DNA from: Paracoccaceae bacterium
GTDB taxonomy: Bacteria; Pseudomonadota; Alphaproteobacteria; Rhodobacterales; Rhodobacteraceae
Length of the DNA: 59,111 bases
Assembly (NCBI GenBank): GCA_003567315.1
Contig: PWZT01000048.1
Coordinates: 1-59,111, forward strand
Reading direction: 5' to 3'
Shown: piece after piece, positions 1 to 59,111 of the stretch
How positions within the stretch are numbered: the stretch's first letter is position 1
How the letters are laid out: the number at the start of each line of letters is the position of its first letter
Made by a program: the position numbers and the translations under genes
Notes under the pieces: generated by a model
What the model saw: the letters and a program-made list of their open reading frames with translations, nothing else
The model's database searches: none
Told to the model about the DNA's origin: nothing

Positions 1-1
1 C

Positions 2-21
2 CCATGCCGTCCTTGGCATGG
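2..21. repeat. Perfect inverted repeat at window edge
   Basis: Arms CCATGCC and GGCATGG flank a 6-base loop. It lies downstream of the minus-strand lipoprotein gene that ends at position 54 and may be its terminator, but no T-run follows, so the role is uncertain. Positions 22-53 hold nothing else recognisable. Confidence 0.4.
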
Positions 22-53
22 CGCGCAAACCGCACAGTGAATTCAAAGATCAC

Positions 54-521
54 TCAGCGCGTTACACTTCGCTGGTTGTCAGCTCCGCGCACCACGACAC
101 GCCGGACACCTTGCAGCCGTGGGGTTGCGATCTTCACACCAGCAGTCACCGTGCGCGACGCCTCCGTGGACACGGGTGTCTGAGTGCGGGGCGCGGCAAC
201 CACGAATTCATAGACCAGCGCACCATCGATAGGACGCTCGCGGTTGGTCGGACGCAGCTCCACATCCCACCAGCCCTGCGTTTCGGTCACACCGGTCGCG
301 CGGACCAGCGCGCCGCCTGTCGTCTGGATGACCTCAAGCTCGGTCACGCGCGGAACAAGGGCGCGGCGGTCGATCTCGGTCTCCCAACCCCCGGAAGGTG
401 CAAGGGTTTCCGTGCTCTCGCGGCCGAACCAGTTCAGCGGATTGAGGCGCGAGTCGCGGACTGTGCCACAGGCCCCGACGGCCAGCACGAGGGCCAGGGC
501 GGCGAGTGCGGGCTTGTGCAT
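54..521 (-). CDS. Small putative lipoprotein, function unknown
   Basis: A 155-residue protein with a short basic N-terminus, a hydrophobic stretch and a lipobox (LAVGAC, lipidated Cys at about residue 18), so it is predicted to be exported by Sec and anchored as a lipoprotein. The rest is soluble, without cysteines or a motif I recognise; residues 45-130 look like a beta-rich domain with an Arg-rich tail. The ATG at 521 follows an AGAGG ribosome site. It is transcribed away from sufE. Export and lipidation are read from the sequence; function is unknown. Confidence 0.75.
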   Translation of the reverse strand: MHKPALAALALVLAVGACGTVRDSRLNPLNWFGRESTETLAPSGGWETEIDRRALVPRVTELEVIQTTGGALVRATGVTETQGWWDVELRPTNRERPIDGALVYEFVVAAPRTQTPVSTEASRTVTAGVKIATPRLQGVRRVVVRGADNQRSVTR

Positions 522-689
522 GGCAGAACCTCTCGACTGATGGTGATAACGGGCCTTGCTTCTCGGTTAGCCTAATCCGGCCGGTTTGAAAAGTGCTCAA
601 GGTCGTCACTGCCTCGATGATGATGTCGGGGCTGGACCTTTCGGGTGCTGCGGCTTAGCTCATGGCCAAGCAGACACAGGATATGGACG

Positions 690-1121
690 ATGGCGACCGA
701 AGCCTTTGAAGACATCGCGGAGACCTTCGAGTTTCTGGACGACTGGGAAGACCGATATCGGCATGTGATCGAGCTTGGCCGCGCCATGCCGCCGATGGAA
801 GACGCGCTGAAAACGCCTGCCACCAAGGTCGAGGGCTGTGCAAGCCAAGTCTGGATCCAGCCCTTGCTGGAGGGCGAAGGCAAGCGCGCGATCTTCGACT
901 TCAAGGGCGACAGCGATGCGATGATCGTGCGTGGGCTGATCGCGGTGCTGCACGCGCTCTATGCGGGGCGCAGTATCGAAGATGTGTGCAAGGTGGATGC
1001 GATGGCAGAACTCGGGCGGCTGGGGCTGGATGAACATTTGTCCTCGCAACGCTCGAACGGGTTGCGGGCGATGGTTGCCCGGATCCGAAGTGTGGCCGAG
1101 GAGGCTGCGGCTGCGCCTTGA
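690..1121 (+). CDS. sufE: SufE family Fe-S assembly sulfur acceptor
   Basis: A 143-residue SufE-type protein. In the family it accepts persulfide sulfur from the cysteine desulfurase SufS and passes it to the SufBCD scaffold. The signature VEGCASQVW carries the acceptor cysteine at about residue 50, followed by the family's central beta strands and C-terminal helices. Length matches SufE (about 140). An upstream in-frame start exists at 645, but the ATG at 690 begins the conserved part (MATEAFEDIAETF). The gene stands alone, far from any suf operon in this window, which is common in alphaproteobacteria. Confidence 0.93.
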   Translation: MATEAFEDIAETFEFLDDWEDRYRHVIELGRAMPPMEDALKTPATKVEGCASQVWIQPLLEGEGKRAIFDFKGDSDAMIVRGLIAVLHALYAGRSIEDVCKVDAMAELGRLGLDEHLSSQRSNGLRAMVARIRSVAEEAAAAP

Positions 1122-1182
1122 AATAGCTCCGTGCCGGACGCGCCAAGCTTTTGGCGGTGGCTGCAGGGTTGGCGGGATTATT

Positions 1183-1203
1183 GAGTATTTTTGGCAAGAT
1201 GAT
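1183..1203 (+). repeat. Dispersed 20-bp element, copy 1 (GAGTATTT orientation)
   Basis: GAGTATTTTTGGCAAGATGA between sufE and fabD. This is the reverse complement of the CATCTTGCCnnAAATACTC element found at 17751, 32006 and 48887. A CGCCAA/TTGGCG inverted repeat (1141-1156) lies just upstream. Unlike the other four copies it is not in the stop-codon-proximal orientation. Confidence 0.8.
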
Positions 1204-1272
1204 GCCAGATGGCTTGCCTGTCCTCGGTCTTTGCGGCACATCTGGGCGCAACCATCGAGCGGGGGAGACAGC

Positions 1273-2202
1273 ATGAGCCGGGCATTCGTTTTTCCAGGGC
1301 AGGGGGCGCAGACAGTCGGGATGGGTCGTGAGCTGGCCGAGACCTATCCTGCCGCCCGTGCGGTGTTCGAGCAGGTCGACGACGCGCTTGGAGAAAAGCT
1401 TTCTGCGTTGATCTGGGAAGGCGAGGCCGCCGATTTGACACTGACCGCGAATGCACAGCCTGCGTTGATGGCCACCTCGCTCGCTGCCTTGCGCGCGATG
1501 GAGGTGGAAGGGGTCTCAGTTCGTGATGCGGCCTTTGTGGCAGGCCATTCGCTCGGCGAATATTCCGCGCTTGCTGCGGCGGGCGCGTTGGAGATTTCTG
1601 ATGCAGCGCGCCTCCTGCGGATTCGTGGTCGCGCGATGCAGGAGGCAGTGCCGGTGGGCGAGGGCGCGATGGCGGCGCTGCTGGGGCTCGATTTCGCAAC
1701 CGCAGAGACCGTCGCAGAGGAAGCCGCCGAAAGCGAAGTATGCCAGGCGGCCAATGACAATGACCCGGCGCAGGTCGTGGTCTCGGGCCATCGCGCGGCA
1801 GTTGAGCGCGCTGTAGAGCTTGCCAAGGCCAAGGGGGCGAAACGCGCGGTCCTGCTGCCGGTCTCGGCCCCGTTCCACTGCGCCTTGATGCAGCCCGCCG
1901 CCGATGCCATGGCTGATGCGCTGGCAGATGTCGCCCTGAAAGCCCCGGATGTGCCGCTGGTGGCCAATGTGCGCGCGGAGGCCGTGCAGGACCCGGAGGA
2001 GATCCGCGCTCTGCTGGTCTCGCAGGTGACAGGTCTCGTGCGCTGGCGCGAGTCCGTGGTCTGGATGGCTGATCAGGGCGTCACGTCGTTCTGGGAGATC
2101 GGTGCGGGCAAGGCCTTGTCGGGCATGATCCGCCGCATCGCCAAGGGCACGGAGACCCGCAATTTCGCCACCGCGCAGGACGTGGCCGCCCTGCGCGACT
2201 GA
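1273..2202 (+). CDS. fabD: Malonyl-CoA:ACP transacylase
   Basis: A 309-residue FabD, which transfers malonyl from CoA to acyl carrier protein for fatty acid synthesis in the cytosol. Seen directly: N-terminal FPGQGAQ; nucleophile in GHSLGEYSAL (Ser93); Arg118 in the IRGRAMQ segment; catalytic His202 in SAPFHCALM. These positions match E. coli FabD almost residue for residue. The reading frame is open further upstream, but the ATG at 1273 starts the canonical N-terminus and follows a GGGGGAG ribosome site. It converges with the SYLF lipoprotein gene, leaving only 8 bases between stops. fabG and acpP are not in the window. Confidence 0.96.
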   Translation: MSRAFVFPGQGAQTVGMGRELAETYPAARAVFEQVDDALGEKLSALIWEGEAADLTLTANAQPALMATSLAALRAMEVEGVSVRDAAFVAGHSLGEYSALAAAGALEISDAARLLRIRGRAMQEAVPVGEGAMAALLGLDFATAETVAEEAAESEVCQAANDNDPAQVVVSGHRAAVERAVELAKAKGAKRAVLLPVSAPFHCALMQPAADAMADALADVALKAPDVPLVANVRAEAVQDPEEIRALLVSQVTGLVRWRESVVWMADQGVTSFWEIGAGKALSGMIRRIAKGTETRNFATAQDVAALRD

Positions 2203-2210
2203 CTTGATGC

Positions 2211-2771
2211 TCAGGGGATGATGCGCGTGTATTTGACCCCGGCCAACGATGCCCCGGCGAGGATGCCGGACTGACCGAACACCACTGCGATGACAGGGGC
2301 GAATTGCGTCGTTGTTTCGCTTCCCATCGAACCGCCCTGTCGGGGTGTCGCATAGCGCATATCGGCGCTGGCCGCCCAGCCGGGCGAGAAGCGGAAATCC
2401 GACAGCGCCTGCTCGGTCATGAAAAACAGCGCATGCGCGTATTGCTGCGCGCCCGCCTGCAAGCCGAAGCTCGCGCGTGTGGCGGAATAGTAATCCACGG
2501 TCGCATCATTGATCCGAAGCGCCCCGCGACCATAGGCCCCGCCCACAAACAGACCGGCCTCGGTAACGACCGGAATGTAGAGAATGCCGCGCGCGTTCTG
2601 GAAAAGCTCTTCGAGCCCGGGATAGGTCTGGCGCAGATAATCGCGCGCAGCATCGACGCGCGCATCGAGATCTTCCGCGCCCTTGCTGCCAATCGGGTTG
2701 GAACAGGCTGCAAGGACCGATAGCCCTGCAAGGCCCGAAAGCGTGAAGGCACGCCTGCCAAGCTGTTTCAT
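2211..2771 (-). CDS. SYLF (Ysc84-type) domain lipoprotein
   Basis: A 186-residue protein. Residues 1-23 form an export signal with RR followed by a lipobox (LAAC, Cys23); the GRRAFTL sequence would also fit a twin-arginine signal. The mature part contains the SYLF/DUF500 pattern (GILYIPVVTEAGLFVGGAYGRG, then YYSATRASFGLQAGAQ), a domain that in eukaryotes binds phosphoinositides and in bacteria occurs in envelope lipoproteins of unclear role. The ATG at 2771 is chosen for its GAGG ribosome site 6 bases away; ATGs at 2783 and 2786 and a GTG at 2807 lie in frame upstream. Confidence 0.85.
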   Translation of the reverse strand: MKQLGRRAFTLSGLAGLSVLAACSNPIGSKGAEDLDARVDAARDYLRQTYPGLEELFQNARGILYIPVVTEAGLFVGGAYGRGALRINDATVDYYSATRASFGLQAGAQQYAHALFFMTEQALSDFRFSPGWAASADMRYATPRQGGSMGSETTTQFAPVIAVVFGQSGILAGASLAGVKYTRIIP

Positions 2772-2904
2772 GCTCTGCCTCATCATGGTGATGGGGGCTG
2801 ATTTCACGCGCCCCTCTTTGAGCAGAGATTAGCCGGTTTCGGGCGCGTTGTCACCCGTGCTTTGGCGTGATTCGGGCGATGTGCAGATCTCTGTCCATGC
2901 CCTG

Positions 2905-3897
2905 TCAACCACGCAGTGCCTGCGCGACCTTTGGCGCAAAATAACTCAGCACCCCGTCGCAACCGGCACGTTTGAAGGCAAGCAGGCTTTCCAGCATGAC
3001 CTTTTCTTCATCGAGCCAGCCATTCTGAGCCGCTGCCATCAGCATCGCGTATTCGCCCGAGACCTGATAGGCGAATGTGGGCCGCCGGAAGCGCTCTTTC
3101 ACCGCGCTACAGATATCGAGATAGGGCATGCCGGGCTTGACCATCACCATATCCGCACCCTCGGCGAGATCGCGCGACACGCAGGCCAGCGCCTCGTCGC
3201 GATTGGCGGGGTTGATCTGATAGGTGGCCTTGTCCCCGACAAGCCGCCCCGAGGCCCCGACCGCATCGCGGAACGGGCCGTAGAAGCCCGACGCGAATTT
3301 TGCCGCATAGGAGAGGATTGCGACATCGCGATAGCCCTCGGCCTCCAGCGCCATGCGCAACGCGCCAATGCGGCCATCCATCATGTCGGAGGGCCCGAGG
3401 ATATCGGCCCCGGCGGCGGCCTGCGCGAGCCCCATCTTGACCAGCGCCTCGACCGTTTCGTCATTCACGATCTGGCCCTCGACAACGAAGCCGTCATGAC
3501 CGTTGGCGTTATAGGGGTCGAGCGCGATGTCGGTCATCACCATCAGCTCGGGTAACGCGGCCTTGAGCGCGCGGATCGCGCGGTTGGTCAGGTTGTCGGG
3601 GTTCCACGCCTCCTCGCAGCTCTCGGTACGCAGGGCCGGGTCTGTATAGGGGAAGAGGCAGATGGCCGAGATGCCAAGCGCCTGCGCTTGTTCGGCTGCC
3701 GGTAGCAGGCGGTCCAGCGACAACCGGTTCACGCCCGGAAGTGAGGGGATCGGTTCCTCGACGCCCTCGCCATCGCGGATGAAAACCGGCCAGATCAGAT
3801 CAGCGGTGCTCAGCCCGTTTTCCTGCACCATCTCGCGCAGGGCGCGGGTGCGGCGCAATCTGCGCATGCGGGCGGCGGGAAAGGGGGCAGGGGTCAT
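2905..3897 (-). CDS. hemB: Porphobilinogen synthase (ALA dehydratase), metal-cysteine-free type
   Basis: A 330-residue enzyme condensing two 5-aminolevulinates into porphobilinogen for tetrapyrrole synthesis. The two active-site lysines are visible: Lys200 (SYAAKFASGFYGPFR) and Lys254 (MVMVKPGMPYLD). The segment that binds zinc through three cysteines in mammalian enzymes reads TDIALDPYNANGHDG (residues 122-136), with Ala and Asp instead of Cys. Rhodobacter capsulatus HemB is the known example needing no catalytic metal, so the same is inferred here. The ATG at 3897 has an AAAGG ribosome site; an upstream in-frame start at 3939 is less likely. Confidence 0.96.
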   Translation of the reverse strand: MTPAPFPAARMRRLRRTRALREMVQENGLSTADLIWPVFIRDGEGVEEPIPSLPGVNRLSLDRLLPAAEQAQALGISAICLFPYTDPALRTESCEEAWNPDNLTNRAIRALKAALPELMVMTDIALDPYNANGHDGFVVEGQIVNDETVEALVKMGLAQAAAGADILGPSDMMDGRIGALRMALEAEGYRDVAILSYAAKFASGFYGPFRDAVGASGRLVGDKATYQINPANRDEALACVSRDLAEGADMVMVKPGMPYLDICSAVKERFRRPTFAYQVSGEYAMLMAAAQNGWLDEEKVMLESLLAFKRAGCDGVLSYFAPKVAQALRG

Positions 3898-4008
3898 GGC
3901 TGTCGGCCTTTGCTGCTGAAACTGAGGATGTCGTGCCACGACGCGCGACGGAATGGAAGCCCCGCGCCGAGTGTCGGTGCTCGCGCGGCGCTTGGAGGTG
4001 CAAACACA

Positions 4009-4032
4009 AGAAAGGGGCGGTTACCCCGCCCC
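4009..4032 (-). terminator. Probable intrinsic terminator of the Hsp20 gene
   Basis: GGGGCGG (4014-4020) pairs with CCGCCCC (4026-4032) around a 5-base loop. On the minus strand the hairpin is followed by TTTCTT. It lies 55 bases beyond the hsp20 stop. Confidence 0.6.
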
Positions 4033-4086
4033 AGGGAAGTGTCTCTGCGCGTTTTCTGAGTGACCACCAATGATGTGGCGCACTGC

Positions 4087-4503
4087 TCAGCCCTTGCCGA
4101 TCTTGATCCGCTTGCCTGTGTCATCCGCAAGTTTCTTGCGTGGCAGGCTGATGGTAAGAACACCATCCTTCAGATCAGCCTTGATGGCCGCTTCGTCGCA
4201 ATCCGCCGGAAGGCGGAAACTGCGCTGGAACGCGCCGAATTGCCGCTCGCTGAAATACCATGTGTCGCCTTTTTCCTCGCGCTCGGTCTTTTTTTCACCC
4301 TTTACGGAGACAACGCCGTTTTCAACCGTCAGATGGATGTCGTCTTCCGCCACACCGGGCAGTTCCATCGTGATGGTATAGGCATTCTCATCCGAGGATG
4401 CCTCAGAGGCAGGCGAGACCCATTCGGCCAATTTGCCGCCCAACTGACGCAGAGGATCATAAAGCGTAGGCCAGAAGTTGCCAAAAGGTGTTTTGTCCAT
4501 CAT
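4087..4503 (-). CDS. Small heat shock protein, Hsp20/alpha-crystallin family
   Basis: A 138-residue Hsp20. Residues 35-130 form the alpha-crystallin domain: YTITMELPGVAEDDIHLTVENGVVSVKGEK, then FQRSFRLPADCDEAAIKADLKDGVLTISLPRK with the conserved A-x-x-x-DGVL motif. There is a short N-terminal arm and a C-terminal IKIGKG tail (the I-x-I oligomer contact). The family holds unfolding proteins as an ATP-independent chaperone. An AGGAGG ribosome site lies about 5 bases before the ATG at 4503; the next codon is also ATG. A heat-shock-type promoter is visible upstream at 4549-4577. Confidence 0.94.
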   Translation of the reverse strand: MMDKTPFGNFWPTLYDPLRQLGGKLAEWVSPASEASSDENAYTITMELPGVAEDDIHLTVENGVVSVKGEKKTEREEKGDTWYFSERQFGAFQRSFRLPADCDEAAIKADLKDGVLTISLPRKKLADDTGKRIKIGKG

Positions 4504-4548
4504 GAGAACCTCCTCTCAAACTACAGACGGAATATATCTGCACACACT

Positions 4549-4577
4549 ATATCGTGAGCGCCCAGACGCGATTCAAG
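4549..4577 (-). promoter_or_regulatory. Candidate RpoH (heat shock sigma) promoter of hsp20
   Basis: On the minus strand CTTGAA (4577-4572), a 17-base spacer, then CGATAT (4554-4549). This resembles alphaproteobacterial RpoH promoters (CTTG with an AT-rich -10). Predicted transcript start is about 40 bases before the hsp20 ATG. hslO has a similar element at 12365-12392. Prediction only. Confidence 0.5.
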
Positions 4578-4650
4578 CCGCGGTTTATCGGGTTTCGACC
4601 TCACATGGATGCGATATGTCAGGTGGACTGCGTCAGGTCTTTCGAGCGCA

Positions 4651-5151
4651 TCATGGGTTGATCCGAATGGGTGTCCCGTCACGCACCATAGCGTAGATAT
4701 CTTCCATCTGCCGGTCGGTCACGGCGATGCAGCCATCTGTCCAGTCCCCCCGCGCGCGCTGAAACCGTGGCCCTTGGCCGTGGATGAAAATATCGCCGCC
4801 CGGCTTCCACCCATTCGCTTCGGCACGCGCCTTGTCGGCCTCATTCGGATAGTCGATGCCGAGCGAGAGGTGAAACGCGCTGTTGGGGTTGCGCCGATCA
4901 ATGATGTAATCGCCCTCGGGCGTGCGCCGGTCGCCCTCGCGTTGCTTGTGGCCATTGGGGTTGCCGCCAAGCTGGATCCGGAAACTGCGCAGCCGCTGAT
5001 TGTGATGATAGAGATGCATCCGCCGCGCGCCCTTGTGGACGACGACCTGCGTGACCTCTGGGCCATTATAGCTGCGGAACTTGCTGGGCGCGCCGCAAGA
5101 CGCCAGCACCGCCACCAACGTTAATGCGGCAAGGACGCGGAAAAAACTCAT
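4651..5151 (-). CDS. L,D-transpeptidase (YkuD domain) lipoprotein
   Basis: A 166-residue envelope protein. Residues 1-19 are a lipoprotein signal (LVAVLASC, Cys19). The YkuD fold runs from about 35 to 165 and contains HGQG (His124) and the nucleophile in DWTDGCIAV (Cys141), giving the H-x-G...GC pattern of L,D-transpeptidases. The family forms 3-3 peptidoglycan crosslinks or attaches proteins to diaminopimelate; lipid anchoring places it at a membrane facing the periplasm. The usual S-x-GC-I-R/R motif is altered to TDGCIAV, lacking the common Arg. The ATG at 5151 has an AGAGG ribosome site; an upstream frame extension to 5217 is disfavoured because it would disrupt the signal. Confidence 0.9.
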   Translation of the reverse strand: MSFFRVLAALTLVAVLASCGAPSKFRSYNGPEVTQVVVHKGARRMHLYHHNQRLRSFRIQLGGNPNGHKQREGDRRTPEGDYIIDRRNPNSAFHLSLGIDYPNEADKARAEANGWKPGGDIFIHGQGPRFQRARGDWTDGCIAVTDRQMEDIYAMVRDGTPIRINP

Positions 5152-5235
5152 GTTACTGCCTCTGAGATTTTTCTTCCAAGATGCCGCAAAACCGCAGGCG
5201 TGCCAAGATCCCTTCACATGGCCATCACGAACCCG

Positions 5236-6033
5236 TCATTCCGCAGGGGGCGTTTTTTCCTTCTCGCGCTCGGCCAGGCGTTTCTCGATGGCTTCCAGCC
5301 GCTTGAGCACCTCGACCCGGTAGTCCGAAGTCGCCTGATTGCTTTCCTCGGCATGGGCATCCTGCATCGAATTCACGATCAGACCAACCAGCAGGTTCAC
5401 GACCGCGAAGGTCGTGACCATGATGAAGGGCACGAAAAACGCCCAGGCATAGGGATAGACCTCCATCACCGGGCGCACGATGCCCATGGACCATGATTCC
5501 AGCGTCATGATCTGGAAAAGCGAATAGGCCGAATTGCCCAGATCGCCGAACCAGTCGGGGAAGCTCTCGGAGAAAAGCTTCGTTGCCATCACGGCGCCGA
5601 TATAGAACAGCATGCCCATCAGCAGAAAGACCGAGCCCATCCCCGGCAGTGCCTTGATGAAGCCCTCGACCACGCGGCGCAGATTGGGGCTGACAGAGAC
5701 CACGCGCAACAGTCGCAGGATGCGCAGCGCGCGCAGCACCGAGAAGGTTTGCGCCCCGGGCATGAGCGAGATGCCCACGATCAGGAAATCGAAGATATTC
5801 CAGCCCGATCGCCAGAATTGCCCCCGTTGTGCGTGGAATTTCAGCGTGAGCTCGATCACGAAAATACTCAGGCACAGCGTATCGAGCCCGATGATCAGCG
5901 GCCCCGCAACCTCCATGATCGACCCGGAGGTCTCCATCCCGAGCAGCACCGCATTGAACAGGATCACCCCGATGATCCCGTTGCGCACCCATGATTTCTC
6001 GAGAAAGGCGGCGGTCTTTTCACGGCTGAGCAT
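5236..6033 (-). CDS. Bacterial voltage-gated sodium channel (NaChBac/NavAb family)
   Basis: A 265-residue single-repeat channel subunit expected to form tetramers in the inner membrane. Six membrane segments can be traced. S4 (about 96-112) carries four arginines at three-residue spacing (Arg101, 104, 107, 110), the voltage sensor. The pore helix leads to TLESWSMG (177-184); LESWS is the sodium-selectivity filter of NavAb and of the Roseobacter-clade NaVSp channels. S6 runs 200-222, followed by a charged neck and a heptad helix (237-258), which in this family is a four-stranded coiled coil. The ATG at 6033 follows AGGGGAA; an ATG at 6051 is an alternative. Likely roles are motility, chemotaxis or pH homeostasis. 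Confidence 0.94.
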   Translation of the reverse strand: MLSREKTAAFLEKSWVRNGIIGVILFNAVLLGMETSGSIMEVAGPLIIGLDTLCLSIFVIELTLKFHAQRGQFWRSGWNIFDFLIVGISLMPGAQTFSVLRALRILRLLRVVSVSPNLRRVVEGFIKALPGMGSVFLLMGMLFYIGAVMATKLFSESFPDWFGDLGNSAYSLFQIMTLESWSMGIVRPVMEVYPYAWAFFVPFIMVTTFAVVNLLVGLIVNSMQDAHAEESNQATSDYRVEVLKRLEAIEKRLAEREKEKTPPAE

Positions 6034-6069
6034 CGTTGTTCCCCTGCGCATCCTGTCGGGCGCGGTATG

Positions 6070-7284
6070 CTATCTGCTGAACTGTGCTGCAAGCTCCACA
6101 TGCGGGCTGAAGCGAAATTGATCTATCAATTGCACCCATTCCAGCCGGTAACCACCAGTGATGAGCAGATGCGCATCACGCGCAAAAGTGACCGGGTTAC
6201 AGGAGAGCGCCGCGATGCGCGGCACGCAGCTTTCGGCCAGCGCGCGCGCTTGTGCCTCGGCCCCTGCGCGGGGCGGGTCGATCACGGCGCAGTCATAGCG
6301 TGCCAGATCTTCAGCCAGCAACGGGTTGCGAAACAGATCGCGCGCCTCATGGCTGACGCGCCTGAGCCCCCGCGCATCGCGCCAAGCCTTGTCGAGCGCG
6401 CCCAGCATCTCGGCAGAGCCTTCGACCGCGTGAACCTCCGCCGCTTCGGCCAGCGGCAGGGGGAATGTGCCACAGCCTGCGAAGAGATCGACGACATGGC
6501 GCGCGCCTTGGGCAATCTCGTGCACAGCCGCCAGCATCGCGGCTTCGGCCTCTCGCGTGGCTTGCAAAAACGCACCCGGCGGGGGTGTCACCATGGCGCG
6601 GCCCATGCGCTGCTGCGGCGCGCGCGACTGGGCCAGCACCTCGCCCTCCCATGACAGCCGCGCGAGCCCCGATTGCCCCGCCCATTGTCCAAGCTCGGCG
6701 CGCAGCGCAGGTGTCAGCGGCTTGCCACCGGTCACCGCCAGATCGAGGCCGTTTTCGGAGTGCGTGAGCGACAGCGCCAGCACTGTCTTGCGCGCGCCTG
6801 CGCGCAGCGTCAGATCCTCCAGAAGCGGCAGCGCGGCGATCAGGTCGGGATGCAGTATCAGGCAGTCCGGGATTGCCGTAATCACATCCGAGCCGCGCGC
6901 ATGAAAGCCCACGAGCACGCCTTTCTTCAGCCTGCGCCCCGCGAAAACTGCCCGGCGGCGGCTGTGCAGCGGCGAGACATGCGGCGCGCGGAACGCGGCC
7001 TCGATCCCCTTTGCGGCCAAGGCGGTGCGGATCACCGTTTCCTTCCAGCCGGTCACGAACCCCTCGCGCGCATGTTGCAGCGCGCAGCCCCCGCAAGCGC
7101 GGTAATGCGGGCAGGGGGGACGGATGCGCTCGGGCGAAGGGGTCACGATGCGCGGGGCAGCGATGCGGTCGCCCGCGATCTCGCCCGCCACCACCTCTCC
7201 CGGTAGGGTGCGCGGCACAAAGACCGGGCCGGGTGCGATGCCGTCGCCAAGATGGCCGAGCCGTTCGATCACCAGCTCGGTCAT
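6070..7284 (-). CDS. TrmA/RlmC/RlmD-family RNA (uracil-5-)-methyltransferase
   Basis: A 404-residue SAM-dependent methyltransferase. Residues 58-67 show the Fe-S cysteines (Cys58, Cys64, Cys67 in CPHYRACGGC), with a probable fourth at IPDC near 142. The SAM-binding region VVDLFAGCGTFPLPLA lies around 265-280, and the catalytic cysteine is Cys362 in LSCNPVTFARD. The family methylates C5 of uridine in 23S rRNA (RlmC/RlmD) or tRNA (TrmA); the Fe-S motif favours the rRNA branch, but the target cannot be read from sequence. The N-terminal TRAM part is short. The ATG overlaps the VOC gene's stop (ATGA), indicating translational coupling. Confidence 0.9.
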   Translation of the reverse strand: MTELVIERLGHLGDGIAPGPVFVPRTLPGEVVAGEIAGDRIAAPRIVTPSPERIRPPCPHYRACGGCALQHAREGFVTGWKETVIRTALAAKGIEAAFRAPHVSPLHSRRRAVFAGRRLKKGVLVGFHARGSDVITAIPDCLILHPDLIAALPLLEDLTLRAGARKTVLALSLTHSENGLDLAVTGGKPLTPALRAELGQWAGQSGLARLSWEGEVLAQSRAPQQRMGRAMVTPPPGAFLQATREAEAAMLAAVHEIAQGARHVVDLFAGCGTFPLPLAEAAEVHAVEGSAEMLGALDKAWRDARGLRRVSHEARDLFRNPLLAEDLARYDCAVIDPPRAGAEAQARALAESCVPRIAALSCNPVTFARDAHLLITGGYRLEWVQLIDQFRFSPHVELAAQFSR

Positions 7285-7679
7285 AAGGCGCGGGCCGGGG
7301 AGAAAGCATAGCCCTCGGGCGTCAGGATCGTGGCCTCGCGCAGCCCATGCGGCTTGTCGGCGGGTGGCTCCAGCACCATCTCTGGCGGGGCGCGTTCGAC
7401 GGCCGCATCAGGGTCGATCCCGAAAAGGTAGAGCTGCACACCCGCCCCGCGCGGCGGGGTTTCGGGCAGGACGCCCAGCAACGGGTGCGCGCGATAGGTC
7501 GCATCCGCATGCAACTGGAACACGGTCTCGTCATGGCGCAGGATCGCGAAATCGGCGCTCAGGCGAAAGACCTCGAGCCCGAACACTGCGGCCATGTAAT
7601 CGGCCATCCTGCGCACATCGCGGCACAGCAGGTTGACCCCGAGCCCGCGCAGCGATTTGCCGAACGCTGCGGGCGTCAT
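7281..7679 (-). CDS. VOC (glyoxalase/bleomycin-resistance fold) family protein
   Basis: A 132-residue protein with the vicinal-oxygen-chelate pattern: an N-terminal beta-alpha unit (LGVNLLCRDVRRMADYMAAVFGLEVFR), a central H-D-E-T-V-F-Q-L-H strand and a C-terminal VLEPPADKPHGLREATILTPEGY strand typical of glyoxalase-like domains. Substrate is unknown. The start is uncertain: the ATG at 7679 begins the conserved fold, while an ATG at 7718 would overlap the ABC gene by 17 bases and has a GAGG immediately before it. It sits in a run from the ABC exporter to the methyltransferase and overlaps the latter by 4 bases. Confidence 0.8.
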   Translation of the reverse strand: MTPAAFGKSLRGLGVNLLCRDVRRMADYMAAVFGLEVFRLSADFAILRHDETVFQLHADATYRAHPLLGVLPETPPRGAGVQLYLFGIDPDAAVERAPPEMVLEPPADKPHGLREATILTPEGYAFSPARAL

Positions 7680-7701
7680 GGTTGCGTAAGTCGCCGCCGG
7701 A

Positions 7702-9588
7702 TCAGGCTTGCAGCTCATCCTCGTCACATCCCAGAAACCCGCCCGATTGCCGTGCCCAGAAGCGGGCATAGGTGCCCTCGCGCGCGAGCAGTTCGTCATG
7801 ACTGCCTTGTTCGATGATGCGCCCCTCGTCAAGCACGATGATCCGGTCGAGCTGCGCGATGGTCGAGAGCCTGTGCGCGATGGCAAGCACGGTCTTGCCC
7901 TCCATCAGCGGGATCAGCGCATCCTGAACCGCCGCCTCGACCTCGGAATCGAGCGCCGATGTGGCCTCGTCGAGGACTAGGATGGGCGCGTTCTTCAGAA
8001 AGGCGCGGGCCAACGCAATCCGCTGGCGCTGCCCGCCCGAGAGCCGCACCCCGCGCTCGCCCAGATGCGCCTCATATCCGCGCCGCCCTTCATGGTCCTG
8101 CAATTCCAGAATGAACTCATGCGCTTCAGCGGCGCGGGCGGCAGCCTCGACCTCGGCCATGGTCGCATCGGGGCGGCCATAGCGGATATTCTCGAAGGCA
8201 GAGCGGTTGAACATCGCCGTTTCCTGCGTGACCATGGCAATATTGCGCCGTAGGCTTTCCTGCGTGACCTCGCGAATATCCTGTCCGTCGATCAGGATAC
8301 GCCCGGCCTCGACATCATAGAGGCGCAGCAACAGTGCCACGAGCGTCGATTTGCCGGCCCCCGATGCCCCCACGATCCCGATCTTATCGCCCGGTTCGAT
8401 TGCCAGATCCAGCGCCTCGACCCCGCCCGATTGCCGACCATAGGCAAAGCCCACCTTGTCGAAGCGGACCGCGCCCTGCACCCGCCCCATATCGTGCGCA
8501 TCGGGCGTGTCCTGGAGCGTCGGGCGGGGGGTGAGGGTCTTCATGCCATCCTCGACCTCGCCGAGATTGCCGTAAATCGCCATCAGCACGAAACTGACCC
8601 AGCCGGTCATCTGCGCGATCCGGATCGCCACGGCGCCCGCAGCGGCAATTGCCCCCGGTGTCGCAAGCCCCAGCGCCCAGAGCCAGACGGTGCCGCCGAT
8701 CAGCAGCACCGGCAGGATGCCAGCGCAGACCATCAGCCAGAAGCGGAACCAGGCCTGCACCTCGCCGAACTCCACCGCGCGGTCGCGGAAGATACCCATG
8801 GCATTCAGCGCGGCGCGATCCTCGAAATCGGAATGGGCGAAGAGCTTAACTGTCTTGATATTGGTGATCGTGTCCACCACCTGCCCGCTGACCTGCGCCC
8901 GCGCGCCCGCCCGCGCGCCCGAGCGGACGCGGACTTGCGGCAGGAAATAGCGGATGAGCGCCAGATAACCTACCAGCCAGACCGCCAGCGCCAGCGCGAT
9001 GCGCGCATCAATCGTCAAGAGCAGCACGACCGAGCCAAGGATCGAGGCGAGCGCGAAGGCCATCGTGTTAATGGTTTCATTCGCAACATCGGTGAGCGCG
9101 CGCGCGGTCTGCACCTGTTTCTGCGCGATGCGGCCTGCGAAATCATTGTCGAAAAAGGTTACCGGCTGGCCCAGCGTCCAGCGATTGAGCCGCGATTGCA
9201 CCAGCACATAGACATTGGGCTGCACTACGATGGAGTTGGCCGCCGAAGACAGGCCGAAGGCAACCGGGCGCAAAATGATGAAGAACGCCACAAAGCCCAC
9301 GATCAGCCATGTGTGCTGCGCGAAGAAATCGACCGGGCCGGTTTCGACAACCGCGTCGATGATCAGCCCCAGCAACAGCGCGGAGATCACCTCGGTCGTG
9401 CCCACCAGTGCCGAGATGACAGCCGCCAGCAGCAAGACTGGCCACGCACCGCGCACGGACCAGAGGATGAAGGCCCAAAGACTGCGCGGGGGGGGCTCTT
9501 GCGCAGGCTCGAAGGCGTTGATCAGCCCGGCAAGGCGTTGCACGGGGGTGTCGGTCTGGTCAGGATCGGGAATGGTTCTCTGTAGCAA
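7702..9588 (-). CDS. ABC exporter, fused membrane and ATPase domains
   Basis: A 628-residue half-transporter expected to dimerise in the inner membrane. Residues about 35-340 form the six-helix exporter domain; from about 370 the ATPase shows Walker A GASGAGKST, signature LSGGQRQRIALARA, Walker B ILVLDEATSALD and the H-loop in AIAHRLST. This is the MsbA/multidrug (ABCB) type. The substrate cannot be read; homologues export lipids, drugs or peptides. It lies 51 bases downstream of the CCA-adding enzyme gene on the same strand. There are no nearby peptide or toxin genes to suggest a dedicated cargo. Confidence 0.93.
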   Translation of the reverse strand: MLQRTIPDPDQTDTPVQRLAGLINAFEPAQEPPPRSLWAFILWSVRGAWPVLLLAAVISALVGTTEVISALLLGLIIDAVVETGPVDFFAQHTWLIVGFVAFFIILRPVAFGLSSAANSIVVQPNVYVLVQSRLNRWTLGQPVTFFDNDFAGRIAQKQVQTARALTDVANETINTMAFALASILGSVVLLLTIDARIALALAVWLVGYLALIRYFLPQVRVRSGARAGARAQVSGQVVDTITNIKTVKLFAHSDFEDRAALNAMGIFRDRAVEFGEVQAWFRFWLMVCAGILPVLLIGGTVWLWALGLATPGAIAAAGAVAIRIAQMTGWVSFVLMAIYGNLGEVEDGMKTLTPRPTLQDTPDAHDMGRVQGAVRFDKVGFAYGRQSGGVEALDLAIEPGDKIGIVGASGAGKSTLVALLLRLYDVEAGRILIDGQDIREVTQESLRRNIAMVTQETAMFNRSAFENIRYGRPDATMAEVEAAARAAEAHEFILELQDHEGRRGYEAHLGERGVRLSGGQRQRIALARAFLKNAPILVLDEATSALDSEVEAAVQDALIPLMEGKTVLAIAHRLSTIAQLDRIIVLDEGRIIEQGSHDELLAREGTYARFWARQSGGFLGCDEDELQA

Positions 9589-9639
9589 GGCGCGCCCTCT
9601 TCTATGGCAGATATAGAGGCCGATGCCATCAAAGACCAG

Positions 9640-10776
9640 TCAGCCCAAGAGCGCCGCCTTGTCCAAGCGAAAATCCGAGGCGATCCAGCGCGCCTCGAGC
9701 CTGCGCAATTCCGCCCCGAGATCGGGGCCGTCCAGATGCGGCAGATCACTGGCGCGCACTGGGAATTGCGCCACCGCACCGCGCTTTACGCGCGCCTGCC
9801 AGTCTGGAGGCAAGGGCGTCTCCAGCAATGCCGCGCGCACCAGCAGCGCTGACGAACCAAGCTCTGCGCCGAGCCTGTAGCCAAGCTCTGCCGGACCCTG
9901 CTGCGTCTCGATCGCTGCGCGCAACCGCAGCAGATCCCGGGCCTCGCGACGTGTCAGGCGCAGCCTTTCGGTGCTGCCGCCGACAACCGCAAGCCGCCGC
10001 AACCACGCTGGTTCTAGTCCGTCCTCGAGATGGACCAGTACCCCGAGCGCGCGGTGATCCCCGCCGGGCAGCACATGCGCCAGCACCCCGGCCTGCGCCA
10101 TGGCGGCAACGGCAGGCGCAGGGTCGGGCGCAGCGAGGAGGCGGCGCAACTCCGCTGTGATCCGCTCGGCCGAGAGCTTGTCCATGCCATCGGCCCCGGC
10201 CGCGCAGGCTGCGAGCGCCTCGGGGTCGATCCCGGCGGTAGCATCGCCATATTGTGCATGGAAGCGGAAAAAACGCAGGATGCGCAGATAATCCTCGCGG
10301 ATGCGCGCCGTCGCATCGCCCACGAAACGGACGCGCCGCGCGGCAAGATCGGCGAGGCCCCCGCCCAGCGGGTCGAGCACAGTGCCATCGGCGCGCGCAT
10401 AGAGCGCATTCATGGTAAAATCGCGCCGCGCCGCATCCTCATGCATATGATCGGCGAAAGCGATGGTCGCGTGGCGGCCATAGGTCTCGACATCGCGGCG
10501 GAATGTCGTGACCTCGAAGCCCTCGCCCTCGGCCACAATCGTCACTGTGCCGTGGTCAAGCCCTGTCGGGACAGCGCGCAGCCCTGCATCCACGGCCAGC
10601 GCCATCACGGTCTTGGGCCGCGCATTGGTCGCGATATCGACATCTGTGACCGGTACACCGATCAGCGCATTGCGCACGCACCCGCCGACGGCATAACCCT
10701 CATACCCGGCCTCGGTCAGCAGATGCAGCACGCGCTGGGTTGCGCGCGTCGCCAGCCACTCTCCTGTTATCCGCAT
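9640..10776 (-). CDS. cca: CCA tRNA nucleotidyltransferase / poly(A) polymerase family
   Basis: A 378-residue class II nucleotidyltransferase. The head domain has YAVGGCVRNAL (28-38) and the metal-binding DVDIAT (Asp45, Asp47), followed by the ARRDFTMNALY motif and the RIREDYLRILRFFRFHAQYG segment, as in enzymes that add or repair the tRNA 3' CCA. A poly(A) polymerase role is possible because the family is shared, but a 378-residue enzyme of this clade is the usual alphaproteobacterial CCA enzyme. The ATG at 10776 overlaps the end of the NUDIX gene by 10 bases. The encoded tRNA-Ala in this window already carries CCA. Confidence 0.9.
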   Translation of the reverse strand: MRITGEWLATRATQRVLHLLTEAGYEGYAVGGCVRNALIGVPVTDVDIATNARPKTVMALAVDAGLRAVPTGLDHGTVTIVAEGEGFEVTTFRRDVETYGRHATIAFADHMHEDAARRDFTMNALYARADGTVLDPLGGGLADLAARRVRFVGDATARIREDYLRILRFFRFHAQYGDATAGIDPEALAACAAGADGMDKLSAERITAELRRLLAAPDPAPAVAAMAQAGVLAHVLPGGDHRALGVLVHLEDGLEPAWLRRLAVVGGSTERLRLTRREARDLLRLRAAIETQQGPAELGYRLGAELGSSALLVRAALLETPLPPDWQARVKRGAVAQFPVRASDLPHLDGPDLGAELRRLEARWIASDFRLDKAALLG

Positions 10777-11375
10777 GGGCCCACCCGGTCTGCGAGCCCG
10801 CGCAGGATCCGCGCGGTGGCCCCCCAAATGTAGTAAGGTCCCCACGGCACGATGTAGTAGTTGCGCCAAGTCCCGCGCCAGACCCGCCGCTCGACCCGAA
10901 AGCGCGCCGGATCGGTCACATGCGCAAGCGGAACCGCGAAGATTTCCGCCACTTCTCCCGGTTCAGGGCGCGCAGTGAAGTCGCGATTGATCTGTGCGAG
11001 GATGGGCGTGACCTTGTAGCCGGTCACGGTCTCATGCGCGGGCAGTTCTCCCAGAACCTCGACCGCAGAGGGCGGCAGGGCGATCTCTTCCTCGGCCTCG
11101 CGCAAAGCTGTGGCGGCCAGATCGGGATCATCCCGGTCCATCCGCCCGCCCGGAAAGGCGATCTGGCCGGGGTGATTGCGCAGATGCGAGGCGCGCTTGG
11201 TCAGGATCAGGCGCGGCCTGTCGGGCGCGGGCACGACGCCCACCAGCACCGCCGCCGGGCGCAGCACGCGGTTTTCGGGTAGCACGACCTCCGGGTTGAG
11301 GTCGAAATCGCTCGAGCCTTCCCATGGCTGCGCAACTGCTGCGCGCAGAGCGCGCAGCGGGTCAGTCCTCGTCAT
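10767..11375 (-). CDS. NUDIX hydrolase, CoA pyrophosphatase (NudL/UPF0035) type
   Basis: A 202-residue NUDIX protein. The NUDIX box spans about 77-100 (GGRMDRDDPDLAATALREAEEEIAL), and just before it is LTKRASHLRNHPGQIAFPGG, the UPF0035 signature that marks coenzyme A pyrophosphatases such as NudL and Nudt7. The predicted reaction splits CoA into 4'-phosphopantetheine and ADP. It overlaps hslO at its start (14 bases) and cca at its end (10 bases), so the three genes are probably co-transcribed. CoA specificity is inferred from the signature. Confidence 0.88.
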   Translation of the reverse strand: MTRTDPLRALRAAVAQPWEGSSDFDLNPEVVLPENRVLRPAAVLVGVVPAPDRPRLILTKRASHLRNHPGQIAFPGGRMDRDDPDLAATALREAEEEIALPPSAVEVLGELPAHETVTGYKVTPILAQINRDFTARPEPGEVAEIFAVPLAHVTDPARFRVERRVWRGTWRNYYIVPWGPYYIWGATARILRGLADRVGPCG

Positions 11376-12309
11376 CCCGCGCCTCGAAACCCAGCGAGGC
11401 CGGATCCATCACATAGTGCGCGCCGCAGAACTGGCAGTCTGCGGTGACAGTGCCCTCGGGCGTCGTCATCGTGGCGATGTCCTTGGCCGAATAGATCGAC
11501 AGGCTCTGGCGGACCTTGTCTTCCGAGCAGGAGCAGCCGAAATGCACGGCCTGCGGGTCAAAGACGCGCGGGGCCTCCTCATGGAACAGCCGCAGCAACA
11601 ATTCGGGCGGCTGCACATTCGGCCCGACGAGTTCGAGATCCTCGACCGTATCGAGCAGCAGATTGGCGCGCGACCAGTCCTCCTCAATCGTTTCGCGCTC
11701 ACGCGGGCTTGCGCCTGCGGTCTGCGGCATATGCTGGAGCATGACGCCGCCCGCGCGCCATTTTTCCGACTGTCCGGGCAGAATGGCGCGCCCGAATCCC
11801 AGCGAGAAGCGCGTCGGCAATTGTTCGGATTGCTGGAAATAGGTCTCGGCGCAATCGGAAAGCGAGCGTCCCGAAATCGGTGTGATGCCCTGATACGGGG
11901 TCATGTTGCGGCCCTGATCGATCAGGATCGCGAAATAGCCATTGCCGATTTGCGAAAATGCCGGCGTTTCGTCCGAGAGCCGCTCGGCATCGAAACTGGC
12001 ATAGGCGCGTATCTGCGCGGGACGGCCATCTTCTTCCGGGGCGTAGTAATCCGTCGCGATCAGCCGAATCGGCCCGTCGCCCCGTACCTGCAGCGACAGC
12101 CGCCAGCGCAGCTTGATCGTCTGACCGATCATGGCCGTGAGCAGCGCCGCTTCTGCAACGAGCGCTTCGACTGCAGGCGGGTAGGCATGCCGCGCGAGCA
12201 CACGCTCCAGCGCAGTGTCGAGCCGCGCGACGCGGCCGCGAATATCGCTGCGATCCAGCTGGAACGGCAGCACAGTGTCATCCCAGGCGATTTGTCCGCC
12301 ATAACTCAT
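11362..12309 (-). CDS. hslO: Hsp33 redox-regulated chaperone
   Basis: A 315-residue Hsp33 homologue. The C-terminal redox switch is intact: CSC (in FGCSCSEDK) and CQFC (in ADCQFCGAHYVMDP), four cysteines that bind zinc when reduced; oxidation releases zinc and activates the holdase in family members. The N-terminal chaperone domain is recognisable (RGRVARLDTALERVLARHAYPPAVEALVAEAALLTAMIGQTIKLRWRLSLQVRGDGPI). The ATG at 12309 has AAGGA 8 bases upstream. In-frame ATGs at 12318 and 12366 exist, but the latter lies inside the candidate RpoH promoter -10, which argues against it. First gene of the minus-strand run. Confidence 0.94.
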   Translation of the reverse strand: MSYGGQIAWDDTVLPFQLDRSDIRGRVARLDTALERVLARHAYPPAVEALVAEAALLTAMIGQTIKLRWRLSLQVRGDGPIRLIATDYYAPEEDGRPAQIRAYASFDAERLSDETPAFSQIGNGYFAILIDQGRNMTPYQGITPISGRSLSDCAETYFQQSEQLPTRFSLGFGRAILPGQSEKWRAGGVMLQHMPQTAGASPRERETIEEDWSRANLLLDTVEDLELVGPNVQPPELLLRLFHEEAPRVFDPQAVHFGCSCSEDKVRQSLSIYSAKDIATMTTPEGTVTADCQFCGAHYVMDPASLGFEARDDED

Positions 12310-12364
12310 GCAATACATCCTTGTCGAAGGTGACTGAACGAACGCCACCAGTGTTCGGCCCTCC

Positions 12365-12392
12365 ATATAGGGATTATCGCGCTATGGCCAAG
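12365..12392 (-). promoter_or_regulatory. Candidate RpoH promoter of hslO
   Basis: Minus-strand CTTGGC (12392-12387), a 16-base spacer and CTATAT (12370-12365), about 55 bases before the hslO ATG. The form matches the hsp20 promoter at 4549-4577 and suits a heat-shock chaperone gene. Prediction only. Confidence 0.5.
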
Positions 12393-12470
12393 GTGAAGCT
12401 GGCCCACATGCATGGGCAAGCCTGGCTCTCGACAGATCGCAGCATCCGGCAACGCGCTTTCGCGGCTTGG

Positions 12471-14183
12471 TCAGTCGGCTTGGATGTGCCGACACACCCG
12501 CGAGGGCTTGCCACTGATGCGCGGATGTCGCTCCAGCAATGCGCCCGATACATCATCCTCGAATTCTTCGTTGCCCGCCCAATTAGCCAGTTCCCATTTC
12601 AGCGCCTCGAGAAAGGCCGTTCCTGTGGTATCTGACAGCTTGTCGAAACTCGCGCACAATCCGGCTTCGCCGAATTCGTCGCCTTCCGCGTTGGCGCATT
12701 CGGTAATGCCGTCGCTGTACAGAAACAGCTTGTCGCCAGGTCCGAGATTGGACTCGATGGTCGAAAAATCCGCACCTCGGATGAGCCCGACCGGTAAACC
12801 GCCATTGCCGATGAACTCGACCCGCCCATCTGCACGCCGGATCGCCGGGTGGGGATGGCCTGCCTGCACCACGCGTAAGTTACCTGTATCTATGTCGAAA
12901 TCGGCATAAGCAATCGTCACATAGGTTTCCGTGTCGAACTCCTTGAGCATGAGTTCATTGATGCGCGTGGCAACTTCATGCGGCTCGCAGGCGGTGACCT
13001 CCCCGGTCACCGCGTTCTGTGTCAGGACAATGTTCTGGGTATAATCGCCGCCCGAAAACAGACCCGCGATCCGAGCGCCCAGCATCGCCGCGGCAACACC
13101 ATGCCCGGAGACATCGATCGCATAGATCCCGATCCGCTCTGGATTGATACGAAACATGCCAACCATGTCGCCTCCGACATGTCCTGATGATTGCAACATG
13201 AAGGACAAGGTTGCGCCCTCGAACTCATGCTCGCGACGCTGGATAAGGGATTGCTGCAACCTTCGCGCTTCGATCAGATCGCGATCAAGCGCATCATAGA
13301 GGGTCTGCAACTCATCGAGCGCCTTGCGCAATTCGCGATTCTGCTCGAGTGCGAAGGCTTCCGCCTTGCGCGCATTCTCGCGCGCGGCATGTAATTCGGT
13401 CACATCCACGCGTAAGCCGACCCGCCCGCCATCTGCTGTTTCGCGCTCCACGCTCTGCAGAACACGCCCATCCGTGAGGCGCTGGCACTTTCGTTCACCT
13501 GTACCAGCCCGATGCATGGCGAGTCGCGCGCGGAGCCATTCCTCCTCGCGCCCTATCGCTTCGACATAGGCGCCCTGTTCAACACCAAGACGCAGTATTT
13601 CCTCGAAAGATGTTCCGGTCACCATGGCCGGAGCGCTGTGGGGATAGAATTCCCGAAACTTGCTGTTTGCGAGCACCAGCCGGTCATCAGCGTCGAAATA
13701 CACGAACCCGTCATCAAGCGCTTCCACAGCCGCGACGAGTTGGCCGCGGGCTCTGCGCAATTCGCGCTCCATCGCGAGAAGCCGTTCGCCGGCGCTGATA
13801 CGCGCGCGTAGTTCCGGCGGCGAGACGGGCTTGGACAGGAAATCATCCGCGCCCATATCCAGGCCTTCGGCCACCGCATCCTTTTCGTTCTTGGATGTAA
13901 GCAGAATGAAGTAACTGTAGCTGTCGCCTTCTATTTCGCGAAAGGCCTTGCAGAATTCAAGCCCATCCATTTCGGGCATCATCCAGTCCGACAGGATCAG
14001 ATCGAAACTTGCCTTGCGGCACAGATCGAGCGCGTCGCGCCCCGTATCGGCCTCGAAAACAAGGTAGCCCCATGATTGCAAATGTTTTGCGAAGATGAGC
14101 CGTTGCGCGCGGCTGTCGTCCACGATCAATGCGGTCTTGGCATGCTCGGCGCGCGGCATCGTTGGCGTGATGGAGGTCAACAC
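12471..14183 (-). CDS. Response regulator with PAS and PP2C (SpoIIE/RsbU-type) phosphatase domains
   Basis: A 570-residue signalling protein. Receiver domain at 17-130 with phospho-acceptor Asp66 (LSDWMMPEMDG), Thr96 and Lys118. A PAS-like domain follows (about 148-270, ALDDGFVYFDADDRLVLANSKF), then a coiled coil (about 275-325, AFALEQNRELRKALDELQTLYDALDRD). The C-terminus is a PP2C/SpoIIE phosphatase (about 330-555) with GGDMVGMF, DVSGHGVAAAML and LYSDGITE metal-binding motifs. Such proteins dephosphorylate anti-sigma antagonists in partner switching, controlled by phosphorylation. No such antagonist is in the window. The GTG at 14183 has AAAGG at good spacing; ATG 14159 is an alternative. 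It is divergent from an Hpt gene, its likely phosphodonor. Confidence 0.9.
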   Translation of the reverse strand: MLTSITPTMPRAEHAKTALIVDDSRAQRLIFAKHLQSWGYLVFEADTGRDALDLCRKASFDLILSDWMMPEMDGLEFCKAFREIEGDSYSYFILLTSKNEKDAVAEGLDMGADDFLSKPVSPPELRARISAGERLLAMERELRRARGQLVAAVEALDDGFVYFDADDRLVLANSKFREFYPHSAPAMVTGTSFEEILRLGVEQGAYVEAIGREEEWLRARLAMHRAGTGERKCQRLTDGRVLQSVERETADGGRVGLRVDVTELHAARENARKAEAFALEQNRELRKALDELQTLYDALDRDLIEARRLQQSLIQRREHEFEGATLSFMLQSSGHVGGDMVGMFRINPERIGIYAIDVSGHGVAAAMLGARIAGLFSGGDYTQNIVLTQNAVTGEVTACEPHEVATRINELMLKEFDTETYVTIAYADFDIDTGNLRVVQAGHPHPAIRRADGRVEFIGNGGLPVGLIRGADFSTIESNLGPGDKLFLYSDGITECANAEGDEFGEAGLCASFDKLSDTTGTAFLEALKWELANWAGNEEFEDDVSGALLERHPRISGKPSRVCRHIQAD

Positions 14184-14336
14184 TTCCGTACCTTTAGAAA
14201 TTTCTCAAATGGGTTTCGCGTTTATGGCACCAAAACCTTAAGCGCAGGTAAAAGCTCGCATCCCTGCGTGCCCTGTAACAAGGCGATGTTAACGAATCGG
14301 TGCGAGTATGGACTGCGAGGACTATGAGGATATTTC

Positions 14337-14672
14337 ATGATCGACTGGACGCGCGTGGCGGAACTGCATGAAGATTTCGGCGAAGACATGTTCGCCGAAA
14401 TCCTCGAGGCGTTCCTGCAGGACATGGAGGCCGGGCAGGCGTCGCTGGAGAGTGCGCAGAACCCCGACGACCTGCGCGCGGGGTTTCATTTTCTCAAGGG
14501 GGCAGCGCTCAATCTTGGCCTGACGACCCTCGCAGATCTGTGTGAAGAGGGCGAGCGTGGCGCAGCAGACGATGCCAGGGCCACCGAGATCAAGGCGCAG
14601 GTGATGGCGCGCACCGCGCAGGATTGCCGCGTACTGGCGTCAGAATGGCGCGCGCATGTCGGCGAGCCATGA
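14337..14672 (+). CDS. Hpt domain phosphotransfer protein
   Basis: A 111-residue stand-alone histidine phosphotransfer protein. The phospho-accepting histidine is His51 in FHFLKGAALNLGL, matching the H-x-LKG-x-A-x-x-x-G pattern. The rest is helical, as in the four-helix Hpt bundle. Hpt proteins shuttle phosphoryl groups between receiver domains. It starts 153 bases from, and divergent to, the receiver-PAS-PP2C gene, so the two probably act together. No histidine kinase is encoded nearby. A GAGGA ribosome site precedes the ATG. Confidence 0.9.
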   Translation: MIDWTRVAELHEDFGEDMFAEILEAFLQDMEAGQASLESAQNPDDLRAGFHFLKGAALNLGLTTLADLCEEGERGAADDARATEIKAQVMARTAQDCRVLASEWRAHVGEP

Positions 14673-14697
14673 GGCTGCGCTATGACAGATGTCAGGA

Positions 14698-15945
14698 TCA
14701 GATGACAAAGCCTGCAATCACGTCGTCATCCGTGATATCGGAAAAGGTGAATCCCGCCGCGTCCATGCGCTCGAACAGGTCTGCGAAATTCTCGGGTCTT
14801 GCGGTTTCGATCCCGATCAGCACGGTTCCGAAATTGCGGGCGGTCTTTTTCAGATATTCAAAGCGGGCAATGTCGTCTTCGGGGCCAAGCACCTCGAGAA
14901 AATCGCGCAGCGCGCCGGGGCGTTGGGGCAGGCGAAGCATCAGATACTTCTTGGTTCCCATATGCCGCATCGCGCGCTCCTTCACCTCGGGCAGTCTTTC
15001 GAAATCGAAATTGCCGCCCGATGTGACACATATGACGGTCTTGCCTGCGATTTCGCGCGCCAGATCGGGCAAGACATCGACCGAGAGCGCACCAGCCGGC
15101 TCCAATACGATGCCTTCGACATTGAGCATTTCCAGAATGGTCATGCAGATACGGTTTTCGGCTGCGATCAGGATGTCCTCCGGCGCGGCGTGGCGTAGCT
15201 GGGTAAAAGTACGCTCGCCGATCCGGGCGACTGATGCGCCGTCGACGAAGCTGTCGAGCCGCTCCAGCGTCTTCGGCGCGCCCGCGCGCAGCGCAGCAAG
15301 CAGGCTTGCACCGCCCATGGGCTCGACATAGCGCAGTGCTGTCCCCGCGTGGCTTTCGCGCAGGTAACGGGTCATCCCGGCGCTGAGACCCCCGCCTCCA
15401 ACCGGCAACACAATGAGATCGGGTGCGCGGTCCATCTGATGCGTGATTTCGACAGCGACGCTCGCCTGACCTTCGATCACGTCGTCATCATCGAAAGGGG
15501 AGAGAAAATGCGCCGCCTCGCGCGTGCAATACGCCTTCGCGGCGGCGAGCGATTGGTCAAAAATGTCACCCACCAATGTGATCTCGACCTGATCGCCCCC
15601 GAAATTGCGGGTCTTCATGATCTTCTGTTGTGGGGTCGTCACCGGCATGAAGATTGTGCCGCGCACACCGAAATACCGGCAGGCATAGGCCACGCCCTGC
15701 GCATGGTTTCCTGCACTCGCGCAGACGAAATGCCGTTGATCCGGCTCTGCAGCCAGCCGCTTGCGCATTGCATTGAATGCACCGCGTATCTTGTAGCTGC
15801 GCACCGGGCTCAGATCCTCGCGTTTGAGCCAGATATCGGCCCCGAACCGCTCGGACAGATAGTCGTTGCGCAAAAGCGGTGTCGGTGGAAAGACGTCGCG
15901 CATCGCAGCCGTCGCCTGCTGTGCAGCCTTCACGAAAGCGCTCAT
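14698..15945 (-). CDS. ilvA: Threonine ammonia-lyase (threonine dehydratase)
   Basis: A 415-residue PLP enzyme converting threonine to 2-oxobutanoate and ammonia, the first step to isoleucine. PLP lysine Lys52 is in SYKIRGAF; the phosphate loop is VGGGGLSAG and the SAGNHAQG motif is present. A single ACT-like regulatory domain occupies about 330-415 (RPGALRDFLEVLGPEDDI), so this is the short form (as in B. subtilis, about 420) rather than the 500-residue E. coli form with two. The ATG overlaps the thioesterase stop (ATGA). Feedback control by isoleucine is likely but not shown. Confidence 0.93.
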   Translation of the reverse strand: MSAFVKAAQQATAAMRDVFPPTPLLRNDYLSERFGADIWLKREDLSPVRSYKIRGAFNAMRKRLAAEPDQRHFVCASAGNHAQGVAYACRYFGVRGTIFMPVTTPQQKIMKTRNFGGDQVEITLVGDIFDQSLAAAKAYCTREAAHFLSPFDDDDVIEGQASVAVEITHQMDRAPDLIVLPVGGGGLSAGMTRYLRESHAGTALRYVEPMGGASLLAALRAGAPKTLERLDSFVDGASVARIGERTFTQLRHAAPEDILIAAENRICMTILEMLNVEGIVLEPAGALSVDVLPDLAREIAGKTVICVTSGGNFDFERLPEVKERAMRHMGTKKYLMLRLPQRPGALRDFLEVLGPEDDIARFEYLKKTARNFGTVLIGIETARPENFADLFERMDAAGFTFSDITDDDVIAGFVI

Positions 15946-16367
15946 GGCGTGACCAGCCACTCTTGCAGTCGCGCGCGGACTGCCGCGGGCATGGGGGCAG
16001 ACCGGCGCGTGGCAGGGTCGAAAAACACCTCGACCAGATCGTAGCTCGCATGAACCTCGTCCGTGTCGGCATGGCGCATCTCCAGCAGGAATGCACAGCT
16101 ACGCGTGCCGATCTTGCTCACACTGCCGGTGATCACGATCAGATCACCGGCATTGAGCTCCTTCACGAACCGCGTGGTGGCCTGTGCGCTGACAGTATGC
16201 ACCCCATGTTCCGCCTGCATTCGCGAATAAGGCAGGCCAAGCCGCGTCCACATGTGATAGGTCGCATCATCGAAAAACGGCGCATAATGGCGTACATTCA
16301 TATGGTCGAAATGGTCGAGATGCCATGGATGCACGACAGCGCGCAAAATCTCCAACCTGTCTTGCAT
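15942..16367 (-). CDS. Acyl-CoA thioesterase, 4HBT hotdog fold
   Basis: A 141-residue single-domain hotdog thioesterase. The N-terminal strand and helix HLDHFDHMNVRHYAPFFDDATYHMW carries the D-x-x-x-H-x-N-x-x-x-Y pattern of the 4-hydroxybenzoyl-CoA thioesterase family. The substrate is unknown; short or medium acyl-CoA thioesters are typical. The ATG at 16367 has GGGAG upstream; longer in-frame readings to 16505 would overlap the argG promoter region and lack conservation. It is translationally coupled to ilvA and divergent from argG. Confidence 0.87.
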   Translation of the reverse strand: MQDRLEILRAVVHPWHLDHFDHMNVRHYAPFFDDATYHMWTRLGLPYSRMQAEHGVHTVSAQATTRFVKELNAGDLIVITGSVSKIGTRSCAFLLEMRHADTDEVHASYDLVEVFFDPATRRSAPMPAAVRARLQEWLVTP

Positions 16368-16506
16368 CTGCTCGCTCCCTATTGGTTTGCTGCGGAGCCC
16401 AGCAATAGCACAGATGCGGCGCGCGCAAAGCCCTGCGGGCCTTGCAGCGGCGCGTGAGAGGCAATAGACGATTGCGCAACTGACCAATTGTCGCAATGGA
16501 GTCACA

Positions 16507-17745
16507 ATGTCTGCCCCCAGCCGCCCCCCGAAGAAAGTCGTCCTCGCCTATTCCGGCGGGCTCGACACCTCGATCATCCTCAAATGGCTCAAGACCGAGT
16601 ATGACTGCGAGGTCGTGACCTTCACAGCGGATCTGGGGCAGGGCGAGGAGCTGGAGCCTGCGCGCGAGAAGGCGCTGATGCTAGGCATCAAGCCCGAGGA
16701 TATCTATATCGAGGATCTGCGCGAGGAATTTGTGCGTGATTTCGTCTTCCCGATGTTCCGGGCAAACGCCGTCTATGAAGGGCTCTATCTGCTGGGCACC
16801 TCGATCGCGCGTCCGCTGATCTCCAAGCGGCTGGTGGAGATCGCGGCCGAGACCGGCGCGGATGCGGTCGCGCATGGGGCGACCGGCAAGGGCAATGATC
16901 AGGTGCGTTTCGAGTTGTCGGCCTATGCGCTCAACCCTGATATCAAGGTCATTGCGCCCTGGCGCGAATGGGATCTGAGCTCGCGCACCAAGCTTCTGGA
17001 ATTCGCCGAAGCGCATCAGATTCCGATTGCGAAGGACAAGCGCGGGGAGGCGCCGTTTTCGGTTGATGCCAATCTCCTGCATACCTCGTCCGAGGGCAAG
17101 GTGCTGGAAGACCCGGCCGATGAGGCACCCGATTACGTCTATCAGCGCACTGTGCACCCAGAGGACGCGCCCGATGACCCCGAAGTGATCGAGATCACCT
17201 TCGAGAAGGGCGATGCCGTGGCAGTGAACGGGGTCGTCATGACCCCGGCGACGATCCTGACACTGCTCAATGAATACGGCCACAAACACGGCATCGGGCG
17301 GCTCGACTTCGTCGAAAACCGCTTTGTCGGCATGAAATCGCGCGGGATATACGAGACGCCGGGCGGCACGATCCTGCTCGAGGCCCATCGCGGGATCGAG
17401 CAGATCACGCTCGATTCCGGGGCGGGGCATCTCAAGGACTCGCTGATGCCGCGCTACGCCGAGCTGATCTATAACGGTTTCTGGTTCTCGCCCGAGCGCG
17501 AGATGCTGCAGGCCCTGATCGACACATCTCAGGAACACGTGACTGGCACTGTGCGGCTCAAGCTCTACAAGGGGCATGTGCGCACGATCGGCCGCTGGTC
17601 GGACCATTCGCTCTATTCCGAGGCGCATGTGACATTCGAGGAGGACGCCGGGGCCTATGATCAGAAGGATGCCGCGGGCTTCATCCAGCTCAACGCGTTG
17701 CGGCTGAAACTGCTTGCCGCGCGGGATCGCAGGCTCAAGGGCTGA
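16507..17745 (+). CDS. argG: Argininosuccinate synthase
   Basis: A 412-residue enzyme joining citrulline and aspartate with ATP to make argininosuccinate. The PP-loop [13 protein letters not shown] lies at residues 13-25, followed by the conserved [32 protein letters not shown] stretch and the [25 protein letters not shown] segment. Length is typical (about 400-410). It is divergent from the thioesterase-ilvA pair. A copy of the dispersed element starts 6 bases after its stop. argC of the same pathway is at 48965. Confidence 0.97.
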
Positions 17746-17750
17746 GCTGT

Positions 17751-17772
17751 TTCATCTTGCCATAAATACTCC
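17751..17772 (+). repeat. Dispersed 20-bp element, copy 2
   Basis: TTCATCTTGCCATAAATACTCC begins 6 bases after the argG stop codon. A GAGGCG/CGCCTC hairpin (17778-17794) follows and could end the argG transcript. Same orientation relative to its gene as the copies after tusA, murI and paaG. Confidence 0.85.
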
Positions 17773-17822
17773 CGCCGGAGGCGCACATCGCCTCTGGCAC
17801 CCCGCCACAGAAAGGGCTTGCC

Positions 17823-19337
17823 ATGACCAGACCTGTTGTCCTGTGCATCCTCGACGGCTGGGGGCTGTCGCCCGAGATCGAAGGCAACGCGGTCGCGCAG
17901 GCTCAGACCCCGCATTTCGACCATGTGATGCAGAACTGCCCAAGCGCGACCCTTACCACGCATGGCCCCGATGTAGGTTTGCCCACCGGGCAGATGGGCA
18001 ATTCTGAAGTCGGCCATACGAATATCGGCGCGGGTCGCGTGGTGGCCATGGATCTCGGCCAGATCGATCTGGCCATCGAGGATGGCAGCTATACGCAAAG
18101 CGCCGCGTTTGGGTCCTTCATCGAGAAGCTGCGCGACACGGGCGGGCATGCGCATCTGATGGCGCTTGTCTCGGATGGTGGTGTGCACGGGCATATCAAC
18201 CATCTGAAAGTCACCGCGCGGCTTCTGGTCGAGGCGGGTGTGCCGGTCATCATCCACGCCATGACCGATGGTCGGGACGTCGCGCCGCGCTCGGCAAATT
18301 CCTTTCTGCGCGATCTGGAGGCCGATCTGCCCGAGAATGCGCGCATCGGCACCGTCATCGGGCGCTACTATGCGATGGACCGTGACCATCGCTGGGAGCG
18401 GGTGCAGCGCGCGTGGCAGGCGATCATGCGCGGCGAAGGTCATGGCGCGGGCAATGCGGCCGAGGCTGTTGCTGCGGCCTATGCGCGCGGCGAAACCGAT
18501 GAATTCATCGCGCCGACTGTGTTGGAAGGGTTCAGCGGGGCGAAACAGGGCGATGGCGTGTTCTGCCTGAATTTCCGTGCCGACCGCGCGCGCGAGATTC
18601 TGGCCGCGCTTTGCGCCCCGAGTTTCAACGGCTTTGATCGCGGGCAGGATCCGGCCTGGGCGGGCTGTCTGGGGATGGTGGAATACTCGGATTCGCATAA
18701 TGCGTTTCTGGGCGCTGTCTTTCCCAAGCGCGAGATCCGCAACACCTTGGGCGCGTGGGTTGCCGCGCATGGCTTGCGCCAGTTCCGGCTGGCCGAGACC
18801 GAGAAATACCCGCATGTGACCTTCTTCCTGAATGGCGGCAAGGAAGAGGCTGAAGACGGCGAAGAGCGGCATATGCCCGCGAGCCCCAAGGTCGCGACCT
18901 ATGATCTGCAGCCGGAGATGGCCGCGCCCGAAGTTGGCGCGAAGCTGGTCGAGGCGATCAGGCAGGGGTTTGATCTGATCGTGGTGAATTTCGCCAACCC
19001 CGACATGGTCGGCCACACGGGCGATCTGGCGGCCGCGATCCGCGCCTGCGAGGCGGTCGATGCACAACTCGGTGCAGCGCTGGAGGCCCTGGAACAGGTC
19101 GGCGGGGTAATGCTGCTCACGGCAGATCACGGCAATTGCGAAACCATGATCGACCCCGATAGTGGCGGCCCGCACACGGCGCATACGATCAATCCGGTCC
19201 CGGTCGTGTTGATCGGCGGGCCGGAGGAAGGCTCTCTGCGCGACGGGCGCCTCGCGGATGTCGCGCCGACTGTGCTGGCGCTGATGGATCTGCCCCCACC
19301 GCCCGAGATGACAGGCGAAAACCTGTTGAGCACATGA
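17823..19337 (+). CDS. gpmI: 2,3-bisphosphoglycerate-independent phosphoglycerate mutase
   Basis: A 504-residue alkaline-phosphatase-superfamily enzyme interconverting 3- and 2-phosphoglycerate. Metal ligand Asp11 (LDGWG), catalytic Ser61 (GQMGNSEVGHTNIGAGR), AMTDGRDVAPRS, and C-terminal NFANPDMVGHTG and TADHGNCE motifs are all present, so the two-manganese site looks complete. First gene of a plus-strand run: its stop overlaps the envC-like start by 4 bases. This order with envC, ctpA and rppH recurs in alphaproteobacteria. Confidence 0.97.
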   Translation: MTRPVVLCILDGWGLSPEIEGNAVAQAQTPHFDHVMQNCPSATLTTHGPDVGLPTGQMGNSEVGHTNIGAGRVVAMDLGQIDLAIEDGSYTQSAAFGSFIEKLRDTGGHAHLMALVSDGGVHGHINHLKVTARLLVEAGVPVIIHAMTDGRDVAPRSANSFLRDLEADLPENARIGTVIGRYYAMDRDHRWERVQRAWQAIMRGEGHGAGNAAEAVAAAYARGETDEFIAPTVLEGFSGAKQGDGVFCLNFRADRAREILAALCAPSFNGFDRGQDPAWAGCLGMVEYSDSHNAFLGAVFPKREIRNTLGAWVAAHGLRQFRLAETEKYPHVTFFLNGGKEEAEDGEERHMPASPKVATYDLQPEMAAPEVGAKLVEAIRQGFDLIVVNFANPDMVGHTGDLAAAIRACEAVDAQLGAALEALEQVGGVMLLTADHGNCETMIDPDSGGPHTAHTINPVPVVLIGGPEEGSLRDGRLADVAPTVLALMDLPPPPEMTGENLLST

Positions 19338-20437
19338 TGCGAAGCCTCATAGCCCTGTGTGCTGCGTGTATCTGGGCCACAGGCGCGATGCCCGACACGG
19401 CCGCCGAACGCGCCATGGCGGCGGCGCGCGAGCTGGAGGCCGCGACGGTAGCCTTGCAGGAGGCGAGCACCAGCCGCGATCAGATCGCAGCCCTCACGCA
19501 GACCATTCGGTCCTATGAGGAAGGCATGGTCAGCCTGCGTGACGGGTTGCGTGCCGCGCAGCTCGAGGAAGCGGCGCTGGAGCAGGAATTCGCCGCGCGC
19601 GGGGCAGAGCTTTCGCGTCTGTTGTCGGTCCTGATGGCAACCGACCGCGTCGATGACAGCCTGGCCTTCCTGCATCCCGATGGCGCGTTGGAGACCGCGC
19701 GCGCCGCGATGCTCCTGTCGGAGATTACGCCCGAGCTTGCGCAGGAAGTCGCGACATTGCGCGAGGCGCTGGAGGATCTCGCCGCCGTGCGTCGGGCAAG
19801 GCAATTCGGGCTGCTGGCGTTGGAGCAGGGGCTTGCGACCGCGCAGGAGGCGCGGGTCACGCTGTCGCAGGCGGTCTCGGACCGCGGCCCGTTGCCCAAA
19901 CGCTTGTCGGATGACCCGGAGCAACTCGAAGCGTTGGCGCGCAACGCTGCGACATTGAGCGATTTCGCCAGCGAAATGTCCGAACGCCCAAGCGCCGCGG
20001 AGGCGCAGACCGCCCGCGGTTTTCGCGATGCGCGCGGGCAGTTGGACTTGCCAGTGCGCGCGCGGCTGATTCATGGGTTCAACCAGCCCGATGCGGCCGG
20101 GATCCCGCGCGACGGGCTGGTGCTTGCGACATTGCCCGAGGCGCTGGTCACAACCCCGTGGTCGGCGACCGTGCGCTATGCCGGGCCGCTGGCGGGATCG
20201 GGGCTTGTCGTCATCCTAGAGCCGGTTGAGGATATGCTTCTGGTTCTCGCGGGGCTCGGGGGCGTGCTGGTCGAGAATGGAGAGATATTGCCCATGGGCG
20301 CCCCCATCGGCATGATGCCCGAAGCCCAGCCGGGCGCGGGTGCGACTGGCAACCTGAGCCAAACACTCTATTTTGAGATGCGCGAGGGGGGTGACCCCAT
20401 TGACCCGGAGCCCTGGTTCGCATTCACTGCGGGCTGA
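19334..20437 (+). CDS. EnvC-like murein hydrolase activator, degenerate LytM domain
   Basis: A 367-residue exported protein with a signal peptide (about 1-19), a long coiled coil (about 22-190, rich in Ala, Glu and Gln heptads) and a C-terminal LytM/M23 fold (about 240-367). The M23 metal ligands are not seen: where a peptidase has H-x(3)-D and H-x-H, this reads LIHGFNQPDAAG and LYFEMREGGDPIDPEPW. Catalytically dead LytM proteins such as E. coli EnvC activate amidases at the division site. It overlaps gpmI (ATGA) and precedes ctpA by 60 bases. Confidence 0.88.
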   Translation: MMRSLIALCAACIWATGAMPDTAAERAMAAARELEAATVALQEASTSRDQIAALTQTIRSYEEGMVSLRDGLRAAQLEEAALEQEFAARGAELSRLLSVLMATDRVDDSLAFLHPDGALETARAAMLLSEITPELAQEVATLREALEDLAAVRRARQFGLLALEQGLATAQEARVTLSQAVSDRGPLPKRLSDDPEQLEALARNAATLSDFASEMSERPSAAEAQTARGFRDARGQLDLPVRARLIHGFNQPDAAGIPRDGLVLATLPEALVTTPWSATVRYAGPLAGSGLVVILEPVEDMLLVLAGLGGVLVENGEILPMGAPIGMMPEAQPGAGATGNLSQTLYFEMREGGDPIDPEPWFAFTAG

Positions 20438-20497
20438 ACTCACATACGACGCTTTCGCCCGATAAGGGGGCAGGGAGGGTCTGGATAGGACAAGAGC

Positions 20498-21832
20498 ATG
20501 AACAGATTCGTAATGGCAACTCTCGGTGGCATTCTGGGCGGGGCCTTGCTTGCAACCCAGATCGCTGCGCCCTTGCTGGCAGAAGAGCGGCTGCGATCCA
20601 CGACCGTCTATGAACAGCTCGACCTGTTCGGTGATGTGTTCGAGCGCATACGCAACCAGTATGTCGACGAGCCCGATACCGCGAAACTGATCGAGGCCGC
20701 GATCAACGGCATGCTGATGTCGCTCGACCCGCATTCAGGCTACATGCCGCCCGACGATTTCGACGACATGCGCACTCAGACGCGCGGCTCCTTCGGCGGG
20801 CTCGGGATCGAGGTGACGCAGGAAGATGGCTTCATCAAGGTGGTCACGCCGATGGATGATACGCCTGCCGACAAGGCGGGCGTCGAGCCGGGCGACACGA
20901 TCACGCATGTGGATGGAGAGTCGCTGATGGGGCTGACGCTCGGCCAGGCCGTTGATCTGATGCGCGGCCCTGTCGGCTCGGAGATCATCATCACTGTCGT
21001 GCGCGAGGGTGAGTCGGAACCCTTCGACCTGTCGATCATCCGAGACACGATCCGGGTGCAGGCCGTGCGGACACGTGTCGAGGATGATCTGATCATCCTG
21101 CGCGTGACGACTTTCAATGAGCAGACATTCCCCAATCTGCGCGACGGGCTGGAAGAAGCCATCGAAGACCTGGGTGGTATCGACAATCTGGGCGGTGTCG
21201 TGCTGGATCTGCGCAACAATCCCGGCGGCTTGCTGACGCAGGCGGTCAGCGTGACGGATGCGTTCCTTGATCAGGGTGAGATTGTCTCGACCCGTGGTCG
21301 CGAGGAAGGCGCGGGCGAGCGCTTCAACGCGCAGGCAGGTGATCTGATCGACGGAAAACCAATCGTCGTGCTGATCAATTCCGGCTCTGCCTCGGCCTCG
21401 GAAATTGTGGCGGGCGCGCTTCAGGATCATCGTCGCGCCATAGTGGTAGGGACGCGCAGCTTCGGCAAGGGCTCGGTACAGACAGTCATGCCGCTGCGCG
21501 GCGATGGCGCGATCCGATTGACTACATCGCTCTACTACACGCCCTCGGGCCGGTCGATCCAGGCGCTTGGCGTGTCGCCCGATATCGTGGTGGAACAACC
21601 TCGCCGCGCCCCGATCGAGCAAGACGAGGCCGACGAAGCTCCGGCAGTCCGGTCCGAGAATGACCTGCGCGGGCGGCTCGACAACCGGGATATGTCCGAG
21701 GATGAGCGGCGTCAGATGGAAGACGAGCGGCGCCGGGCCGAGGAAGCGGCGAAGCTGCGCGAAGAGGATTACCAGCTCGCCTATGCGCTGGATATTCTGC
21801 GCGGCCTGACAGCGTTGAACTCACAGCGATGA
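20498..21832 (+). CDS. ctpA: C-terminal processing serine protease, S41 family
   Basis: A 444-residue periplasmic protease with an N-terminal signal or anchor ([23 protein letters not shown]). A PDZ domain spans about 90-175 (GGLGIEV...[18 protein letters not shown]), and the S41 domain carries the Ser-Lys pair: Ser299 in GSASASE and Lys324 in SFGKGSVQ, 25 residues apart as in other CTPs. The C-terminus is a charged, Arg/Glu-rich helix (about 385-430). Such proteases trim secreted proteins and control peptidoglycan hydrolases, which fits the neighbouring EnvC-like gene. Its stop overlaps rppH (ATGA). Confidence 0.95.
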
Positions 21833-22314
21833 ACGCCGCCGCGCTGGACGCGCTGCCCTATCGCCCCTGCGTCGGGATCATGCTGATCAACGCGCAGGGG
21901 TTGATCTTTGCCGCGCAGCGCATCGACAGCCGGCAACCCGCCTGGCAGATGCCGCAAGGTGGGATCGATCCGGGCGAAAACCCCGGGCTTGCTGCCTTGC
22001 GTGAGCTTGAAGAGGAAATCAGCGTTACGCCTGATCTGGTCGCCCCGCTCGCGGAAACGCGCGATTGGCTGCGCTACGATATCCCGCCCGAGATGGTGCC
22101 GAATATCTGGGGCGGGAAATTTCGCGGACAGAAGCAACGCTGGTTCCTGATGCGCTATCTCGGGCGCGACGATCAGATCGATCTTGCAACCTCGCATCCA
22201 GAATTTTCCGAATGGCGCTGGATTGCGGCCGATGACATGCTCGCGGCCATCGTGCCTTTCAAGCGTGACATTTATCAGCAGGTCATTTCAGAGTTCCGCG
22301 ACTGGCTGGCCTGA
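21829..22314 (+). CDS. rppH: RNA 5'-pyrophosphohydrolase
   Basis: A 161-residue NUDIX protein of the RppH/NudH clade. The NUDIX box is at about 45-67 ([23 protein letters not shown]), preceded by WQMPQGG, and the family motif [27 protein letters not shown] is clear. RppH removes pyrophosphate from triphosphorylated mRNA 5' ends and so starts decay. It is the last gene of the gpmI run and overlaps ctpA by 4 bases; it converges with the RDD gene, with 6 bases between stops. Confidence 0.95.
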
Positions 22315-22320
22315 GCGGCT

Positions 22321-22755
22321 TCAATCGGGGGCCATGGTGTGCAGCATGGTCGTGTTCAGCAGATAATCATGCAAGCCCTGCCGATACGGGGAAATCAGGA
22401 TCATCGCGATCGAAGCGATCTGGAGCGGGAAGACGGTCCAGAGTGCGGCATGCATCCCGCTATAGGCGAGCGCCGCGGTCGGGTCGGGCGCGCGGCCGTC
22501 CATATGGCGCCATTTCAGCGCAGTCAGCATCATCCCCAAGGTCGCGCCATATTTCGCAAGCATCACCGTGCGATAAGCGATGGATATGGCGGCAAACAGC
22601 ACCGGGAAGAAGAACGCGCCGATGAAGAGGGTGAAGACCAGACCGACGAGGGTCAGCGCGAGAGTCACGACCAGGTCCACCGCCCATGCAAGTGCACGTT
22701 TGATTGGCACATCGCGGTAGAATTCGGGAAGTAGTACCGGGTCGGGCAGGGTCAT
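22321..22755 (-). CDS. RDD family integral membrane protein
   Basis: A 144-residue membrane protein with three hydrophobic segments (about 20-45, 46-66 and 100-125). Motif residues of the RDD family are present: R and D near the first helix (KRALAWAVDLVV) and the late SPYRQGLHDYLLNT stretch, close to the family's R-x-x-x-HD signature. Function in bacteria is mostly unknown. Its start overlaps the YbaK stop by 4 bases. Confidence 0.85.
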   Translation of the reverse strand: MTLPDPVLLPEFYRDVPIKRALAWAVDLVVTLALTLVGLVFTLFIGAFFFPVLFAAISIAYRTVMLAKYGATLGMMLTALKWRHMDGRAPDPTAALAYSGMHAALWTVFPLQIASIAMILISPYRQGLHDYLLNTTMLHTMAPD

Positions 22756-23219
22756 TCCACAAAATCCGCAGGCTGGGCGTTTATCAGCTTCATAAGGACC
22801 TGCGGATCGATTGAAAAGACATGGCGCGGTGTACCAGCCGCGGCCCAGACCTGATCGAACTCCAGAAGCCGCGGGTCCATCCAGATGGGCGAGGGCGAGA
22901 GATGCCCCAGCGGCGACACCCCGCCAATGGCAAAGCCCGTGGTCGCCCGCACAAGATTGGCATCCGCGCGCCCGAGCGCCTCACCGGCAAGCGCCGACGC
23001 TTTCGCAGTGCAGATGCGGTTACCGCCTGCCGTCAGAAACAGGCGGATCGCGCCGGATTCTTCGCCTGCGAAGATGATCGACTTCACGATCTGATCGAGC
23101 GCGCAGCCGCAAGCATTCGCGGCCTGCTCGGCGGTGCGGCTCTCGCCCGCCTCCATGATCGTGTCGGGCAGACCCGCCTCCTCAAGGGCGCGGGCCACGC
23201 GTTTGAGTGATTTGCTCAT
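22752..23219 (-). CDS. YbaK/EbsC-type aminoacyl-tRNA deacylase
   Basis: A 155-residue protein of the YbaK/ProX editing family. Recognisable parts are AANACGCALDQIVKSIIF, the conserved lysine in that strand, LTAGGNRICTAK, and TTGFAIGGVSPLGH, the G-x-x-P loop of the editing site. The family hydrolyses mischarged tRNAs in trans, for example Cys-tRNA(Pro) or Ala-tRNA(Pro). The exact tRNA target is not determinable. It is coupled to the RDD gene and lies 3 bases from the aminotransferase stop. Confidence 0.9.
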   Translation of the reverse strand: MSKSLKRVARALEEAGLPDTIMEAGESRTAEQAANACGCALDQIVKSIIFAGEESGAIRLFLTAGGNRICTAKASALAGEALGRADANLVRATTGFAIGGVSPLGHLSPSPIWMDPRLLEFDQVWAAAGTPRHVFSIDPQVLMKLINAQPADFVE

Positions 23220-23222
23220 GGC

Positions 23223-24539
23223 TCAGTCGAGCGCATCCAGAACCTCGCCCAGCGTGCCGATCAACTGGTCGATATGGGATTTCTCGATGATCAGCGGGGG
23301 CGACATGGCGATGATGTCGCCGGTGGTGCGGATCAGCACGCCTTTCTCATAGGCCTTGAGGAAGGCCGAGAAAGCCCGCTGGGTGGGTGCGCCTGCAATG
23401 GGCTCCAGTTCCACCGCGCCGATCAGGCCCATATTGCGGATGTCGATGACATGCGGTTTGCCGCGCAGCGAATGCACGGCGTCTTCCCAGTAGGGCGCGA
23501 GGTCCGCGCAGCGTTCGAACAGCCCTTCCTCCTGATAGGTCTCCAGCGTCGCAAGCCCGGTGGCTGAAGCGATGGGGCTGCCGGAATAGGTGTAGCCGTG
23601 GAACAGCTCGATCAGATGCTCGGGACCTTGCATGAACGCATCGTGGATCGCCGCCGAGGTCAGCACTGCACCCATCGGGATCACGCCATTGGTCAGCCCC
23701 TTGGCGCAGGTGATCATGTCGGGCAGCACATCGAAATGCTGGGCCGCGAAGGGGCTGCCGAGGCGCCCGAAGCCGGTAATGACCTCGTCGAAGATCAGCA
23801 GGATGCCATGCTTTGCCGTGATCTCGCGAAGACGCTGCAGATAGCCTTTGGGGGGCAGCAGCACGCCGGTCGAACCCGCGACCGGTTCCACGATCACGGC
23901 GGCGATCGTTTCGGCGCCGTGCAGGGCAACCATGCGCTCAAGCTCGTCGGCCAGATGCGCGCCGTGCTCGGGCTGGCCGCGCGTCCACTGGTTCTCGGGG
24001 ATATGGGTGTGCGGCAAGTGATCCACACCCGACAGCATGGTACCGAAATGGCGGCGGTTATTGACGATTCCACCCACCGAGATCCCGCCGAAATTCACGC
24101 CATGATAGCCCCGCTCGCGCCCGATCAGACGGGTGCGCGACGCGTCACCGCGCGCGCGGTGATAAGCGATTGCGATCTTGAGCGCGGTCTCGACCGCCTC
24201 GGACCCGGAATTGACGAAAAAGGCGTAATCGATGCCATCCGGGGCGAGATCGACCAGCCGGTTGGCCAGCTCGAAGGCTTTGGGGTGGCCCATCTGAAAG
24301 GCGGGCGCGTAATCAAGTTCGGTCGCCTGTTTCTGGATGGCTTCGGTGATCTTCGGGCGCTTGTGACCTGCATTGCAGCACCATAGTCCAGCGGTGCCAT
24401 CGAGCACCTGCCGCCCGTCGGAGGTGGTGTAGAACATGCCCTCGGCCTCGACCAGCATGCGCGGGGCGGCCTTGAACTGACGGTTCGCCGTGAACGGCAT
24501 CCAGAAGGCGCGCAGGTCATTCGGGCGGTCGAGGGCCAT
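23223..24539 (-). CDS. Class III (omega) aminotransferase, beta-alanine/pyruvate type
   Basis: A 438-residue PLP enzyme of the class III fold. Seen: LWCCNAGHKRPKI, VNSGSEAVETALKIA (cofactor phosphate loop), ERGYHGVNFGGISVGG, LIFDEVITGFGRLG (Asp binding the pyridine nitrogen) and the PLP lysine in TCAKGLTNGVIPMGAV. Overall sequence resembles omega-amino acid:pyruvate transaminases. The amino donor cannot be fixed. It lies in the same orientation as the LysE and TRAP genes upstream, so a shared role in importing and deaminating an organic acid or amino acid is plausible. Confidence 0.92.
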   Translation of the reverse strand: MALDRPNDLRAFWMPFTANRQFKAAPRMLVEAEGMFYTTSDGRQVLDGTAGLWCCNAGHKRPKITEAIQKQATELDYAPAFQMGHPKAFELANRLVDLAPDGIDYAFFVNSGSEAVETALKIAIAYHRARGDASRTRLIGRERGYHGVNFGGISVGGIVNNRRHFGTMLSGVDHLPHTHIPENQWTRGQPEHGAHLADELERMVALHGAETIAAVIVEPVAGSTGVLLPPKGYLQRLREITAKHGILLIFDEVITGFGRLGSPFAAQHFDVLPDMITCAKGLTNGVIPMGAVLTSAAIHDAFMQGPEHLIELFHGYTYSGSPIASATGLATLETYQEEGLFERCADLAPYWEDAVHSLRGKPHVIDIRNMGLIGAVELEPIAGAPTQRAFSAFLKAYEKGVLIRTTGDIIAMSPPLIIEKSHIDQLIGTLGEVLDALD

Positions 24540-24603
24540 GATTCAGACTCCATTGAATTTGATCAAAAGACGCTATCAGAACTGCGCCACGTGACAAGGG
24601 GGG

Positions 24604-25203
24604 TCAGAGAAAGACCATTGTCGCCGACAACGCCAGAAGTGCGGCCATGATGCGCATGAAGACGCGCCAGCGCGCGGGTGATTGCAAAAGCTGTTTGAGC
24701 AGTGCGCCCGCGCTCGCCCAGAACAGGCAGACCCCGAGATTGACACTGCTGAACGCCAGCGCCAACCGCGCGGCCTCTTGCACAGGCGGCAAAGCCGCGC
24801 CATATCCGGCCGACGCCGCGAAGGCGACCGCCCAGACCTTGGGGTTGATCCACTGAAACAGGACGGCTTGCCACGCGGTCATGGGGGCGCCCATGCCTTT
24901 CGCCTCGGCCAGGGGGCGGCGGGTTGCGTTGTAGTATCCCCACGCCATCCAGAGAATCCAGCAGGCAGCGAGGCTTTTCAGCACCAGCCCCAGCAGCGGG
25001 TTGCTGAGCATCAGCGCGCCCACACCGAGCCCGGTCATGCCCGCAATAACACCCACCCCGATCACCACGCCCGTAAGATGGGGCAAGCTGCGCCGGAAAC
25101 CGAAGCGCGCGCCCGAGGCGGTGAGCATGATCACATTCGGCCCCGGCGAGAACAGGCCCAGAAACACGAAGGCATAGAGCAATGGATCAAACAGCACTGC
25201 CAT
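24604..25203 (-). CDS. LysE/RhtB family amino acid exporter
   Basis: A 199-residue inner-membrane protein with about six hydrophobic segments. The N-terminal signature FLGLFSPGPNVIMLTASGARFGFRRSLPHLTGVVIG is typical of the family, whose members export amino acids such as lysine, threonine or homoserine. Substrate unknown. It stands between the aminotransferase and the TRAP genes on one strand, 42 bases from the dctM stop. Confidence 0.9.
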   Translation of the reverse strand: MAVLFDPLLYAFVFLGLFSPGPNVIMLTASGARFGFRRSLPHLTGVVIGVGVIAGMTGLGVGALMLSNPLLGLVLKSLAACWILWMAWGYYNATRRPLAEAKGMGAPMTAWQAVLFQWINPKVWAVAFAASAGYGAALPPVQEAARLALAFSSVNLGVCLFWASAGALLKQLLQSPARWRVFMRIMAALLALSATMVFL

Positions 25204-25245
25204 CTGCCTTCATGAACGGCTCGGGGCGCGCCCGCCGGGGGCGCG

Positions 25246-26601
25246 TCAATACATACGGTCTGGTAGCCAGAGCACCAGTTGCGGGAAGGAGAAGACGATG
25301 AACACCGCGAGCATCTGCAAGAGAACGAAGGGGATCACGCCCTTGTAGATATCGATGATCGTCACTCCCGGCGGTGCGACGCCTTTCAGATAGAAGAGCG
25401 AGAAGCCCACTGGCGGGGTCAGAAAGCTGGTTTGCAGCACGACGGCAAAGAGCACGATGAACCAGATCTGGTCAAAGCCCAGCAGCACCACCACTGGCGC
25501 GACCAGCGGCAGCATGATCAGCGAGATCTCCAGCCAGTCGAGGAAGAAGCCCGCAAGAAAGGCGATGAACAGGATCGTCAGCACGACTCCGGAGGGGCCG
25601 AAGGGCAGCGACTGCAAGGATTGGGTGATGAATTCATCCCCGCCCAACTGCCGCATCACGACCGCGAACATCGTCGCGCCGAGGAAAATGCCGAAGATGA
25701 AAGCCGTCGTCAGCGTCGTTTTCATGCCGACATCTTTAAGCACGGCCCAACTCAGCCGCCCGTTGAGTGCAGCCAGCAGTGTTGCGCCAAACGCGCCCAC
25801 GCCGGAGGCTTCGGTCGGGGTTGCGAAGCCCAGAAAGATGGAGCCCAGAACCGCGAGGATCAGCAGCAAGGGGGGCACGACGGCCAGCAGCGTGTCAAAG
25901 ATCAGCTTGGCCGTCACCGGGGGCAGGTCCGTGGGTGCGGGCGCCAGCTTCTTGAAGAAGGTCGCCGCAATCATGATGAAAAGTATGTAGAAACTGCCCA
26001 GCATGAGCCCCGGGATCAGCGCGCCCATGAACAGGTTGCCCACCGACACTGACATCTGATCGGCCATGATGATCAGCATGATGGAGGGCGGGATGAGAAT
26101 CCCAAGCGTCCCGGCCGAGGCCACCACGCCCGAGGCAAACCCCTTGTTGTAGCCTTGCTGCAGCATGATCGGCATCGACAGCAGCGCCAGCAGCACGACC
26201 GATGCCCCAACGATGCCGGTGGAGGCGGCCAGCAGAATCCCGATCAGCACCACCCCGAGCGCCAACCCGCCCCGGAAGCGTCCGAAAAGCTGAATGAAAT
26301 TCGACATCAGCTTCTCGGTCACGCCGGATCTCTCCAGCATCAGCCCCATGAAGATGAACATGGGCAGCGCCACCAGGATCCAGTTGGACATCTGGCCCCA
26401 GATGCGCTGCACGAACACCCCGAAGATGCGCATGTCGGTCAGGAAGTAGGTATCCCAGCCGAAGGTCTCGAAGCCGTAGATCGCGATGAAGCTGAACGCG
26501 ATGGACACGCCCGCCAGCGCCCAGGCGACCGGGATGCCCGTGAAGATCACCGCGATGAACGACACGAGCATCGCCACGACAAGAATTTCGTTGGTTTCCA
26601 T
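25246..26601 (-). CDS. dctM: TRAP transporter large permease (DctM)
   Basis: A 451-residue membrane protein with about twelve segments. Characteristic stretches are GASVVLLALLSMPIMLQQGYNKGFASGVVASAGTLGILIPPSIMLIIMAD and the final LTPPVGFSLFYLKGVAP. In TRAP systems it forms the sodium-coupled elevator that moves the acid delivered by DctP. It is the third gene of dctP-dctQ-dctM, 70 bases downstream of dctQ. Confidence 0.95.
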   Translation of the reverse strand: METNEILVVAMLVSFIAVIFTGIPVAWALAGVSIAFSFIAIYGFETFGWDTYFLTDMRIFGVFVQRIWGQMSNWILVALPMFIFMGLMLERSGVTEKLMSNFIQLFGRFRGGLALGVVLIGILLAASTGIVGASVVLLALLSMPIMLQQGYNKGFASGVVASAGTLGILIPPSIMLIIMADQMSVSVGNLFMGALIPGLMLGSFYILFIMIAATFFKKLAPAPTDLPPVTAKLIFDTLLAVVPPLLLILAVLGSIFLGFATPTEASGVGAFGATLLAALNGRLSWAVLKDVGMKTTLTTAFIFGIFLGATMFAVVMRQLGGDEFITQSLQSLPFGPSGVVLTILFIAFLAGFFLDWLEISLIMLPLVAPVVVLLGFDQIWFIVLFAVVLQTSFLTPPVGFSLFYLKGVAPPGVTIIDIYKGVIPFVLLQMLAVFIVFSFPQLVLWLPDRMY

Positions 26602-26671
26602 CCCTCAACCTTGTTTTGTTGCATCGCGCTGTGATGCAGCGCGTGTCATGTTTGTCGTGTTGACTGCTTGG

Positions 26672-27274
26672 TTACGCGTTCAACCGCGCGCGCGGGAAAT
26701 TGAACAGAAAAGAGGTGACGCGCAGCAGGCGCGCAAAGGCTGCGAGCGCGATGTAGCCGAATGCCAGCACGATCACCCCCTTGATCATCCACCGATTCGC
26801 CAGCCCGCCCGGAGCTGATGACCGTTCACCACGATTGAAAGAGGCTTCGGTGAAGGGGATGGCATAGGAGATGATGATCCAGCACATCGGCAGGATGATG
26901 ACCGCAAGGCCGAAGATCTCGATCCAGGCGCGGGTCTTGGGGCGGAGAGTTGCGGCCAGAACATCGACGCGGACATGGCTGTCATGCATCAGCGCATAAC
27001 CGATGCCGAACATGAATCCCACGGAGTAAAGGTGCCACTGCACTTCCTCCACCCAGATGTAATTGACGCCTAGCGCGTAGCGCATCGTTACGTTCACGAC
27101 GATGAGCAGCACCAGTATGATCCAGATCGTGTTGAGCACATAGGAGAACATCTCAAGCACCTTCTCGATGATGTCAGAGATGAAGGTGCGCGGGAAGTCC
27201 AGCCCGTGGCTGCGCGCTCCTGCATCTTCGACCTTGTCGAGGTCCAGATCTATTTCAGGCTGTTGCTGACTCAC
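26672..27274 (-). CDS. dctQ: TRAP transporter small permease (DctQ)
   Basis: A 200-residue protein with four hydrophobic segments (about 38-60, 78-98, 115-135 and 165-185) and the conserved NVTMRYALGVNYIWVEEVQWHLYSVGFMFGIGYALMHDSHVRVDV region of DctQ proteins. It has a longer charged N-terminus (about 35 residues) than many. It stabilises DctM and helps dock the binding protein. It follows dctP after a strong intercistronic hairpin. Confidence 0.93.
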   Translation of the reverse strand: MSQQQPEIDLDLDKVEDAGARSHGLDFPRTFISDIIEKVLEMFSYVLNTIWIILVLLIVVNVTMRYALGVNYIWVEEVQWHLYSVGFMFGIGYALMHDSHVRVDVLAATLRPKTRAWIEIFGLAVIILPMCWIIISYAIPFTEASFNRGERSSAPGGLANRWMIKGVIVLAFGYIALAAFARLLRVTSFLFNFPRARLNA

Positions 27275-27308
27275 GGGCGCTTCTCCCTCGGGCTGTGCGT
27301 GCAGAAAG

Positions 27309-27333
27309 CTGCCGCACCCGGCGGGTGCGGCAG
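27309..27333 (-). terminator. Intercistronic stem-loop after dctP
   Basis: A perfect 11-bp stem (CTGCCGCACCC with GGGTGCGGCAG) and 3-base loop, 20 bases after the dctP stop; the minus strand continues CTTTCTG. Such hairpins behind binding-protein genes often stabilise the upstream message or partly terminate it, giving more DctP than permease. The role here is inferred. Confidence 0.65.
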
Positions 27334-27352
27334 TCAGATCATCTGGGCGAGA

Positions 27353-28414
27353 TCACTCCCCGATGCGAGTTCTCCAGTCGCGCGGCAGGTAACCCATCTC
27401 TTTCCATGGCCGCAATTCATCAAGGAAGGCCATCTGCGATTCATAGACGCGGCCGAACATCTCGTCGGCTTCCGAGTTGCGCTCCATCACGGTCTGTGTG
27501 GCTTCCCAGAAGGCGGCGATCTGCTCGTCCGAATAGGTGCGCACATTTGTGCCGCGTTCTTCGAAACTGGTGATCACGGCCCCCTGCAGCGCTTCGGCAC
27601 GCGCGATCGAATAGGCATTCGCGGCCATGCAGGTGGTCTCGATCATGGCACGGGTTTGATCTTCCAGACCGTTCCAGACATCGAGATTGACATACAGGAA
27701 CTGATTGGTCGATGGCTGATGCCAGCCGGGCAGATAGAGGTAATCGGCGACCTGATAGAAGCCGAGTTGCTCATCCACCGTGGGCAGCGAGAATTCCGTG
27801 CCATCAAGCGTGCCGGTTTCCAGCGCCTGATACAGTTCACCACCCGGCAGGATGGTCACGGACATGCCGAATTCCTGGAAGATTTCACCGCCAACACCGG
27901 CAGCCCGGAAGCGCAGGCCTTCCAGATCCCCAACCGTGTTCATCTCTTCGCGGAACCAACCTGCCGTCTCGGGGCTGATCGTTCCGCAGGAGACGGGATG
28001 CACATTGTAGGGGTGGAAAGTCTCTTCCAGCAGTTCCTGCCCGCCATGGTGGGTCATCCATGCAAGGAAATCGGTCGACTCGGCGCCGAAGGGCGTTGCG
28101 CCGAACAGCGCCGCGGCCGGCACCGTGCCCCATTCATAGCCCATCCAGCTGTAGCCTGCGTCGATATTGCCGTCCGAGACGTTCTCGAAGATCGACAGCG
28201 CCGGGATGACCGCGCCCGGCTCGGCCACGCGCATGTCGATATTGCCACCCGAGACGGCGCGCAGCTGGTCTGCGACCCAAGGCATGGTGTCACCCAGTGC
28301 CGTCAGGGTCGAGGCGAAGGCCATCGGGACCTGCCAGCGGATACGCTCCTGCGCGGACACTGCGCCAGCCGCGAGGCTGGCCGTCAGCGCGGTCGTGATA
28401 AATAGCTTGTTCAT
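27353..28414 (-). CDS. dctP: TRAP transporter periplasmic solute-binding protein (DctP)
   Basis: A 353-residue secreted binding protein with a clear signal peptide (cleavage after AVSAQ, about residue 22). The DctP fold is recognisable, including the pattern GLRFRAAGVGGEIFQEFGMSVTILPGGELYQALETGTLDGTEF with the conserved substrate-binding Arg, followed by DEQLGFYQVADYLYLPGW. The latter is closer to TakP (2-oxo acid) proteins than to classical C4-dicarboxylate DctP, so a mono-oxo-acid is a reasonable guess, not a proof. The ATG at 28414 follows GGAGGAAAAA, an excellent ribosome site. Confidence 0.93.
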   Translation of the reverse strand: MNKLFITTALTASLAAGAVSAQERIRWQVPMAFASTLTALGDTMPWVADQLRAVSGGNIDMRVAEPGAVIPALSIFENVSDGNIDAGYSWMGYEWGTVPAAALFGATPFGAESTDFLAWMTHHGGQELLEETFHPYNVHPVSCGTISPETAGWFREEMNTVGDLEGLRFRAAGVGGEIFQEFGMSVTILPGGELYQALETGTLDGTEFSLPTVDEQLGFYQVADYLYLPGWHQPSTNQFLYVNLDVWNGLEDQTRAMIETTCMAANAYSIARAEALQGAVITSFEERGTNVRTYSDEQIAAFWEATQTVMERNSEADEMFGRVYESQMAFLDELRPWKEMGYLPRDWRTRIGE

Positions 28415-28449
28415 TTTTTCCTCCGGTTGTTGGACAGCAGTCCATGTAT

Positions 28450-28466
28450 CCACCTCTGAAAGGTGG
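28450..28466. promoter_or_regulatory. Inverted repeat in the probable dctP promoter spacer
   Basis: CCACCT and AGGTGG arms separated by 5 bases, just 5 bases downstream (transcript sense) of the minus-strand TTGACG. An operator here would block polymerase. No clear -10 box could be fixed. Confidence 0.35.
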
Positions 28467-28554
28467 GGGTCGTCAAGGGCAAAGCGTAAGCGATACGAAA
28501 TATTGTTGCGCAGTCGGCCGGTATTCCGATGCAACGCTCCTCCCTCTGCAGGGG

Positions 28555-28573
28555 TGGTAAAATATATTTACCA
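28555..28573. promoter_or_regulatory. Palindromic operator-like site upstream of the TRAP operon
   Basis: TGGTAAA - ATATA - TTTACCA, a perfect 7-bp inverted repeat, about 140 bases before the dctP ATG. Its TGGT/ACCA ends resemble GntR/FadR-class operators. No GntR gene is adjacent in this window. Confidence 0.45.
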
Positions 28574-28717
28574 ATTTTGGCAAGCATAAAGTGACCTTCG
28601 ATTGCGTTAACACGGTATCCCCATCATCTGATACACTGACAATCCGCACCGAAACCATTGAGTTGCGGAGGTTTCTGGTTCATTGACCTCAGCGATGCGC
28701 CATAGCATGTTTTTCCC

Positions 28718-31525
28718 ATGACATTCGGTTCCCTGACTCGCTTGCCCCTGCCATATGACCCTGATGCCGGGGCTGATGCGCGCGCGCTCCTTCCTGAGCT
28801 TGACGGCGAGCTGGCCGATCTGGTTGCTGGGGCGGCAGGCTGCAGCCCTTATCTTGCAACGCTCATCAAGCGCGAGCGCGACTGGCTGCGTGATGCGTTC
28901 GAGGCTGCGCCCGACCAAAGCCTCAAGTCTGAGCTCGATGCGTTGTCGGACGTACCACTCTCCGATCTCTCCGCACGGTTGCGCTGTGCCAAGCGTCGCA
29001 TCGCTCTCCTCGCGGCTCTGGCCGATCTGGGCGGGGTATGGTCGCTCGATCAGGTAACCGGCGCACTCACCGATCTCGCGGACCGCGCCTGCGATGTGGC
29101 GCTGCGTGCGCTTGTTGCGGAAGAAGCGAGGCGCGGAAAATTGCCCGCCACGCGCGGAAATGAGAGCGATGCAGGTGCCGGGCTTGTCCTGCTCGCCATG
29201 GGTAAGATGGGCGCCCGGGAGTTGAACTATTCTTCCGATATCGACCTGATCTGCCTGTTCGATGAGACGCAATATTCCCCCGATGATTATCATGAGGCGC
29301 GTGCCGCCTTCATCCGTGTGACGCGCAAACTCTGCGGTCTTCTGTCGGACCATACGGATGAGGGCTATGTGTTCCGCACCGATCTGCGCCTGCGGCCCGA
29401 TCCCTCCGTGACACCTGTCTGCCTGTCGATGGAAGCGGCTGAGCGCTACTATGAGAGCCTCGGGCGGACATGGGAGCGCGCGGCCTATATCAAGGCTCGT
29501 CCCTGCGCCGGGGACCTCGATGCGGGCTGGCGGTTTCTGGACACGCTGCGGCCCTTCGTCTGGCGCAGGCATCTGGATTTCGCCGCCATTCAGGAAGCCC
29601 ATGACATGCGCCTCAAGATCAAGGCGCATAAGGGGCTTGGCGGCGCGCTGTCGCTCGAAGGGCATGACATCAAGCTCGGGCAGGGTGGCATCCGCGAGAT
29701 CGAGTTCTTTACCCAGACGCGCCAGTTGATCGCAGGCGGGCGCGACCCCGATCTGCGCAGCCCGCGCACGGTCGAGACTTTGGGTGCGCTGGCCGCGAAA
29801 GGCTGGATACCGCTGGATCTGGCCGAGAAGCTGGTCGCGCATTACACTGAGCATCGCGAAATCGAGCATCGTCTTCAGATGGTGCAGGACGCCCAGACCC
29901 AGAAACTGCCCACGGGCCATGATGGCTTCGACCGTCTTGCGCGATTTGTCGGGGAGCCTGATACGGATGCCTTCCGCGACCGCCTGAAATCCCGCCTTGC
30001 GCATGTCGCGGAGCTGACAGAGAGTTTCTTCGCGCCGGAAACGACCCGCGAAGAGGAGCCCGAACTTTCCGAGAAGGCGCAGGAGTTGGTCGCAGCCTGG
30101 CGCAGCTATCCCGCCTTGCGCTCGAACCGCGCCAAGGAGATCTTCGAGCGCATGCGCCCCTCGCTCCTGAACCGGTTGCAGGATGCCGCCGATCCCGAAG
30201 CCGCGCTGATCCAGTTCGACCGCTTCCTCAGTGGGCTGCCTGCCGGGGTGCAGCTTTTTTCACTGTTTGAGGCTAATCCACAGCTTATCGACCTGATCGT
30301 TGACATCTGCGCAACAGCGCCGCGCCTTGCCGCCTATCTGTCCCGCAATGCGGCTGTGTTCGACGCGGTCATCGGGGGCGGCTTCTTCACGCAATGGCCG
30401 GGCACGCAGGTTCTGCAACGCGACCTGTCCGACAGGCTGGCGGAACTCGAGGATTACGAGCGCCAGCTTGACGCTGCCCGCGTCTGGGCACGCGAATGGC
30501 ATTTCCGCATCGGGGTGCATCACCTGCGCGGGCTGATCGATGCCTTCGAGGCGGGTGCGGAATATGCCTCGCTCGCCGAGGCCAGCCTTGGCGCGCTCTG
30601 GCCCGTTGTTGTGGCCGAGTTCGCGCGCAAGCATGGGGCGCCGCCGGGGCAGGGGGCGGTTGTGCTGGGGATGGGATCGCTCGGGGCAGGGCGGCTCAAT
30701 GCCGCCTCCGATCTCGATCTGATCGTGATCTATGATGCCGAGGCCAGCGAAAAATCCGATGGCCCGCGCCCGCTCGATGCGCGCAGCTATTACGCGCGGC
30801 TCACCAAGGCCTTCCTGACCGCGATCTCCGCGCCGACCGCCGAGGGCCGCCTCTATGAGGTTGATATGCGGCTGCGCCCCTCGGGGCGACAGGGGCCGGT
30901 GGCGACAAGCCTTGCCTCGTTCGAGAATTACCAGCGCGAGGAGGCCTGGACCTGGGAGCATATGGCGCTCACCCGCGCGCGGCGCGTTGCGGGCTCGGTT
31001 GCGCTGGCCGAGCGGCTTGAGAGCTTCCGCCGCGCGCTTCTGGCCGAGAAAGCGGAAGGCGCGACAGTTGCGCAGGATGTGCTGGACATGCGTGCGCGGC
31101 TGGCCGAGGCGAAGCCCGCGCATGGGCTCTGGGATGCCAAGGCCGGGCCGGGGCGGCTGATGGATATCGAACTGATCGCGCAATTCTGCGCGCTCAGGGC
31201 AGGCCATCACGCACGCCGGGTGGAGGCACAATTGCGCGCCGGTGCGAAGGCGGGCATCCTTACTGCGGGGTCGCAACAGCATCTGCTCGACGCGTATCGG
31301 CTGTGCTGGACGATGCAATCCACCGGACGCTTGCTCGCGGACCAGATTTCAGACATTGCCGATCTTGGACCGGGCGGACAGAAGTTTATCTTGAATTCTG
31401 CTGGTGCAGAAACCGCCGATGCGCTTGCGGAAACGCTCAAGTCCTGCTGCGCACGCGCGGAAGAGGCCATCACACGGGTTCTGACCCGCAACGCGGCAGA
31501 TATTGGAGATGCCGGACATGCCTGA
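28718..31525 (+). CDS. glnE: Bifunctional glutamine synthetase adenylyltransferase/adenylyl-removing enzyme
   Basis: A 935-residue GlnE with both nucleotidyltransferase domains: LAMGKMGARELNYSSDIDLICLFD (about 155-185, adenylyl-removing half) and LGMGSLGAGRLNAASDLDLIVIYD (about 650-675, adenylylating half), each with the G-S/K-x-G...SDxD motif. It switches glutamine synthetase off and on by adding or removing AMP, controlled by PII and glutamine in the family. Length is near that of E. coli GlnE (946). Its last codons overlap a small unknown gene, which overlaps tusA. Confidence 0.96.
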   Translation: MTFGSLTRLPLPYDPDAGADARALLPELDGELADLVAGAAGCSPYLATLIKRERDWLRDAFEAAPDQSLKSELDALSDVPLSDLSARLRCAKRRIALLAALADLGGVWSLDQVTGALTDLADRACDVALRALVAEEARRGKLPATRGNESDAGAGLVLLAMGKMGARELNYSSDIDLICLFDETQYSPDDYHEARAAFIRVTRKLCGLLSDHTDEGYVFRTDLRLRPDPSVTPVCLSMEAAERYYESLGRTWERAAYIKARPCAGDLDAGWRFLDTLRPFVWRRHLDFAAIQEAHDMRLKIKAHKGLGGALSLEGHDIKLGQGGIREIEFFTQTRQLIAGGRDPDLRSPRTVETLGALAAKGWIPLDLAEKLVAHYTEHREIEHRLQMVQDAQTQKLPTGHDGFDRLARFVGEPDTDAFRDRLKSRLAHVAELTESFFAPETTREEEPELSEKAQELVAAWRSYPALRSNRAKEIFERMRPSLLNRLQDAADPEAALIQFDRFLSGLPAGVQLFSLFEANPQLIDLIVDICATAPRLAAYLSRNAAVFDAVIGGGFFTQWPGTQVLQRDLSDRLAELEDYERQLDAARVWAREWHFRIGVHHLRGLIDAFEAGAEYASLAEASLGALWPVVVAEFARKHGAPPGQGAVVLGMGSLGAGRLNAASDLDLIVIYDAEASEKSDGPRPLDARSYYARLTKAFLTAISAPTAEGRLYEVDMRLRPSGRQGPVATSLASFENYQREEAWTWEHMALTRARRVAGSVALAERLESFRRALLAEKAEGATVAQDVLDMRARLAEAKPAHGLWDAKAGPGRLMDIELIAQFCALRAGHHARRVEAQLRAGAKAGILTAGSQQHLLDAYRLCWTMQSTGRLLADQISDIADLGPGGQKFILNSAGAETADALAETLKSCCARAEEAITRVLTRNAADIGDAGHA

Positions 31526-31787
31526 CAGCCATGACCCGAAAGGGCTGATCCGCGAAAGCTACCGTATAGAGGGAATTTCTGACGCCGAATGCCGCTCGAT
31601 CCTGATCGACTGGGCGCTGAGCCTGCCTTCCGAGATCGACCAGAGCGCAGCGCTCACAGCGCTTCTGGAGCGCCACGGAACAGAGCAGTCGGACCATCCG
31701 ATGACCCGCTTGCTGAAAGAGGGGCAGCACATGTCCGCGCCACGGCGCGGGCGACGGCGCCGCGAGGGCCAGGCCGATGCAGGCTGA
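31518..31787 (+). CDS. Small conserved-looking protein of unknown function between glnE and tusA
   Basis: An 89-residue soluble protein. Residues 5-65 look folded and helical (GLIRESYRIEGISDAECRSILIDWALSLPSEIDQSAALTALLERHG); the tail is strongly basic (MSAPRRGRRRREGQ), perhaps nucleic-acid-binding. The ATG at 31518 has GGAG 9 bases before it; earlier in-frame TTG 31503 and ATG 31509 are less likely. It overlaps glnE by 8 bases and tusA by 11 bases, so its translation is coupled to both. I do not recognise a family. Confidence 0.75.
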   Translation: MPDSHDPKGLIRESYRIEGISDAECRSILIDWALSLPSEIDQSAALTALLERHGTEQSDHPMTRLLKEGQHMSAPRRGRRRREGQADAG

Positions 31788-32004
31788 TGTCGAGATTGAT
31801 GCCATCGGGCTTCTCTGCCCGCTCCCGGTGCTCAAGGCGCGCAAGCGGCTGAAAGCCATGCGCCCGGGAGAAGTGCTTTGCGTGCTGGCGAGTGATCCGG
31901 CCGCCGTGGTCGATATCCCGCATTTCTGTGCCGAGGCAGGCCATCAGCTTCTGACAACTGAAGAGCGCAACGATGCCACGGCCTATTTCATCCGCCACGC
32001 CTGA
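31777..32004 (+). CDS. tusA: TusA family sulfur carrier protein
   Basis: A 75-residue protein of the TusA/YeeD/SirA fold. The signature DAIGLLCPLPVLKARKRLKAM contains the CPxP motif with the persulfide-accepting Cys14. In E. coli TusA carries sulfur from IscS toward tRNA 2-thiouridine; other members serve molybdenum cofactor or sulfur oxidation. A second cysteine (HFC, about residue 50) is conserved in many. Coupled by overlap to the small gene upstream. Its stop is directly followed by the dispersed element. Confidence 0.9.
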   Translation: MQADVEIDAIGLLCPLPVLKARKRLKAMRPGEVLCVLASDPAAVVDIPHFCAEAGHQLLTTEERNDATAYFIRHA

Positions 32005-32005
32005 G

Positions 32006-32028
32006 TTTCATCTTGCCTTAAATACTCC
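32006..32028 (+). repeat. Dispersed 20-bp element, copy 3
   Basis: TTTCATCTTGCCTTAAATACTC and a further C start 2 bases after the tusA stop. Followed by a GC-rich hairpin at 32038-32055. Same orientation relative to the gene as copies 2, 4 and 5. Confidence 0.85.
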
Positions 32029-32037
32029 GGGGTGAAT

Positions 32038-32072
32038 GGCCGGGCCTGCCCGGCCAGAGGGGCAGCGCCCCT
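32038..32072. terminator. Paired GC-rich hairpins between convergent genes
   Basis: GGCCGGGC/GCCCGGCC (32038-32055) and AGGGGC/GCCCCT (32058-32072) lie between the convergent tusA and DUF1638 genes. The stems are strong but T-runs are absent, so they may be bidirectional barriers or 3' end protectors rather than classical intrinsic terminators. Confidence 0.5.
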
Positions 32073-32707
32073 TACGCCCGCGCGGCCAGGACGCGGCCCA
32101 GATCGCCATATCCCGTAAACCGCCGCTCATAGTCGAGCCCAAGCCTTGCCGCGCATTCCCGCGCCTTTGCATCGAGCGCGGGATCATCAGTCTGCGCCTG
32201 ATAGATCAGCTTCGTGTAATTTCCGAACATCATCGGGATCAATTCGGGGTGACGATCAAACCCCATGGGTTTCCAGACGAAGGCCTCGAACTGGCGTACC
32301 AGAAAATCGGTCAGGTAAAACGCTGTCATTTCTTCTTCCGCCTTGGCCTCGAACGCTTCCACCCCCTCGAAAAAGGCATAGCAATGCGGTCCGGGAACCA
32401 TCTCGACGCCAAGTTCTCTACAGCGCGCCTGCAACAATCCGCCTGTGCCGCAATCTGCATAGACAACGAAAATCTCGTCATAGGCCGCGCGATGCGCTGT
32501 CACGGCTTTCTCGACCGCATCGGGTATCCGCTCGGGCCACAGGTGCAGATTGGCGGGCAGGCACATCAGATCCATATGGCGCCAGCCATTGGCGGCCTTC
32601 AGCGCAAGGATTTCGCGCGCCAGCGCCCCGCAGGCCAGAAGCAGGATCGTGCCGCGCCCGGCAGGCGCGAGCCCGTCTTCGGTCAGCGCAACGTCACTCG
32701 GCCGCAT
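32072..32707 (-). CDS. DUF1638 family protein
   Basis: A 211-residue protein matching the DUF1638 pattern as I know it: ILLLACGALAREILAL near the start, LPANLHLWPERIPDAVEKAV, VVYADCGTGGLLQARC, and MVPGPHCYAFFEG. The conserved Cys and His residues (ACGAL, DCGTGG, GPHCY) suggest a metal or corrinoid-linked role, but function is unknown. The ATG at 32707 has AAGG before it and overlaps the mazG end by 14 bases. Confidence 0.82.
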   Translation of the reverse strand: MRPSDVALTEDGLAPAGRGTILLLACGALAREILALKAANGWRHMDLMCLPANLHLWPERIPDAVEKAVTAHRAAYDEIFVVYADCGTGGLLQARCRELGVEMVPGPHCYAFFEGVEAFEAKAEEEMTAFYLTDFLVRQFEAFVWKPMGFDRHPELIPMMFGNYTKLIYQAQTDDPALDAKARECAARLGLDYERRFTGYGDLGRVLAARA

Positions 32708-33521
32708 CTGCCTTCTCGCGTGCTTTGGCCGCATTCCAGAGCGCGTCCATCTCGTCGAGGTCGCTGTCCTCGGGGCGGCGATCCTCGGCAGCGAGTGCTG
32801 CCTCGATAGCCCGAAACCGGCGGGTGAATTTCGCATTCGCGGCGCGCAGGGCGGCCTCGGGGTCGATTTCGAGATGCCGGGCGAGATTGGCCATGACAAA
32901 GAGCAGATCGCCGAATTCCTCTGCGCGTTCCTCGGGGCCTAGCCTGTCGCGCGCCTCGGTGAGTTCGCGCGCTTCCTCCACGATCTTGTCGATCACCTGA
33001 TCAACCTCGGGCCAGTCGAACCCGACCCGCGCCGCGCGCTTTTGCAACTTTACCGCCCGCATCAGTGCTGGCAGGCCAAGCGCCACATCATCAAGCACAC
33101 CCCCGCGATTGCGGGCCTTGCGTTCGGCGGCCTTGACCTTTTCCCAATCAGCCACCTGGTCCGCAGCGCTCTTGTCGCGGCTCTCATCTCCAAAGACATG
33201 CGGATGGCGCGCGACCATCTTGTCGGAAATGCCGCGTGCGATGCTGTCGAAGCTGAAATGCCCCGCCTCCTCGCCCATCTGCGCGTGATAGACGACCTGC
33301 AACAGCAGATCACCCAATTCGCCCTCCAGCCCGGCCCAGTCTTGCTGGGCGATGGCATCCTCGACCTCATAGGCCTCCTCGATCGTATAGGGCGCGATCG
33401 AGGCAAAATCCTGTTCGATATCCCAGGGGCAGCCGGTCTCAGGGTCGCGCAGGGCGCGCATGATTGCGCGCAGGCGTGTGATGCTGCCATCCGGGGAGAA
33501 GATCAGCTTGTCATGCGGCAT
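32694..33521 (-). CDS. mazG: Nucleoside triphosphate pyrophosphohydrolase MazG
   Basis: A 275-residue protein with two tandem MazG domains: about 15-115 (RDPETGCPWDIEQDFASIAPYTIEEAYEVEDAI...EGELGDLLLQVVYHAQ) and about 150-250 (VGFDWPEVDQVIDKIVEEARELTEA...EEFGDLLFVMANLARHL), each with the E-E-x-x-E and E-x-x-D magnesium ligands. MazG degrades abnormal NTPs and can tune the ppGpp response. The ATG at 33521 with GGAG 7 bases before is preferred over 33536. Overlaps DUF1638. Confidence 0.94.
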   Translation of the reverse strand: MPHDKLIFSPDGSITRLRAIMRALRDPETGCPWDIEQDFASIAPYTIEEAYEVEDAIAQQDWAGLEGELGDLLLQVVYHAQMGEEAGHFSFDSIARGISDKMVARHPHVFGDESRDKSAADQVADWEKVKAAERKARNRGGVLDDVALGLPALMRAVKLQKRAARVGFDWPEVDQVIDKIVEEARELTEARDRLGPEERAEEFGDLLFVMANLARHLEIDPEAALRAANAKFTRRFRAIEAALAAEDRRPEDSDLDEMDALWNAAKAREKADAAE

Positions 33522-33546
33522 GGGCGACTCCGTCATGCGCCAGCTG

Positions 33547-34269
33547 TTACAGCCGCGCGCGGCGCTGTCCAGCCCAAAGCCCGCGCGCGAGCATGCCCGC
33601 GACCAGGACCAGCGCCACCAAAACAGCCCCCTGCACCAGCGCGGCACCGCCGAGATTGGCGACCAGAACCCCGACCAGCGCCCAGAGCACGGCGACCCCG
33701 TATTCGGGCGCCTCGGGGCGCTGCCAGAGCATCGCTGCAGCCACGGCAACAGCAAGCGCGAGCGCGATCACGGCGGCAAACTCGGGCGAGGCGAGCCCAT
33801 ACCCGCCCAGGGCGATCCCAAGCGAGACATGCGCTGCGGCCGTGAGCCAGCCCGCATAGAGCGCGACCGGCGCTTGGGCCAGCCAGCGGTCCGCTATGGG
33901 CGCGCGCAGGAGCGCAAGAAGCGCGAAAGCCAGCATCCAGAAGATCAGCACAGTGGCCGCAATCGGGTTGAGGCCAGCGACCCAGAGCCAGAGCGCGCCG
34001 GGGCCGAGGCTGAGGATGAGCGAGCCTTGCATTCGATGCCATGCCGGGTCCTCACGCCGCGCCCAGACCCCGTAGAGGGCGCTGACCGCGAGCCAGAGAT
34101 AGATCACGCTCCAGATCGCGAAGGCGTACCCTGCCGGTTGCACCGGCGGGTTGACCTGCGGCACCGGAAAGCGATCCGGGGCGAAGCCCGAAAACGGGTC
34201 TGTCACCAGTGGCGAGAGCACGAAAGCCGCAGTTGCAGCGAGGGTTAACCATGCGAAAGTCTGTTTCAT
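33547..34269 (-). CDS. Integral membrane protein, distant TspO/MBR (tryptophan-rich sensory) relative
   Basis: A 240-residue protein with about seven hydrophobic segments across its length. The segment PAGYAFAIWSVIYLWLAVSALYGVW and later Trp-rich turns recall TspO/tryptophan-rich sensory proteins, but it is longer than the usual 150-170 residues and the match is loose. The ATG at 34269 follows GGGAACGT; ATG 34287 is an alternative. In the same orientation as mazG, 25 bases upstream of it. Function unknown. Confidence 0.6.
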   Translation of the reverse strand: MKQTFAWLTLAATAAFVLSPLVTDPFSGFAPDRFPVPQVNPPVQPAGYAFAIWSVIYLWLAVSALYGVWARREDPAWHRMQGSLILSLGPGALWLWVAGLNPIAATVLIFWMLAFALLALLRAPIADRWLAQAPVALYAGWLTAAAHVSLGIALGGYGLASPEFAAVIALALAVAVAAAMLWQRPEAPEYGVAVLWALVGVLVANLGGAALVQGAVLVALVLVAGMLARGLWAGQRRARL

Positions 34270-34318
34270 ACGTTCCCATGTAACCATTGCCGTGGCGCTT
34301 CCAAGCCCTGGCCAAACT

Positions 34319-34348
34319 GAAAACGCCGCCCCGGGCAGGGCGGCGTTG
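34319..34348 (-). terminator. Intrinsic terminator of gltA
   Basis: A perfect 10-bp stem (AACGCCGCCC with GGGCGGCGTT, 34323-34348), loop of 6, followed on the minus strand by TTTTC. It is 20 bases after the gltA stop. Confidence 0.75.
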
Positions 34349-34368
34349 AAGCAGGTCAGCCGTCGATC

Positions 34369-35664
34369 TCAGCGATTCTCGATCTCGACATAATCGCGGC
34401 GCGGCGCACCTGTATAGCGCTGGCGCGGGCGTCCGATCTTCTGCTCGGGATCGCCGATCATCTCTTTCCACTGCGAAATCCAGCCGACAGTGCGCGAGAG
34501 CGCAAAGATCGGGGTGAACATCGCAGTCGGGAAGCCCATCGCCTCGAGGATGATGCCGGAGTAGAAATCGACATTCGGGTAGAGCTTCTTTTCGACGAAA
34601 TATTCGTCCTCCAGCGCGATGCGCTCGAGTTCCTTGGCGACTTTCAGCGTCTCGTTGTCCTCGACGCCCAGAAGCCCCAGAACCTCATCGGCGGATTGCT
34701 TCATGACCTTCGCGCGCGGGTCGAAATTCTTGTAGACACGGTGGCCGAAGCCCATCAGCTTGAAGGGATCATCCCGGTCCTTGGCCTTGGCGATGTATTC
34801 GGGGATGCGATCGACCGTGCCGATCTCGCGCAGCATCTCGAGGCAAGCCTGATTGGCGCCCCCATGCGCAGGGCCCCAGAGACAGGCGATCCCGGCGGCG
34901 ATGCAGGCAAACGGGTTCGCGCCCGAAGACCCCGCCAGACGCACGGTCGAGGTCGAGGCATTCTGCTCGTGATCGGCATGCAGCATCATTATCCGGTCCA
35001 TGGCGCGCGACAGGATCGGATCAACGACATATTCCTCGGCCGGGACCGAGAAGCACATATTCAGGAAATTGCCCGCGTAATCGAGGCTGTTCTTGGGGTA
35101 AACAAAGGGCTGGCCGATGGAATATTTGTAGGCCCAGGCCGCAATAGTGGGCATCTTTGCGATCATGCGGATCGCGGCGACCTCGCGCTGCCAGGGGTCG
35201 TTGATATCGGTGGAGTCGTGATAGAAGGCCGACATCGCGCCGACCACGCCGGTCATGATCGCCATCGGATGACTGTCGCGGCGGAAGCCCCGGAAGAAAT
35301 ACTGCATCTGTTCATGCAGCATTGTGTGGCGCGTCACGCGCATCTCGAAATCCTCGAGCCCGGCGGCGGAGGGGAGTTCTCCGTAAAGCAACAAATAGCA
35401 GGTCTCGAGGAAATGCGATTTCTCTGCGAGATCCTCGATTGCATAGCCGCGATAGAGCAATTCGCCCGCATCGCCGTCGATATAGGTGATGGTCGAGGAA
35501 CAGGACGCGGTCGAGGTGAAGCCCGGATCGAAGGTGAACACGTCACCCTGCGCGTAGAGTTTGCGGATGTCGACTACATCGGGGCCCACCGAGGGTTTGA
35601 GCACCGGAAGATCAATGACCTTGTCGCCCAGTGTCAGCTTTGCCGTCTCACTTCCATTCGCCAT
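34369..35664 (-). CDS. gltA: Citrate synthase
   Basis: A 431-residue type II (hexameric-type) citrate synthase condensing oxaloacetate and acetyl-CoA. Active-site motifs: [17 protein letters not shown] (first His), [15 protein letters not shown] (second His) and [19 protein letters not shown] (Arg/Asp region). N-terminal [20 protein letters not shown] is typical. An AAGGA ribosome site precedes the ATG. Its terminator is clear. It is downstream of gltX by 83 bases on the same strand. Confidence 0.97.
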
Positions 35665-35747
35665 TCCGCATCCTTTCTCAAGGGCCCGAGGGAAGGCTTC
35701 CCGCAGGCTGTCCCAAATCCTGGCTGAAGGGCGATGGCCCGGTCAGA

Positions 35748-37148
35748 TCAGGTCGCTGCATCTGTTATTCGCCCAAGACTTTCGTCCCGGCCCAGAGTTA
35801 TCATCATGTCGAAAACGCTTGGGCTGCTCATGCGTCCCGCCAAAGCAGCGCGCAAGGGTTGCGCGATCTTGCCTAGCCCCAGACCATGTGCCTGCGCAAT
35901 CTCGGTGACAATCCCCTCCAGATTTTCTCGCTCCCACGTAGCAGTTTGCAGGCGCGGCGTCAATTCTTTCAGTATACTACGGGATACATTGTCGAGCGCG
36001 GCTTGCGCCTTCTCATCCGGTGACACGGGACGTTCGATAAGGATAAACTGCGCTTTATCAATGATTTGCGCGAAACTCTTCGCCTTCTCCTTGACCAGTG
36101 GCAGTGCGCGCAGAAGCCCCTCGCGCTGGGACTCTGTCAGGGCAGGTGTTCCTGTCGCAGCCAGATATTCCTCCAGTTCATGCAGCAGTGCAGCATTTTC
36201 TGCCACGCTCATATGCTGCGCAGTCAGATGGTCGAGTTTCTTGAAATCCAGCCGGGCGGGTGATTTGCCTATGCCGCTGATATCGAACCACTCAAGCGCC
36301 TGTGCATCCGTGAAAAACTCGTCATTGCCATGGCTCCAGCCCAGCCGCGCGAGATAGTTGCGCATCGCCGCCGACGGATAGCCCATGCGCTGATATTCCT
36401 CGACCCCCAGCGCCCCGTGCCGTTTGGAGAGCTTCTTGCCATCGGGGCCGTGAATCAGCGGAATATGCGCCCAGACCGGCACGTCCCAGCCCATCGCTTG
36501 ATAGACCAGCATCTGCCGCGCGGCATTGTTCAGATGATCATCGCCGCGGATCACATGGGTCACGCCCATGTCGTGATCATCGACCACGACCGCCAGCATG
36601 TAGGTCGGCGTCCCGTCCGAGCGCAGCACGATCATGTCGTCGAGCTGGTCGTTTCGGATGCGCACATCGCCTTGCACCTGATCGCGGATGACCGTCTCCC
36701 CCTCCAACGGCGCCTTGATGCGAATCGCATATGGCGCGTCCGGGTGTGTGGCAGGATCCGCGTCGCGCCAAGGCGAGCGGTAAAGGGTCGAGCGCCCCTC
36801 GGCGCGCGCCGCTTCGCGAAACGCCTCGATCTCTTCTTGCGTCGCAAAACACTTATAGGCTTGGTTTTTGGCCAGCATTTGATGCGCAATCTCGGCATGG
36901 CGTTTGGCTTGCGCAAACTGGCTGACGGGGTCGCCATCCCAATCCAGCCCGAGCCAGCGCAGCCCTTTCAGGATCGCCTCGGTCGCCTCCGGCGTCGAGC
37001 GCGCGCGGTCAGTGTCTTCGATCCGCAGCAGGAACTTGCCGCCGCGCCCACGCGCATAGAGCCAGTTGAAGAGCGCCGTGCGCGCGCCCCCGATATGCAG
37101 GAAACCCGTGGGCGAAGGGGCAAACCGGGTGATGACAGGGTCTGGCAT
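35748..37148 (-). CDS. gltX: Glutamyl-tRNA synthetase
   Basis: A 466-residue class I synthetase charging tRNA-Glu. The HIGH motif appears as [15 protein letters not shown] (residues 16-30) and KMSKS as [11 protein letters not shown]; between them is the catalytic [19 protein letters not shown] segment. The C-terminal anticodon-binding domain (about 330-466) is complete. Many alphaproteobacteria have two GltX copies, one of which may charge tRNA-Gln; which type this is cannot be settled here. Divergent from comEC across 80 bases. Confidence 0.96.
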
Positions 37149-37228
37149 TGGCGGCTTTACTTTCCGGAAATGAATAACTGGCAGGGTTCAGCCTTGGGTT
37201 CTAGGCAAGCAGAGGGAGCGAGACAAGA

Positions 37229-39295
37229 GTGCCTGTCCGCGCGTTACAGTCAGGGTTGCGCTTTCACCCGCTCAGGGCGCTTGCCGAACAGCGCGGGCGG
37301 CTGGCGCTGTTCGTGCCGGTGTTCCTGGCCATCGGGATCGGGCTCTATTTCGCCCTTCCGCGCGAGCCGACTTTGGAGGAATGGGCTGGTCTCGCGGTGC
37401 TGATCATGGCCGGTCTGGTAGCTGCATGGTGCCTGCCCGAGGAGATTACGCCGCTGCTCGGCGCCGTGGTATTGGTGTGTCTGGGCGTGATTGTTGCAGG
37501 ACATCGCGCTGCAAATGTCGCCGCCCCGGTTCTGAGCTACAGATATTTCGGCCCGATCGAAGGACGGGTCGTCAAGATCGACCGCTCGGCCAGCGATGCG
37601 CTGCGCCTGACGCTGGATCAGGTCGTGCTGCAAGGAATCCCGATAAACCGCACACCTGCAACAATTCGCATCGCTCTTCATGGCAAACATGGTTTCATCA
37701 CGCCGGAACCGGGCCTGCGCGTCATGACGACAGGGCATCTGGGGCCACCGAACGCGCCGGCAGAGCCCGGCGGGTTCGATTTTCGCAGGCATGCATGGTT
37801 CGAACGCCTGGGCGCTGTGGGATATACCCGAGTACCCGTGCTGACCCTTGCGCCTGCGGCCGAGGGGGCACAGGGGCTTGTGATCCACCGTCTGCGCATG
37901 CGGATTTCAGCAGCCGTGCAGGCGCAGCTCCCCGGTGATGCAGGCGGATTTGCCAGCGCGATCCTGACGGGGGATCGCTCCGGCATCGCGCAGGAACGCA
38001 TGGAAGAGTTGCGCCGATCGAACCTTGCGCATCTGCTGGCAATATCGGGCCTGCATATGGGCCTGTTGACCGGCTTCGTTTTCGGGCTGCTGCGCCTTGG
38101 CATGGCGCTTGTCCCGCCCTTTGCCCTGCGCGCGCCCATTCGCAAGATCGCCGCCCTTGGTGCGCTTGCGGCAGGTGGGTTCTATCTCATGCTCTCGGGC
38201 GGCAATGTCGCGACGGAGCGGGCCTATATCATGGTGTCCGTGATGCTGGTGGCGGTGTTGCTGGATCGACGTGCAATCTCGCTGCGCTCAGTCGCGATTG
38301 CGGCGACGCTGATACTGTTGATGCGTCCCGAGGCGCTGGTGCAGGCGGGGTTTCAGATGAGTTTCGCGGCCACGGTCGCGCTTGTTGCCGTGTTTCGATG
38401 GCTCAATGACGCGCGCGAGTGGCGTGGCAAGATCCCTCGCTGGGCATGGCCGGTCGTGAGCCTTGTCGTCTGCTCGCTGGTGGCCGGGATCGCAACCGCG
38501 CCCGTGGCGGCTGCGAGTTTCAACCGGCTGGCGGAATATGGGCTGCTCGCCAATTTGCTCGCTGTGCCCCTGATGGGTGCGATCATCATGCCTGCTGCGG
38601 TGCTCGCCGCAGTGCTGGCCCCGGTCGGGCTGCATGGGGTCGGCCTTGCCATCATGGAGCCGGCGATTGCATGGATACTTGCGGTCTCTGCCCATGTGAG
38701 CGCGCTGGAGGGCGCAGTGATGCCGATCCACCAGCCAGCGCCGCATGTGATGCCGCTGCTGAGCCTCGGGGCGCTTTGGTTGATTCTCTGGCAGGGCCAT
38801 GCGCGTTGGGCCGGGGCGTTGGTTATGGTACTGGCGATTATGTCATGGACCCAGAGCACGCGCCCGACGCTGCTCATCGCAGCGGATGCCTCTGTGGTGG
38901 GGCTGATGCAGGACGACAAACGCACCCTGAGCCGCGCCCGCGCCGGGAGTTTTATTGCCGAAAGCTGGCTGCGGTCGGATGGCGATGGGGCAAGCCAGGC
39001 AGACGCACATGCGCGCAGTAGGTTCGATCCGAGCACTACGATTGTTCATCTGCGCGGCAGCGGGTTTGATGTTGTGCATTTGGCTGGGCGCAGGGCGGCG
39101 GAGCATCTGCCCGATCTCTGCCTGCCGGGGCGGATTGTCGTGGTGACGGTGCAGGCGACGGCTGGGCCGTGCAAGCTCATCACCCCCAATGATTTGCGCA
39201 GCACTGGCGCGCGGGCTTATGACATGCGGTACGGTCAATTGGTGATGCGCAGCGTGGCACAGGCGCGCGGCCACCGGTTATGGGCCGGCCCATGA
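37229..39295 (+). CDS. comEC: ComEC/Rec2 family membrane protein
   Basis: A 688-residue membrane protein with an N-terminal hydrophobic pair, a soluble OB-like domain (about 90-210) and the multi-helix competence domain (about 225-500) bearing HLLAISGLHMGLLTGFVFGLLRLG and LSGGNVATERAYIMV. ComEC forms the DNA uptake channel in naturally competent bacteria. The C-terminal part (about 520-688) is in the place of the metallo-beta-lactamase nuclease domain but I see no H-x-H-x-D-H motif, so that domain looks degenerate. Start GTG at 37229 with GGGAG upstream. No other com genes are near. Confidence 0.9.
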   Translation: MPVRALQSGLRFHPLRALAEQRGRLALFVPVFLAIGIGLYFALPREPTLEEWAGLAVLIMAGLVAAWCLPEEITPLLGAVVLVCLGVIVAGHRAANVAAPVLSYRYFGPIEGRVVKIDRSASDALRLTLDQVVLQGIPINRTPATIRIALHGKHGFITPEPGLRVMTTGHLGPPNAPAEPGGFDFRRHAWFERLGAVGYTRVPVLTLAPAAEGAQGLVIHRLRMRISAAVQAQLPGDAGGFASAILTGDRSGIAQERMEELRRSNLAHLLAISGLHMGLLTGFVFGLLRLGMALVPPFALRAPIRKIAALGALAAGGFYLMLSGGNVATERAYIMVSVMLVAVLLDRRAISLRSVAIAATLILLMRPEALVQAGFQMSFAATVALVAVFRWLNDAREWRGKIPRWAWPVVSLVVCSLVAGIATAPVAAASFNRLAEYGLLANLLAVPLMGAIIMPAAVLAAVLAPVGLHGVGLAIMEPAIAWILAVSAHVSALEGAVMPIHQPAPHVMPLLSLGALWLILWQGHARWAGALVMVLAIMSWTQSTRPTLLIAADASVVGLMQDDKRTLSRARAGSFIAESWLRSDGDGASQADAHARSRFDPSTTIVHLRGSGFDVVHLAGRRAAEHLPDLCLPGRIVVVTVQATAGPCKLITPNDLRSTGARAYDMRYGQLVMRSVAQARGHRLWAGP

Positions 39296-39304
39296 CCTGC
39301 AAAC

Positions 39305-39325
39305 GCCCCGGAGCATCGCCGGGGC
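39305..39325 (-). terminator. Hairpin between comEC and grxD
   Basis: GCCCCGG/CCGGGGC stem with 7-base loop between convergent stops; the minus strand continues GTTTGC, a weak T-run. Likely 3' end of the purL-bolA-grxD transcript. Confidence 0.5.
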
Positions 39326-39349
39326 CGCTCTTGCAAGTGTCACACGATA

Positions 39350-39709
39350 TCAGGCGTTGGCTTCGCGGATTTTTTCAGCGGCGTCCTTGTCGTAGGTGAC
39401 GCCCTTGGAGTCGAACAACTGATCCAACTCGCCCGACAAGGTCATCTCGGTGATGATGTCGCATCCGCCGATGAACTCGCCCTTGACGTAAAGCTGCGGG
39501 ATCGTCGGCCAGTCCGAATATTCCTTGATGCCCGAGCGGATATCCTCATCGGCAAGCACATTCACATCCGAGTACTCCACGCCCATGAAGTTCAGAACCC
39601 CGGCCACGCGGCTGGAGAAGCCGCATTGCGGCATGGTCTTGGTGCCCTTCATATACAGCACCACATCATTGGCTTCGACTGTCTGCTTGATCTTTTCCTG
39701 TGCGCTCAT
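39350..39709 (-). CDS. grxD: Monothiol glutaredoxin, Grx4/GrxD type
   Basis: A 119-residue CGFS glutaredoxin (Cys29-Gly-Phe-Ser in KTMPQCGFSSRV) with WPTIPQLYVKGEFIGGCDIITEM, the glutathione-binding cis-Pro and GG-CD motifs. Such proteins bind a bridging 2Fe-2S cluster, often as a heterodimer with BolA, and pass clusters to targets. bolA lies 28 bases upstream on the same strand, which supports this partnership. Confidence 0.96.
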   Translation of the reverse strand: MSAQEKIKQTVEANDVVLYMKGTKTMPQCGFSSRVAGVLNFMGVEYSDVNVLADEDIRSGIKEYSDWPTIPQLYVKGEFIGGCDIITEMTLSGELDQLFDSKGVTYDKDAAEKIREANA

Positions 39710-39737
39710 TGCACGTCCTTTCAGGCGTTTGTGGCTT

Positions 39738-39980
39738 TCATTCGGGGGCTTTGGTGGTCAGGGCAAGCGCATGCAATTCGCCATGGCTGCCATCCATCTT
39801 GCCCTTGAGCGCCGAATAGACGGCGCGCTGTTGCTGAACGCGGTTCAGGCCGCGAAAACTCTCATCGATCACTTCCGCAGCATAATGATTGCCGTCGCCC
39901 GCGAGATCCGTGATCGTGATGCTGCCTTCGGGGAAGGCGTCTCGCAGCAGGGTTTCGAGTTCCGATGCCGTGATTGCCAT
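39738..39980 (-). CDS. bolA: BolA family protein (Grx4 partner)
   Basis: An 80-residue BolA-fold protein: ITITDLAGDGNHYAAEVIDESFRGLNRVQQQRAVYSALKGKM...LHALALTTKAPE, with the conserved histidine in GNHY and the R-V-x-x-Q-R-x-VY helix followed by the LHAL strand. It is of the IbaG/BolA2-like subtype. It probably forms a 2Fe-2S complex with the adjacent GrxD. Located between purL and grxD on the minus strand, a common alphaproteobacterial order. Confidence 0.94.
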   Translation of the reverse strand: MAITASELETLLRDAFPEGSITITDLAGDGNHYAAEVIDESFRGLNRVQQQRAVYSALKGKMDGSHGELHALALTTKAPE

Positions 39981-40163
39981 GTCGTTTCCTTGTTTTTCTG
40001 GCCTTCGCGCCTCTTATCGCAAATTTAATCTTCGGCGAAAGCTTAATCAAGCGGTGCAGCCGGGCGCGACTGCGCAATCCGGATCATACCCTCAAATCCC
40101 GAGCGCGGACCCGACACGGGTGCCGCACGGCACTTCCACTGCAACCCGCTCGCGCTGCAAGGC

Positions 40164-42329
40164 TTACACTGCTAAAATCGCCGTAGCAAAGGCGCTCCGG
40201 TAGAGCGCTGACAATTCGGCCAATGGTGCTGCCTCCCCACCAAGCGCCACCGCATCGCCACCAAAGCGGCCAACCATGGCCAGCGTCACGCCAGCGGCGC
40301 CCGCTGCGACCATGAGCGCCTCGGCCTGATCGAAGCTGCAGGCAATCAGGTAGCGCGCCTGGTCCTCGCCGAAGAGGCTGGGCAGATCGCGGATATCCAG
40401 TTTCACCCCAAGCCCCGCCGCCTCGGCCATCTCGAAGGCGGCGAGTGCCAAGCCACCATCGGAAAGGTCGGTTGCAGCCTTCACCAGCGCGCGGTTGTCC
40501 CGCAGGAATGTGCCATTGCGTCGTTCCGACTCAAGATCAACGGGCGGTGCATCGCCTGCTTCGATCCCGAACGCCTCTGCCAGCAGGGCAGACTGTCCCA
40601 GATGGCCTTCGCTCTCACCGATCACCAACGCCAGATCGCCTTCCTCGGGCAGACCGCCGATGATCTCGTCGAGATGTGCCACCAGCCCGACAGCGCCAAT
40701 TGTCGGCGTGGGCAGGATCGGCTGGCCATCGGTCTCGTTATAGAGCGAGACATTGCCCGACACGATGGGCATGTCGAGCGCGGCGCAGGCTTCGCCGATG
40801 CCTCTGATCGCGCCCACGAATTGGCCCATGATCTCGGGTTTCTCGGGATTGCCGAAATTGAGATTGTCGGTTGTCGCCAGCGGCAGCGCGCCCACGGCGC
40901 TGAGGTTGCGATAGGCTTCGGCCACCGCCTGCTTGCCGCCCTCGACCGGATTGGCGCGCACATAACGCGGGGTCACATCGCTGGTAAACGCCAGCGCCTT
41001 ATCGGTGCCGTGCACGCGCACCACACCCGCACCGAGCCCCGGCGTTCGGATCGTGTCGGCCATGACCTGCGTGTCATATTGCTCCCAGACCCATGCCTTG
41101 TGCGCGTAGGACGGGCTTGTGATCAGCGTGCGCAGGGCGTCCATTGCGCTGATCTCGGGAATATCGCCGAGCGCGTCGGGGGCAGGGGGGGCGACCCAGG
41201 GTCGGTCATATTCCGGGGCGCTGGAGGACAGCTCCGAGAGCGGCAGATCGGCTTTCACCTCATTGCCATGCAGGATCAGGAAGCGGTCCTCCGCGATGGT
41301 CTCGCCGACAATTGCGAAATCGAGATCCCATTTCTCGAAGATCGCCCGCGCCTCGGCCTCCTTTTCGGGCTTGAGCACCATCAACATGCGTTCCTGGCTC
41401 TCAGACAGCATCATTTCATAGGCCGTCATGCCGGTCTCGCGCTGCGGGACATGATCGAGATGAAGCTTGATGCCGAGCCGGCCCTTGTCGCCCATCTCGA
41501 CAGCCGAACAGGTCAGCCCGGCGGCGCCCATGTCCTGAATGGAAATGACCGCGCCCGAGTCCATCAGTTCAAGACAGGCTTCCAGCAGGCGCTTTTCCGT
41601 GAAGGGATCGCCCACCTGCACAGTGGGGCGTTTTTCCTCGATGGTGTCGTCGAATTCCGCCGACGCCATGGTCGCCCCACCAACCCCGTCGCGACCCGTC
41701 TTGGCACCAAGATAGACCACCGGCATGCCCACACCGGACGCGGCGGAATAGAAAATCTTGTCCGCGTCCGCGAGCCCGGCGGCGAAGGCATTGACCAGAC
41801 AATTGCCGTTATAGGCGCGGTGAAAGCGCACCTCGCCGCCCACGGTCGGCACTCCGAAGGCATTGCCATAGCCGCCGATCCCTTCGACGACGCCGCGCAC
41901 CAGATGCGGCGTGTTGGGATGCGTGGGCTCGCCGAAACTGAGCGCATTCATCGCCGCGATCGGGCGCGCGCCCATGGTGAAGACATCGCGCAGGATGCCG
42001 CCCACCCCTGTTGCGGCGCCCTGATAGGGCTCGATATAGCTGGGATGGTTGTGGCTCTCCATCTTGAAGATCACGGCCTGCCCATCGCCTATATCGACCA
42101 CGCCCGCATTCTCGCCCGGGCCGCAGATCACCTGCGGGCCCGAGGTCGGCAGGGTGCGCAGCCATTTCTTCGAGGATTTGTAGGAGCAATGCTCGTTCCA
42201 CATCGCCGAGAAGATGCCAAGCTCGGTGAATGTCGGTTCACGCCCGATGATCTCGAGAATGCGCGCATATTCATCGGGGTTGAGCCCATGCGCGGCGATC
42301 AGCTCGTCGGTCAGGACGGGGTCGGTCAT
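40164..42329 (-). CDS. purL: Phosphoribosylformylglycinamidine synthase subunit PurL
   Basis: A 721-residue small-type PurL, the ATP-dependent synthase subunit that works with PurQ and PurS in purine synthesis. Conserved regions: [20 protein letters not shown] (catalytic His), [11 protein letters not shown] as [51 protein letters not shown]-like [19 protein letters not shown], and [18 protein letters not shown] near the end. The glutaminase domain of the long 1,300-residue form is absent, so PurQ and PurS must be elsewhere. First gene of the purL-bolA-grxD run; 183 bases separate it from bolA. Confidence 0.97.
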
Positions 42330-42462
42330 GGCGGATGGTCCTTGCCTGCGAAGGTGAAACTGCGCCGCTCTTTAGGACAAAGCTTGGCAAAGCAAAAGGG
42401 GCGAAGCTTGTGTGCAATCGCATGCCCATGCTAAAAACGAGCTTGAAGGAGGGAGGAGCGAG

Positions 42463-42708
42463 ATGGCGACATTGTCCCGATTGACTGGCCATGTTCGGCG
42501 CGTCACGGCCTTTGTGCTGTCCCGTTTCGTGCCCGACGCCGATATGGCCCAACTCGATGCCTGGCTTGCTTCTCTCCCGACAGCCCGGCGTTGGGCGATC
42601 ACAGGCTCTGTCCTCGGCGTCCTGCTGATCCTGGCGCTGATCGCGGCAGCGTTCGGGCCTCTTGGGCTTGCCGTCTATTTCGTTGCGATCGTCTTGATAT
42701 TTCGCTGA
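42463..42708 (+). CDS. Small membrane protein, unknown function
   Basis: An 81-residue protein with one long hydrophobic region, possibly two helices (about 48-80, ITGSVLGVLLILALIAAAFGPLGLAVYFVAIVLIF), after a basic, soluble N-terminus. The ribosome site AAGGAGGGAGGAG is exceptionally strong and fixes the ATG at 42463, arguing that this small gene is real and well translated. Divergent from purL. No family recognised. Confidence 0.75.
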   Translation: MATLSRLTGHVRRVTAFVLSRFVPDADMAQLDAWLASLPTARRWAITGSVLGVLLILALIAAAFGPLGLAVYFVAIVLIFR

Positions 42709-42791
42709 TCCTGGTTTCCGCCCAACGGGCTGGAATGATTTCAAGAATCTTGCTTCTGATGCGCGCGCACGACGTCACGGGCGTCAGTATG

Positions 42792-42807
42792 CAATTGTAT
42801 CCAATTG
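42792..42807. promoter_or_regulatory. CAATTG-TATC-CAATTG repeat upstream of small membrane gene
   Basis: Two CAATTG hexamers separated by TATC form a 16-bp inverted repeat, 94 bases before the ATG of the 58-residue gene. It lies in an AT-rich stretch that ends in an 8-10 base T-run (42819 on). Could be an operator; no regulator is implied. Confidence 0.3.
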
Positions 42808-42900
42808 AAAACATGCATTTTTTTTTGCAGTTTTTCTGATCTGTAGCGCCCAATGCTGCGTAAGCAAAAGCATGACGAAAACAAGAGAAGGAGAACTGAC

Positions 42901-43077
42901 ATGGATATCGCACTTGGCTTTCTCACCTTCGGCACTTTGGGTTTTGTGGCAGTGTTCGGCTATCTGAGCCACCGCGCGATGGAAGAGATGCGCAACCAGC
43001 CCGGTCCGAAAAGCGCCCTGTCCCGCGACGGCGCTGCGGAACGGCGCGCCAAATTGCAGGCGCGCGAAAGCAGTTGA
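42901..43077 (+). CDS. 58-residue single-helix membrane protein, unknown function
   Basis: A tiny protein: residues 1-22 (MDIALGFLTFGTLGFVAVFGYL) form one transmembrane helix, and the remainder (SHRAMEEMRNQPGPKSALSRDGAAERRAKLQARESS) is charged and probably cytoplasmic. AGAAGGAG about 8 bases before the ATG is a good ribosome site. It has its own clear intrinsic terminator 45 bases after the stop, so it is likely a monocistronic gene. No family recognised. Confidence 0.75.
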   Translation: MDIALGFLTFGTLGFVAVFGYLSHRAMEEMRNQPGPKSALSRDGAAERRAKLQARESS

Positions 43078-43122
43078 AACAATACAGACTCTTTTCGTGT
43101 GGAATAGCTTTTCGAGTGGATT

Positions 43123-43153
43123 GCCGTGGCCAGAGATGGTCACGGCTTTTTTT
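43123..43153 (+). terminator. Intrinsic terminator of the 58-residue gene
   Basis: A 9-bp stem (GCCGTGGCC with GGTCACGGC, one G-U pair), 6-base loop AGAGAT, followed by seven T residues. Textbook form. Confidence 0.9.
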
Positions 43154-43531
43154 GATTCGGGGGCGGGCAGGTTCAAATCGGAACGCTTCAAAGAAAAAAT
43201 GTGCTGCGTACCCACCTCATGGGCTTACTGCCTGTATTCGGGCAGGCTGCGGAGCAAAGTAGCAGAAAAATAACCCGGCACTGGTGCGGCGCGCGGAAAT
43301 CCGACAGTGGGCCATGTGGATTGCAAAAAATCGACAAAAAAAGGCCGAGCACGAGGCTCGGCCAAAGTCCAACAGGGAGGTAAGACGCGAGACTACGTCA
43401 ATCACGCCTTGCCCTGTGATATGGTATTGCCCATCAATTACGCAAGTTAAATTATTCTGCACACGCAACATTGCCGGTATGCGTTGCATACATGCCTCAT
43501 TTCTTGGTTGTATACGGTCCCGCCAGATCGC
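43154..43531. other. Gene-poor interval with a minus-strand terminator
   Basis: Together with 43078-43153 this is a 454-bp stretch without a protein gene. It contains an inverted repeat GCCTG/CAGGC (near 43230-43248) and the strong minus-strand terminator at 43336-43363. The 165 bases between that terminator and the LysR stop have no good reading frame; they could be a long LysR 3' end or a small RNA. Confidence 0.5.
43336..43363 (-). terminator. Strong minus-strand intrinsic terminator
   Basis: GGCCGAGC (43343-43350) pairs with GCTCGGCC (43356-43363) around a 5-base loop; on the minus strand it is followed by seven T residues. It is about 170 bases past the lysR stop, unusually far for a simple 3' end. 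Confidence 0.85.
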
Positions 43532-44425
43532 TCAGGACTGCCGCGCCCGACGGTAGGCGACGATCTCTTCGACGACAAAATCCCGAAACGCCGAAATCCG
43601 GCGCGAGTGGCGCAACTCTTCCGGATAGGCGAGAAAGACCGGGATGTCGCCGCTCGCGATATCGGGAAGCACATGCACCAGTTCGGGGAAGTCCTCCGAG
43701 ACATAATCGGGCAGAACGCCAATCCCTAGATGGTTGAGCACGGCCTGCAGCACGCCGAAGTAGTTGTTCACGGTAAAGCTCGACCGCAGCGGGCGGGCCG
43801 ACAACTCTCGGATGAGCTGCGCCCCAACGCTGACCTGTGCGGAGGTAAGGTTTTGCGAAATCAGCCGAAAATCCGCAAGATCCTCGAGCTTTTCGGGCTT
43901 CCCATTGGCCCGCAGGTATTCGGCCGAGGCGTAGAGGCGCATGTTCACGGTCATCAGCCGCTTGCGGATCAGATCGGCCTGGCTGGGCTCCTTCATGCGG
44001 ATGGCCACATCGGCCTCGCGCATGGGCAGATCGAGCACGCGCTCTTCCAGCATCAGATCGATTTTCAGGTCCGGGTATTGCGCGTAAAGCGATGGCAGGC
44101 GCGGGGCGAGAAACAGCGTGCCAAAACCGGTCGTGGTCGTGACGCGGAGCTCCCCGAACACTTCATCCTCGGCATCGCGGATACGCGCGGCAGCGGATTC
44201 AAGCGTGCGCGACATGGCCTTGGTCGCCTCGAAAAGCAACTCGCCTTGTTCGGTCAGGATCAGGCCGCGCGCGTGGCGATGAAACAGGATCGAATCAAGC
44301 CCCTCTTCAAGCGCGCGGATCTGGCGGCTCACGGCGGATTGCGAGAGTTGCAGCAACTCGCCAGCATGGGTCAGGCTGCCTGCATCGGCAACCGCGTGAA
44401 AGATTCTGAGCTTGTCCCAATCCAT
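43532..44425 (-). CDS. LysR family transcriptional regulator
   Basis: A 297-residue LysR protein. The winged helix-turn-helix is at about 3-62 (LRIFHAVADAGSLTHAGELLQLSQSAVSRQIRALEEGLDSILFHRHARGLILTEQG), and the effector domain fills about 90-290. The ATG at 44425 starts the canonical M-D-W-D-K-L-R-I-F. It is divergent from the indolepyruvate oxidoreductase gene across 161 bases and, by the usual LysR arrangement, probably controls it. The effector may be an aromatic amino or oxo acid; this is inference. Confidence 0.93.
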   Translation of the reverse strand: MDWDKLRIFHAVADAGSLTHAGELLQLSQSAVSRQIRALEEGLDSILFHRHARGLILTEQGELLFEATKAMSRTLESAAARIRDAEDEVFGELRVTTTTGFGTLFLAPRLPSLYAQYPDLKIDLMLEERVLDLPMREADVAIRMKEPSQADLIRKRLMTVNMRLYASAEYLRANGKPEKLEDLADFRLISQNLTSAQVSVGAQLIRELSARPLRSSFTVNNYFGVLQAVLNHLGIGVLPDYVSEDFPELVHVLPDIASGDIPVFLAYPEELRHSRRISAFRDFVVEEIVAYRRARQS

Positions 44426-44524
44426 CTGGCAATATCCGTCAAAAGCATTTCGGCAATCAGATATGTTTCGTTCTAGAGGCTTTTGCCTGATCACAAAAGC
44501 GCAGAAAGCCAAGATTTTGCTTTG

Positions 44525-44545
44525 TAGGTCAGAAATATTGACCTA
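44525..44545. promoter_or_regulatory. Perfect palindromic operator upstream of the oxidoreductase gene
   Basis: TAGGTCA - 7 bases - TGACCTA, 42 bases before the ATG of the indolepyruvate oxidoreductase. It overlaps a candidate -10 box TATGAT (44544-44549). The arms fit a T-n11-A-like LysR box loosely, though the 7-7-7 form also suits other dimeric regulators. Confidence 0.6.
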
Positions 44546-44549
44546 TGAT
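44544..44549 (+). promoter_or_regulatory. Candidate -10 box of the oxidoreductase gene
   Basis: TATGAT matches TATAAT at five of six positions. A weak TTGTAG lies 16 bases upstream. A start near 44556 would leave a leader of about 30 bases. The overlapping palindrome would cover the promoter. Confidence 0.4.
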
Positions 44550-44586
44550 CGTTTCATACGCAACAAGGCATTGGGAGGTGCAGCGG

Positions 44587-47500
44587 ATGTGGCAGGATAT
44601 CTCGCTTCAGGACCGGTTCGATATCGAAAAATCGCCCGTGCTATTGAACGGTACGCAAGCGATGGTGCGGCTGATGCTGGCGCAGGCCGCGCGAGACAGA
44701 GCGGCTGGGCTGAACACGGCTGGCTATGTCACGGGCTATCGCGGCTCGCCGCTCGGGGCCGTGGATCTGCAGATGAGCCGCGCGCGCAAACTGCTCGCGG
44801 CATCGCAAGTGCGCTTTCAGGAAGGGCTGAACGAAGATCTGGCCGCGACGGCGCTCTGGGGCACGCAGCAGGCCGAGTTGCGGGGTGAGGGGCGGTACGA
44901 TGGCGTTTTCGGCCTCTGGTATGGCAAAGGGCCGGGCGTGGACCGTAGCGGTGATGTGTTCCGCCATGCCAATATGGCGGGTAGCTCGCCGCATGGCGGC
45001 GTGCTGGTCGCTATGGGGGATGATCACACGGGTGAATCCTCCACGACGCTGCACCAATCCGACTGGGCCATGGTTGATGCCTATATCCCGGTGCTCTCGC
45101 CTGCGGGGGTGCAGGAAATCCTCGATTATGGCCATTACGGCTATGCGCTGTCGCGCTTCGCGGGCGTCTGGGTCGGGCTCAAGACGATGAAGGACACGGT
45201 CGAGGCGACGGCTGTCGTCGATGGCGACCCGCACCGGATGCAGTTCGTCACTCCCGACTTCACCATGCCCGAGGGGGGGCTGAACATCCGGCTGGTTGAC
45301 ACGCCTGTCGCGCAGGAAGCGCGGATGATCGACTACAAGCGCTTCGCCGCCGAGGCATTCAGCCGCGCCAATGGCATGGACAAGCGCGTCTACGGCAAAC
45401 CGGGTGCCAAGATCGGTCTGGTCGCGGCAGGCAAGAACTGGCTCGATCTTGTCCATGCGCTCTCGCTGCTGGGCATCGGCGCGCAAGAGGCCGAGCGGCT
45501 TGGCATCACCACCTACAAGGTCGGGCAGACCTGGCCGCTGGACATGGAAGGCTTCCACGAATGGGCCGAAGGGCTCGAACTGATCATCGTGGTCGAGGAG
45601 AAGCGCAAGCTGATCGAAGTGCAGGTCAAGGAAGCGATTTTCGATGACCGCCGCGGGCGCCGGGTCTATGGCTGGCACAAGGGCGATACCTGGGAACATG
45701 GCCGCCAGCTTGAGCTTTTCCCCACCCGTTACGCGCTCGATCCCATCACAATCGCCGAGAAACTGGGCGAAATCCTCATCGAAGAGGGTCGTGGGACGGA
45801 TCGTGTGAAAGCTGGTCTCGCTAATCTGGCCGAGGCACGGCGCGCCGACAATGCTCCCGAACTCGCCGCGCGCCTGCCCTATTACTGCTCGGGCTGCCCG
45901 CATAACACCTCGACGAAAGTCCCCGAGGGCCACCGCGCCTATGCGGGTATCGGCTGTCACTACATGGTGCAGTGGATGGACCGAAATACGGTTGGCTTCA
46001 CCCAGATGGGTGGCGAGGGCGCGAACTGGATCGGCGAGGCGCCGTTCTCGACCCGCGAGCATGTGTTCCAGAACCTTGGCGACGGCACCTATAACCATTC
46101 GGGCGTGCAGGCCATCCGCGCAGCCCTCGCGGCAGGCACCAACATCACCTACAAGATCCTCTATAACGATGCGGTCGCCATGACCGGCGGGCAGAAGAAC
46201 GAGGGTGGCCTCTCGCCCGACCAGATCGCGCATGAGCTAGCGGCGATGGGTGTGGGCAAGATCGAGGTCGTGTTCGATGAAAAAGAAGAGCCCAAACGCG
46301 GCGATTTTCCGAAATCCGTGGGCTGGCACCCCCGCGCCGATATGGAGGCCGTGCAGAAGGATTGCGCAACGCATAAAGGCGTCTCGGTCATCATCTATGT
46401 GCAGACCTGCGCCGCCGAGAAACGCCGCCGCCGCAAGCGCGGTGAATTTCCGGACCCCGACACCCGTGTCTTCATAAACCCAGATGTCTGCGAAGGTTGC
46501 GGCGATTGCGGGGTGCAGTCGAATTGCGTCTCGATCGTGCCGGTCGAGACCGAATTCGGTCGCAAGCGCGCGATCGACCAATCCTCCTGCAACAAGGATT
46601 ACTCCTGCCTCAAGGGTTTCTGCCCGTCCTTCATCACGCTCGAAGGTGCCAAGCCCCGCAAGCCCGCCACGCAATCCGTGGACCTGCCCGATCTGCCTGT
46701 GCCGGAGCTGCCGCAGATCGATGGCACCCATAACATTGTCATCACCGGGGTAGGGGGCACAGGCGTCGTCACTGTGGGTGCGATCCTCGCGCAGGCTGCA
46801 CAGCTTGATGACAAGGGCGCGGGCGTGATCGAGATGGCCGGGCTCGCGCAGAAGGGCGGCGCAGTGCATATCCATTGCCGCATCGCCAACCGGCCCGAAG
46901 ATATATCCGCCATCCGCGTCGCCGTGGGGGAGGCGCATTGCGTCATCGGTGGTGATCTGGTGGTGACCGCCGGGGCCAAGACGCTCGGGCTGATGCGCAA
47001 GGGCCAGACCGGCGCGGCAGTGAACAGCCATGAGATCATCACGGGCGAATTCACCCGCAATACGGAATTCCGCATCCCCGGCGAAGATCTGCAACTTGCC
47101 CTGCAATCGCGCCTCGGCGAGCGGGTGCATCTTTTCGACTATTCCGAGCTTGCCAAGCGACTGCTCAGTGACAGCATCTTCTCCAACATGATGCTTCTCG
47201 GCGCGGCTTGGCAGATGGGGCTCGTGCCACTGAGCGAAGCAGCGATCCATCGCGCCATCGAGTTGAACGGCGCAGCCGTTGAGCGCAACACTCGCGCTTT
47301 CGCGCTGGGACGCTGGAGCGTTGTGGATCCCAAGGCGGCCGCGAAGACACTTGCGGATAACGTATCGCGAAAGCCGTTTTCACTGGATGAAAAAATCAGG
47401 CTGCGCGAAGAACATCTTGTGGTCTACCAGTCCAAACGTCTGGTCAAGCGCTTCCGCAAACTTTTGGACAAAGCCCCGGATGATCGGCTCAGAGAGGCGA

Positions 47501-48000
47501 TTGCGAAAGGGTATCACAAGCTGCTCACCTACAAGGACGAGTATGAGGTTGCCCGGCTGCATCTCGACAGCCTGCAAAAGGCCAATGCCGAGTTCGAGGG
47601 CGATTTCATCCCGCGCTTCCACCTTGCCCCGCCCTTGCTGTCGCGCATGGGCTCGGATGGCCGCCCGGTCAAGCGCAGTTTCGGGCCATGGATCATGAAG
47701 GGTTTCAAGCTGCTCTCCCGGATGAAGTCCCTGCGCGGCACGCCGCTCGATCCCTTCGGCTACACGGCCGAACGGCGCATGGAGCGGCGGCTGATCCGCG
47801 AGTATGAGGCGCTGATTTCGGAGATACTGCCGCAAGTCACAGCCGAAAATCATCAGCTTGCCGTCGAACTCGCCGAACTCCCGCTGCAGATCCGCGGCTT
47901 CGGTCCGGTGAAGCACCGCAATGCCGAAGCCGCCGCCAAACGCCGCGCGGAATTGCGCGCAGCCTTTGACGCGCAACCAACGCCCATGGCCGCGGAATAG
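44587..48000 (+). CDS. Indolepyruvate:ferredoxin oxidoreductase, fused large form
   Basis: A 1,137-residue single-chain enzyme joining the IorA (thiamine diphosphate) and IorB (gamma) parts. Order: pyrimidine-binding domain (GYVTGYRGSPLGAVD), central domain, thiamine diphosphate domain (SGCPHNTSTKVPEGHRAYAGIGCHYMVQWM and GEGANWIGEAPF), ferredoxin-like cysteines (CEGCGDCGVQSNC...C near 634-675), then the gamma domain (ITGVGGTGVVTVGAILAQAAQLDDKG). It oxidatively decarboxylates aryl-pyruvates to aryl-acetyl-CoA, reducing ferredoxin. ATG 44587 is chosen for GGGAGG upstream; an earlier start at 44545 lies on the palindrome. Controlled probably by the divergent LysR. Confidence 0.92.
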   Translation: MWQDISLQDRFDIEKSPVLLNGTQAMVRLMLAQAARDRAAGLNTAGYVTGYRGSPLGAVDLQMSRARKLLAASQVRFQEGLNEDLAATALWGTQQAELRGEGRYDGVFGLWYGKGPGVDRSGDVFRHANMAGSSPHGGVLVAMGDDHTGESSTTLHQSDWAMVDAYIPVLSPAGVQEILDYGHYGYALSRFAGVWVGLKTMKDTVEATAVVDGDPHRMQFVTPDFTMPEGGLNIRLVDTPVAQEARMIDYKRFAAEAFSRANGMDKRVYGKPGAKIGLVAAGKNWLDLVHALSLLGIGAQEAERLGITTYKVGQTWPLDMEGFHEWAEGLELIIVVEEKRKLIEVQVKEAIFDDRRGRRVYGWHKGDTWEHGRQLELFPTRYALDPITIAEKLGEILIEEGRGTDRVKAGLANLAEARRADNAPELAARLPYYCSGCPHNTSTKVPEGHRAYAGIGCHYMVQWMDRNTVGFTQMGGEGANWIGEAPFSTREHVFQNLGDGTYNHSGVQAIRAALAAGTNITYKILYNDAVAMTGGQKNEGGLSPDQIAHELAAMGVGKIEVVFDEKEEPKRGDFPKSVGWHPRADMEAVQKDCATHKGVSVIIYVQTCAAEKRRRRKRGEFPDPDTRVFINPDVCEGCGDCGVQSNCVSIVPVETEFGRKRAIDQSSCNKDYSCLKGFCPSFITLEGAKPRKPATQSVDLPDLPVPELPQIDGTHNIVITGVGGTGVVTVGAILAQAAQLDDKGAGVIEMAGLAQKGGAVHIHCRIANRPEDISAIRVAVGEAHCVIGGDLVVTAGAKTLGLMRKGQTGAAVNSHEIITGEFTRNTEFRIPGEDLQLALQSRLGERVHLFDYSELAKRLLSDSIFSNMMLLGAAWQMGLVPLSEAAIHRAIELNGAAVERNTRAFALGRWSVVDPKAAAKTLADNVSRKPFSLDEKIRLREEHLVVYQSKRLVKRFRKLLDKAPDDRLREAIAKGYHKLLTYKDEYEVARLHLDSLQKANAEFEGDFIPRFHLAPPLLSRMGSDGRPVKRSFGPWIMKGFKLLSRMKSLRGTPLDPFGYTAERRMERRLIREYEALISEILPQVTAENHQLAVELAELPLQIRGFGPVKHRNAEAAAKRRAELRAAFDAQPTPMAAE

Positions 48001-48072
48001 GCGCAAACGGGCTGGATCTTCACCCGCCCCGGCTCTATGCAGGAACAGATTTCTTGCGCCGGAGGCGGACAA

Positions 48073-48885
48073 ATGGCAGTGGGCGTTTTCGATTCTGGCC
48101 TTGGAGGGCTGACTGTTCTTGGTGCGGTCACCGAGCGCATGCCCGAAATTCCCTTTGTCTATCTGGGAGATAACGCCCATACCCCTTATGGGGTGCGCGA
48201 TGCAGATGACATCTTCGCCCTGACCTGCGCGGGGGTAGAGCGACTGTGGGAGGAAGGCTGCGATCTGGTCATCCTCGCCTGCAACACGGCCTCTGCCGCA
48301 GCCCTCAAGCGGATGCAGGAGACATGGGTGCCGGGGGACAAGCGCGTCCTCGGTGTCTTCGTGCCACTGATCGAGGCGCTCACCGAACGCCAATGGGGCG
48401 ACAATTCGCCCCCGCGCGAGGTCGCGGTCAAGCATGTCGCACTCTTCGCCACCCCCGCCACTGTCTCCAGCCGCGCGTTTCAGCGCGAACTCGCCTTCCG
48501 CGCCATCGGCGTCGATGTCGAGGCCCAGCCTTGCGGCGGGGTGGTCGATGCGATCGAGATGGGCGATATGCAATTGGCCGAAGCGCTGGTGCATTCCCAT
48601 GTCGAGGCGCTCTTGCGCCGCATGCCGCGCCCCGAGGCGGCCGTGCTTGGCTGCACGCATTACCCCCTCGTCGAAGATGCGTTCCGCGAAGCACTCGGCC
48701 CCAAGGTCGATGTCTATTCGCAACCCAAACTCGTCGCGGCCAGCCTCGAGGATTACCTGCAGCGCCGCCCCGAGATGCTGGGCACAGGCAAGGAAAGCGC
48801 CTTTCTGACCACCGGCGCGCCGGTCAATGTCTCGCGCAAGGCCACGCAATTTCTGCGACGACAGATCAGCTTTCGCGCCGCCTGA
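48073..48885 (+). CDS. murI: Glutamate racemase
   Basis: A 270-residue cofactor-independent racemase making D-glutamate for peptidoglycan. Both catalytic cysteines are present: Cys70 in LACNTAS and Cys194 in LGCTHYP, with the [11 protein letters not shown] motif at 6-16. Start ATG 48073 follows GGAGG; a longer frame from 48037 is less likely. It follows the oxidoreductase by 72 bases. The dispersed element begins 2 bases after its stop. Confidence 0.96.
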
Positions 48886-48886
48886 G

Positions 48887-48909
48887 TTTCATCTTGCCCA
48901 AAATACTCC
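48887..48909 (+). repeat. Dispersed 20-bp element, copy 4
   Basis: TTTCATCTTGCCCAAAATAC followed by TCC starts 2 bases after the murI stop codon. It precedes a small CGCT/AGCG hairpin (48920-48929) and ends 56 bases before argC. Confidence 0.85.
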
Positions 48910-48964
48910 CGCGCGGAGCGCTTGAGCGATCAGCCGCGCCGCGCGACGTTTCAGGAGAATGACC

Positions 48965-49993
48965 ATGACCAAATCCATCGCCATTCTGGGCGCCTCGGGC
49001 TATACGGGCGCCGAACTGGTGCGCCTGATCGCCACCCATCCCGAATTTCGCATCGCCGCATTGACCGGCGAGCGCAAGGCAGGCCAGCCAATGGCGCAGG
49101 TCTTCCCGTTCCTGCGCCATCTCGACCTGCCGGATCTGTGTCGCATCGAGGAGGTCGATTTCGCGCAGGTAGATCTTGCCTTTTGCGCCCTGCCGCATGC
49201 AACATCGCAAGCCGTGATCAAGGAGTTGCCGCGCGATCTGAAGATTGTCGATCTCTCCGCTGATTTCCGTCTGCGCGACCCGGCAGCGTATGAAAAATGG
49301 TACGGCAAGCCGCATGCCGCGCCCGAATTGCAGCGCGAGGCCGTCTATGGCCTGACCGAGTTCTACCGCGACGATATACGCGCGGCGCGACTTGTCGCGG
49401 GCACGGGCTGCAACGCGGCAACGGGTCAGTATATCCTGCGCCCGCTGATCGAGGCGGGGGTGATCGATCTCGACCGCATCATCCTCGATCTGAAATGCGG
49501 GGGTTCGGGCGCTGGACGTGCGCTCAAGGAAAACCTGCTGCATGCCGAATTGTCGGAAGGCACGCAGGCCTATGCCGTTGGCGGCACGCACCGGCATCTG
49601 GGTGAGTTCGATCAGGAATTCAGCGCGCTTGCAGGGCGGGAGGTCCGGATTCAATTCACACCGCATCTGTTGCCCATGAACCGGGGTATCCTTGCGACAG
49701 CCTGGCTGGATGGGGATGCGCATAGGGTTCACGAAGTTTTGCAGGGCCGTTATTGCGCTGAATCAATGATATGCGTGCTACCTTTTGGCACAACACCCTC
49801 GACTCATGATGTGCGCGGCTCAAATTTCGTGCATATTGGAGTGGTTGGAGATCGCATCCCGGGGCGGTGCATTGTGGTCGGTGCGCTTGATAACCTGTGT
49901 AAAGGATCCAGCGGGCAGGCCATCCAGAATGCGAATCTGATGCTGGGACTGGAAGAGACAGCGGGCCTCATGGGCGCGCCGATCTTTCCCTGA
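48965..49993 (+). CDS. argC: N-acetyl-gamma-glutamyl-phosphate reductase
   Basis: A 342-residue NADPH-dependent enzyme of arginine synthesis. The Rossmann motif [16 protein letters not shown] is at the N-terminus. The active-site cysteine is Cys149 in [13 protein letters not shown], the alphaproteobacterial variant of the usual NPGCYPT; the histidine is in [14 protein letters not shown] lies 8 bases before the ATG at 48965; an ATG at 48959 would have too short spacing. Followed by ccmE after 14 bases, so the two are probably co-transcribed. Confidence 0.95.
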
Positions 49994-50007
49994 CGTGAGA
50001 GGAACGA

Positions 50008-50475
50008 ATGAAAAGTCTGAAGAAAAAGCGTCGAATACAGATCATTTCGGTCGCCGCAGTGGCGCTGGCCTTGTCGACCGCGCTGATCGGTTACGCGATG
50101 CGCGACGGGATCAATTTTTTCATGTCCCCATCGCAGGTTCTGGCCGAGCCGCCGTCCCCCAATGAGGTCTTCCGCATCGGCGGGCTGGTGGAGCCGGGCT
50201 CGATCGTTCGCGGTCAGTCGGATACGGTCGTGTTTCGCGTGACGGATGGGCCGGGGTCGGTCGAAGTGCGCTATCGCGGCATCCTGCCGGATCTGTTCTC
50301 GGAGAATGAGGGCATGGTCGGGACAGGGCGCTTTGTTGATGGTGTGTTTCAGGCAAGCGAAATTCTTGCAAAGCATGACGAGACCTACATGCCGCGCGAA
50401 GTCATGGAAGCCTTGAAGGCGCAGGGCGAATGGCACGGTCCAGACCCTGAAAGCCTGCCTGAGCCGCAGAGCTGA
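50008..50475 (+). CDS. ccmE: Cytochrome c maturation heme chaperone CcmE
   Basis: A 155-residue periplasm-facing heme chaperone. An N-terminal anchor helix (about 10-30) is followed by the OB-fold (FRIGGLVEPGSIVRG ... VRYRGILPDLFSENEG ... ASEILAKHDETYMP). The heme-attaching histidine is His123 and the axial tyrosine is Tyr127. CcmE receives heme from CcmCAB and hands it to CcmF-CcmH. It is directly behind argC; its partners ccmF and ccmH are 1 kb away on the opposite strand. A strong terminator follows. Confidence 0.96.
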   Translation: MKSLKKKRRIQIISVAAVALALSTALIGYAMRDGINFFMSPSQVLAEPPSPNEVFRIGGLVEPGSIVRGQSDTVVFRVTDGPGSVEVRYRGILPDLFSENEGMVGTGRFVDGVFQASEILAKHDETYMPREVMEALKAQGEWHGPDPESLPEPQS

Positions 50476-50499
50476 AAAAGCGCGCGATGCGTGAGACAG

Positions 50500-50533
50500 A
50501 CCGCTCCTGCGTCGCAGAGGGCGGTTTTTTTTT
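50500..50533 (+). terminator. Intrinsic terminator of argC-ccmE
   Basis: ACCGCTC and GGGCGGT arms enclose an inner CTGC/GCAG stem (one bulged A), followed by nine T residues. It lies 25 bases after the ccmE stop and runs straight into dispersed-element copy 5. Confidence 0.88.
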
Positions 50534-50554
50534 GAGTATTTTTGGCAAGATGAA
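50534..50554 (-). repeat. Dispersed 20-bp element, copy 5
   Basis: Plus strand reads GAGTATTTTTGGCAAGATGA. Seen from the minus-strand paaG-like gene it is the CATCTTGCC orientation starting about 9 bases after the stop, as for copies 2-4. It sits between the ccmE terminator and that stop. Confidence 0.85.
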
Positions 50555-50562
50555 GAAGCTGC

Positions 50563-51339
50563 CTAACGGCCCTCGAAACTGGCGGGTCGTTTTTCGAGAA
50601 AAGCCAGCACGCCTTCCTGAAAATCGCGGGTCTTGCCGGCTTCTGCCTGAAGACGCGCCTCGAGCGCGAGTTGCGCGTCAAGCGTGCTCGAGAGGCTTGC
50701 ACGCAGCGCGTGGCGGATATTGCGATAGGCAATCGTCGGCCCCTTGGCGAGCGTGGCGGCGCGGTTCTGCCAGACATCGTGGAAGTCGTCTGCAGGCACG
50801 GCCTCCCAGATCATGCCCCAGTCGGCGGCCTGCCGCGCGCTGATCCTGTCGGCCAGCAGCATGGCCCCCATGGCGCGGGCGAACCCGATCTGGCGGGGCA
50901 GGAACCAGGTGCCGCCCGCATCGGGGATCAGGCCGATCCGTGTGAAAGCCTGGATGAAGCTCGCCTCTTCTGATGCGATCACAAGGTCCGCCGCAAGCGC
51001 CAGATTGGCACCCGCGCCTGCCGCTGATCCATTGACCGCAGCGATGATCGGGACGGGCGCGTCGTAGATCGCCTTGAGCATCGGCTCATATTCCTCGCGC
51101 AGCGTGCGCTCGAGGTCGATCTGTGCGGCATTGCCGCCATCGCCCAAGTCCTGACCGGAGCAGAAGGCGCGGCCTTCGCCTGTCAGCACCAGCACGCGCG
51201 CCTGTTGGCTGGTCTGCTTCAGCGCGTGGGTCAGTTCGGCGCGCATCTGTTTGTTGAGCGCGTTCATCACTTTGGGTCGGTTCAGCGTGATGATGCCGAT
51301 CCCACCCGCTTCGGTGACGCGCAACGTATCGTAATCCAT
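50563..51339 (-). CDS. Enoyl-CoA hydratase/isomerase family protein, PaaG-like
   Basis: A 258-residue crotonase-fold protein. Typical motifs are NRPKVMNALNKQM, GEGRAFCSGQDLGD (oxyanion loop and the Asp-like position of PaaG) and AAVNGSAAGAGANLALAADLVIAS, with GLIPDAGGTWFLPR. The GQDL form is that of PaaG, the ring 1,2-epoxyphenylacetyl-CoA isomerase, but no other paa genes are here, so a general enoyl-CoA role is possible. ATG 51339 has GGAGG 5 bases before. It is 67 bases downstream of ccmH, same strand. Confidence 0.88.
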   Translation of the reverse strand: MDYDTLRVTEAGGIGIITLNRPKVMNALNKQMRAELTHALKQTSQQARVLVLTGEGRAFCSGQDLGDGGNAAQIDLERTLREEYEPMLKAIYDAPVPIIAAVNGSAAGAGANLALAADLVIASEEASFIQAFTRIGLIPDAGGTWFLPRQIGFARAMGAMLLADRISARQAADWGMIWEAVPADDFHDVWQNRAATLAKGPTIAYRNIRHALRASLSSTLDAQLALEARLQAEAGKTRDFQEGVLAFLEKRPASFEGR

Positions 51340-51406
51340 GGAGCCTCCGCAGGAAATTTGCCGCAGCATACGCGTTGCTGTGCCATGCGAAAGCCCCGAC
51401 GGTGCG

Positions 51407-51871
51407 TTACTCTTTGAGCAATTCCTGAAGTCTCTTGCGATCTTCCTCGCTGAGGCTGTCACCTGCCAGTTCCGGAGCCTTGTCTCGGCGGCGCAGATAG
51501 AGCCCTGCCGAGAGCACTGCGATGATGAACAGGACGGGTGCCGCGATCCAGAGCACGATATTGATCCCCTCGGTCGTCGGGCGCAGCAAGACATATTCGC
51601 CGTAACGCTCCACGATGAAGGAGAGCACTTCCTGATCGCTGTCGCCCTCGACCAGCCGCTCGCGCACCAGCAGGCGCATGTCCCGTGCCAGATCGGCGTT
51701 CGACTCGTCGATCGATTCGTTGCGGCATACGAGGCAGCGCAGCCCCTCGGAAATCACGCGCGCGCGCCGTTCCAAAGCCGGGTCGTCGAGAATTTCATCC
51801 GGCTGAACCGCCATGGCAGGGCCAGGGAAGGCGAGCAGCAGGGAGAGGGCGATGATCCAGAGCCGGGTCAT
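51407..51871 (-). CDS. ccmH: Cytochrome c maturation protein CcmH (CycL)
   Basis: A 154-residue periplasmic thioredoxin-like apocytochrome reductant. Signal peptide about 1-21 (cleavage after AMA), then the LRCLVCRN motif (Cys46, Cys49) and the DMRLLVRERLVEGDSDQEVLSFIVERYGEYVLLRP region. A membrane helix (about 105-125) anchors it. It reduces apocytochrome thiols for heme attachment by CcmF. The ATG overlaps the ccmF stop by 4 bases. Confidence 0.95.
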   Translation of the reverse strand: MTRLWIIALSLLLAFPGPAMAVQPDEILDDPALERRARVISEGLRCLVCRNESIDESNADLARDMRLLVRERLVEGDSDQEVLSFIVERYGEYVLLRPTTEGINIVLWIAAPVLFIIAVLSAGLYLRRRDKAPELAGDSLSEEDRKRLQELLKE

Positions 51872-53841
51872 TCTGCTGGCACCGTGTTCTGCGGTCTGCG
51901 TTCGGCCCCGGCAGCGACGCGGTAGCGCCGGTCGCTCAGGCTGAAGATGCCGCCAAGCGCCATCAGGAAACACCCGAACCACAGCCAGTTGGCGAAGGGC
52001 TTGATATAGGTGCGCACGGCCCAGCCGCCATTATCCTGCGGGTCGCCGAGCGTGATATAGAGATCGCGCCAGACCCCGTAATCGATCGCCGCCTGTGTCG
52101 TGGGCATGCCGGCTATGGGATAGAAGCGCTTTTCAGGAAAGAGTGTCGTCACGTGCCGGCCATCTCGCTCTGCCTCGATAGTGGCCATGGTCGAGACGTA
52201 ATTCGGCCCCTGCACACGATCCACCGATTGCAGTGTCAGGGTGTAGGCGCCCTTTTCATAGGTTTCTCCGATCTGGACCACGCGAATATCCTCGGTCTCC
52301 CATCCCATGAGGGAGGCGACAGCGAAAATGCTGATCCCCAGCCCGGCATGCGCAGTCGCCTTGCCCCAGTCGGCGCGCGGCAGCCGTGTCAGGCGGCGCA
52401 GTCGGCCTGCTATGTCACCACGCCCGGTGCGTGACCACAGATCGGCGCAGACGCCCAGAACCACCCAGACGGCAAGCGCCAGCCCGATGGGCACCAGCGG
52501 CGAATTACCGGTTTGCAGCGCCCAAGTCAGGGCGCCCATCGCAACCGAGAAGATCGCAAGCCCCCAGAGCGGTCGCAGTGTCCTTTGCAAATTGCCGCGC
52601 TTCCAGGGCAGCATGGCGCCAATCGGCAGGACCATGGCGAGCGCGACCATGAACGGGGTGAAGGCCGTGTTGAAGAAGGGTGGCCCCACCGACAGCACGC
52701 GGTCAAAGAGCATTTCGGCAAAGAGCGGCCACATGGTGCCGATGAAGATGACGAAGCTCGACACGGCGAGCAGTACGTTATTCACGACGAGCGCCGATTC
52801 CCGACTGACTGTCGCGAAGACGCCCTTCGCCTCGAGAATGGGCGCGCGGAAGGCGAAGAGCATCAATGCACTGCCCATGAAGAATGCGAGGATCATCAGG
52901 ATGAAGACACCGCGCTCGGGATCCATGGCAAAGGCATGCACCGAGGTCAGCAGCCCAGAGCGCACGATGAAAGTGCCCATCAGGGAGAAGCCGAAACCGA
53001 GGATCGCCAGCAGAATCGTCCAGCTTTTCAGCGTTTCGCGTTTTTCGACCACAATCGCCGAGTGCAGGAGTGCTGCCGCGAACAGCCATGGCATGAGCGA
53101 GGCGTTCTCGACCGGATCCCAGAACCAGAACCCTCCCCAGCCAAGCTCGTAATAAGCCCACCAGGACCCTGTCGCGATCCCGATCGTCAGGAACACCCAT
53201 GCCGCCAGCGTCCAGGGCCGTACCCAGCGGCCCCAGGCTGCGTCCACGCGGCCCTCGATCAGAGCCGCGATGGCGAAAGAGAAAGACATCGAAAGCCCGA
53301 CATAGCCGAGATAGAGAAACGGCGGATGGAAAGCGAGGCCGGGGTCTTGCAGCAGCGGATTGAGGTCCGTGCCGTCAAACGGCGGGTTGGCGAGCCGCGT
53401 GAAGGGGTTGGAGGTGAAGATCGTGAAGGCCATGAATGCGGCTGTGATCGCGGACTGGACTGCCAGTACGCGCGCCTGGAGCGACGCGGGAAGATTGCCG
53501 CCGAACCATGCCGCAGATGCGCCGAACAGGGCCAGCGTCAGAACCCAGAGCAGCAATGACCCTTCGTGATTACCCCACACCCCCGAAATCTTGTAGATCA
53601 GCGGCTTGAGCGTGTGAGAATTATCGACAACCAGCTTGACCGAGAAATCAGAAACAAGGAACGCATAGGTGAGGGCGGCATAGCTGAACGCCACCAACAG
53701 GAACTGGACTGTTGCCATCGGATTGGCCACCAGCATCCAGTCACGCCAGCCTTTATGCGCCCCGACCAGCGGGATGACGGCCTGCGCCAGTGCCACGGCA
53801 AAGGCAACGATAAGGGCAAAATGTCCAAGCTCGACGATCAT
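51868..53841 (-). CDS. ccmF: Cytochrome c heme lyase subunit CcmF
   Basis: A 657-residue inner-membrane protein with about 15 helices. The heme-handling WWD motif is visible (GWGGFWFWDPVENASLMPW), and SGVWGNHEGSLLLWVLTL is near the start. It accepts heme from CcmE and attaches it with CcmH. The ATG at 53841 has GGAG 10 bases upstream. It is coupled to ccmH. Usually this gene follows ccmE on the same strand; here the block is opposite. Confidence 0.96.
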   Translation of the reverse strand: MIVELGHFALIVAFAVALAQAVIPLVGAHKGWRDWMLVANPMATVQFLLVAFSYAALTYAFLVSDFSVKLVVDNSHTLKPLIYKISGVWGNHEGSLLLWVLTLALFGASAAWFGGNLPASLQARVLAVQSAITAAFMAFTIFTSNPFTRLANPPFDGTDLNPLLQDPGLAFHPPFLYLGYVGLSMSFSFAIAALIEGRVDAAWGRWVRPWTLAAWVFLTIGIATGSWWAYYELGWGGFWFWDPVENASLMPWLFAAALLHSAIVVEKRETLKSWTILLAILGFGFSLMGTFIVRSGLLTSVHAFAMDPERGVFILMILAFFMGSALMLFAFRAPILEAKGVFATVSRESALVVNNVLLAVSSFVIFIGTMWPLFAEMLFDRVLSVGPPFFNTAFTPFMVALAMVLPIGAMLPWKRGNLQRTLRPLWGLAIFSVAMGALTWALQTGNSPLVPIGLALAVWVVLGVCADLWSRTGRGDIAGRLRRLTRLPRADWGKATAHAGLGISIFAVASLMGWETEDIRVVQIGETYEKGAYTLTLQSVDRVQGPNYVSTMATIEAERDGRHVTTLFPEKRFYPIAGMPTTQAAIDYGVWRDLYITLGDPQDNGGWAVRTYIKPFANWLWFGCFLMALGGIFSLSDRRYRVAAGAERRPQNTVPAE

Positions 53842-54238
53842 TCGTTTCTCACTCCGATAGTATGCTCTGAATACATACCCCCAAAATGGCGCGCCGGCAA
53901 ACTCGGGAGAACTTCGGATGGCGCGACCCACCGTCACAGTTTCGTAAGCGTGTTACGGCGGTTGGTGCTCAGGCGCTAACAGTGAGAATGGCGAGTGTTC
54001 TCTCTTGACCCTGAAACACAGGCGGTGATCGCACGACGTGAAGCAACAACTCCGCCGCACAAGAACTAGACTTGGGTTCTCCAGCACGACCGTCATGAAA
54101 TGGTTTTGTTTGTATGACTGGCGGCGCATGACGCCTGTCCAATGCGGGCGCAAGTCGCGATGGTGGCTTCGCCTATCCGCGAGGATTGCTATCACGGCTT
54201 TGTTGCGCCACCATGAGGACTTAGTTAGGGGGGATGCC
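53842..54238. other. 397-bp interval between ccmF and the monooxygenase-like gene
   Basis: No convincing gene. The left part should contain the ccmF promoter. The right part, about 54020-54230, has no recognisable protein. At 54197-54211 GGCTTTGTTGCGCCA resembles the IS903-type (IS5 family) terminal repeat GGCTTTGTTG, so this may be the end of a decayed insertion sequence; the second end was not found. Confidence 0.4.
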
Positions 54239-54562
54239 ATGCAGATCAGCGCACATCATGACGGTCAGACCGTGATCAGCACTTTCGAGATGACGCCCGG
54301 CACCTGCACGGATGTGCTCGAAGCGCTGCAGGATGCCTATGACAAGGTGATCCGCCATCAACCGGGCTTTCAGGCCGCAGCCATCCATGTCAATGACGCC
54401 CAGACCCGCATTGCGACCTATTCGCAATGGCGCGCGCGCGAGGATTTTCAGGCCATGTTGCGCACGCCCGAGATGCGCGAGCGCAACCGCGCGATCGCCG
54501 CGATGTGTGCCCGCTTCGAGCCGGTCATGTATGACGTGGCGGCCAGCTACACCGCGGAGTGA
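54239..54562 (+). CDS. Antibiotic biosynthesis monooxygenase (ABM)-domain protein
   Basis: A 107-residue protein with a ferredoxin-like alpha/beta fold typical of ABM proteins: TVISTFEMTPGTCTDVLEALQDAYDKVIRHQPGFQAAAIHVNDAQTRIATYSQWRAREDFQAML. The W-R-A-R-E-D-F-Q segment is the common end of the domain. Family members oxidise quinones, degrade heme or only bind small molecules, so the function here is open. GGGGGG precedes the ATG at 54239. Its stop nearly abuts thpR. Confidence 0.8.
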   Translation: MQISAHHDGQTVISTFEMTPGTCTDVLEALQDAYDKVIRHQPGFQAAAIHVNDAQTRIATYSQWRAREDFQAMLRTPEMRERNRAIAAMCARFEPVMYDVAASYTAE

Positions 54563-54573
54563 GCCTGTCGGAA

Positions 54574-55134
54574 ATGCGTATCTTTCTGGCGCTCGACATA
54601 CCTGTTTCCGTGCGCAGCCAGCTTGTCTTGCAACAATTCCTGTTGCCTGTGAAGCGCAAGGTGCCGCCCGAGAACTTTCATATCACGCTGGTCTTTCTGG
54701 GGGAGGCGGATGCGGGCCAGCTTGAGGAACTCGATACGGAACTCTCGCGGCTGGAGATTGCGCCATTCGAGTTGCGGATCGACGGGCTGGGACTGTTCGG
54801 CAAGGACAAGGCCCATAATCTGCATGCCCGCGTGTCACCCATCCCCGAACTGCTGGCCCTGCAGAAGAAGCTTGTGACATTGGCCCGGCGAGCTGGTTTC
54901 GCACCCGAAGCGCGGCGCTTCAGCCCACATGTCACGCTGGCCTATCTGCGCCCGGGACAGTTCCACCAGCCCGAGCTTGAAGCCGCCGTTGCGCGCGATG
55001 CCGCGTTTCGGACGGACCCTTTCGAGGTTTCGGAACTGCTGCTATACCGCTCGCATCTGCGCAGCGATGGCGCGGAATATGACCTGCTGGAGCGTTATCC
55101 GTTCTCGGAGGCCGGGCGCGCCTTGAAGCAATAG
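54574..55134 (+). CDS. thpR: RNA 2',3'-cyclic phosphodiesterase (2H family)
   Basis: A 186-residue 2H phosphoesterase. Both HxTx motifs are present: His36-Ile-Thr38 (NFHITLVFLG) and His119-Val-Thr121 (FSPHVTLAYL). The family opens 2',3'-cyclic phosphate ends or ligates tRNA halves in vitro. The ATG at 54574 starts the canonical MRIFLAL; a GTG at 54559 overlaps the ABM stop (GTGA) and is possible. Its 3' end overlaps the convergent YgjP gene by 40 bases. Confidence 0.93.
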   Translation: MRIFLALDIPVSVRSQLVLQQFLLPVKRKVPPENFHITLVFLGEADAGQLEELDTELSRLEIAPFELRIDGLGLFGKDKAHNLHARVSPIPELLALQKKLVTLARRAGFAPEARRFSPHVTLAYLRPGQFHQPELEAAVARDAAFRTDPFEVSELLLYRSHLRSDGAEYDLLERYPFSEAGRALKQ

Positions 55135-55829
55135 CTGTGCAGTTGCGTTCCATTCTGGCGCAACCAGTCACGCTGCGCCTGATAGTGGGGCATCAGACGT
55201 GCAACACAGGCCCAGAAGGCGGGCGAGTGATCCATATGCGCCAGATGCGCCACTTCATGCGCAGCGACATAGCGCAATACCCCTGGCGGCGCCATGATCA
55301 GACGCCAGGAGAACATAAGGCGGCCTTCAGACGAACATGACCCCCAGCGCGAGCGCGTATCCCGCAGGCTGAGCTTGGTGAAGCGCCGTCCAAGCTTCGT
55401 GGAATATGCATCGCAGGCTTCCAGGAGGTCATTTTGTGCACAATGTTTGAAATAGCTGGCCAGCCTCGGCCCGGTACGCTGACCATCGGGATCAGGCGGG
55501 ACAAGGAGACGGCCATCAGTGGCAAGAATGCAACGTTGTCGCTCAGCCGCCCTGATACGATATCTCTGTCCTCGCAGCAGGATGTCCGAGCCAATCATCA
55601 CGCGATCAGAGACCTGGACGCGCGCCTTGGCATCGCGCAGCCAGCTTTCCCGTTCGTGCAGAAAAGCAAGCGCCTCGGACAGAGGGAGTTTTTTCGGGAT
55701 TGTCAGTGTCACTCGCCCGTCCAGCCCCGAGACGCGCAGGTTCAACCGCTTTGCCTGTCGCGACCGGCGCAGCTTGATTTCGATGTCCGGCTCACCGCGC
55801 AGCGTGGCGGTATGATTTTCAATATGCAT
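55095..55829 (-). CDS. YgjP-like metalloprotease (M48-related, WLM/DUF45)
   Basis: A 244-residue protein. Zinc-binding HEVAHLAHMDH (His191, Glu192, His195, probable third ligand His201) is intact, and the segment TKLSLRDTRSRWGSCSSEGRLMFSWRLIMAP is the YgjP/DUF45 hallmark. An N-terminal beta-rich region (SRQAKRLNLRVSGLDGRVTLTIPKKL) is typical. It has no signal peptide, so it is probably cytoplasmic. In the family, peptidase activity and targets are little known. Overlaps thpR at its end (40 bases, convergent). Confidence 0.92.
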   Translation of the reverse strand: MHIENHTATLRGEPDIEIKLRRSRQAKRLNLRVSGLDGRVTLTIPKKLPLSEALAFLHERESWLRDAKARVQVSDRVMIGSDILLRGQRYRIRAAERQRCILATDGRLLVPPDPDGQRTGPRLASYFKHCAQNDLLEACDAYSTKLGRRFTKLSLRDTRSRWGSCSSEGRLMFSWRLIMAPPGVLRYVAAHEVAHLAHMDHSPAFWACVARLMPHYQAQRDWLRQNGTQLHSYCFKARPASENG

Positions 55830-55974
55830 TAATGATCCTGTTCATGACAGCGCATAAGGCAATGGACAGGGTTTGTCAGATCCGTGATATGTCGCGCATT
55901 GGCCTTTACAGACTGACAGAGTTATGGCACGGCACGTGGCTTGAAGAAAAGAGACGAGCGTAAAGGAATACTCC

Positions 55975-56286
55975 ATGTCCAATCCAGAATGGGGCGTGAA
56001 ACGCGTATGCCCGGAAACCGGGAAGCGGTTCTACGATCTCAACAAGGATCCGATCATCAGCCCCTACACAGGCAAGACAGTTGTTGTTGATAATCAGGAT
56101 CGCCGCGACGAGATCGCGCCCGCCCCGCAAAAAACCAAGGCGGCTCCCGCCAAGGAAAGCGATGACGATCTGCTGGTCGATGACGATGATTCTGTCGAGG
56201 TTGGTGACGAGCTGCTCGAGGATGACGACGACGAGACCGTCGCGCTTGACGATCTGGCCGATGTCGCCTCGGATGATGAAGACTGA
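55975..56286 (+). CDS. FYDLN acid family protein (TIGR02300)
   Basis: A 103-residue protein. The N-terminal segment GVKRVCPETGKRFYDLNKDPIISPYTG (8-34) is the family signature, followed by a linker rich in Ala, Pro and Lys and a strongly acidic tail (about 63-103, runs of Asp and Glu). The family is alphaproteobacterial and uncharacterised; the Cys/FYDLN core resembles a small zinc-ribbon-like element but has only one Cys. Divergent from the YgjP gene and 94 bases before tRNA-Ala. Confidence 0.92.
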   Translation: MSNPEWGVKRVCPETGKRFYDLNKDPIISPYTGKTVVVDNQDRRDEIAPAPQKTKAAPAKESDDDLLVDDDDSVEVGDELLEDDDDETVALDDLADVASDDED

Positions 56287-56379
56287 CAGTTGAAATCCGC
56301 GCCGCCTTGCGTTTTTTGAGTTGCGCATGCTGGCAGGGTTTCGTATCAGGTTGGCACTCGGGTCGTCAGCTCGAATAGT

Positions 56380-56455
<76 letters not shown>

Positions 56456-56483
56456 GAAAAAACCAGAAACTTAGACGTAATCC

Positions 56484-56508
56484 AGCCTCGCTATTGCGGG
56501 GCTTTTTT
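56484..56508 (+). terminator. Intrinsic terminator of tRNA-Ala
   Basis: AGCCTCGC and GCGGGGCT (one U-G pair), loop TATT, six T residues. It is 29 bases past the tRNA. If the attachment core is the tRNA 3' end, this terminator belongs to the element. Confidence 0.8.
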
Positions 56509-56715
56509 CTATGGAATAGACCCACGTCCCGATACAATCTGGATTGTGCGGCAGGTGGTAGGCCCGGAGTCTAAAGAACGGAAGGTGAACAAGTTATCTT
56601 GAGCGCTCATAAGTATTGCGTTTCAAGGGGATACTGGCAAAGTGAAGTTTGACGACAACTGCTGATAAGCCCTGTTGCGCCGTCGCGTTGGGGGATCGAT
56701 TGGGGGATCAGGATC

Positions 56716-57891
56716 GTGGCGATTTCGCACAAATTGACCGCGCGCGAGGTCCAGACCGCGAAGGGGCCGGGGGTGCTCTTCGATGGGGGCGGGCTCTATC
56801 TGCAGATCAAGCCGAGCGGTGCGAAAAGCTGGTTTTATCGCGCAACGCTCTTCGGAAAACGCACTGATCTGGGGCTAGGGAGTCTCGCTGATCTTCCACT
56901 CGCCAAGGCGCGCGCGAAGCGTGATGAATACCGGGCCATCATCCTGCAGGGCAAGGACCCGCGCGAAGTATGGGGCAGATCGAGCCCGAGCTTCCGCGAG
57001 ATCGCCGCCGAGACATTCGAGGCACGCCGGGGCAAGTGGTCAAGCGAAGGCCATGCCCAGCGCTGGTGGGCGTCACTCGAGCATGACGTGTTGCCGCGCA
57101 TCGGCCGTCGCGAGATCGCGAGTCTCGCACATGGCGACATGCTGTCGGCCCTAAACCCCATTTGGCAGAAAAAGCCCGACACGGCGCGCCGGATCGCCCA
57201 GCGCTTGCGGGCCATCTTCGATTGGGCCAAGGCCAAGGGGCACTACGTTGGCGAAAACCCTGTCACGTCCGCGCTGATCGCGCTGGGCGGGCAGAGGCCA
57301 CAGATCCAGCACAGGGCGGCGATGGACTGGCAGGCCGTCCCTGCCTTCTATTCTGCGCTCGAGCGGCAAGAGGGGATCGCGGCCATCGCGCATCGGTTCC
57401 TGATCCTGACCGCCGCGCGGGCTGGTGAAGCGCTGGGCGCGCGCTGGGCCGAGATCGAGGGCGACATCTGGATCATCCCGGCCGAGCGCATGAAGATGCA
57501 GCGCGCGCATCGCGTGCCCTTGTCCGGTCCTGCGCTTGAATGCCTGGAACTGGTGCGCGGCATGGGGGCCGATCTGGTGTTTCCGTCACCAGCTCGAGGC
57601 CACGCGGCCGAGCGGCCGATGGTAAGCAACGCGCTGACCGCCGTCCGCCGCCGCATGGGGGTGGAAGGCGTGACCACGCACGGTTTCCGCACCACCTTCC
57701 GCACCTGGGCGGCTGACAGTGCCCGCGCGCCGCGTGAGGTGGCCGAGCTGTCGCTTGCGCATCTGACAGGGAGTGCAGTCGAGCGGGCTTATCAGCGCTC
57801 TGACCTGATCGACCAGCGCCGGGATCTTCTGGACGCCTGGGCGCGGTATCTGACCGGGGCGTCGGGTGATGTTGTCCGCCTGGTGCGGTGA
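56716..57891 (+). CDS. int: Tyrosine recombinase integrase (P4-type, with DUF4102 N-terminus)
   Basis: A 391-residue integrase. N-terminal arm-binding DUF4102-like domain (about 5-90: LTAREVQTAKGPGVLFDGGGLYLQIKPSGAKSWFYRATLFGKRTDLGLGSLADLPLAKAR), core-binding helices (92-190) and catalytic domain with Arg235 (TAARAGE), Lys260, His322-x-x-Arg325 (THGFRTTFR), His349 and nucleophile Tyr359 (ERAYQRSD). All catalytic residues are present, so it looks functional. Start is GTG 56716; an ATG start is not available close by. P4-type integrases commonly target tRNA genes. Its stop abuts the RHH gene's stop on the other strand. Confidence 0.95.
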   Translation: MAISHKLTAREVQTAKGPGVLFDGGGLYLQIKPSGAKSWFYRATLFGKRTDLGLGSLADLPLAKARAKRDEYRAIILQGKDPREVWGRSSPSFREIAAETFEARRGKWSSEGHAQRWWASLEHDVLPRIGRREIASLAHGDMLSALNPIWQKKPDTARRIAQRLRAIFDWAKAKGHYVGENPVTSALIALGGQRPQIQHRAAMDWQAVPAFYSALERQEGIAAIAHRFLILTAARAGEALGARWAEIEGDIWIIPAERMKMQRAHRVPLSGPALECLELVRGMGADLVFPSPARGHAAERPMVSNALTAVRRRMGVEGVTTHGFRTTFRTWAADSARAPREVAELSLAHLTGSAVERAYQRSDLIDQRRDLLDAWARYLTGASGDVVRLVR

Positions 57892-58140
57892 TCACTCTTC
57901 GCGCTTCTCGAGCTCTTCGATCAGGTTGTCCAGAACATGCCCGACGCGCTGCAAGTGCGCGCGGGCATTGTATGCCGACTCGATCAGAGGCGACTCCCGC
58001 GATGCGCCGCCCAAGCTCGAATCGAGCCGCGCCACGATTTCGGCATTCATCGATCTGCCATTGCGTTCGGCATAGCGCCTAAGCTCTTCGCGCATCCCTG
58101 CCGGCATCCGAACATTGAACGCTTCATCACCGCGCGCCAT
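57892..58140 (-). CDS. Arc-like ribbon-helix-helix DNA-binding protein
   Basis: An 82-residue protein. Residues 8-40 (AFNVRMPAGMREELRRYAERNGRSMNAEIVARLD) form a ribbon-helix-helix typical of phage Arc repressors: a beta strand with alternating polar residues, then two helices with the SMNAEI start. The C-terminal helix (50-82) is charged and may oligomerise. The ATG at 58140 has GGGGGAG 6 bases before. Its stop meets the integrase stop with no gap. Operator copies lie upstream, so it is probably autoregulated. Confidence 0.85.
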   Translation of the reverse strand: MARGDEAFNVRMPAGMREELRRYAERNGRSMNAEIVARLDSSLGGASRESPLIESAYNARAHLQRVGHVLDNLIEELEKREE

Positions 58141-58161
58141 TGCGACTCCCCCTGATACATG

Positions 58162-58174
58162 TTGCACGGTGATA
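58162..58174. promoter_or_regulatory. Operator copy 1, TTGCACGGTGATA
   Basis: Shares TTGCACGGTG with the perfect palindrome at 58199-58211; its right half is degenerate. It lies 22 bases before the minus-strand RHH start, where binding would block that gene. Confidence 0.55.
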
Positions 58175-58185
58175 CTATTTTTCTG

Positions 58186-58215
58186 TTGACTTCAATAATT
58201 GCACGGTGCAATCAT
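58186..58215 (+). promoter_or_regulatory. Candidate promoter of the small RHH gene
   Basis: TTGACT (58186-58191), an 18-base spacer and AATCAT (58210-58215, four of six matches). Operator copy 2 lies inside the spacer and copy 3 just downstream, so binding would block transcription. Opposite-strand promoter not clear. Confidence 0.45.
58199..58211. promoter_or_regulatory. Operator copy 2, perfect palindrome TTGCACGGTGCAA
   Basis: TTGCAC-G-GTGCAA, a perfect 6-bp inverted repeat in the divergent promoter region. Its centre is 19 bases from copy 3 and 37 from copy 1. Confidence 0.7.
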
Positions 58216-58217
58216 GA

Positions 58218-58230
58218 TAGCACGGTGCAA
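58218..58230. promoter_or_regulatory. Operator copy 3, TAGCACGGTGCAA
   Basis: Same GCACGGTGCAA core, one arm changed at its first two bases. It would lie at or just after the transcript start of the small RHH gene. Confidence 0.65.
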
Positions 58231-58259
58231 CCATTTATGTGCTTAACAAGGAAGTGACG

Positions 58260-58412
58260 ATGCGAAAGGGCATTTATGTGCGACTGCCACAAGATCTGAA
58301 AGACTGGATCGAGGCAGAGGCAGCCCGCAACGGGGCAAGCCAAAACAGCGAAGTCATTCGAGCACTTCGCGCCGCGAAGGAAGCCAACCAGGCCGCGCAC
58401 GACGCCGCCTAA
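58260..58412 (+). CDS. 50-residue ribbon-helix-helix regulator
   Basis: A very short gene. The protein MRKGIYVRLPQDLKDWIEAE... continues as two helices (AARNGASQNSEVIRALRAAK), the ribbon-helix-helix fold in minimal form: strand GIYVRLP, helix DLKDWIEAEAARNG, turn ASQNSE, helix VIRALRAAKEAN. AAGGAAG about 5 bases before the ATG is a good ribosome site. Divergent from the 82-residue RHH gene and downstream of the three operators. It is too small for many gene finders. Confidence 0.78.
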   Translation: MRKGIYVRLPQDLKDWIEAEAARNGASQNSEVIRALRAAKEANQAAHDAA

Positions 58413-58428
58413 ATCAGAGGAAAATCAA

Positions 58429-58749
58429 ATGACAGACCAAACAAACCGCGCCAGCGCGAACAGCGAAGGCATGCCCGAATCCTACTGGAATCACGATGTG
58501 ACCAAGCTGGTGATGGATTTCTTTGAACAGAAAGACATGGCGCAGCATCGCTTGGCGTTTCTGGCGTCCTTGCTCGATAGGTTGGATCATGCCGAGGGCG
58601 CGCGCCAGTTGATCGCCAAGGCGCTGGGCGATGTCGCACAGGATGCAGGCGCTGGGGATCAGATGCTGATCGGCAACCTCGCATCGATCATCGAAAACGA
58701 CAATCTGACAGAGATCTTCGAAAGGGATCAGGAAGGGGGTGCAGCATGA
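58429..58749 (+). CDS. Element-encoded protein, unknown function
   Basis: A 106-residue acidic, helical protein (ESYWNHDVTKLVMDFFEQKDMAQHRLAFLASLLDRLDHAEGARQLIAKALGDVAQDAGAGDQMLIGNLASIIENDN). No signal, membrane segment or known motif. AGAGGA lies 7 bases before the ATG. It follows the small RHH gene by 16 bases and overlaps the next gene by 4 (ATGA), so the three are probably one operon under the RHH operators. Confidence 0.7.
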   Translation: MTDQTNRASANSEGMPESYWNHDVTKLVMDFFEQKDMAQHRLAFLASLLDRLDHAEGARQLIAKALGDVAQDAGAGDQMLIGNLASIIENDNLTEIFERDQEGGAA

Positions 58750-59081
58750 GTGCCCTGAATCAACCTTGCGCCGATGGCATTCGGCCGCCGCCTGCAGTCG
58801 ATGAAGATGATGCGCCCGATCAGCGACCGGAATTTCCGCACGGCTATGAGGCATGGGCGGCCGCGTTCGAGCTCGCTGATCTTCTGGATGCGATGGAAGA
58901 AATCAACGGTGGGAGCCTGACCCGCGAAGGCCAGAGCATCGCGCCCATGATCGCAGCCGCAAAGTCGCTCGCCAAGGCGCTGGGCCGTGCTCTGGATCGA
59001 ATAGGCCCAGCCCCGGCGCTCGCGGATCTGGTGAAAGAGCCGCGAACTCATATTTCCGCCCAGGATGACGTTCAGGAGTGA
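58746..59081 (+). CDS. Element-encoded protein, unknown function
   Basis: A 111-residue protein. The N-terminal 40 residues are Pro/Asp-rich and probably disordered; residues 45-95 are helical (GYEAWAAAFELADLLDAMEEINGGSLTREGQSIAPMIAAAKSLAKALGRALDRIG). No recognised family. It overlaps the previous gene by 4 bases, indicating translational coupling. The element continues beyond the window. Confidence 0.68.
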   Translation: MSALNQPCADGIRPPPAVDEDDAPDQRPEFPHGYEAWAAAFELADLLDAMEEINGGSLTREGQSIAPMIAAAKSLAKALGRALDRIGPAPALADLVKEPRTHISAQDDVQE

Positions 59082-59111
59082 TAGCGCCCACCGGCGTTCG
59101 TCGTGGCGGCC

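Follow-up and report, generated by a model that had tools for sequence, protein, structure and literature searches.

The DUS of the Neisseriaceae and the USS of the Pasteurellaceae are words whose spelling holds genome-wide; the consulted sections of two papers describe several spellings per family and two in one genome (PMC3630211, PMC1852404). In Acidovorax ebreus, the motif GCTTAT(N)5AAGCG is present near genes in 114 copies, of which 107 are intergenic: 44 between convergent, 4 between divergent and 59 between co-oriented genes (PMC5217627, section consulted). We describe here a word of 21 letters, (C/T)TTCATCTTGC-NNN-AAATACTC, in which two fixed blocks of 10 and 8 bases are separated by three free bases. 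It was noticed in a stretch of 59,111 nucleotides of a Paracoccaceae bacterium (assembly GCA_003567315.1, here G000; contig PWZT01000048.1, positions 1 to 59,111), and "the window" means this whole stretch.

Like DUS and USS, this is a single over-represented word in each genome, spelled in related ways in relatives, and it shares with them inverted pairs at gene ends and a connection with terminators (compare the parts consulted of PMC3630211 and PMC1852404). Its fixed bases, in two blocks, number 18 and theirs about 9-12; it has roughly 100 copies (107 in G000, 203 in Paracoccus methylarcula) where they have about 1000 or more; and it differs further by its rarity inside genes and by a fold on one fixed side. 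REP/BIME repeats with their RAYT resemble it by about 100 dispersed intergenic copies, inverted pairs and species-specific families (PMC2817692, part consulted). However, the palindromic unit of REP/BIME is lacking, the 21-base core being devoid of self-complementarity by inspection while the fold sits beside it; the RAYT-type transposase (Y1_Tnp/RAYT, PF01797) is without a match in 9 of 12 genomes, G000 included, and over cut-off in 2; and orientation, often also position, is kept within the genus of G000 while the letters change. The Acidovorax figures are nearly equal to those of our word (43 convergent, 1 divergent, 51 co-directional), but the sequence is unrelated, the host belongs to another class of bacteria, and the section consulted (PMC5217627) contains neither spellings nor an orthologous comparison. 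An intrinsic (Rho-independent) terminator shares with the word a GC-rich hairpin followed by the T-rich GAGTATTT in one direction, the fold preceding GAGTATTT in the copies of classes B and C. Unlike such a terminator, the word has 18 near-invariant bases, beyond the T-tract, and a poor T-run, it is found in both orientations behind genes, and its class D (36 of 96 copies) has no marked fold. In the one open-access library searched we recognised no paper describing this element, and the parts consulted of PMC8632094 and PMC5107571 hold nothing on it.

Results

When up to 3 mismatches to CATCTTGCCNNAAATACTCC are allowed, the window contains 5 copies (Table 1), whereas shuffling gives an expectation of 0.01 and none of 100 shuffles reached 5. 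The original prediction had listed five intergenic copies and held that they could not be due to chance; it was right on both counts, its coordinates being correct within 3 bases, and the phenomenon is larger than it had noted. The four neighbours that it named (argG, tusA, murI and a paaG-like gene) are given by gene calls and Pfam as argG, TusA, the Asp/Glu racemase family and an enoyl-CoA hydratase, and copy 1, which it had set apart, is indeed the exception. As for the bases that it called invariant, 17 of them (CATCTTGCC and AAATACTC) are common to all five copies, but two variable positions were too few: base 9 differs in 12 of 18 listed one-mismatch copies, which means that it is free and that the spacer has three bases. 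The final C of the earlier 20-base pattern is an A in both minus-strand copies of the window. Copy 1 has AT before CATC and is the sole one of 99 genome copies without TT there. The four copies that are sense to the preceding gene lie 4-10 nt from its stop, or 2-8 nt when one counts from the extended TTC start. Copy 5 adjoins a full terminator.

Table 1. Copies of the word in the window, with adjoining sequences and genes
Feature	Position	Strand	Remarks
Copy 1	1183..1203	-	CATCTTGC-CAA-AAATACTC; antisense, ~60 nt behind sufE; pattern match 1182-1201
Copy 2	17751..17771	+	TTCATCTTGC-CAT-AAATACTC; 5 nt behind argG stop; pattern match 17753-17772
Class A tail CCGCCGGAGGCG	17772..17783	+	after copy 2; also behind argG in three same-spelling congeners
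Copy 3	32007..32027	+	TTCATCTTGC-CTT-AAATACTC; 2 nt behind tusA stop; pattern match 32009-32028
Class C tail	32028..32072	+	GC-rich, self-complementary; AAATACTC side of copy 3
Copy 4	48888..48908	+	TTCATCTTGC-CCA-AAATACTC; 2 nt behind murI-like stop; pattern match 48890-48909
Copy 5	50534..50554	-	TTCATCTTGC-CAA-AAATACTC; 8 nt behind enoyl-CoA hydratase stop; convergent with ccmE; pattern match 50533-50552
Intrinsic-terminator-like hairpin and 9 T	50500..50533	+	behind ccmE; directly abuts GAGTATTT of copy 5; read from sequence
argG	16507..17745	+	gene call and Pfam
tusA	31777..32004	+	gene call and Pfam (TusA)
murI-like gene, Asp/Glu racemase family	48073..48885	+	gene call and Pfam
Enoyl-CoA hydratase/isomerase gene	50563..51339	-	gene call and Pfam

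Over the whole assembly the exact copies number 78, and 107 copies are found when up to 2 mismatches are allowed, against 0 matches for the reversed pattern in the same genome, so that the excess looked for by the original prediction is present genome-wide. Genes were called with a home-made finder based on codon usage, for which the window was the training sequence, and called genes contain 3 of 99 copies. Among the 95 copies placed in G000, 43 are between convergent, 51 between co-directional and 1 between divergent genes, where one expects 10.1, 66.3 and 18.6 (P 1e-17 and 2.5e-8); the expectation was taken from 450 intergenic regions, which belong to the window and to 41 loci titled Rhodobacteraceae and some of which may themselves carry the word. 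Of 67 gaps from the stop to TTC, 29 do not exceed 12 nt, as compared to 11.5 after shuffling (0 of 5000 shuffles were as high), and among the 42 copies without class B tails, 33 have a gap of 1-16 nt. Hence, the link to stop codons is strong outside the window too. The original prediction had also placed the copies just behind the stop in one same orientation relative to the gene. This describes four window copies, and the association with 3' ends extends to the genome, but the orientation does not: co-directional gaps hold 24 sense and 27 antisense copies, which shows that the single orientation of the window is not general.

In seven other genomes, the fetched copies of the local spelling could be placed in 189 cases (75 convergent, 103 co-directional, 11 divergent), 2 further copies lying in called genes and 1 at an edge; the calls for G099 and G207 are less certain, as two models gave different results for 9 of 27 long genes in the former and 14 of 61 in the latter. 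The bias towards 3' ends is weaker in some of these genomes (divergent: 3 of 23 in G020, 2 of 16 in G099, 3 of 37 in G307), and on the plasmid of P. saliphilus convergent sites have 1 of the 9 intergenic copies, whereas they make up 22 of 123 regions. A gene model retrained on the loci of G307 put 13 copies in genes and 11 between divergent ones. Out of 39 long genes it matched the window-trained model for only 1; it had evidently learnt the wrong strand, and the window-trained calls were therefore used. Close pairs were head-to-head in 11 of 11 cases in the fetched sequence, and the match lists contain two tail-to-tail pairs.

The copies are nearly uniform in letters within a genome, as judged on those findable at up to 3 mismatches, and other spellings are found in related Rhodobacteraceae. 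In the congener G320, 56 of 59 matches are spelled TTCATCTTGG..AAATATCC and none has the spelling of G000. G291 has 79 exact copies out of 83 matches, 3 with one mismatch and 0 with two, while Paracoccus methylarcula has 203 matches and reads TTCTTCTTCA..AAATATCC in 95 of 100 among the matches listed. Two spellings with linked halves are present in G307 (39 and 57 of 100 among the matches listed), and Defluviimonas likewise has two. The impression, voiced in the original prediction, that similar sequences exist in other Rhodobacteraceae was well founded, with the reservation that many of them are spelled differently in each genome. Where the word is abundant, it reaches about 50-200 copies per genome. 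Its presence is patchy among relatives: one Paracoccus (Paracoccus sp. S1E-3) is apparently without it, which means that the word is dispensable, and 100 kb of the Ruegeria TM1040 megaplasmid show isolated word-like sites only. In Paracoccus versutus pBEN, the 50 kb of sequence carried no feature annotation.

At 18 orthologous gene ends of G000 and G320, the orientation of the word is kept in 18 of 18 despite the different spelling, and the stop distances agree within 6 nt in 10 of these pairs.

A folding signal is present on the AAATACTC side, with a median z of -2.46 in class B (a tail present in 32 copies of G000) and of -1.89 in class C, whereas the left side gives 0.38 and -0.08; the 36 of 96 copies that make up class D are without a marked fold (median z -0.67). 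In P. saliphilus, a word is present within 120 bp for 7 of the 9 copies of GCCATCGCGGGACGC. Of 64 sense ends, 3 have a canonical terminator, that is a hairpin and a T-run; the antisense ends have one in 13 of 67 cases, the two-copy ends in 0 of 2 and the word-free ends in 6 of 65, this last group coming mostly from co-directional gaps. This shows that the word is no simple substitute for canonical terminators. Behind argG, G000 and three congeners have the word and a class A tail, and G320 has a hairpin and TTTT instead. A replacement of canonical terminators by the word is thus suggestive at this one locus; genome-wide it is unsupported (sense ends 3/64, word-free ends 6/65).

Discussion

Our best guess, a tentative one drawn from the sequences, is that the word signals the end of a transcript to a factor dedicated to it. 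A role at 3' ends or in termination fits the position best; this was one of the candidates of the original prediction, which is borne out as far as position goes and not beyond. The fact that orientation is kept at orthologous ends while spelling differs implies a putative trans-acting, sequence-specific reader, which would co-evolve with the copies, and about 100 near letter-perfect sites, respelled at many of the same places in a congener, would need a reader able to change its sites together. Genomes with two spellings would then have two readers. The most likely function would be that of the word and hairpin together: read in the direction hairpin-GAGTATTT-NNN-GCAAGATGAA, they would be like an intrinsic terminator whose U-tract is poor, and the word-bound reader might there help the release of RNA polymerase or define the 3' end of the mRNA. 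Between convergent genes the word could serve as shared punctuation. The transcript-end model gives no account of genes whose stop is on the TTC side, and the 24 sense and 27 antisense copies between co-directional genes do not fit well with a signal on one strand. Moreover, some co-directional gaps with copies are of about 50 nt (locus L061), and a strong terminator there would cut off the downstream gene. With gaps of 1-6 nt, a plain roadblock terminator is a difficult fit, as the polymerase would probably halt before the stop codon.

One may go further and suppose a code of gene ends, in which a fast-evolving dedicated protein (or guide RNA) reads the 18-base bipartite word at about 50-200 gene ends, marking or terminating transcription, and in which the word is rewritten genome-wide together with its reader, two readers being present in some species; in this full form we find the proposal unlikely. 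The eukaryotic end-binding terminator proteins are not known to have a bacterial counterpart. Such a reader, if found, would show the genome-wide rewriting of a recognition code, and might reveal a new bacterial route to transcript ends or to the recognition of self DNA. Direct testing is possible in named strains with known spellings, namely Paracoccus methylarcula and P. saliphilus.

The word could instead be a self-DNA tag for transfer in the manner of DUS and USS: a receptor or packaging protein would prefer the DNA which bears it, its spelling would spread by biased recombination, and 3' ends would be the places where it does least harm. The descriptions of DUS/USS likewise include spellings that hold genome-wide, two of them per genome, inverted pairs located at gene ends, and the link with terminators (PMC3630211 and PMC1852404, in the parts consulted); spacing and strand are random; and on the P. 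saliphilus plasmid all 10 copies are in the first ~95 kb, with 0 in the remaining ~145 kb read, with trb conjugation genes. However, about 50-200 copies per abundant genome are far from 1000 or more, only 3 of 99 copies are inside called genes, and near-miss copies are few, as the 79 exact copies of G291 with 3 at one mismatch and 0 at two illustrate. We regard such a tag as possible, if rather unlikely, and the low copy number and the rarity inside genes also speak against the DNA-uptake tag proposed in the original prediction. None of 12 genomes has PilQ (TIGR02515) over the cut-off; as secretin matches below it are present in 11 of them and a single one of 14 control genomes gets past it, this absence counts little. 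We hold it improbable that the word is a non-autonomous mobile repeat (REP/BIME- or MITE-like) which inserts behind genes and of which each species has amplified its own family. The tails are repeated too (class B in 32 copies, GCCATCGCGGGACGC in P. saliphilus near a word in 7 of 9 cases), most close pairs stand head-to-head, a trait of BIME, and presence is patchy; but 18 bases are fixed while NNN and flanks vary, which is unlike copied DNA, positions and orientations are kept at orthologous ends of the genus despite respelling, the internal palindrome is lacking, and a search for Y1_Tnp/RAYT found no match in 9 of 12 genomes.

At the RNA level, a 3'-UTR element can be imagined whose sense and antisense copies, carried by different mRNAs, pair together or with one guide RNA, the partner enforcing the spelling. 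Any sense copy is in fact complementary to any antisense copy except in NNN, and head-to-head pairs could form an 18-bp hairpin with a 3x3 internal loop. The preference for convergent sites would nevertheless be unexplained, no locus for a guide RNA came to light, and no Rfam family at gathering score lies over the window copies (tRNA and SorX matched in the window, neither covering a copy), so that this reading seems to us very improbable. We give hardly any credence to a chromosome-organising site comparable to matS, KOPS or Noc sites: the copy number is plausible and the position non-coding, but the spacing is that of a random set in G207 and for both types of G307, and strand runs in G207 are 32 for 33 expected. 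In the genomes tested, this randomness of spacing and strand order disfavours the genome-organisation tag of the original prediction as well. An apparent run of "+" copies, suggestive of replication polarity (KOPS/chi-like), was a listing artefact, the full list of G207 being of mixed strand.

Finally we must note that G000 and G020 share a head-to-head pair at mccB-mccA, with the same NNN and a class A tail, base 10 differing in both copies. The impression left by a single locus, that NNN could be used as a mark of descent, was too strong, as NNN is weakly retained at orthologous ends: 28 of 54 letters are kept for G000 and G320 only, as compared to 24.5 (256 of 2000 shuffles were as high), and in the pooled pairs of different spelling 63 of 129 letters are kept, as compared to 53 after shuffling, 65 of 5000 shuffles being as high.

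The word at gene ends in its own genome

The five copies which the original prediction located in the window are indeed there, at positions right to within 3 bases, where 0.01 copies are expected in shuffled sequences. In the whole assembly (2,841,593 bases in 102 contigs, 90% complete), CATCTTGCCNNAAATACTC has 78 exact copies and 107 copies with at most two mismatches, while a reversed control pattern has no match. Single mismatches fall mostly at base 9 or at the T of ACTC (among the matches listed, 100 of 107). TT directly precedes the word in 98 of the 99 distinct copies with flanks read, drawn from the whole-genome searches and the window; copy 1 of the window is the exception. The consensus is better written (C/T)TTCATCTTGC-NNN-AAATAC(T/g)C.

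With genes called by a codon-usage gene finder, 43 of these 99 copies lie between convergent genes, 24 in sense and 27 in antisense between co-directional genes, 1 between divergent genes, 3 within called genes and 1 at a contig edge. For the 95 copies that could be placed (43 convergent, 51 co-directional, 1 divergent), the expectation is 10.1, 66.3 and 18.6, derived from 450 intergenic regions, each 30 bp or longer, in the window and in 41 loci taken to be Rhodobacteraceae. A sense stop codon is separated from the left-block end of the word (the TTC side) by 12 nt or less in 29 of 67 cases, versus 11.5 for random placement within the same region (0 of 5000 shuffles). Gaps this small are avoided on the opposite, AAATACTC side (2 of 70 versus 11.3). 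Outside tail class B (see the table), 33 of 42 sense copies start 1-16 nt behind the stop. The three copies inside called genes belong to loci L054, L074 and L075, near 1107-1501; L054 and L074 have similar-looking flanks, which could stem from paralogous coding stretches.

Respelling in other genomes

Searched exactly, this spelling occurs in 32 of 390 genomes of the order (21 of 139 genera). A search allowing three mismatches found respelled forms in many others, with no match in 2 of 46 genomes and few only in several. The word reads TTCATCTTGG..AAATACTC in genome G020 and TTCTTCTTGG..AAATACTC in G106, while G099 has both TTCATCTTGC..AAATACCT and TTCAT(C/T)GTGG..AAATACTC. Within the genus, 79 of the 83 matches in G291 are exact to our spelling; in G320, 56 of 59 matches read TTCATCTTGG..AAATATCC, three are unrelated, and none comes nearer to our spelling than three mismatches. 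In G307, left and right blocks are linked in two types, TTCATCTTTC..AAATACTC (39) and TTCCTCTTGC..AAATATCC (57), both counted among the matches listed, 100 of 106.

Twenty-five of 26 named genomes were searchable and 23 had matches; reversed controls gave 0-2 per strand. The match counts include Paracoccus methylarcula 203, Jhaorihella thermophila 172, Rhodovulum bhavnagarense 113, an Aliiroseovarius MAG 92, Defluviimonas sp. WL0075 52 (two types) and strain CCMM004 45; Rubellimicrobium roseum and Paracoccus sp. S1E-3 had 0. The letters were seen genome-wide for P. methylarcula, Aliiroseovarius, Defluviimonas and CCMM004, the other named genomes being known by counts alone. A word search that recovers the element in P. 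saliphilus gives nothing comparable for 258 kb of Paracoccus sp. S1E-3 or for smaller contigs of Sulfitobacter sp. F26204 (240 kb).

The gene-end rule is valid outside the own genome, yet less strict there, because the fetched local-spelling copies of seven other genomes comprise 75 convergent, 103 co-directional and 11 divergent placements (189 placed), besides 2 copies inside called genes and one at an edge; G320 alone gives 26, 25 and 3, and G020 7, 13 and 3. On the P. saliphilus plasmid (240 kb of 242,883 bp covered, NCBI annotation), a small sample of 10 local-spelling copies (8 co-directional, 1 convergent, 0 divergent, 1 inside an annotated gene) does not display the convergent excess, 22 of 123 regions being convergent and 25 divergent. 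All ten lie within the first ~95 kb (L405-L409); the remainder, including the trb conjugation genes, has none, as though it were recently acquired DNA without the word.

Orthologous gene ends

Matching the genes beside copies between genomes, we found 18 shared ends between the own genome and its congener G320 (18 of 55 G320 copies), where roughly 3 would be expected by chance, counting 136 flanking genes of an assumed ~2900. Orientation is identical in 18 of 18; stop distances agree within 6 nt in 10, the others differing by 33-84 nt. Elsewhere orientations are partly mixed (own genome with G307, 4 same and 2 opposite; with G020, 3 and 2; G207 with G307, 5 and 1), partly through crosswise matching of inverted pairs.

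The mccB-mccA gap holds a head-to-head pair in both the own genome and G020. The two genomes share NNN (TCC, CGA) and the class A tail but differ at base 10, where both copies have C in one genome and G in the other. Over all pairs of different spelling, NNN agreement is slightly above chance (63 of 129 letters versus 53 expected). A GCGTCGG-type short repeat, different from the word, stands behind mccB in L162, L182, L183, L185 and partly L193 (Rhodobacteraceae); a word-like sequence is present there in L193 too.

At the argG 3' end, compared in 30 genomes, the word with a class A tail stands 5-11 nt behind the stop in the own genome, G291, G134 and G258, and G320 has a hairpin and TTTT in its place. 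Among the other 25, G108 has TTCATCTTGG..AAATACTC, and in G207 a TTCACCTTCC..AAATACTC form follows a terminator; in the rest, no word was seen within the first 160 bases behind the stop.

Tails, folding and pairs

Tail classes of the 96 copies outside called genes, with median folding z-scores against mononucleotide shuffles
Class	Tail	Copies	z, AAATACTC side	z, TTC side
A	CCGCCGGAGG	6/96	-1.23	-0.59
B	longer repeat with GCGCGCC-GTCA-GGCGCGC hairpin	30/96	-2.46	0.38
C	G-run hairpin	19/96	-1.89	-0.08
D	A-rich, without marked fold	36/96	-0.67	0.09
Other		5/96	-0.42	0.34

A wider pattern assigns 32 copies to class B (L005-L089), a degenerate repeat that surrounds the word and extends over more than 100 bp; the hairpin has a compensatory change in L037 (GCGAGCC..GGCTCGC). 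In P. saliphilus, the 15-mer GCCATCGCGGGACGC (L405, L406) is a genome-specific tail family, with 7 of 9 occurrences at most 120 bp from the word.

In the fetched sequence, copies separated by 60 bp or less form 11 pairs, all of them head-to-head, TTC ends inward; the four combining different spellings are all from G020 and may include chance matches to a loose pattern. The matches listed contain further head-to-head pairs, among them three in P. methylarcula with an 11-bp gap, and two pairs that are tail-to-tail (G207 C3:690178/690231, G406 C11:411159/411222). Strand polarity was not seen in G207, nor regular spacing in G207 or G307. Between opposite-orientation copies in L002, L128 and L258, near 1500-1700, a CGGCACTCCTGCCTGTACCGCC-like region appears by eye to be conserved in three genera; it may be an unannotated small RNA.

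Possible role

Fresh insertion does not readily account for fixed blocks around a free spacer, varied flanks, an orientation kept at shared gene ends and a spelling that changes genome-wide. All of this would be expected if a putative trans-acting reader co-evolved with its sites; a genome with two linked spellings would then suggest two such readers. A mobile repeat accounts for the repeated tails, such as the P. saliphilus 15-mer, but leaves the kept positions unexplained, and most genomes tested gave no RAYT match. Respelling is best explained by a DNA-transfer tag, although copy number and rarity inside genes argue against one of known kind. PilQ carries no weight in this, since none of 12 genomes had a match over its cut-off and only 1 of 14 control genomes passed it. 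From the arrangement of the copies we favour a role in transcript-end formation, because of the convergent and 3' preference, the scarcity of divergent placements and the one-sided fold. The evidence speaks against a simple terminator, however: both orientations are equally numerous, copies sit in short co-directional gaps, and a full terminator adjoins copy 5 of the window.

The nearest published pattern that we found is the Acidovorax ebreus motif GCTTAT(N)5AAGCG, described without a known function; its intergenic copies comprise 44 convergent, 4 divergent and 59 co-oriented ones (PMC5217627). DUS dialects (PMC3630211), USS in terminators (PMC1852404) and REP/RAYT (PMC2817692), as portrayed in the relevant portions of those papers, each resemble part of the picture. 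One open-access library yielded no recognisable description of the word.

The window also contains, at 43337-43393 on the reverse strand, an Rfam match to SorX (singlet oxygen resistance RNA X, RF02784), at 48 bits versus a gathering score of 46.6.
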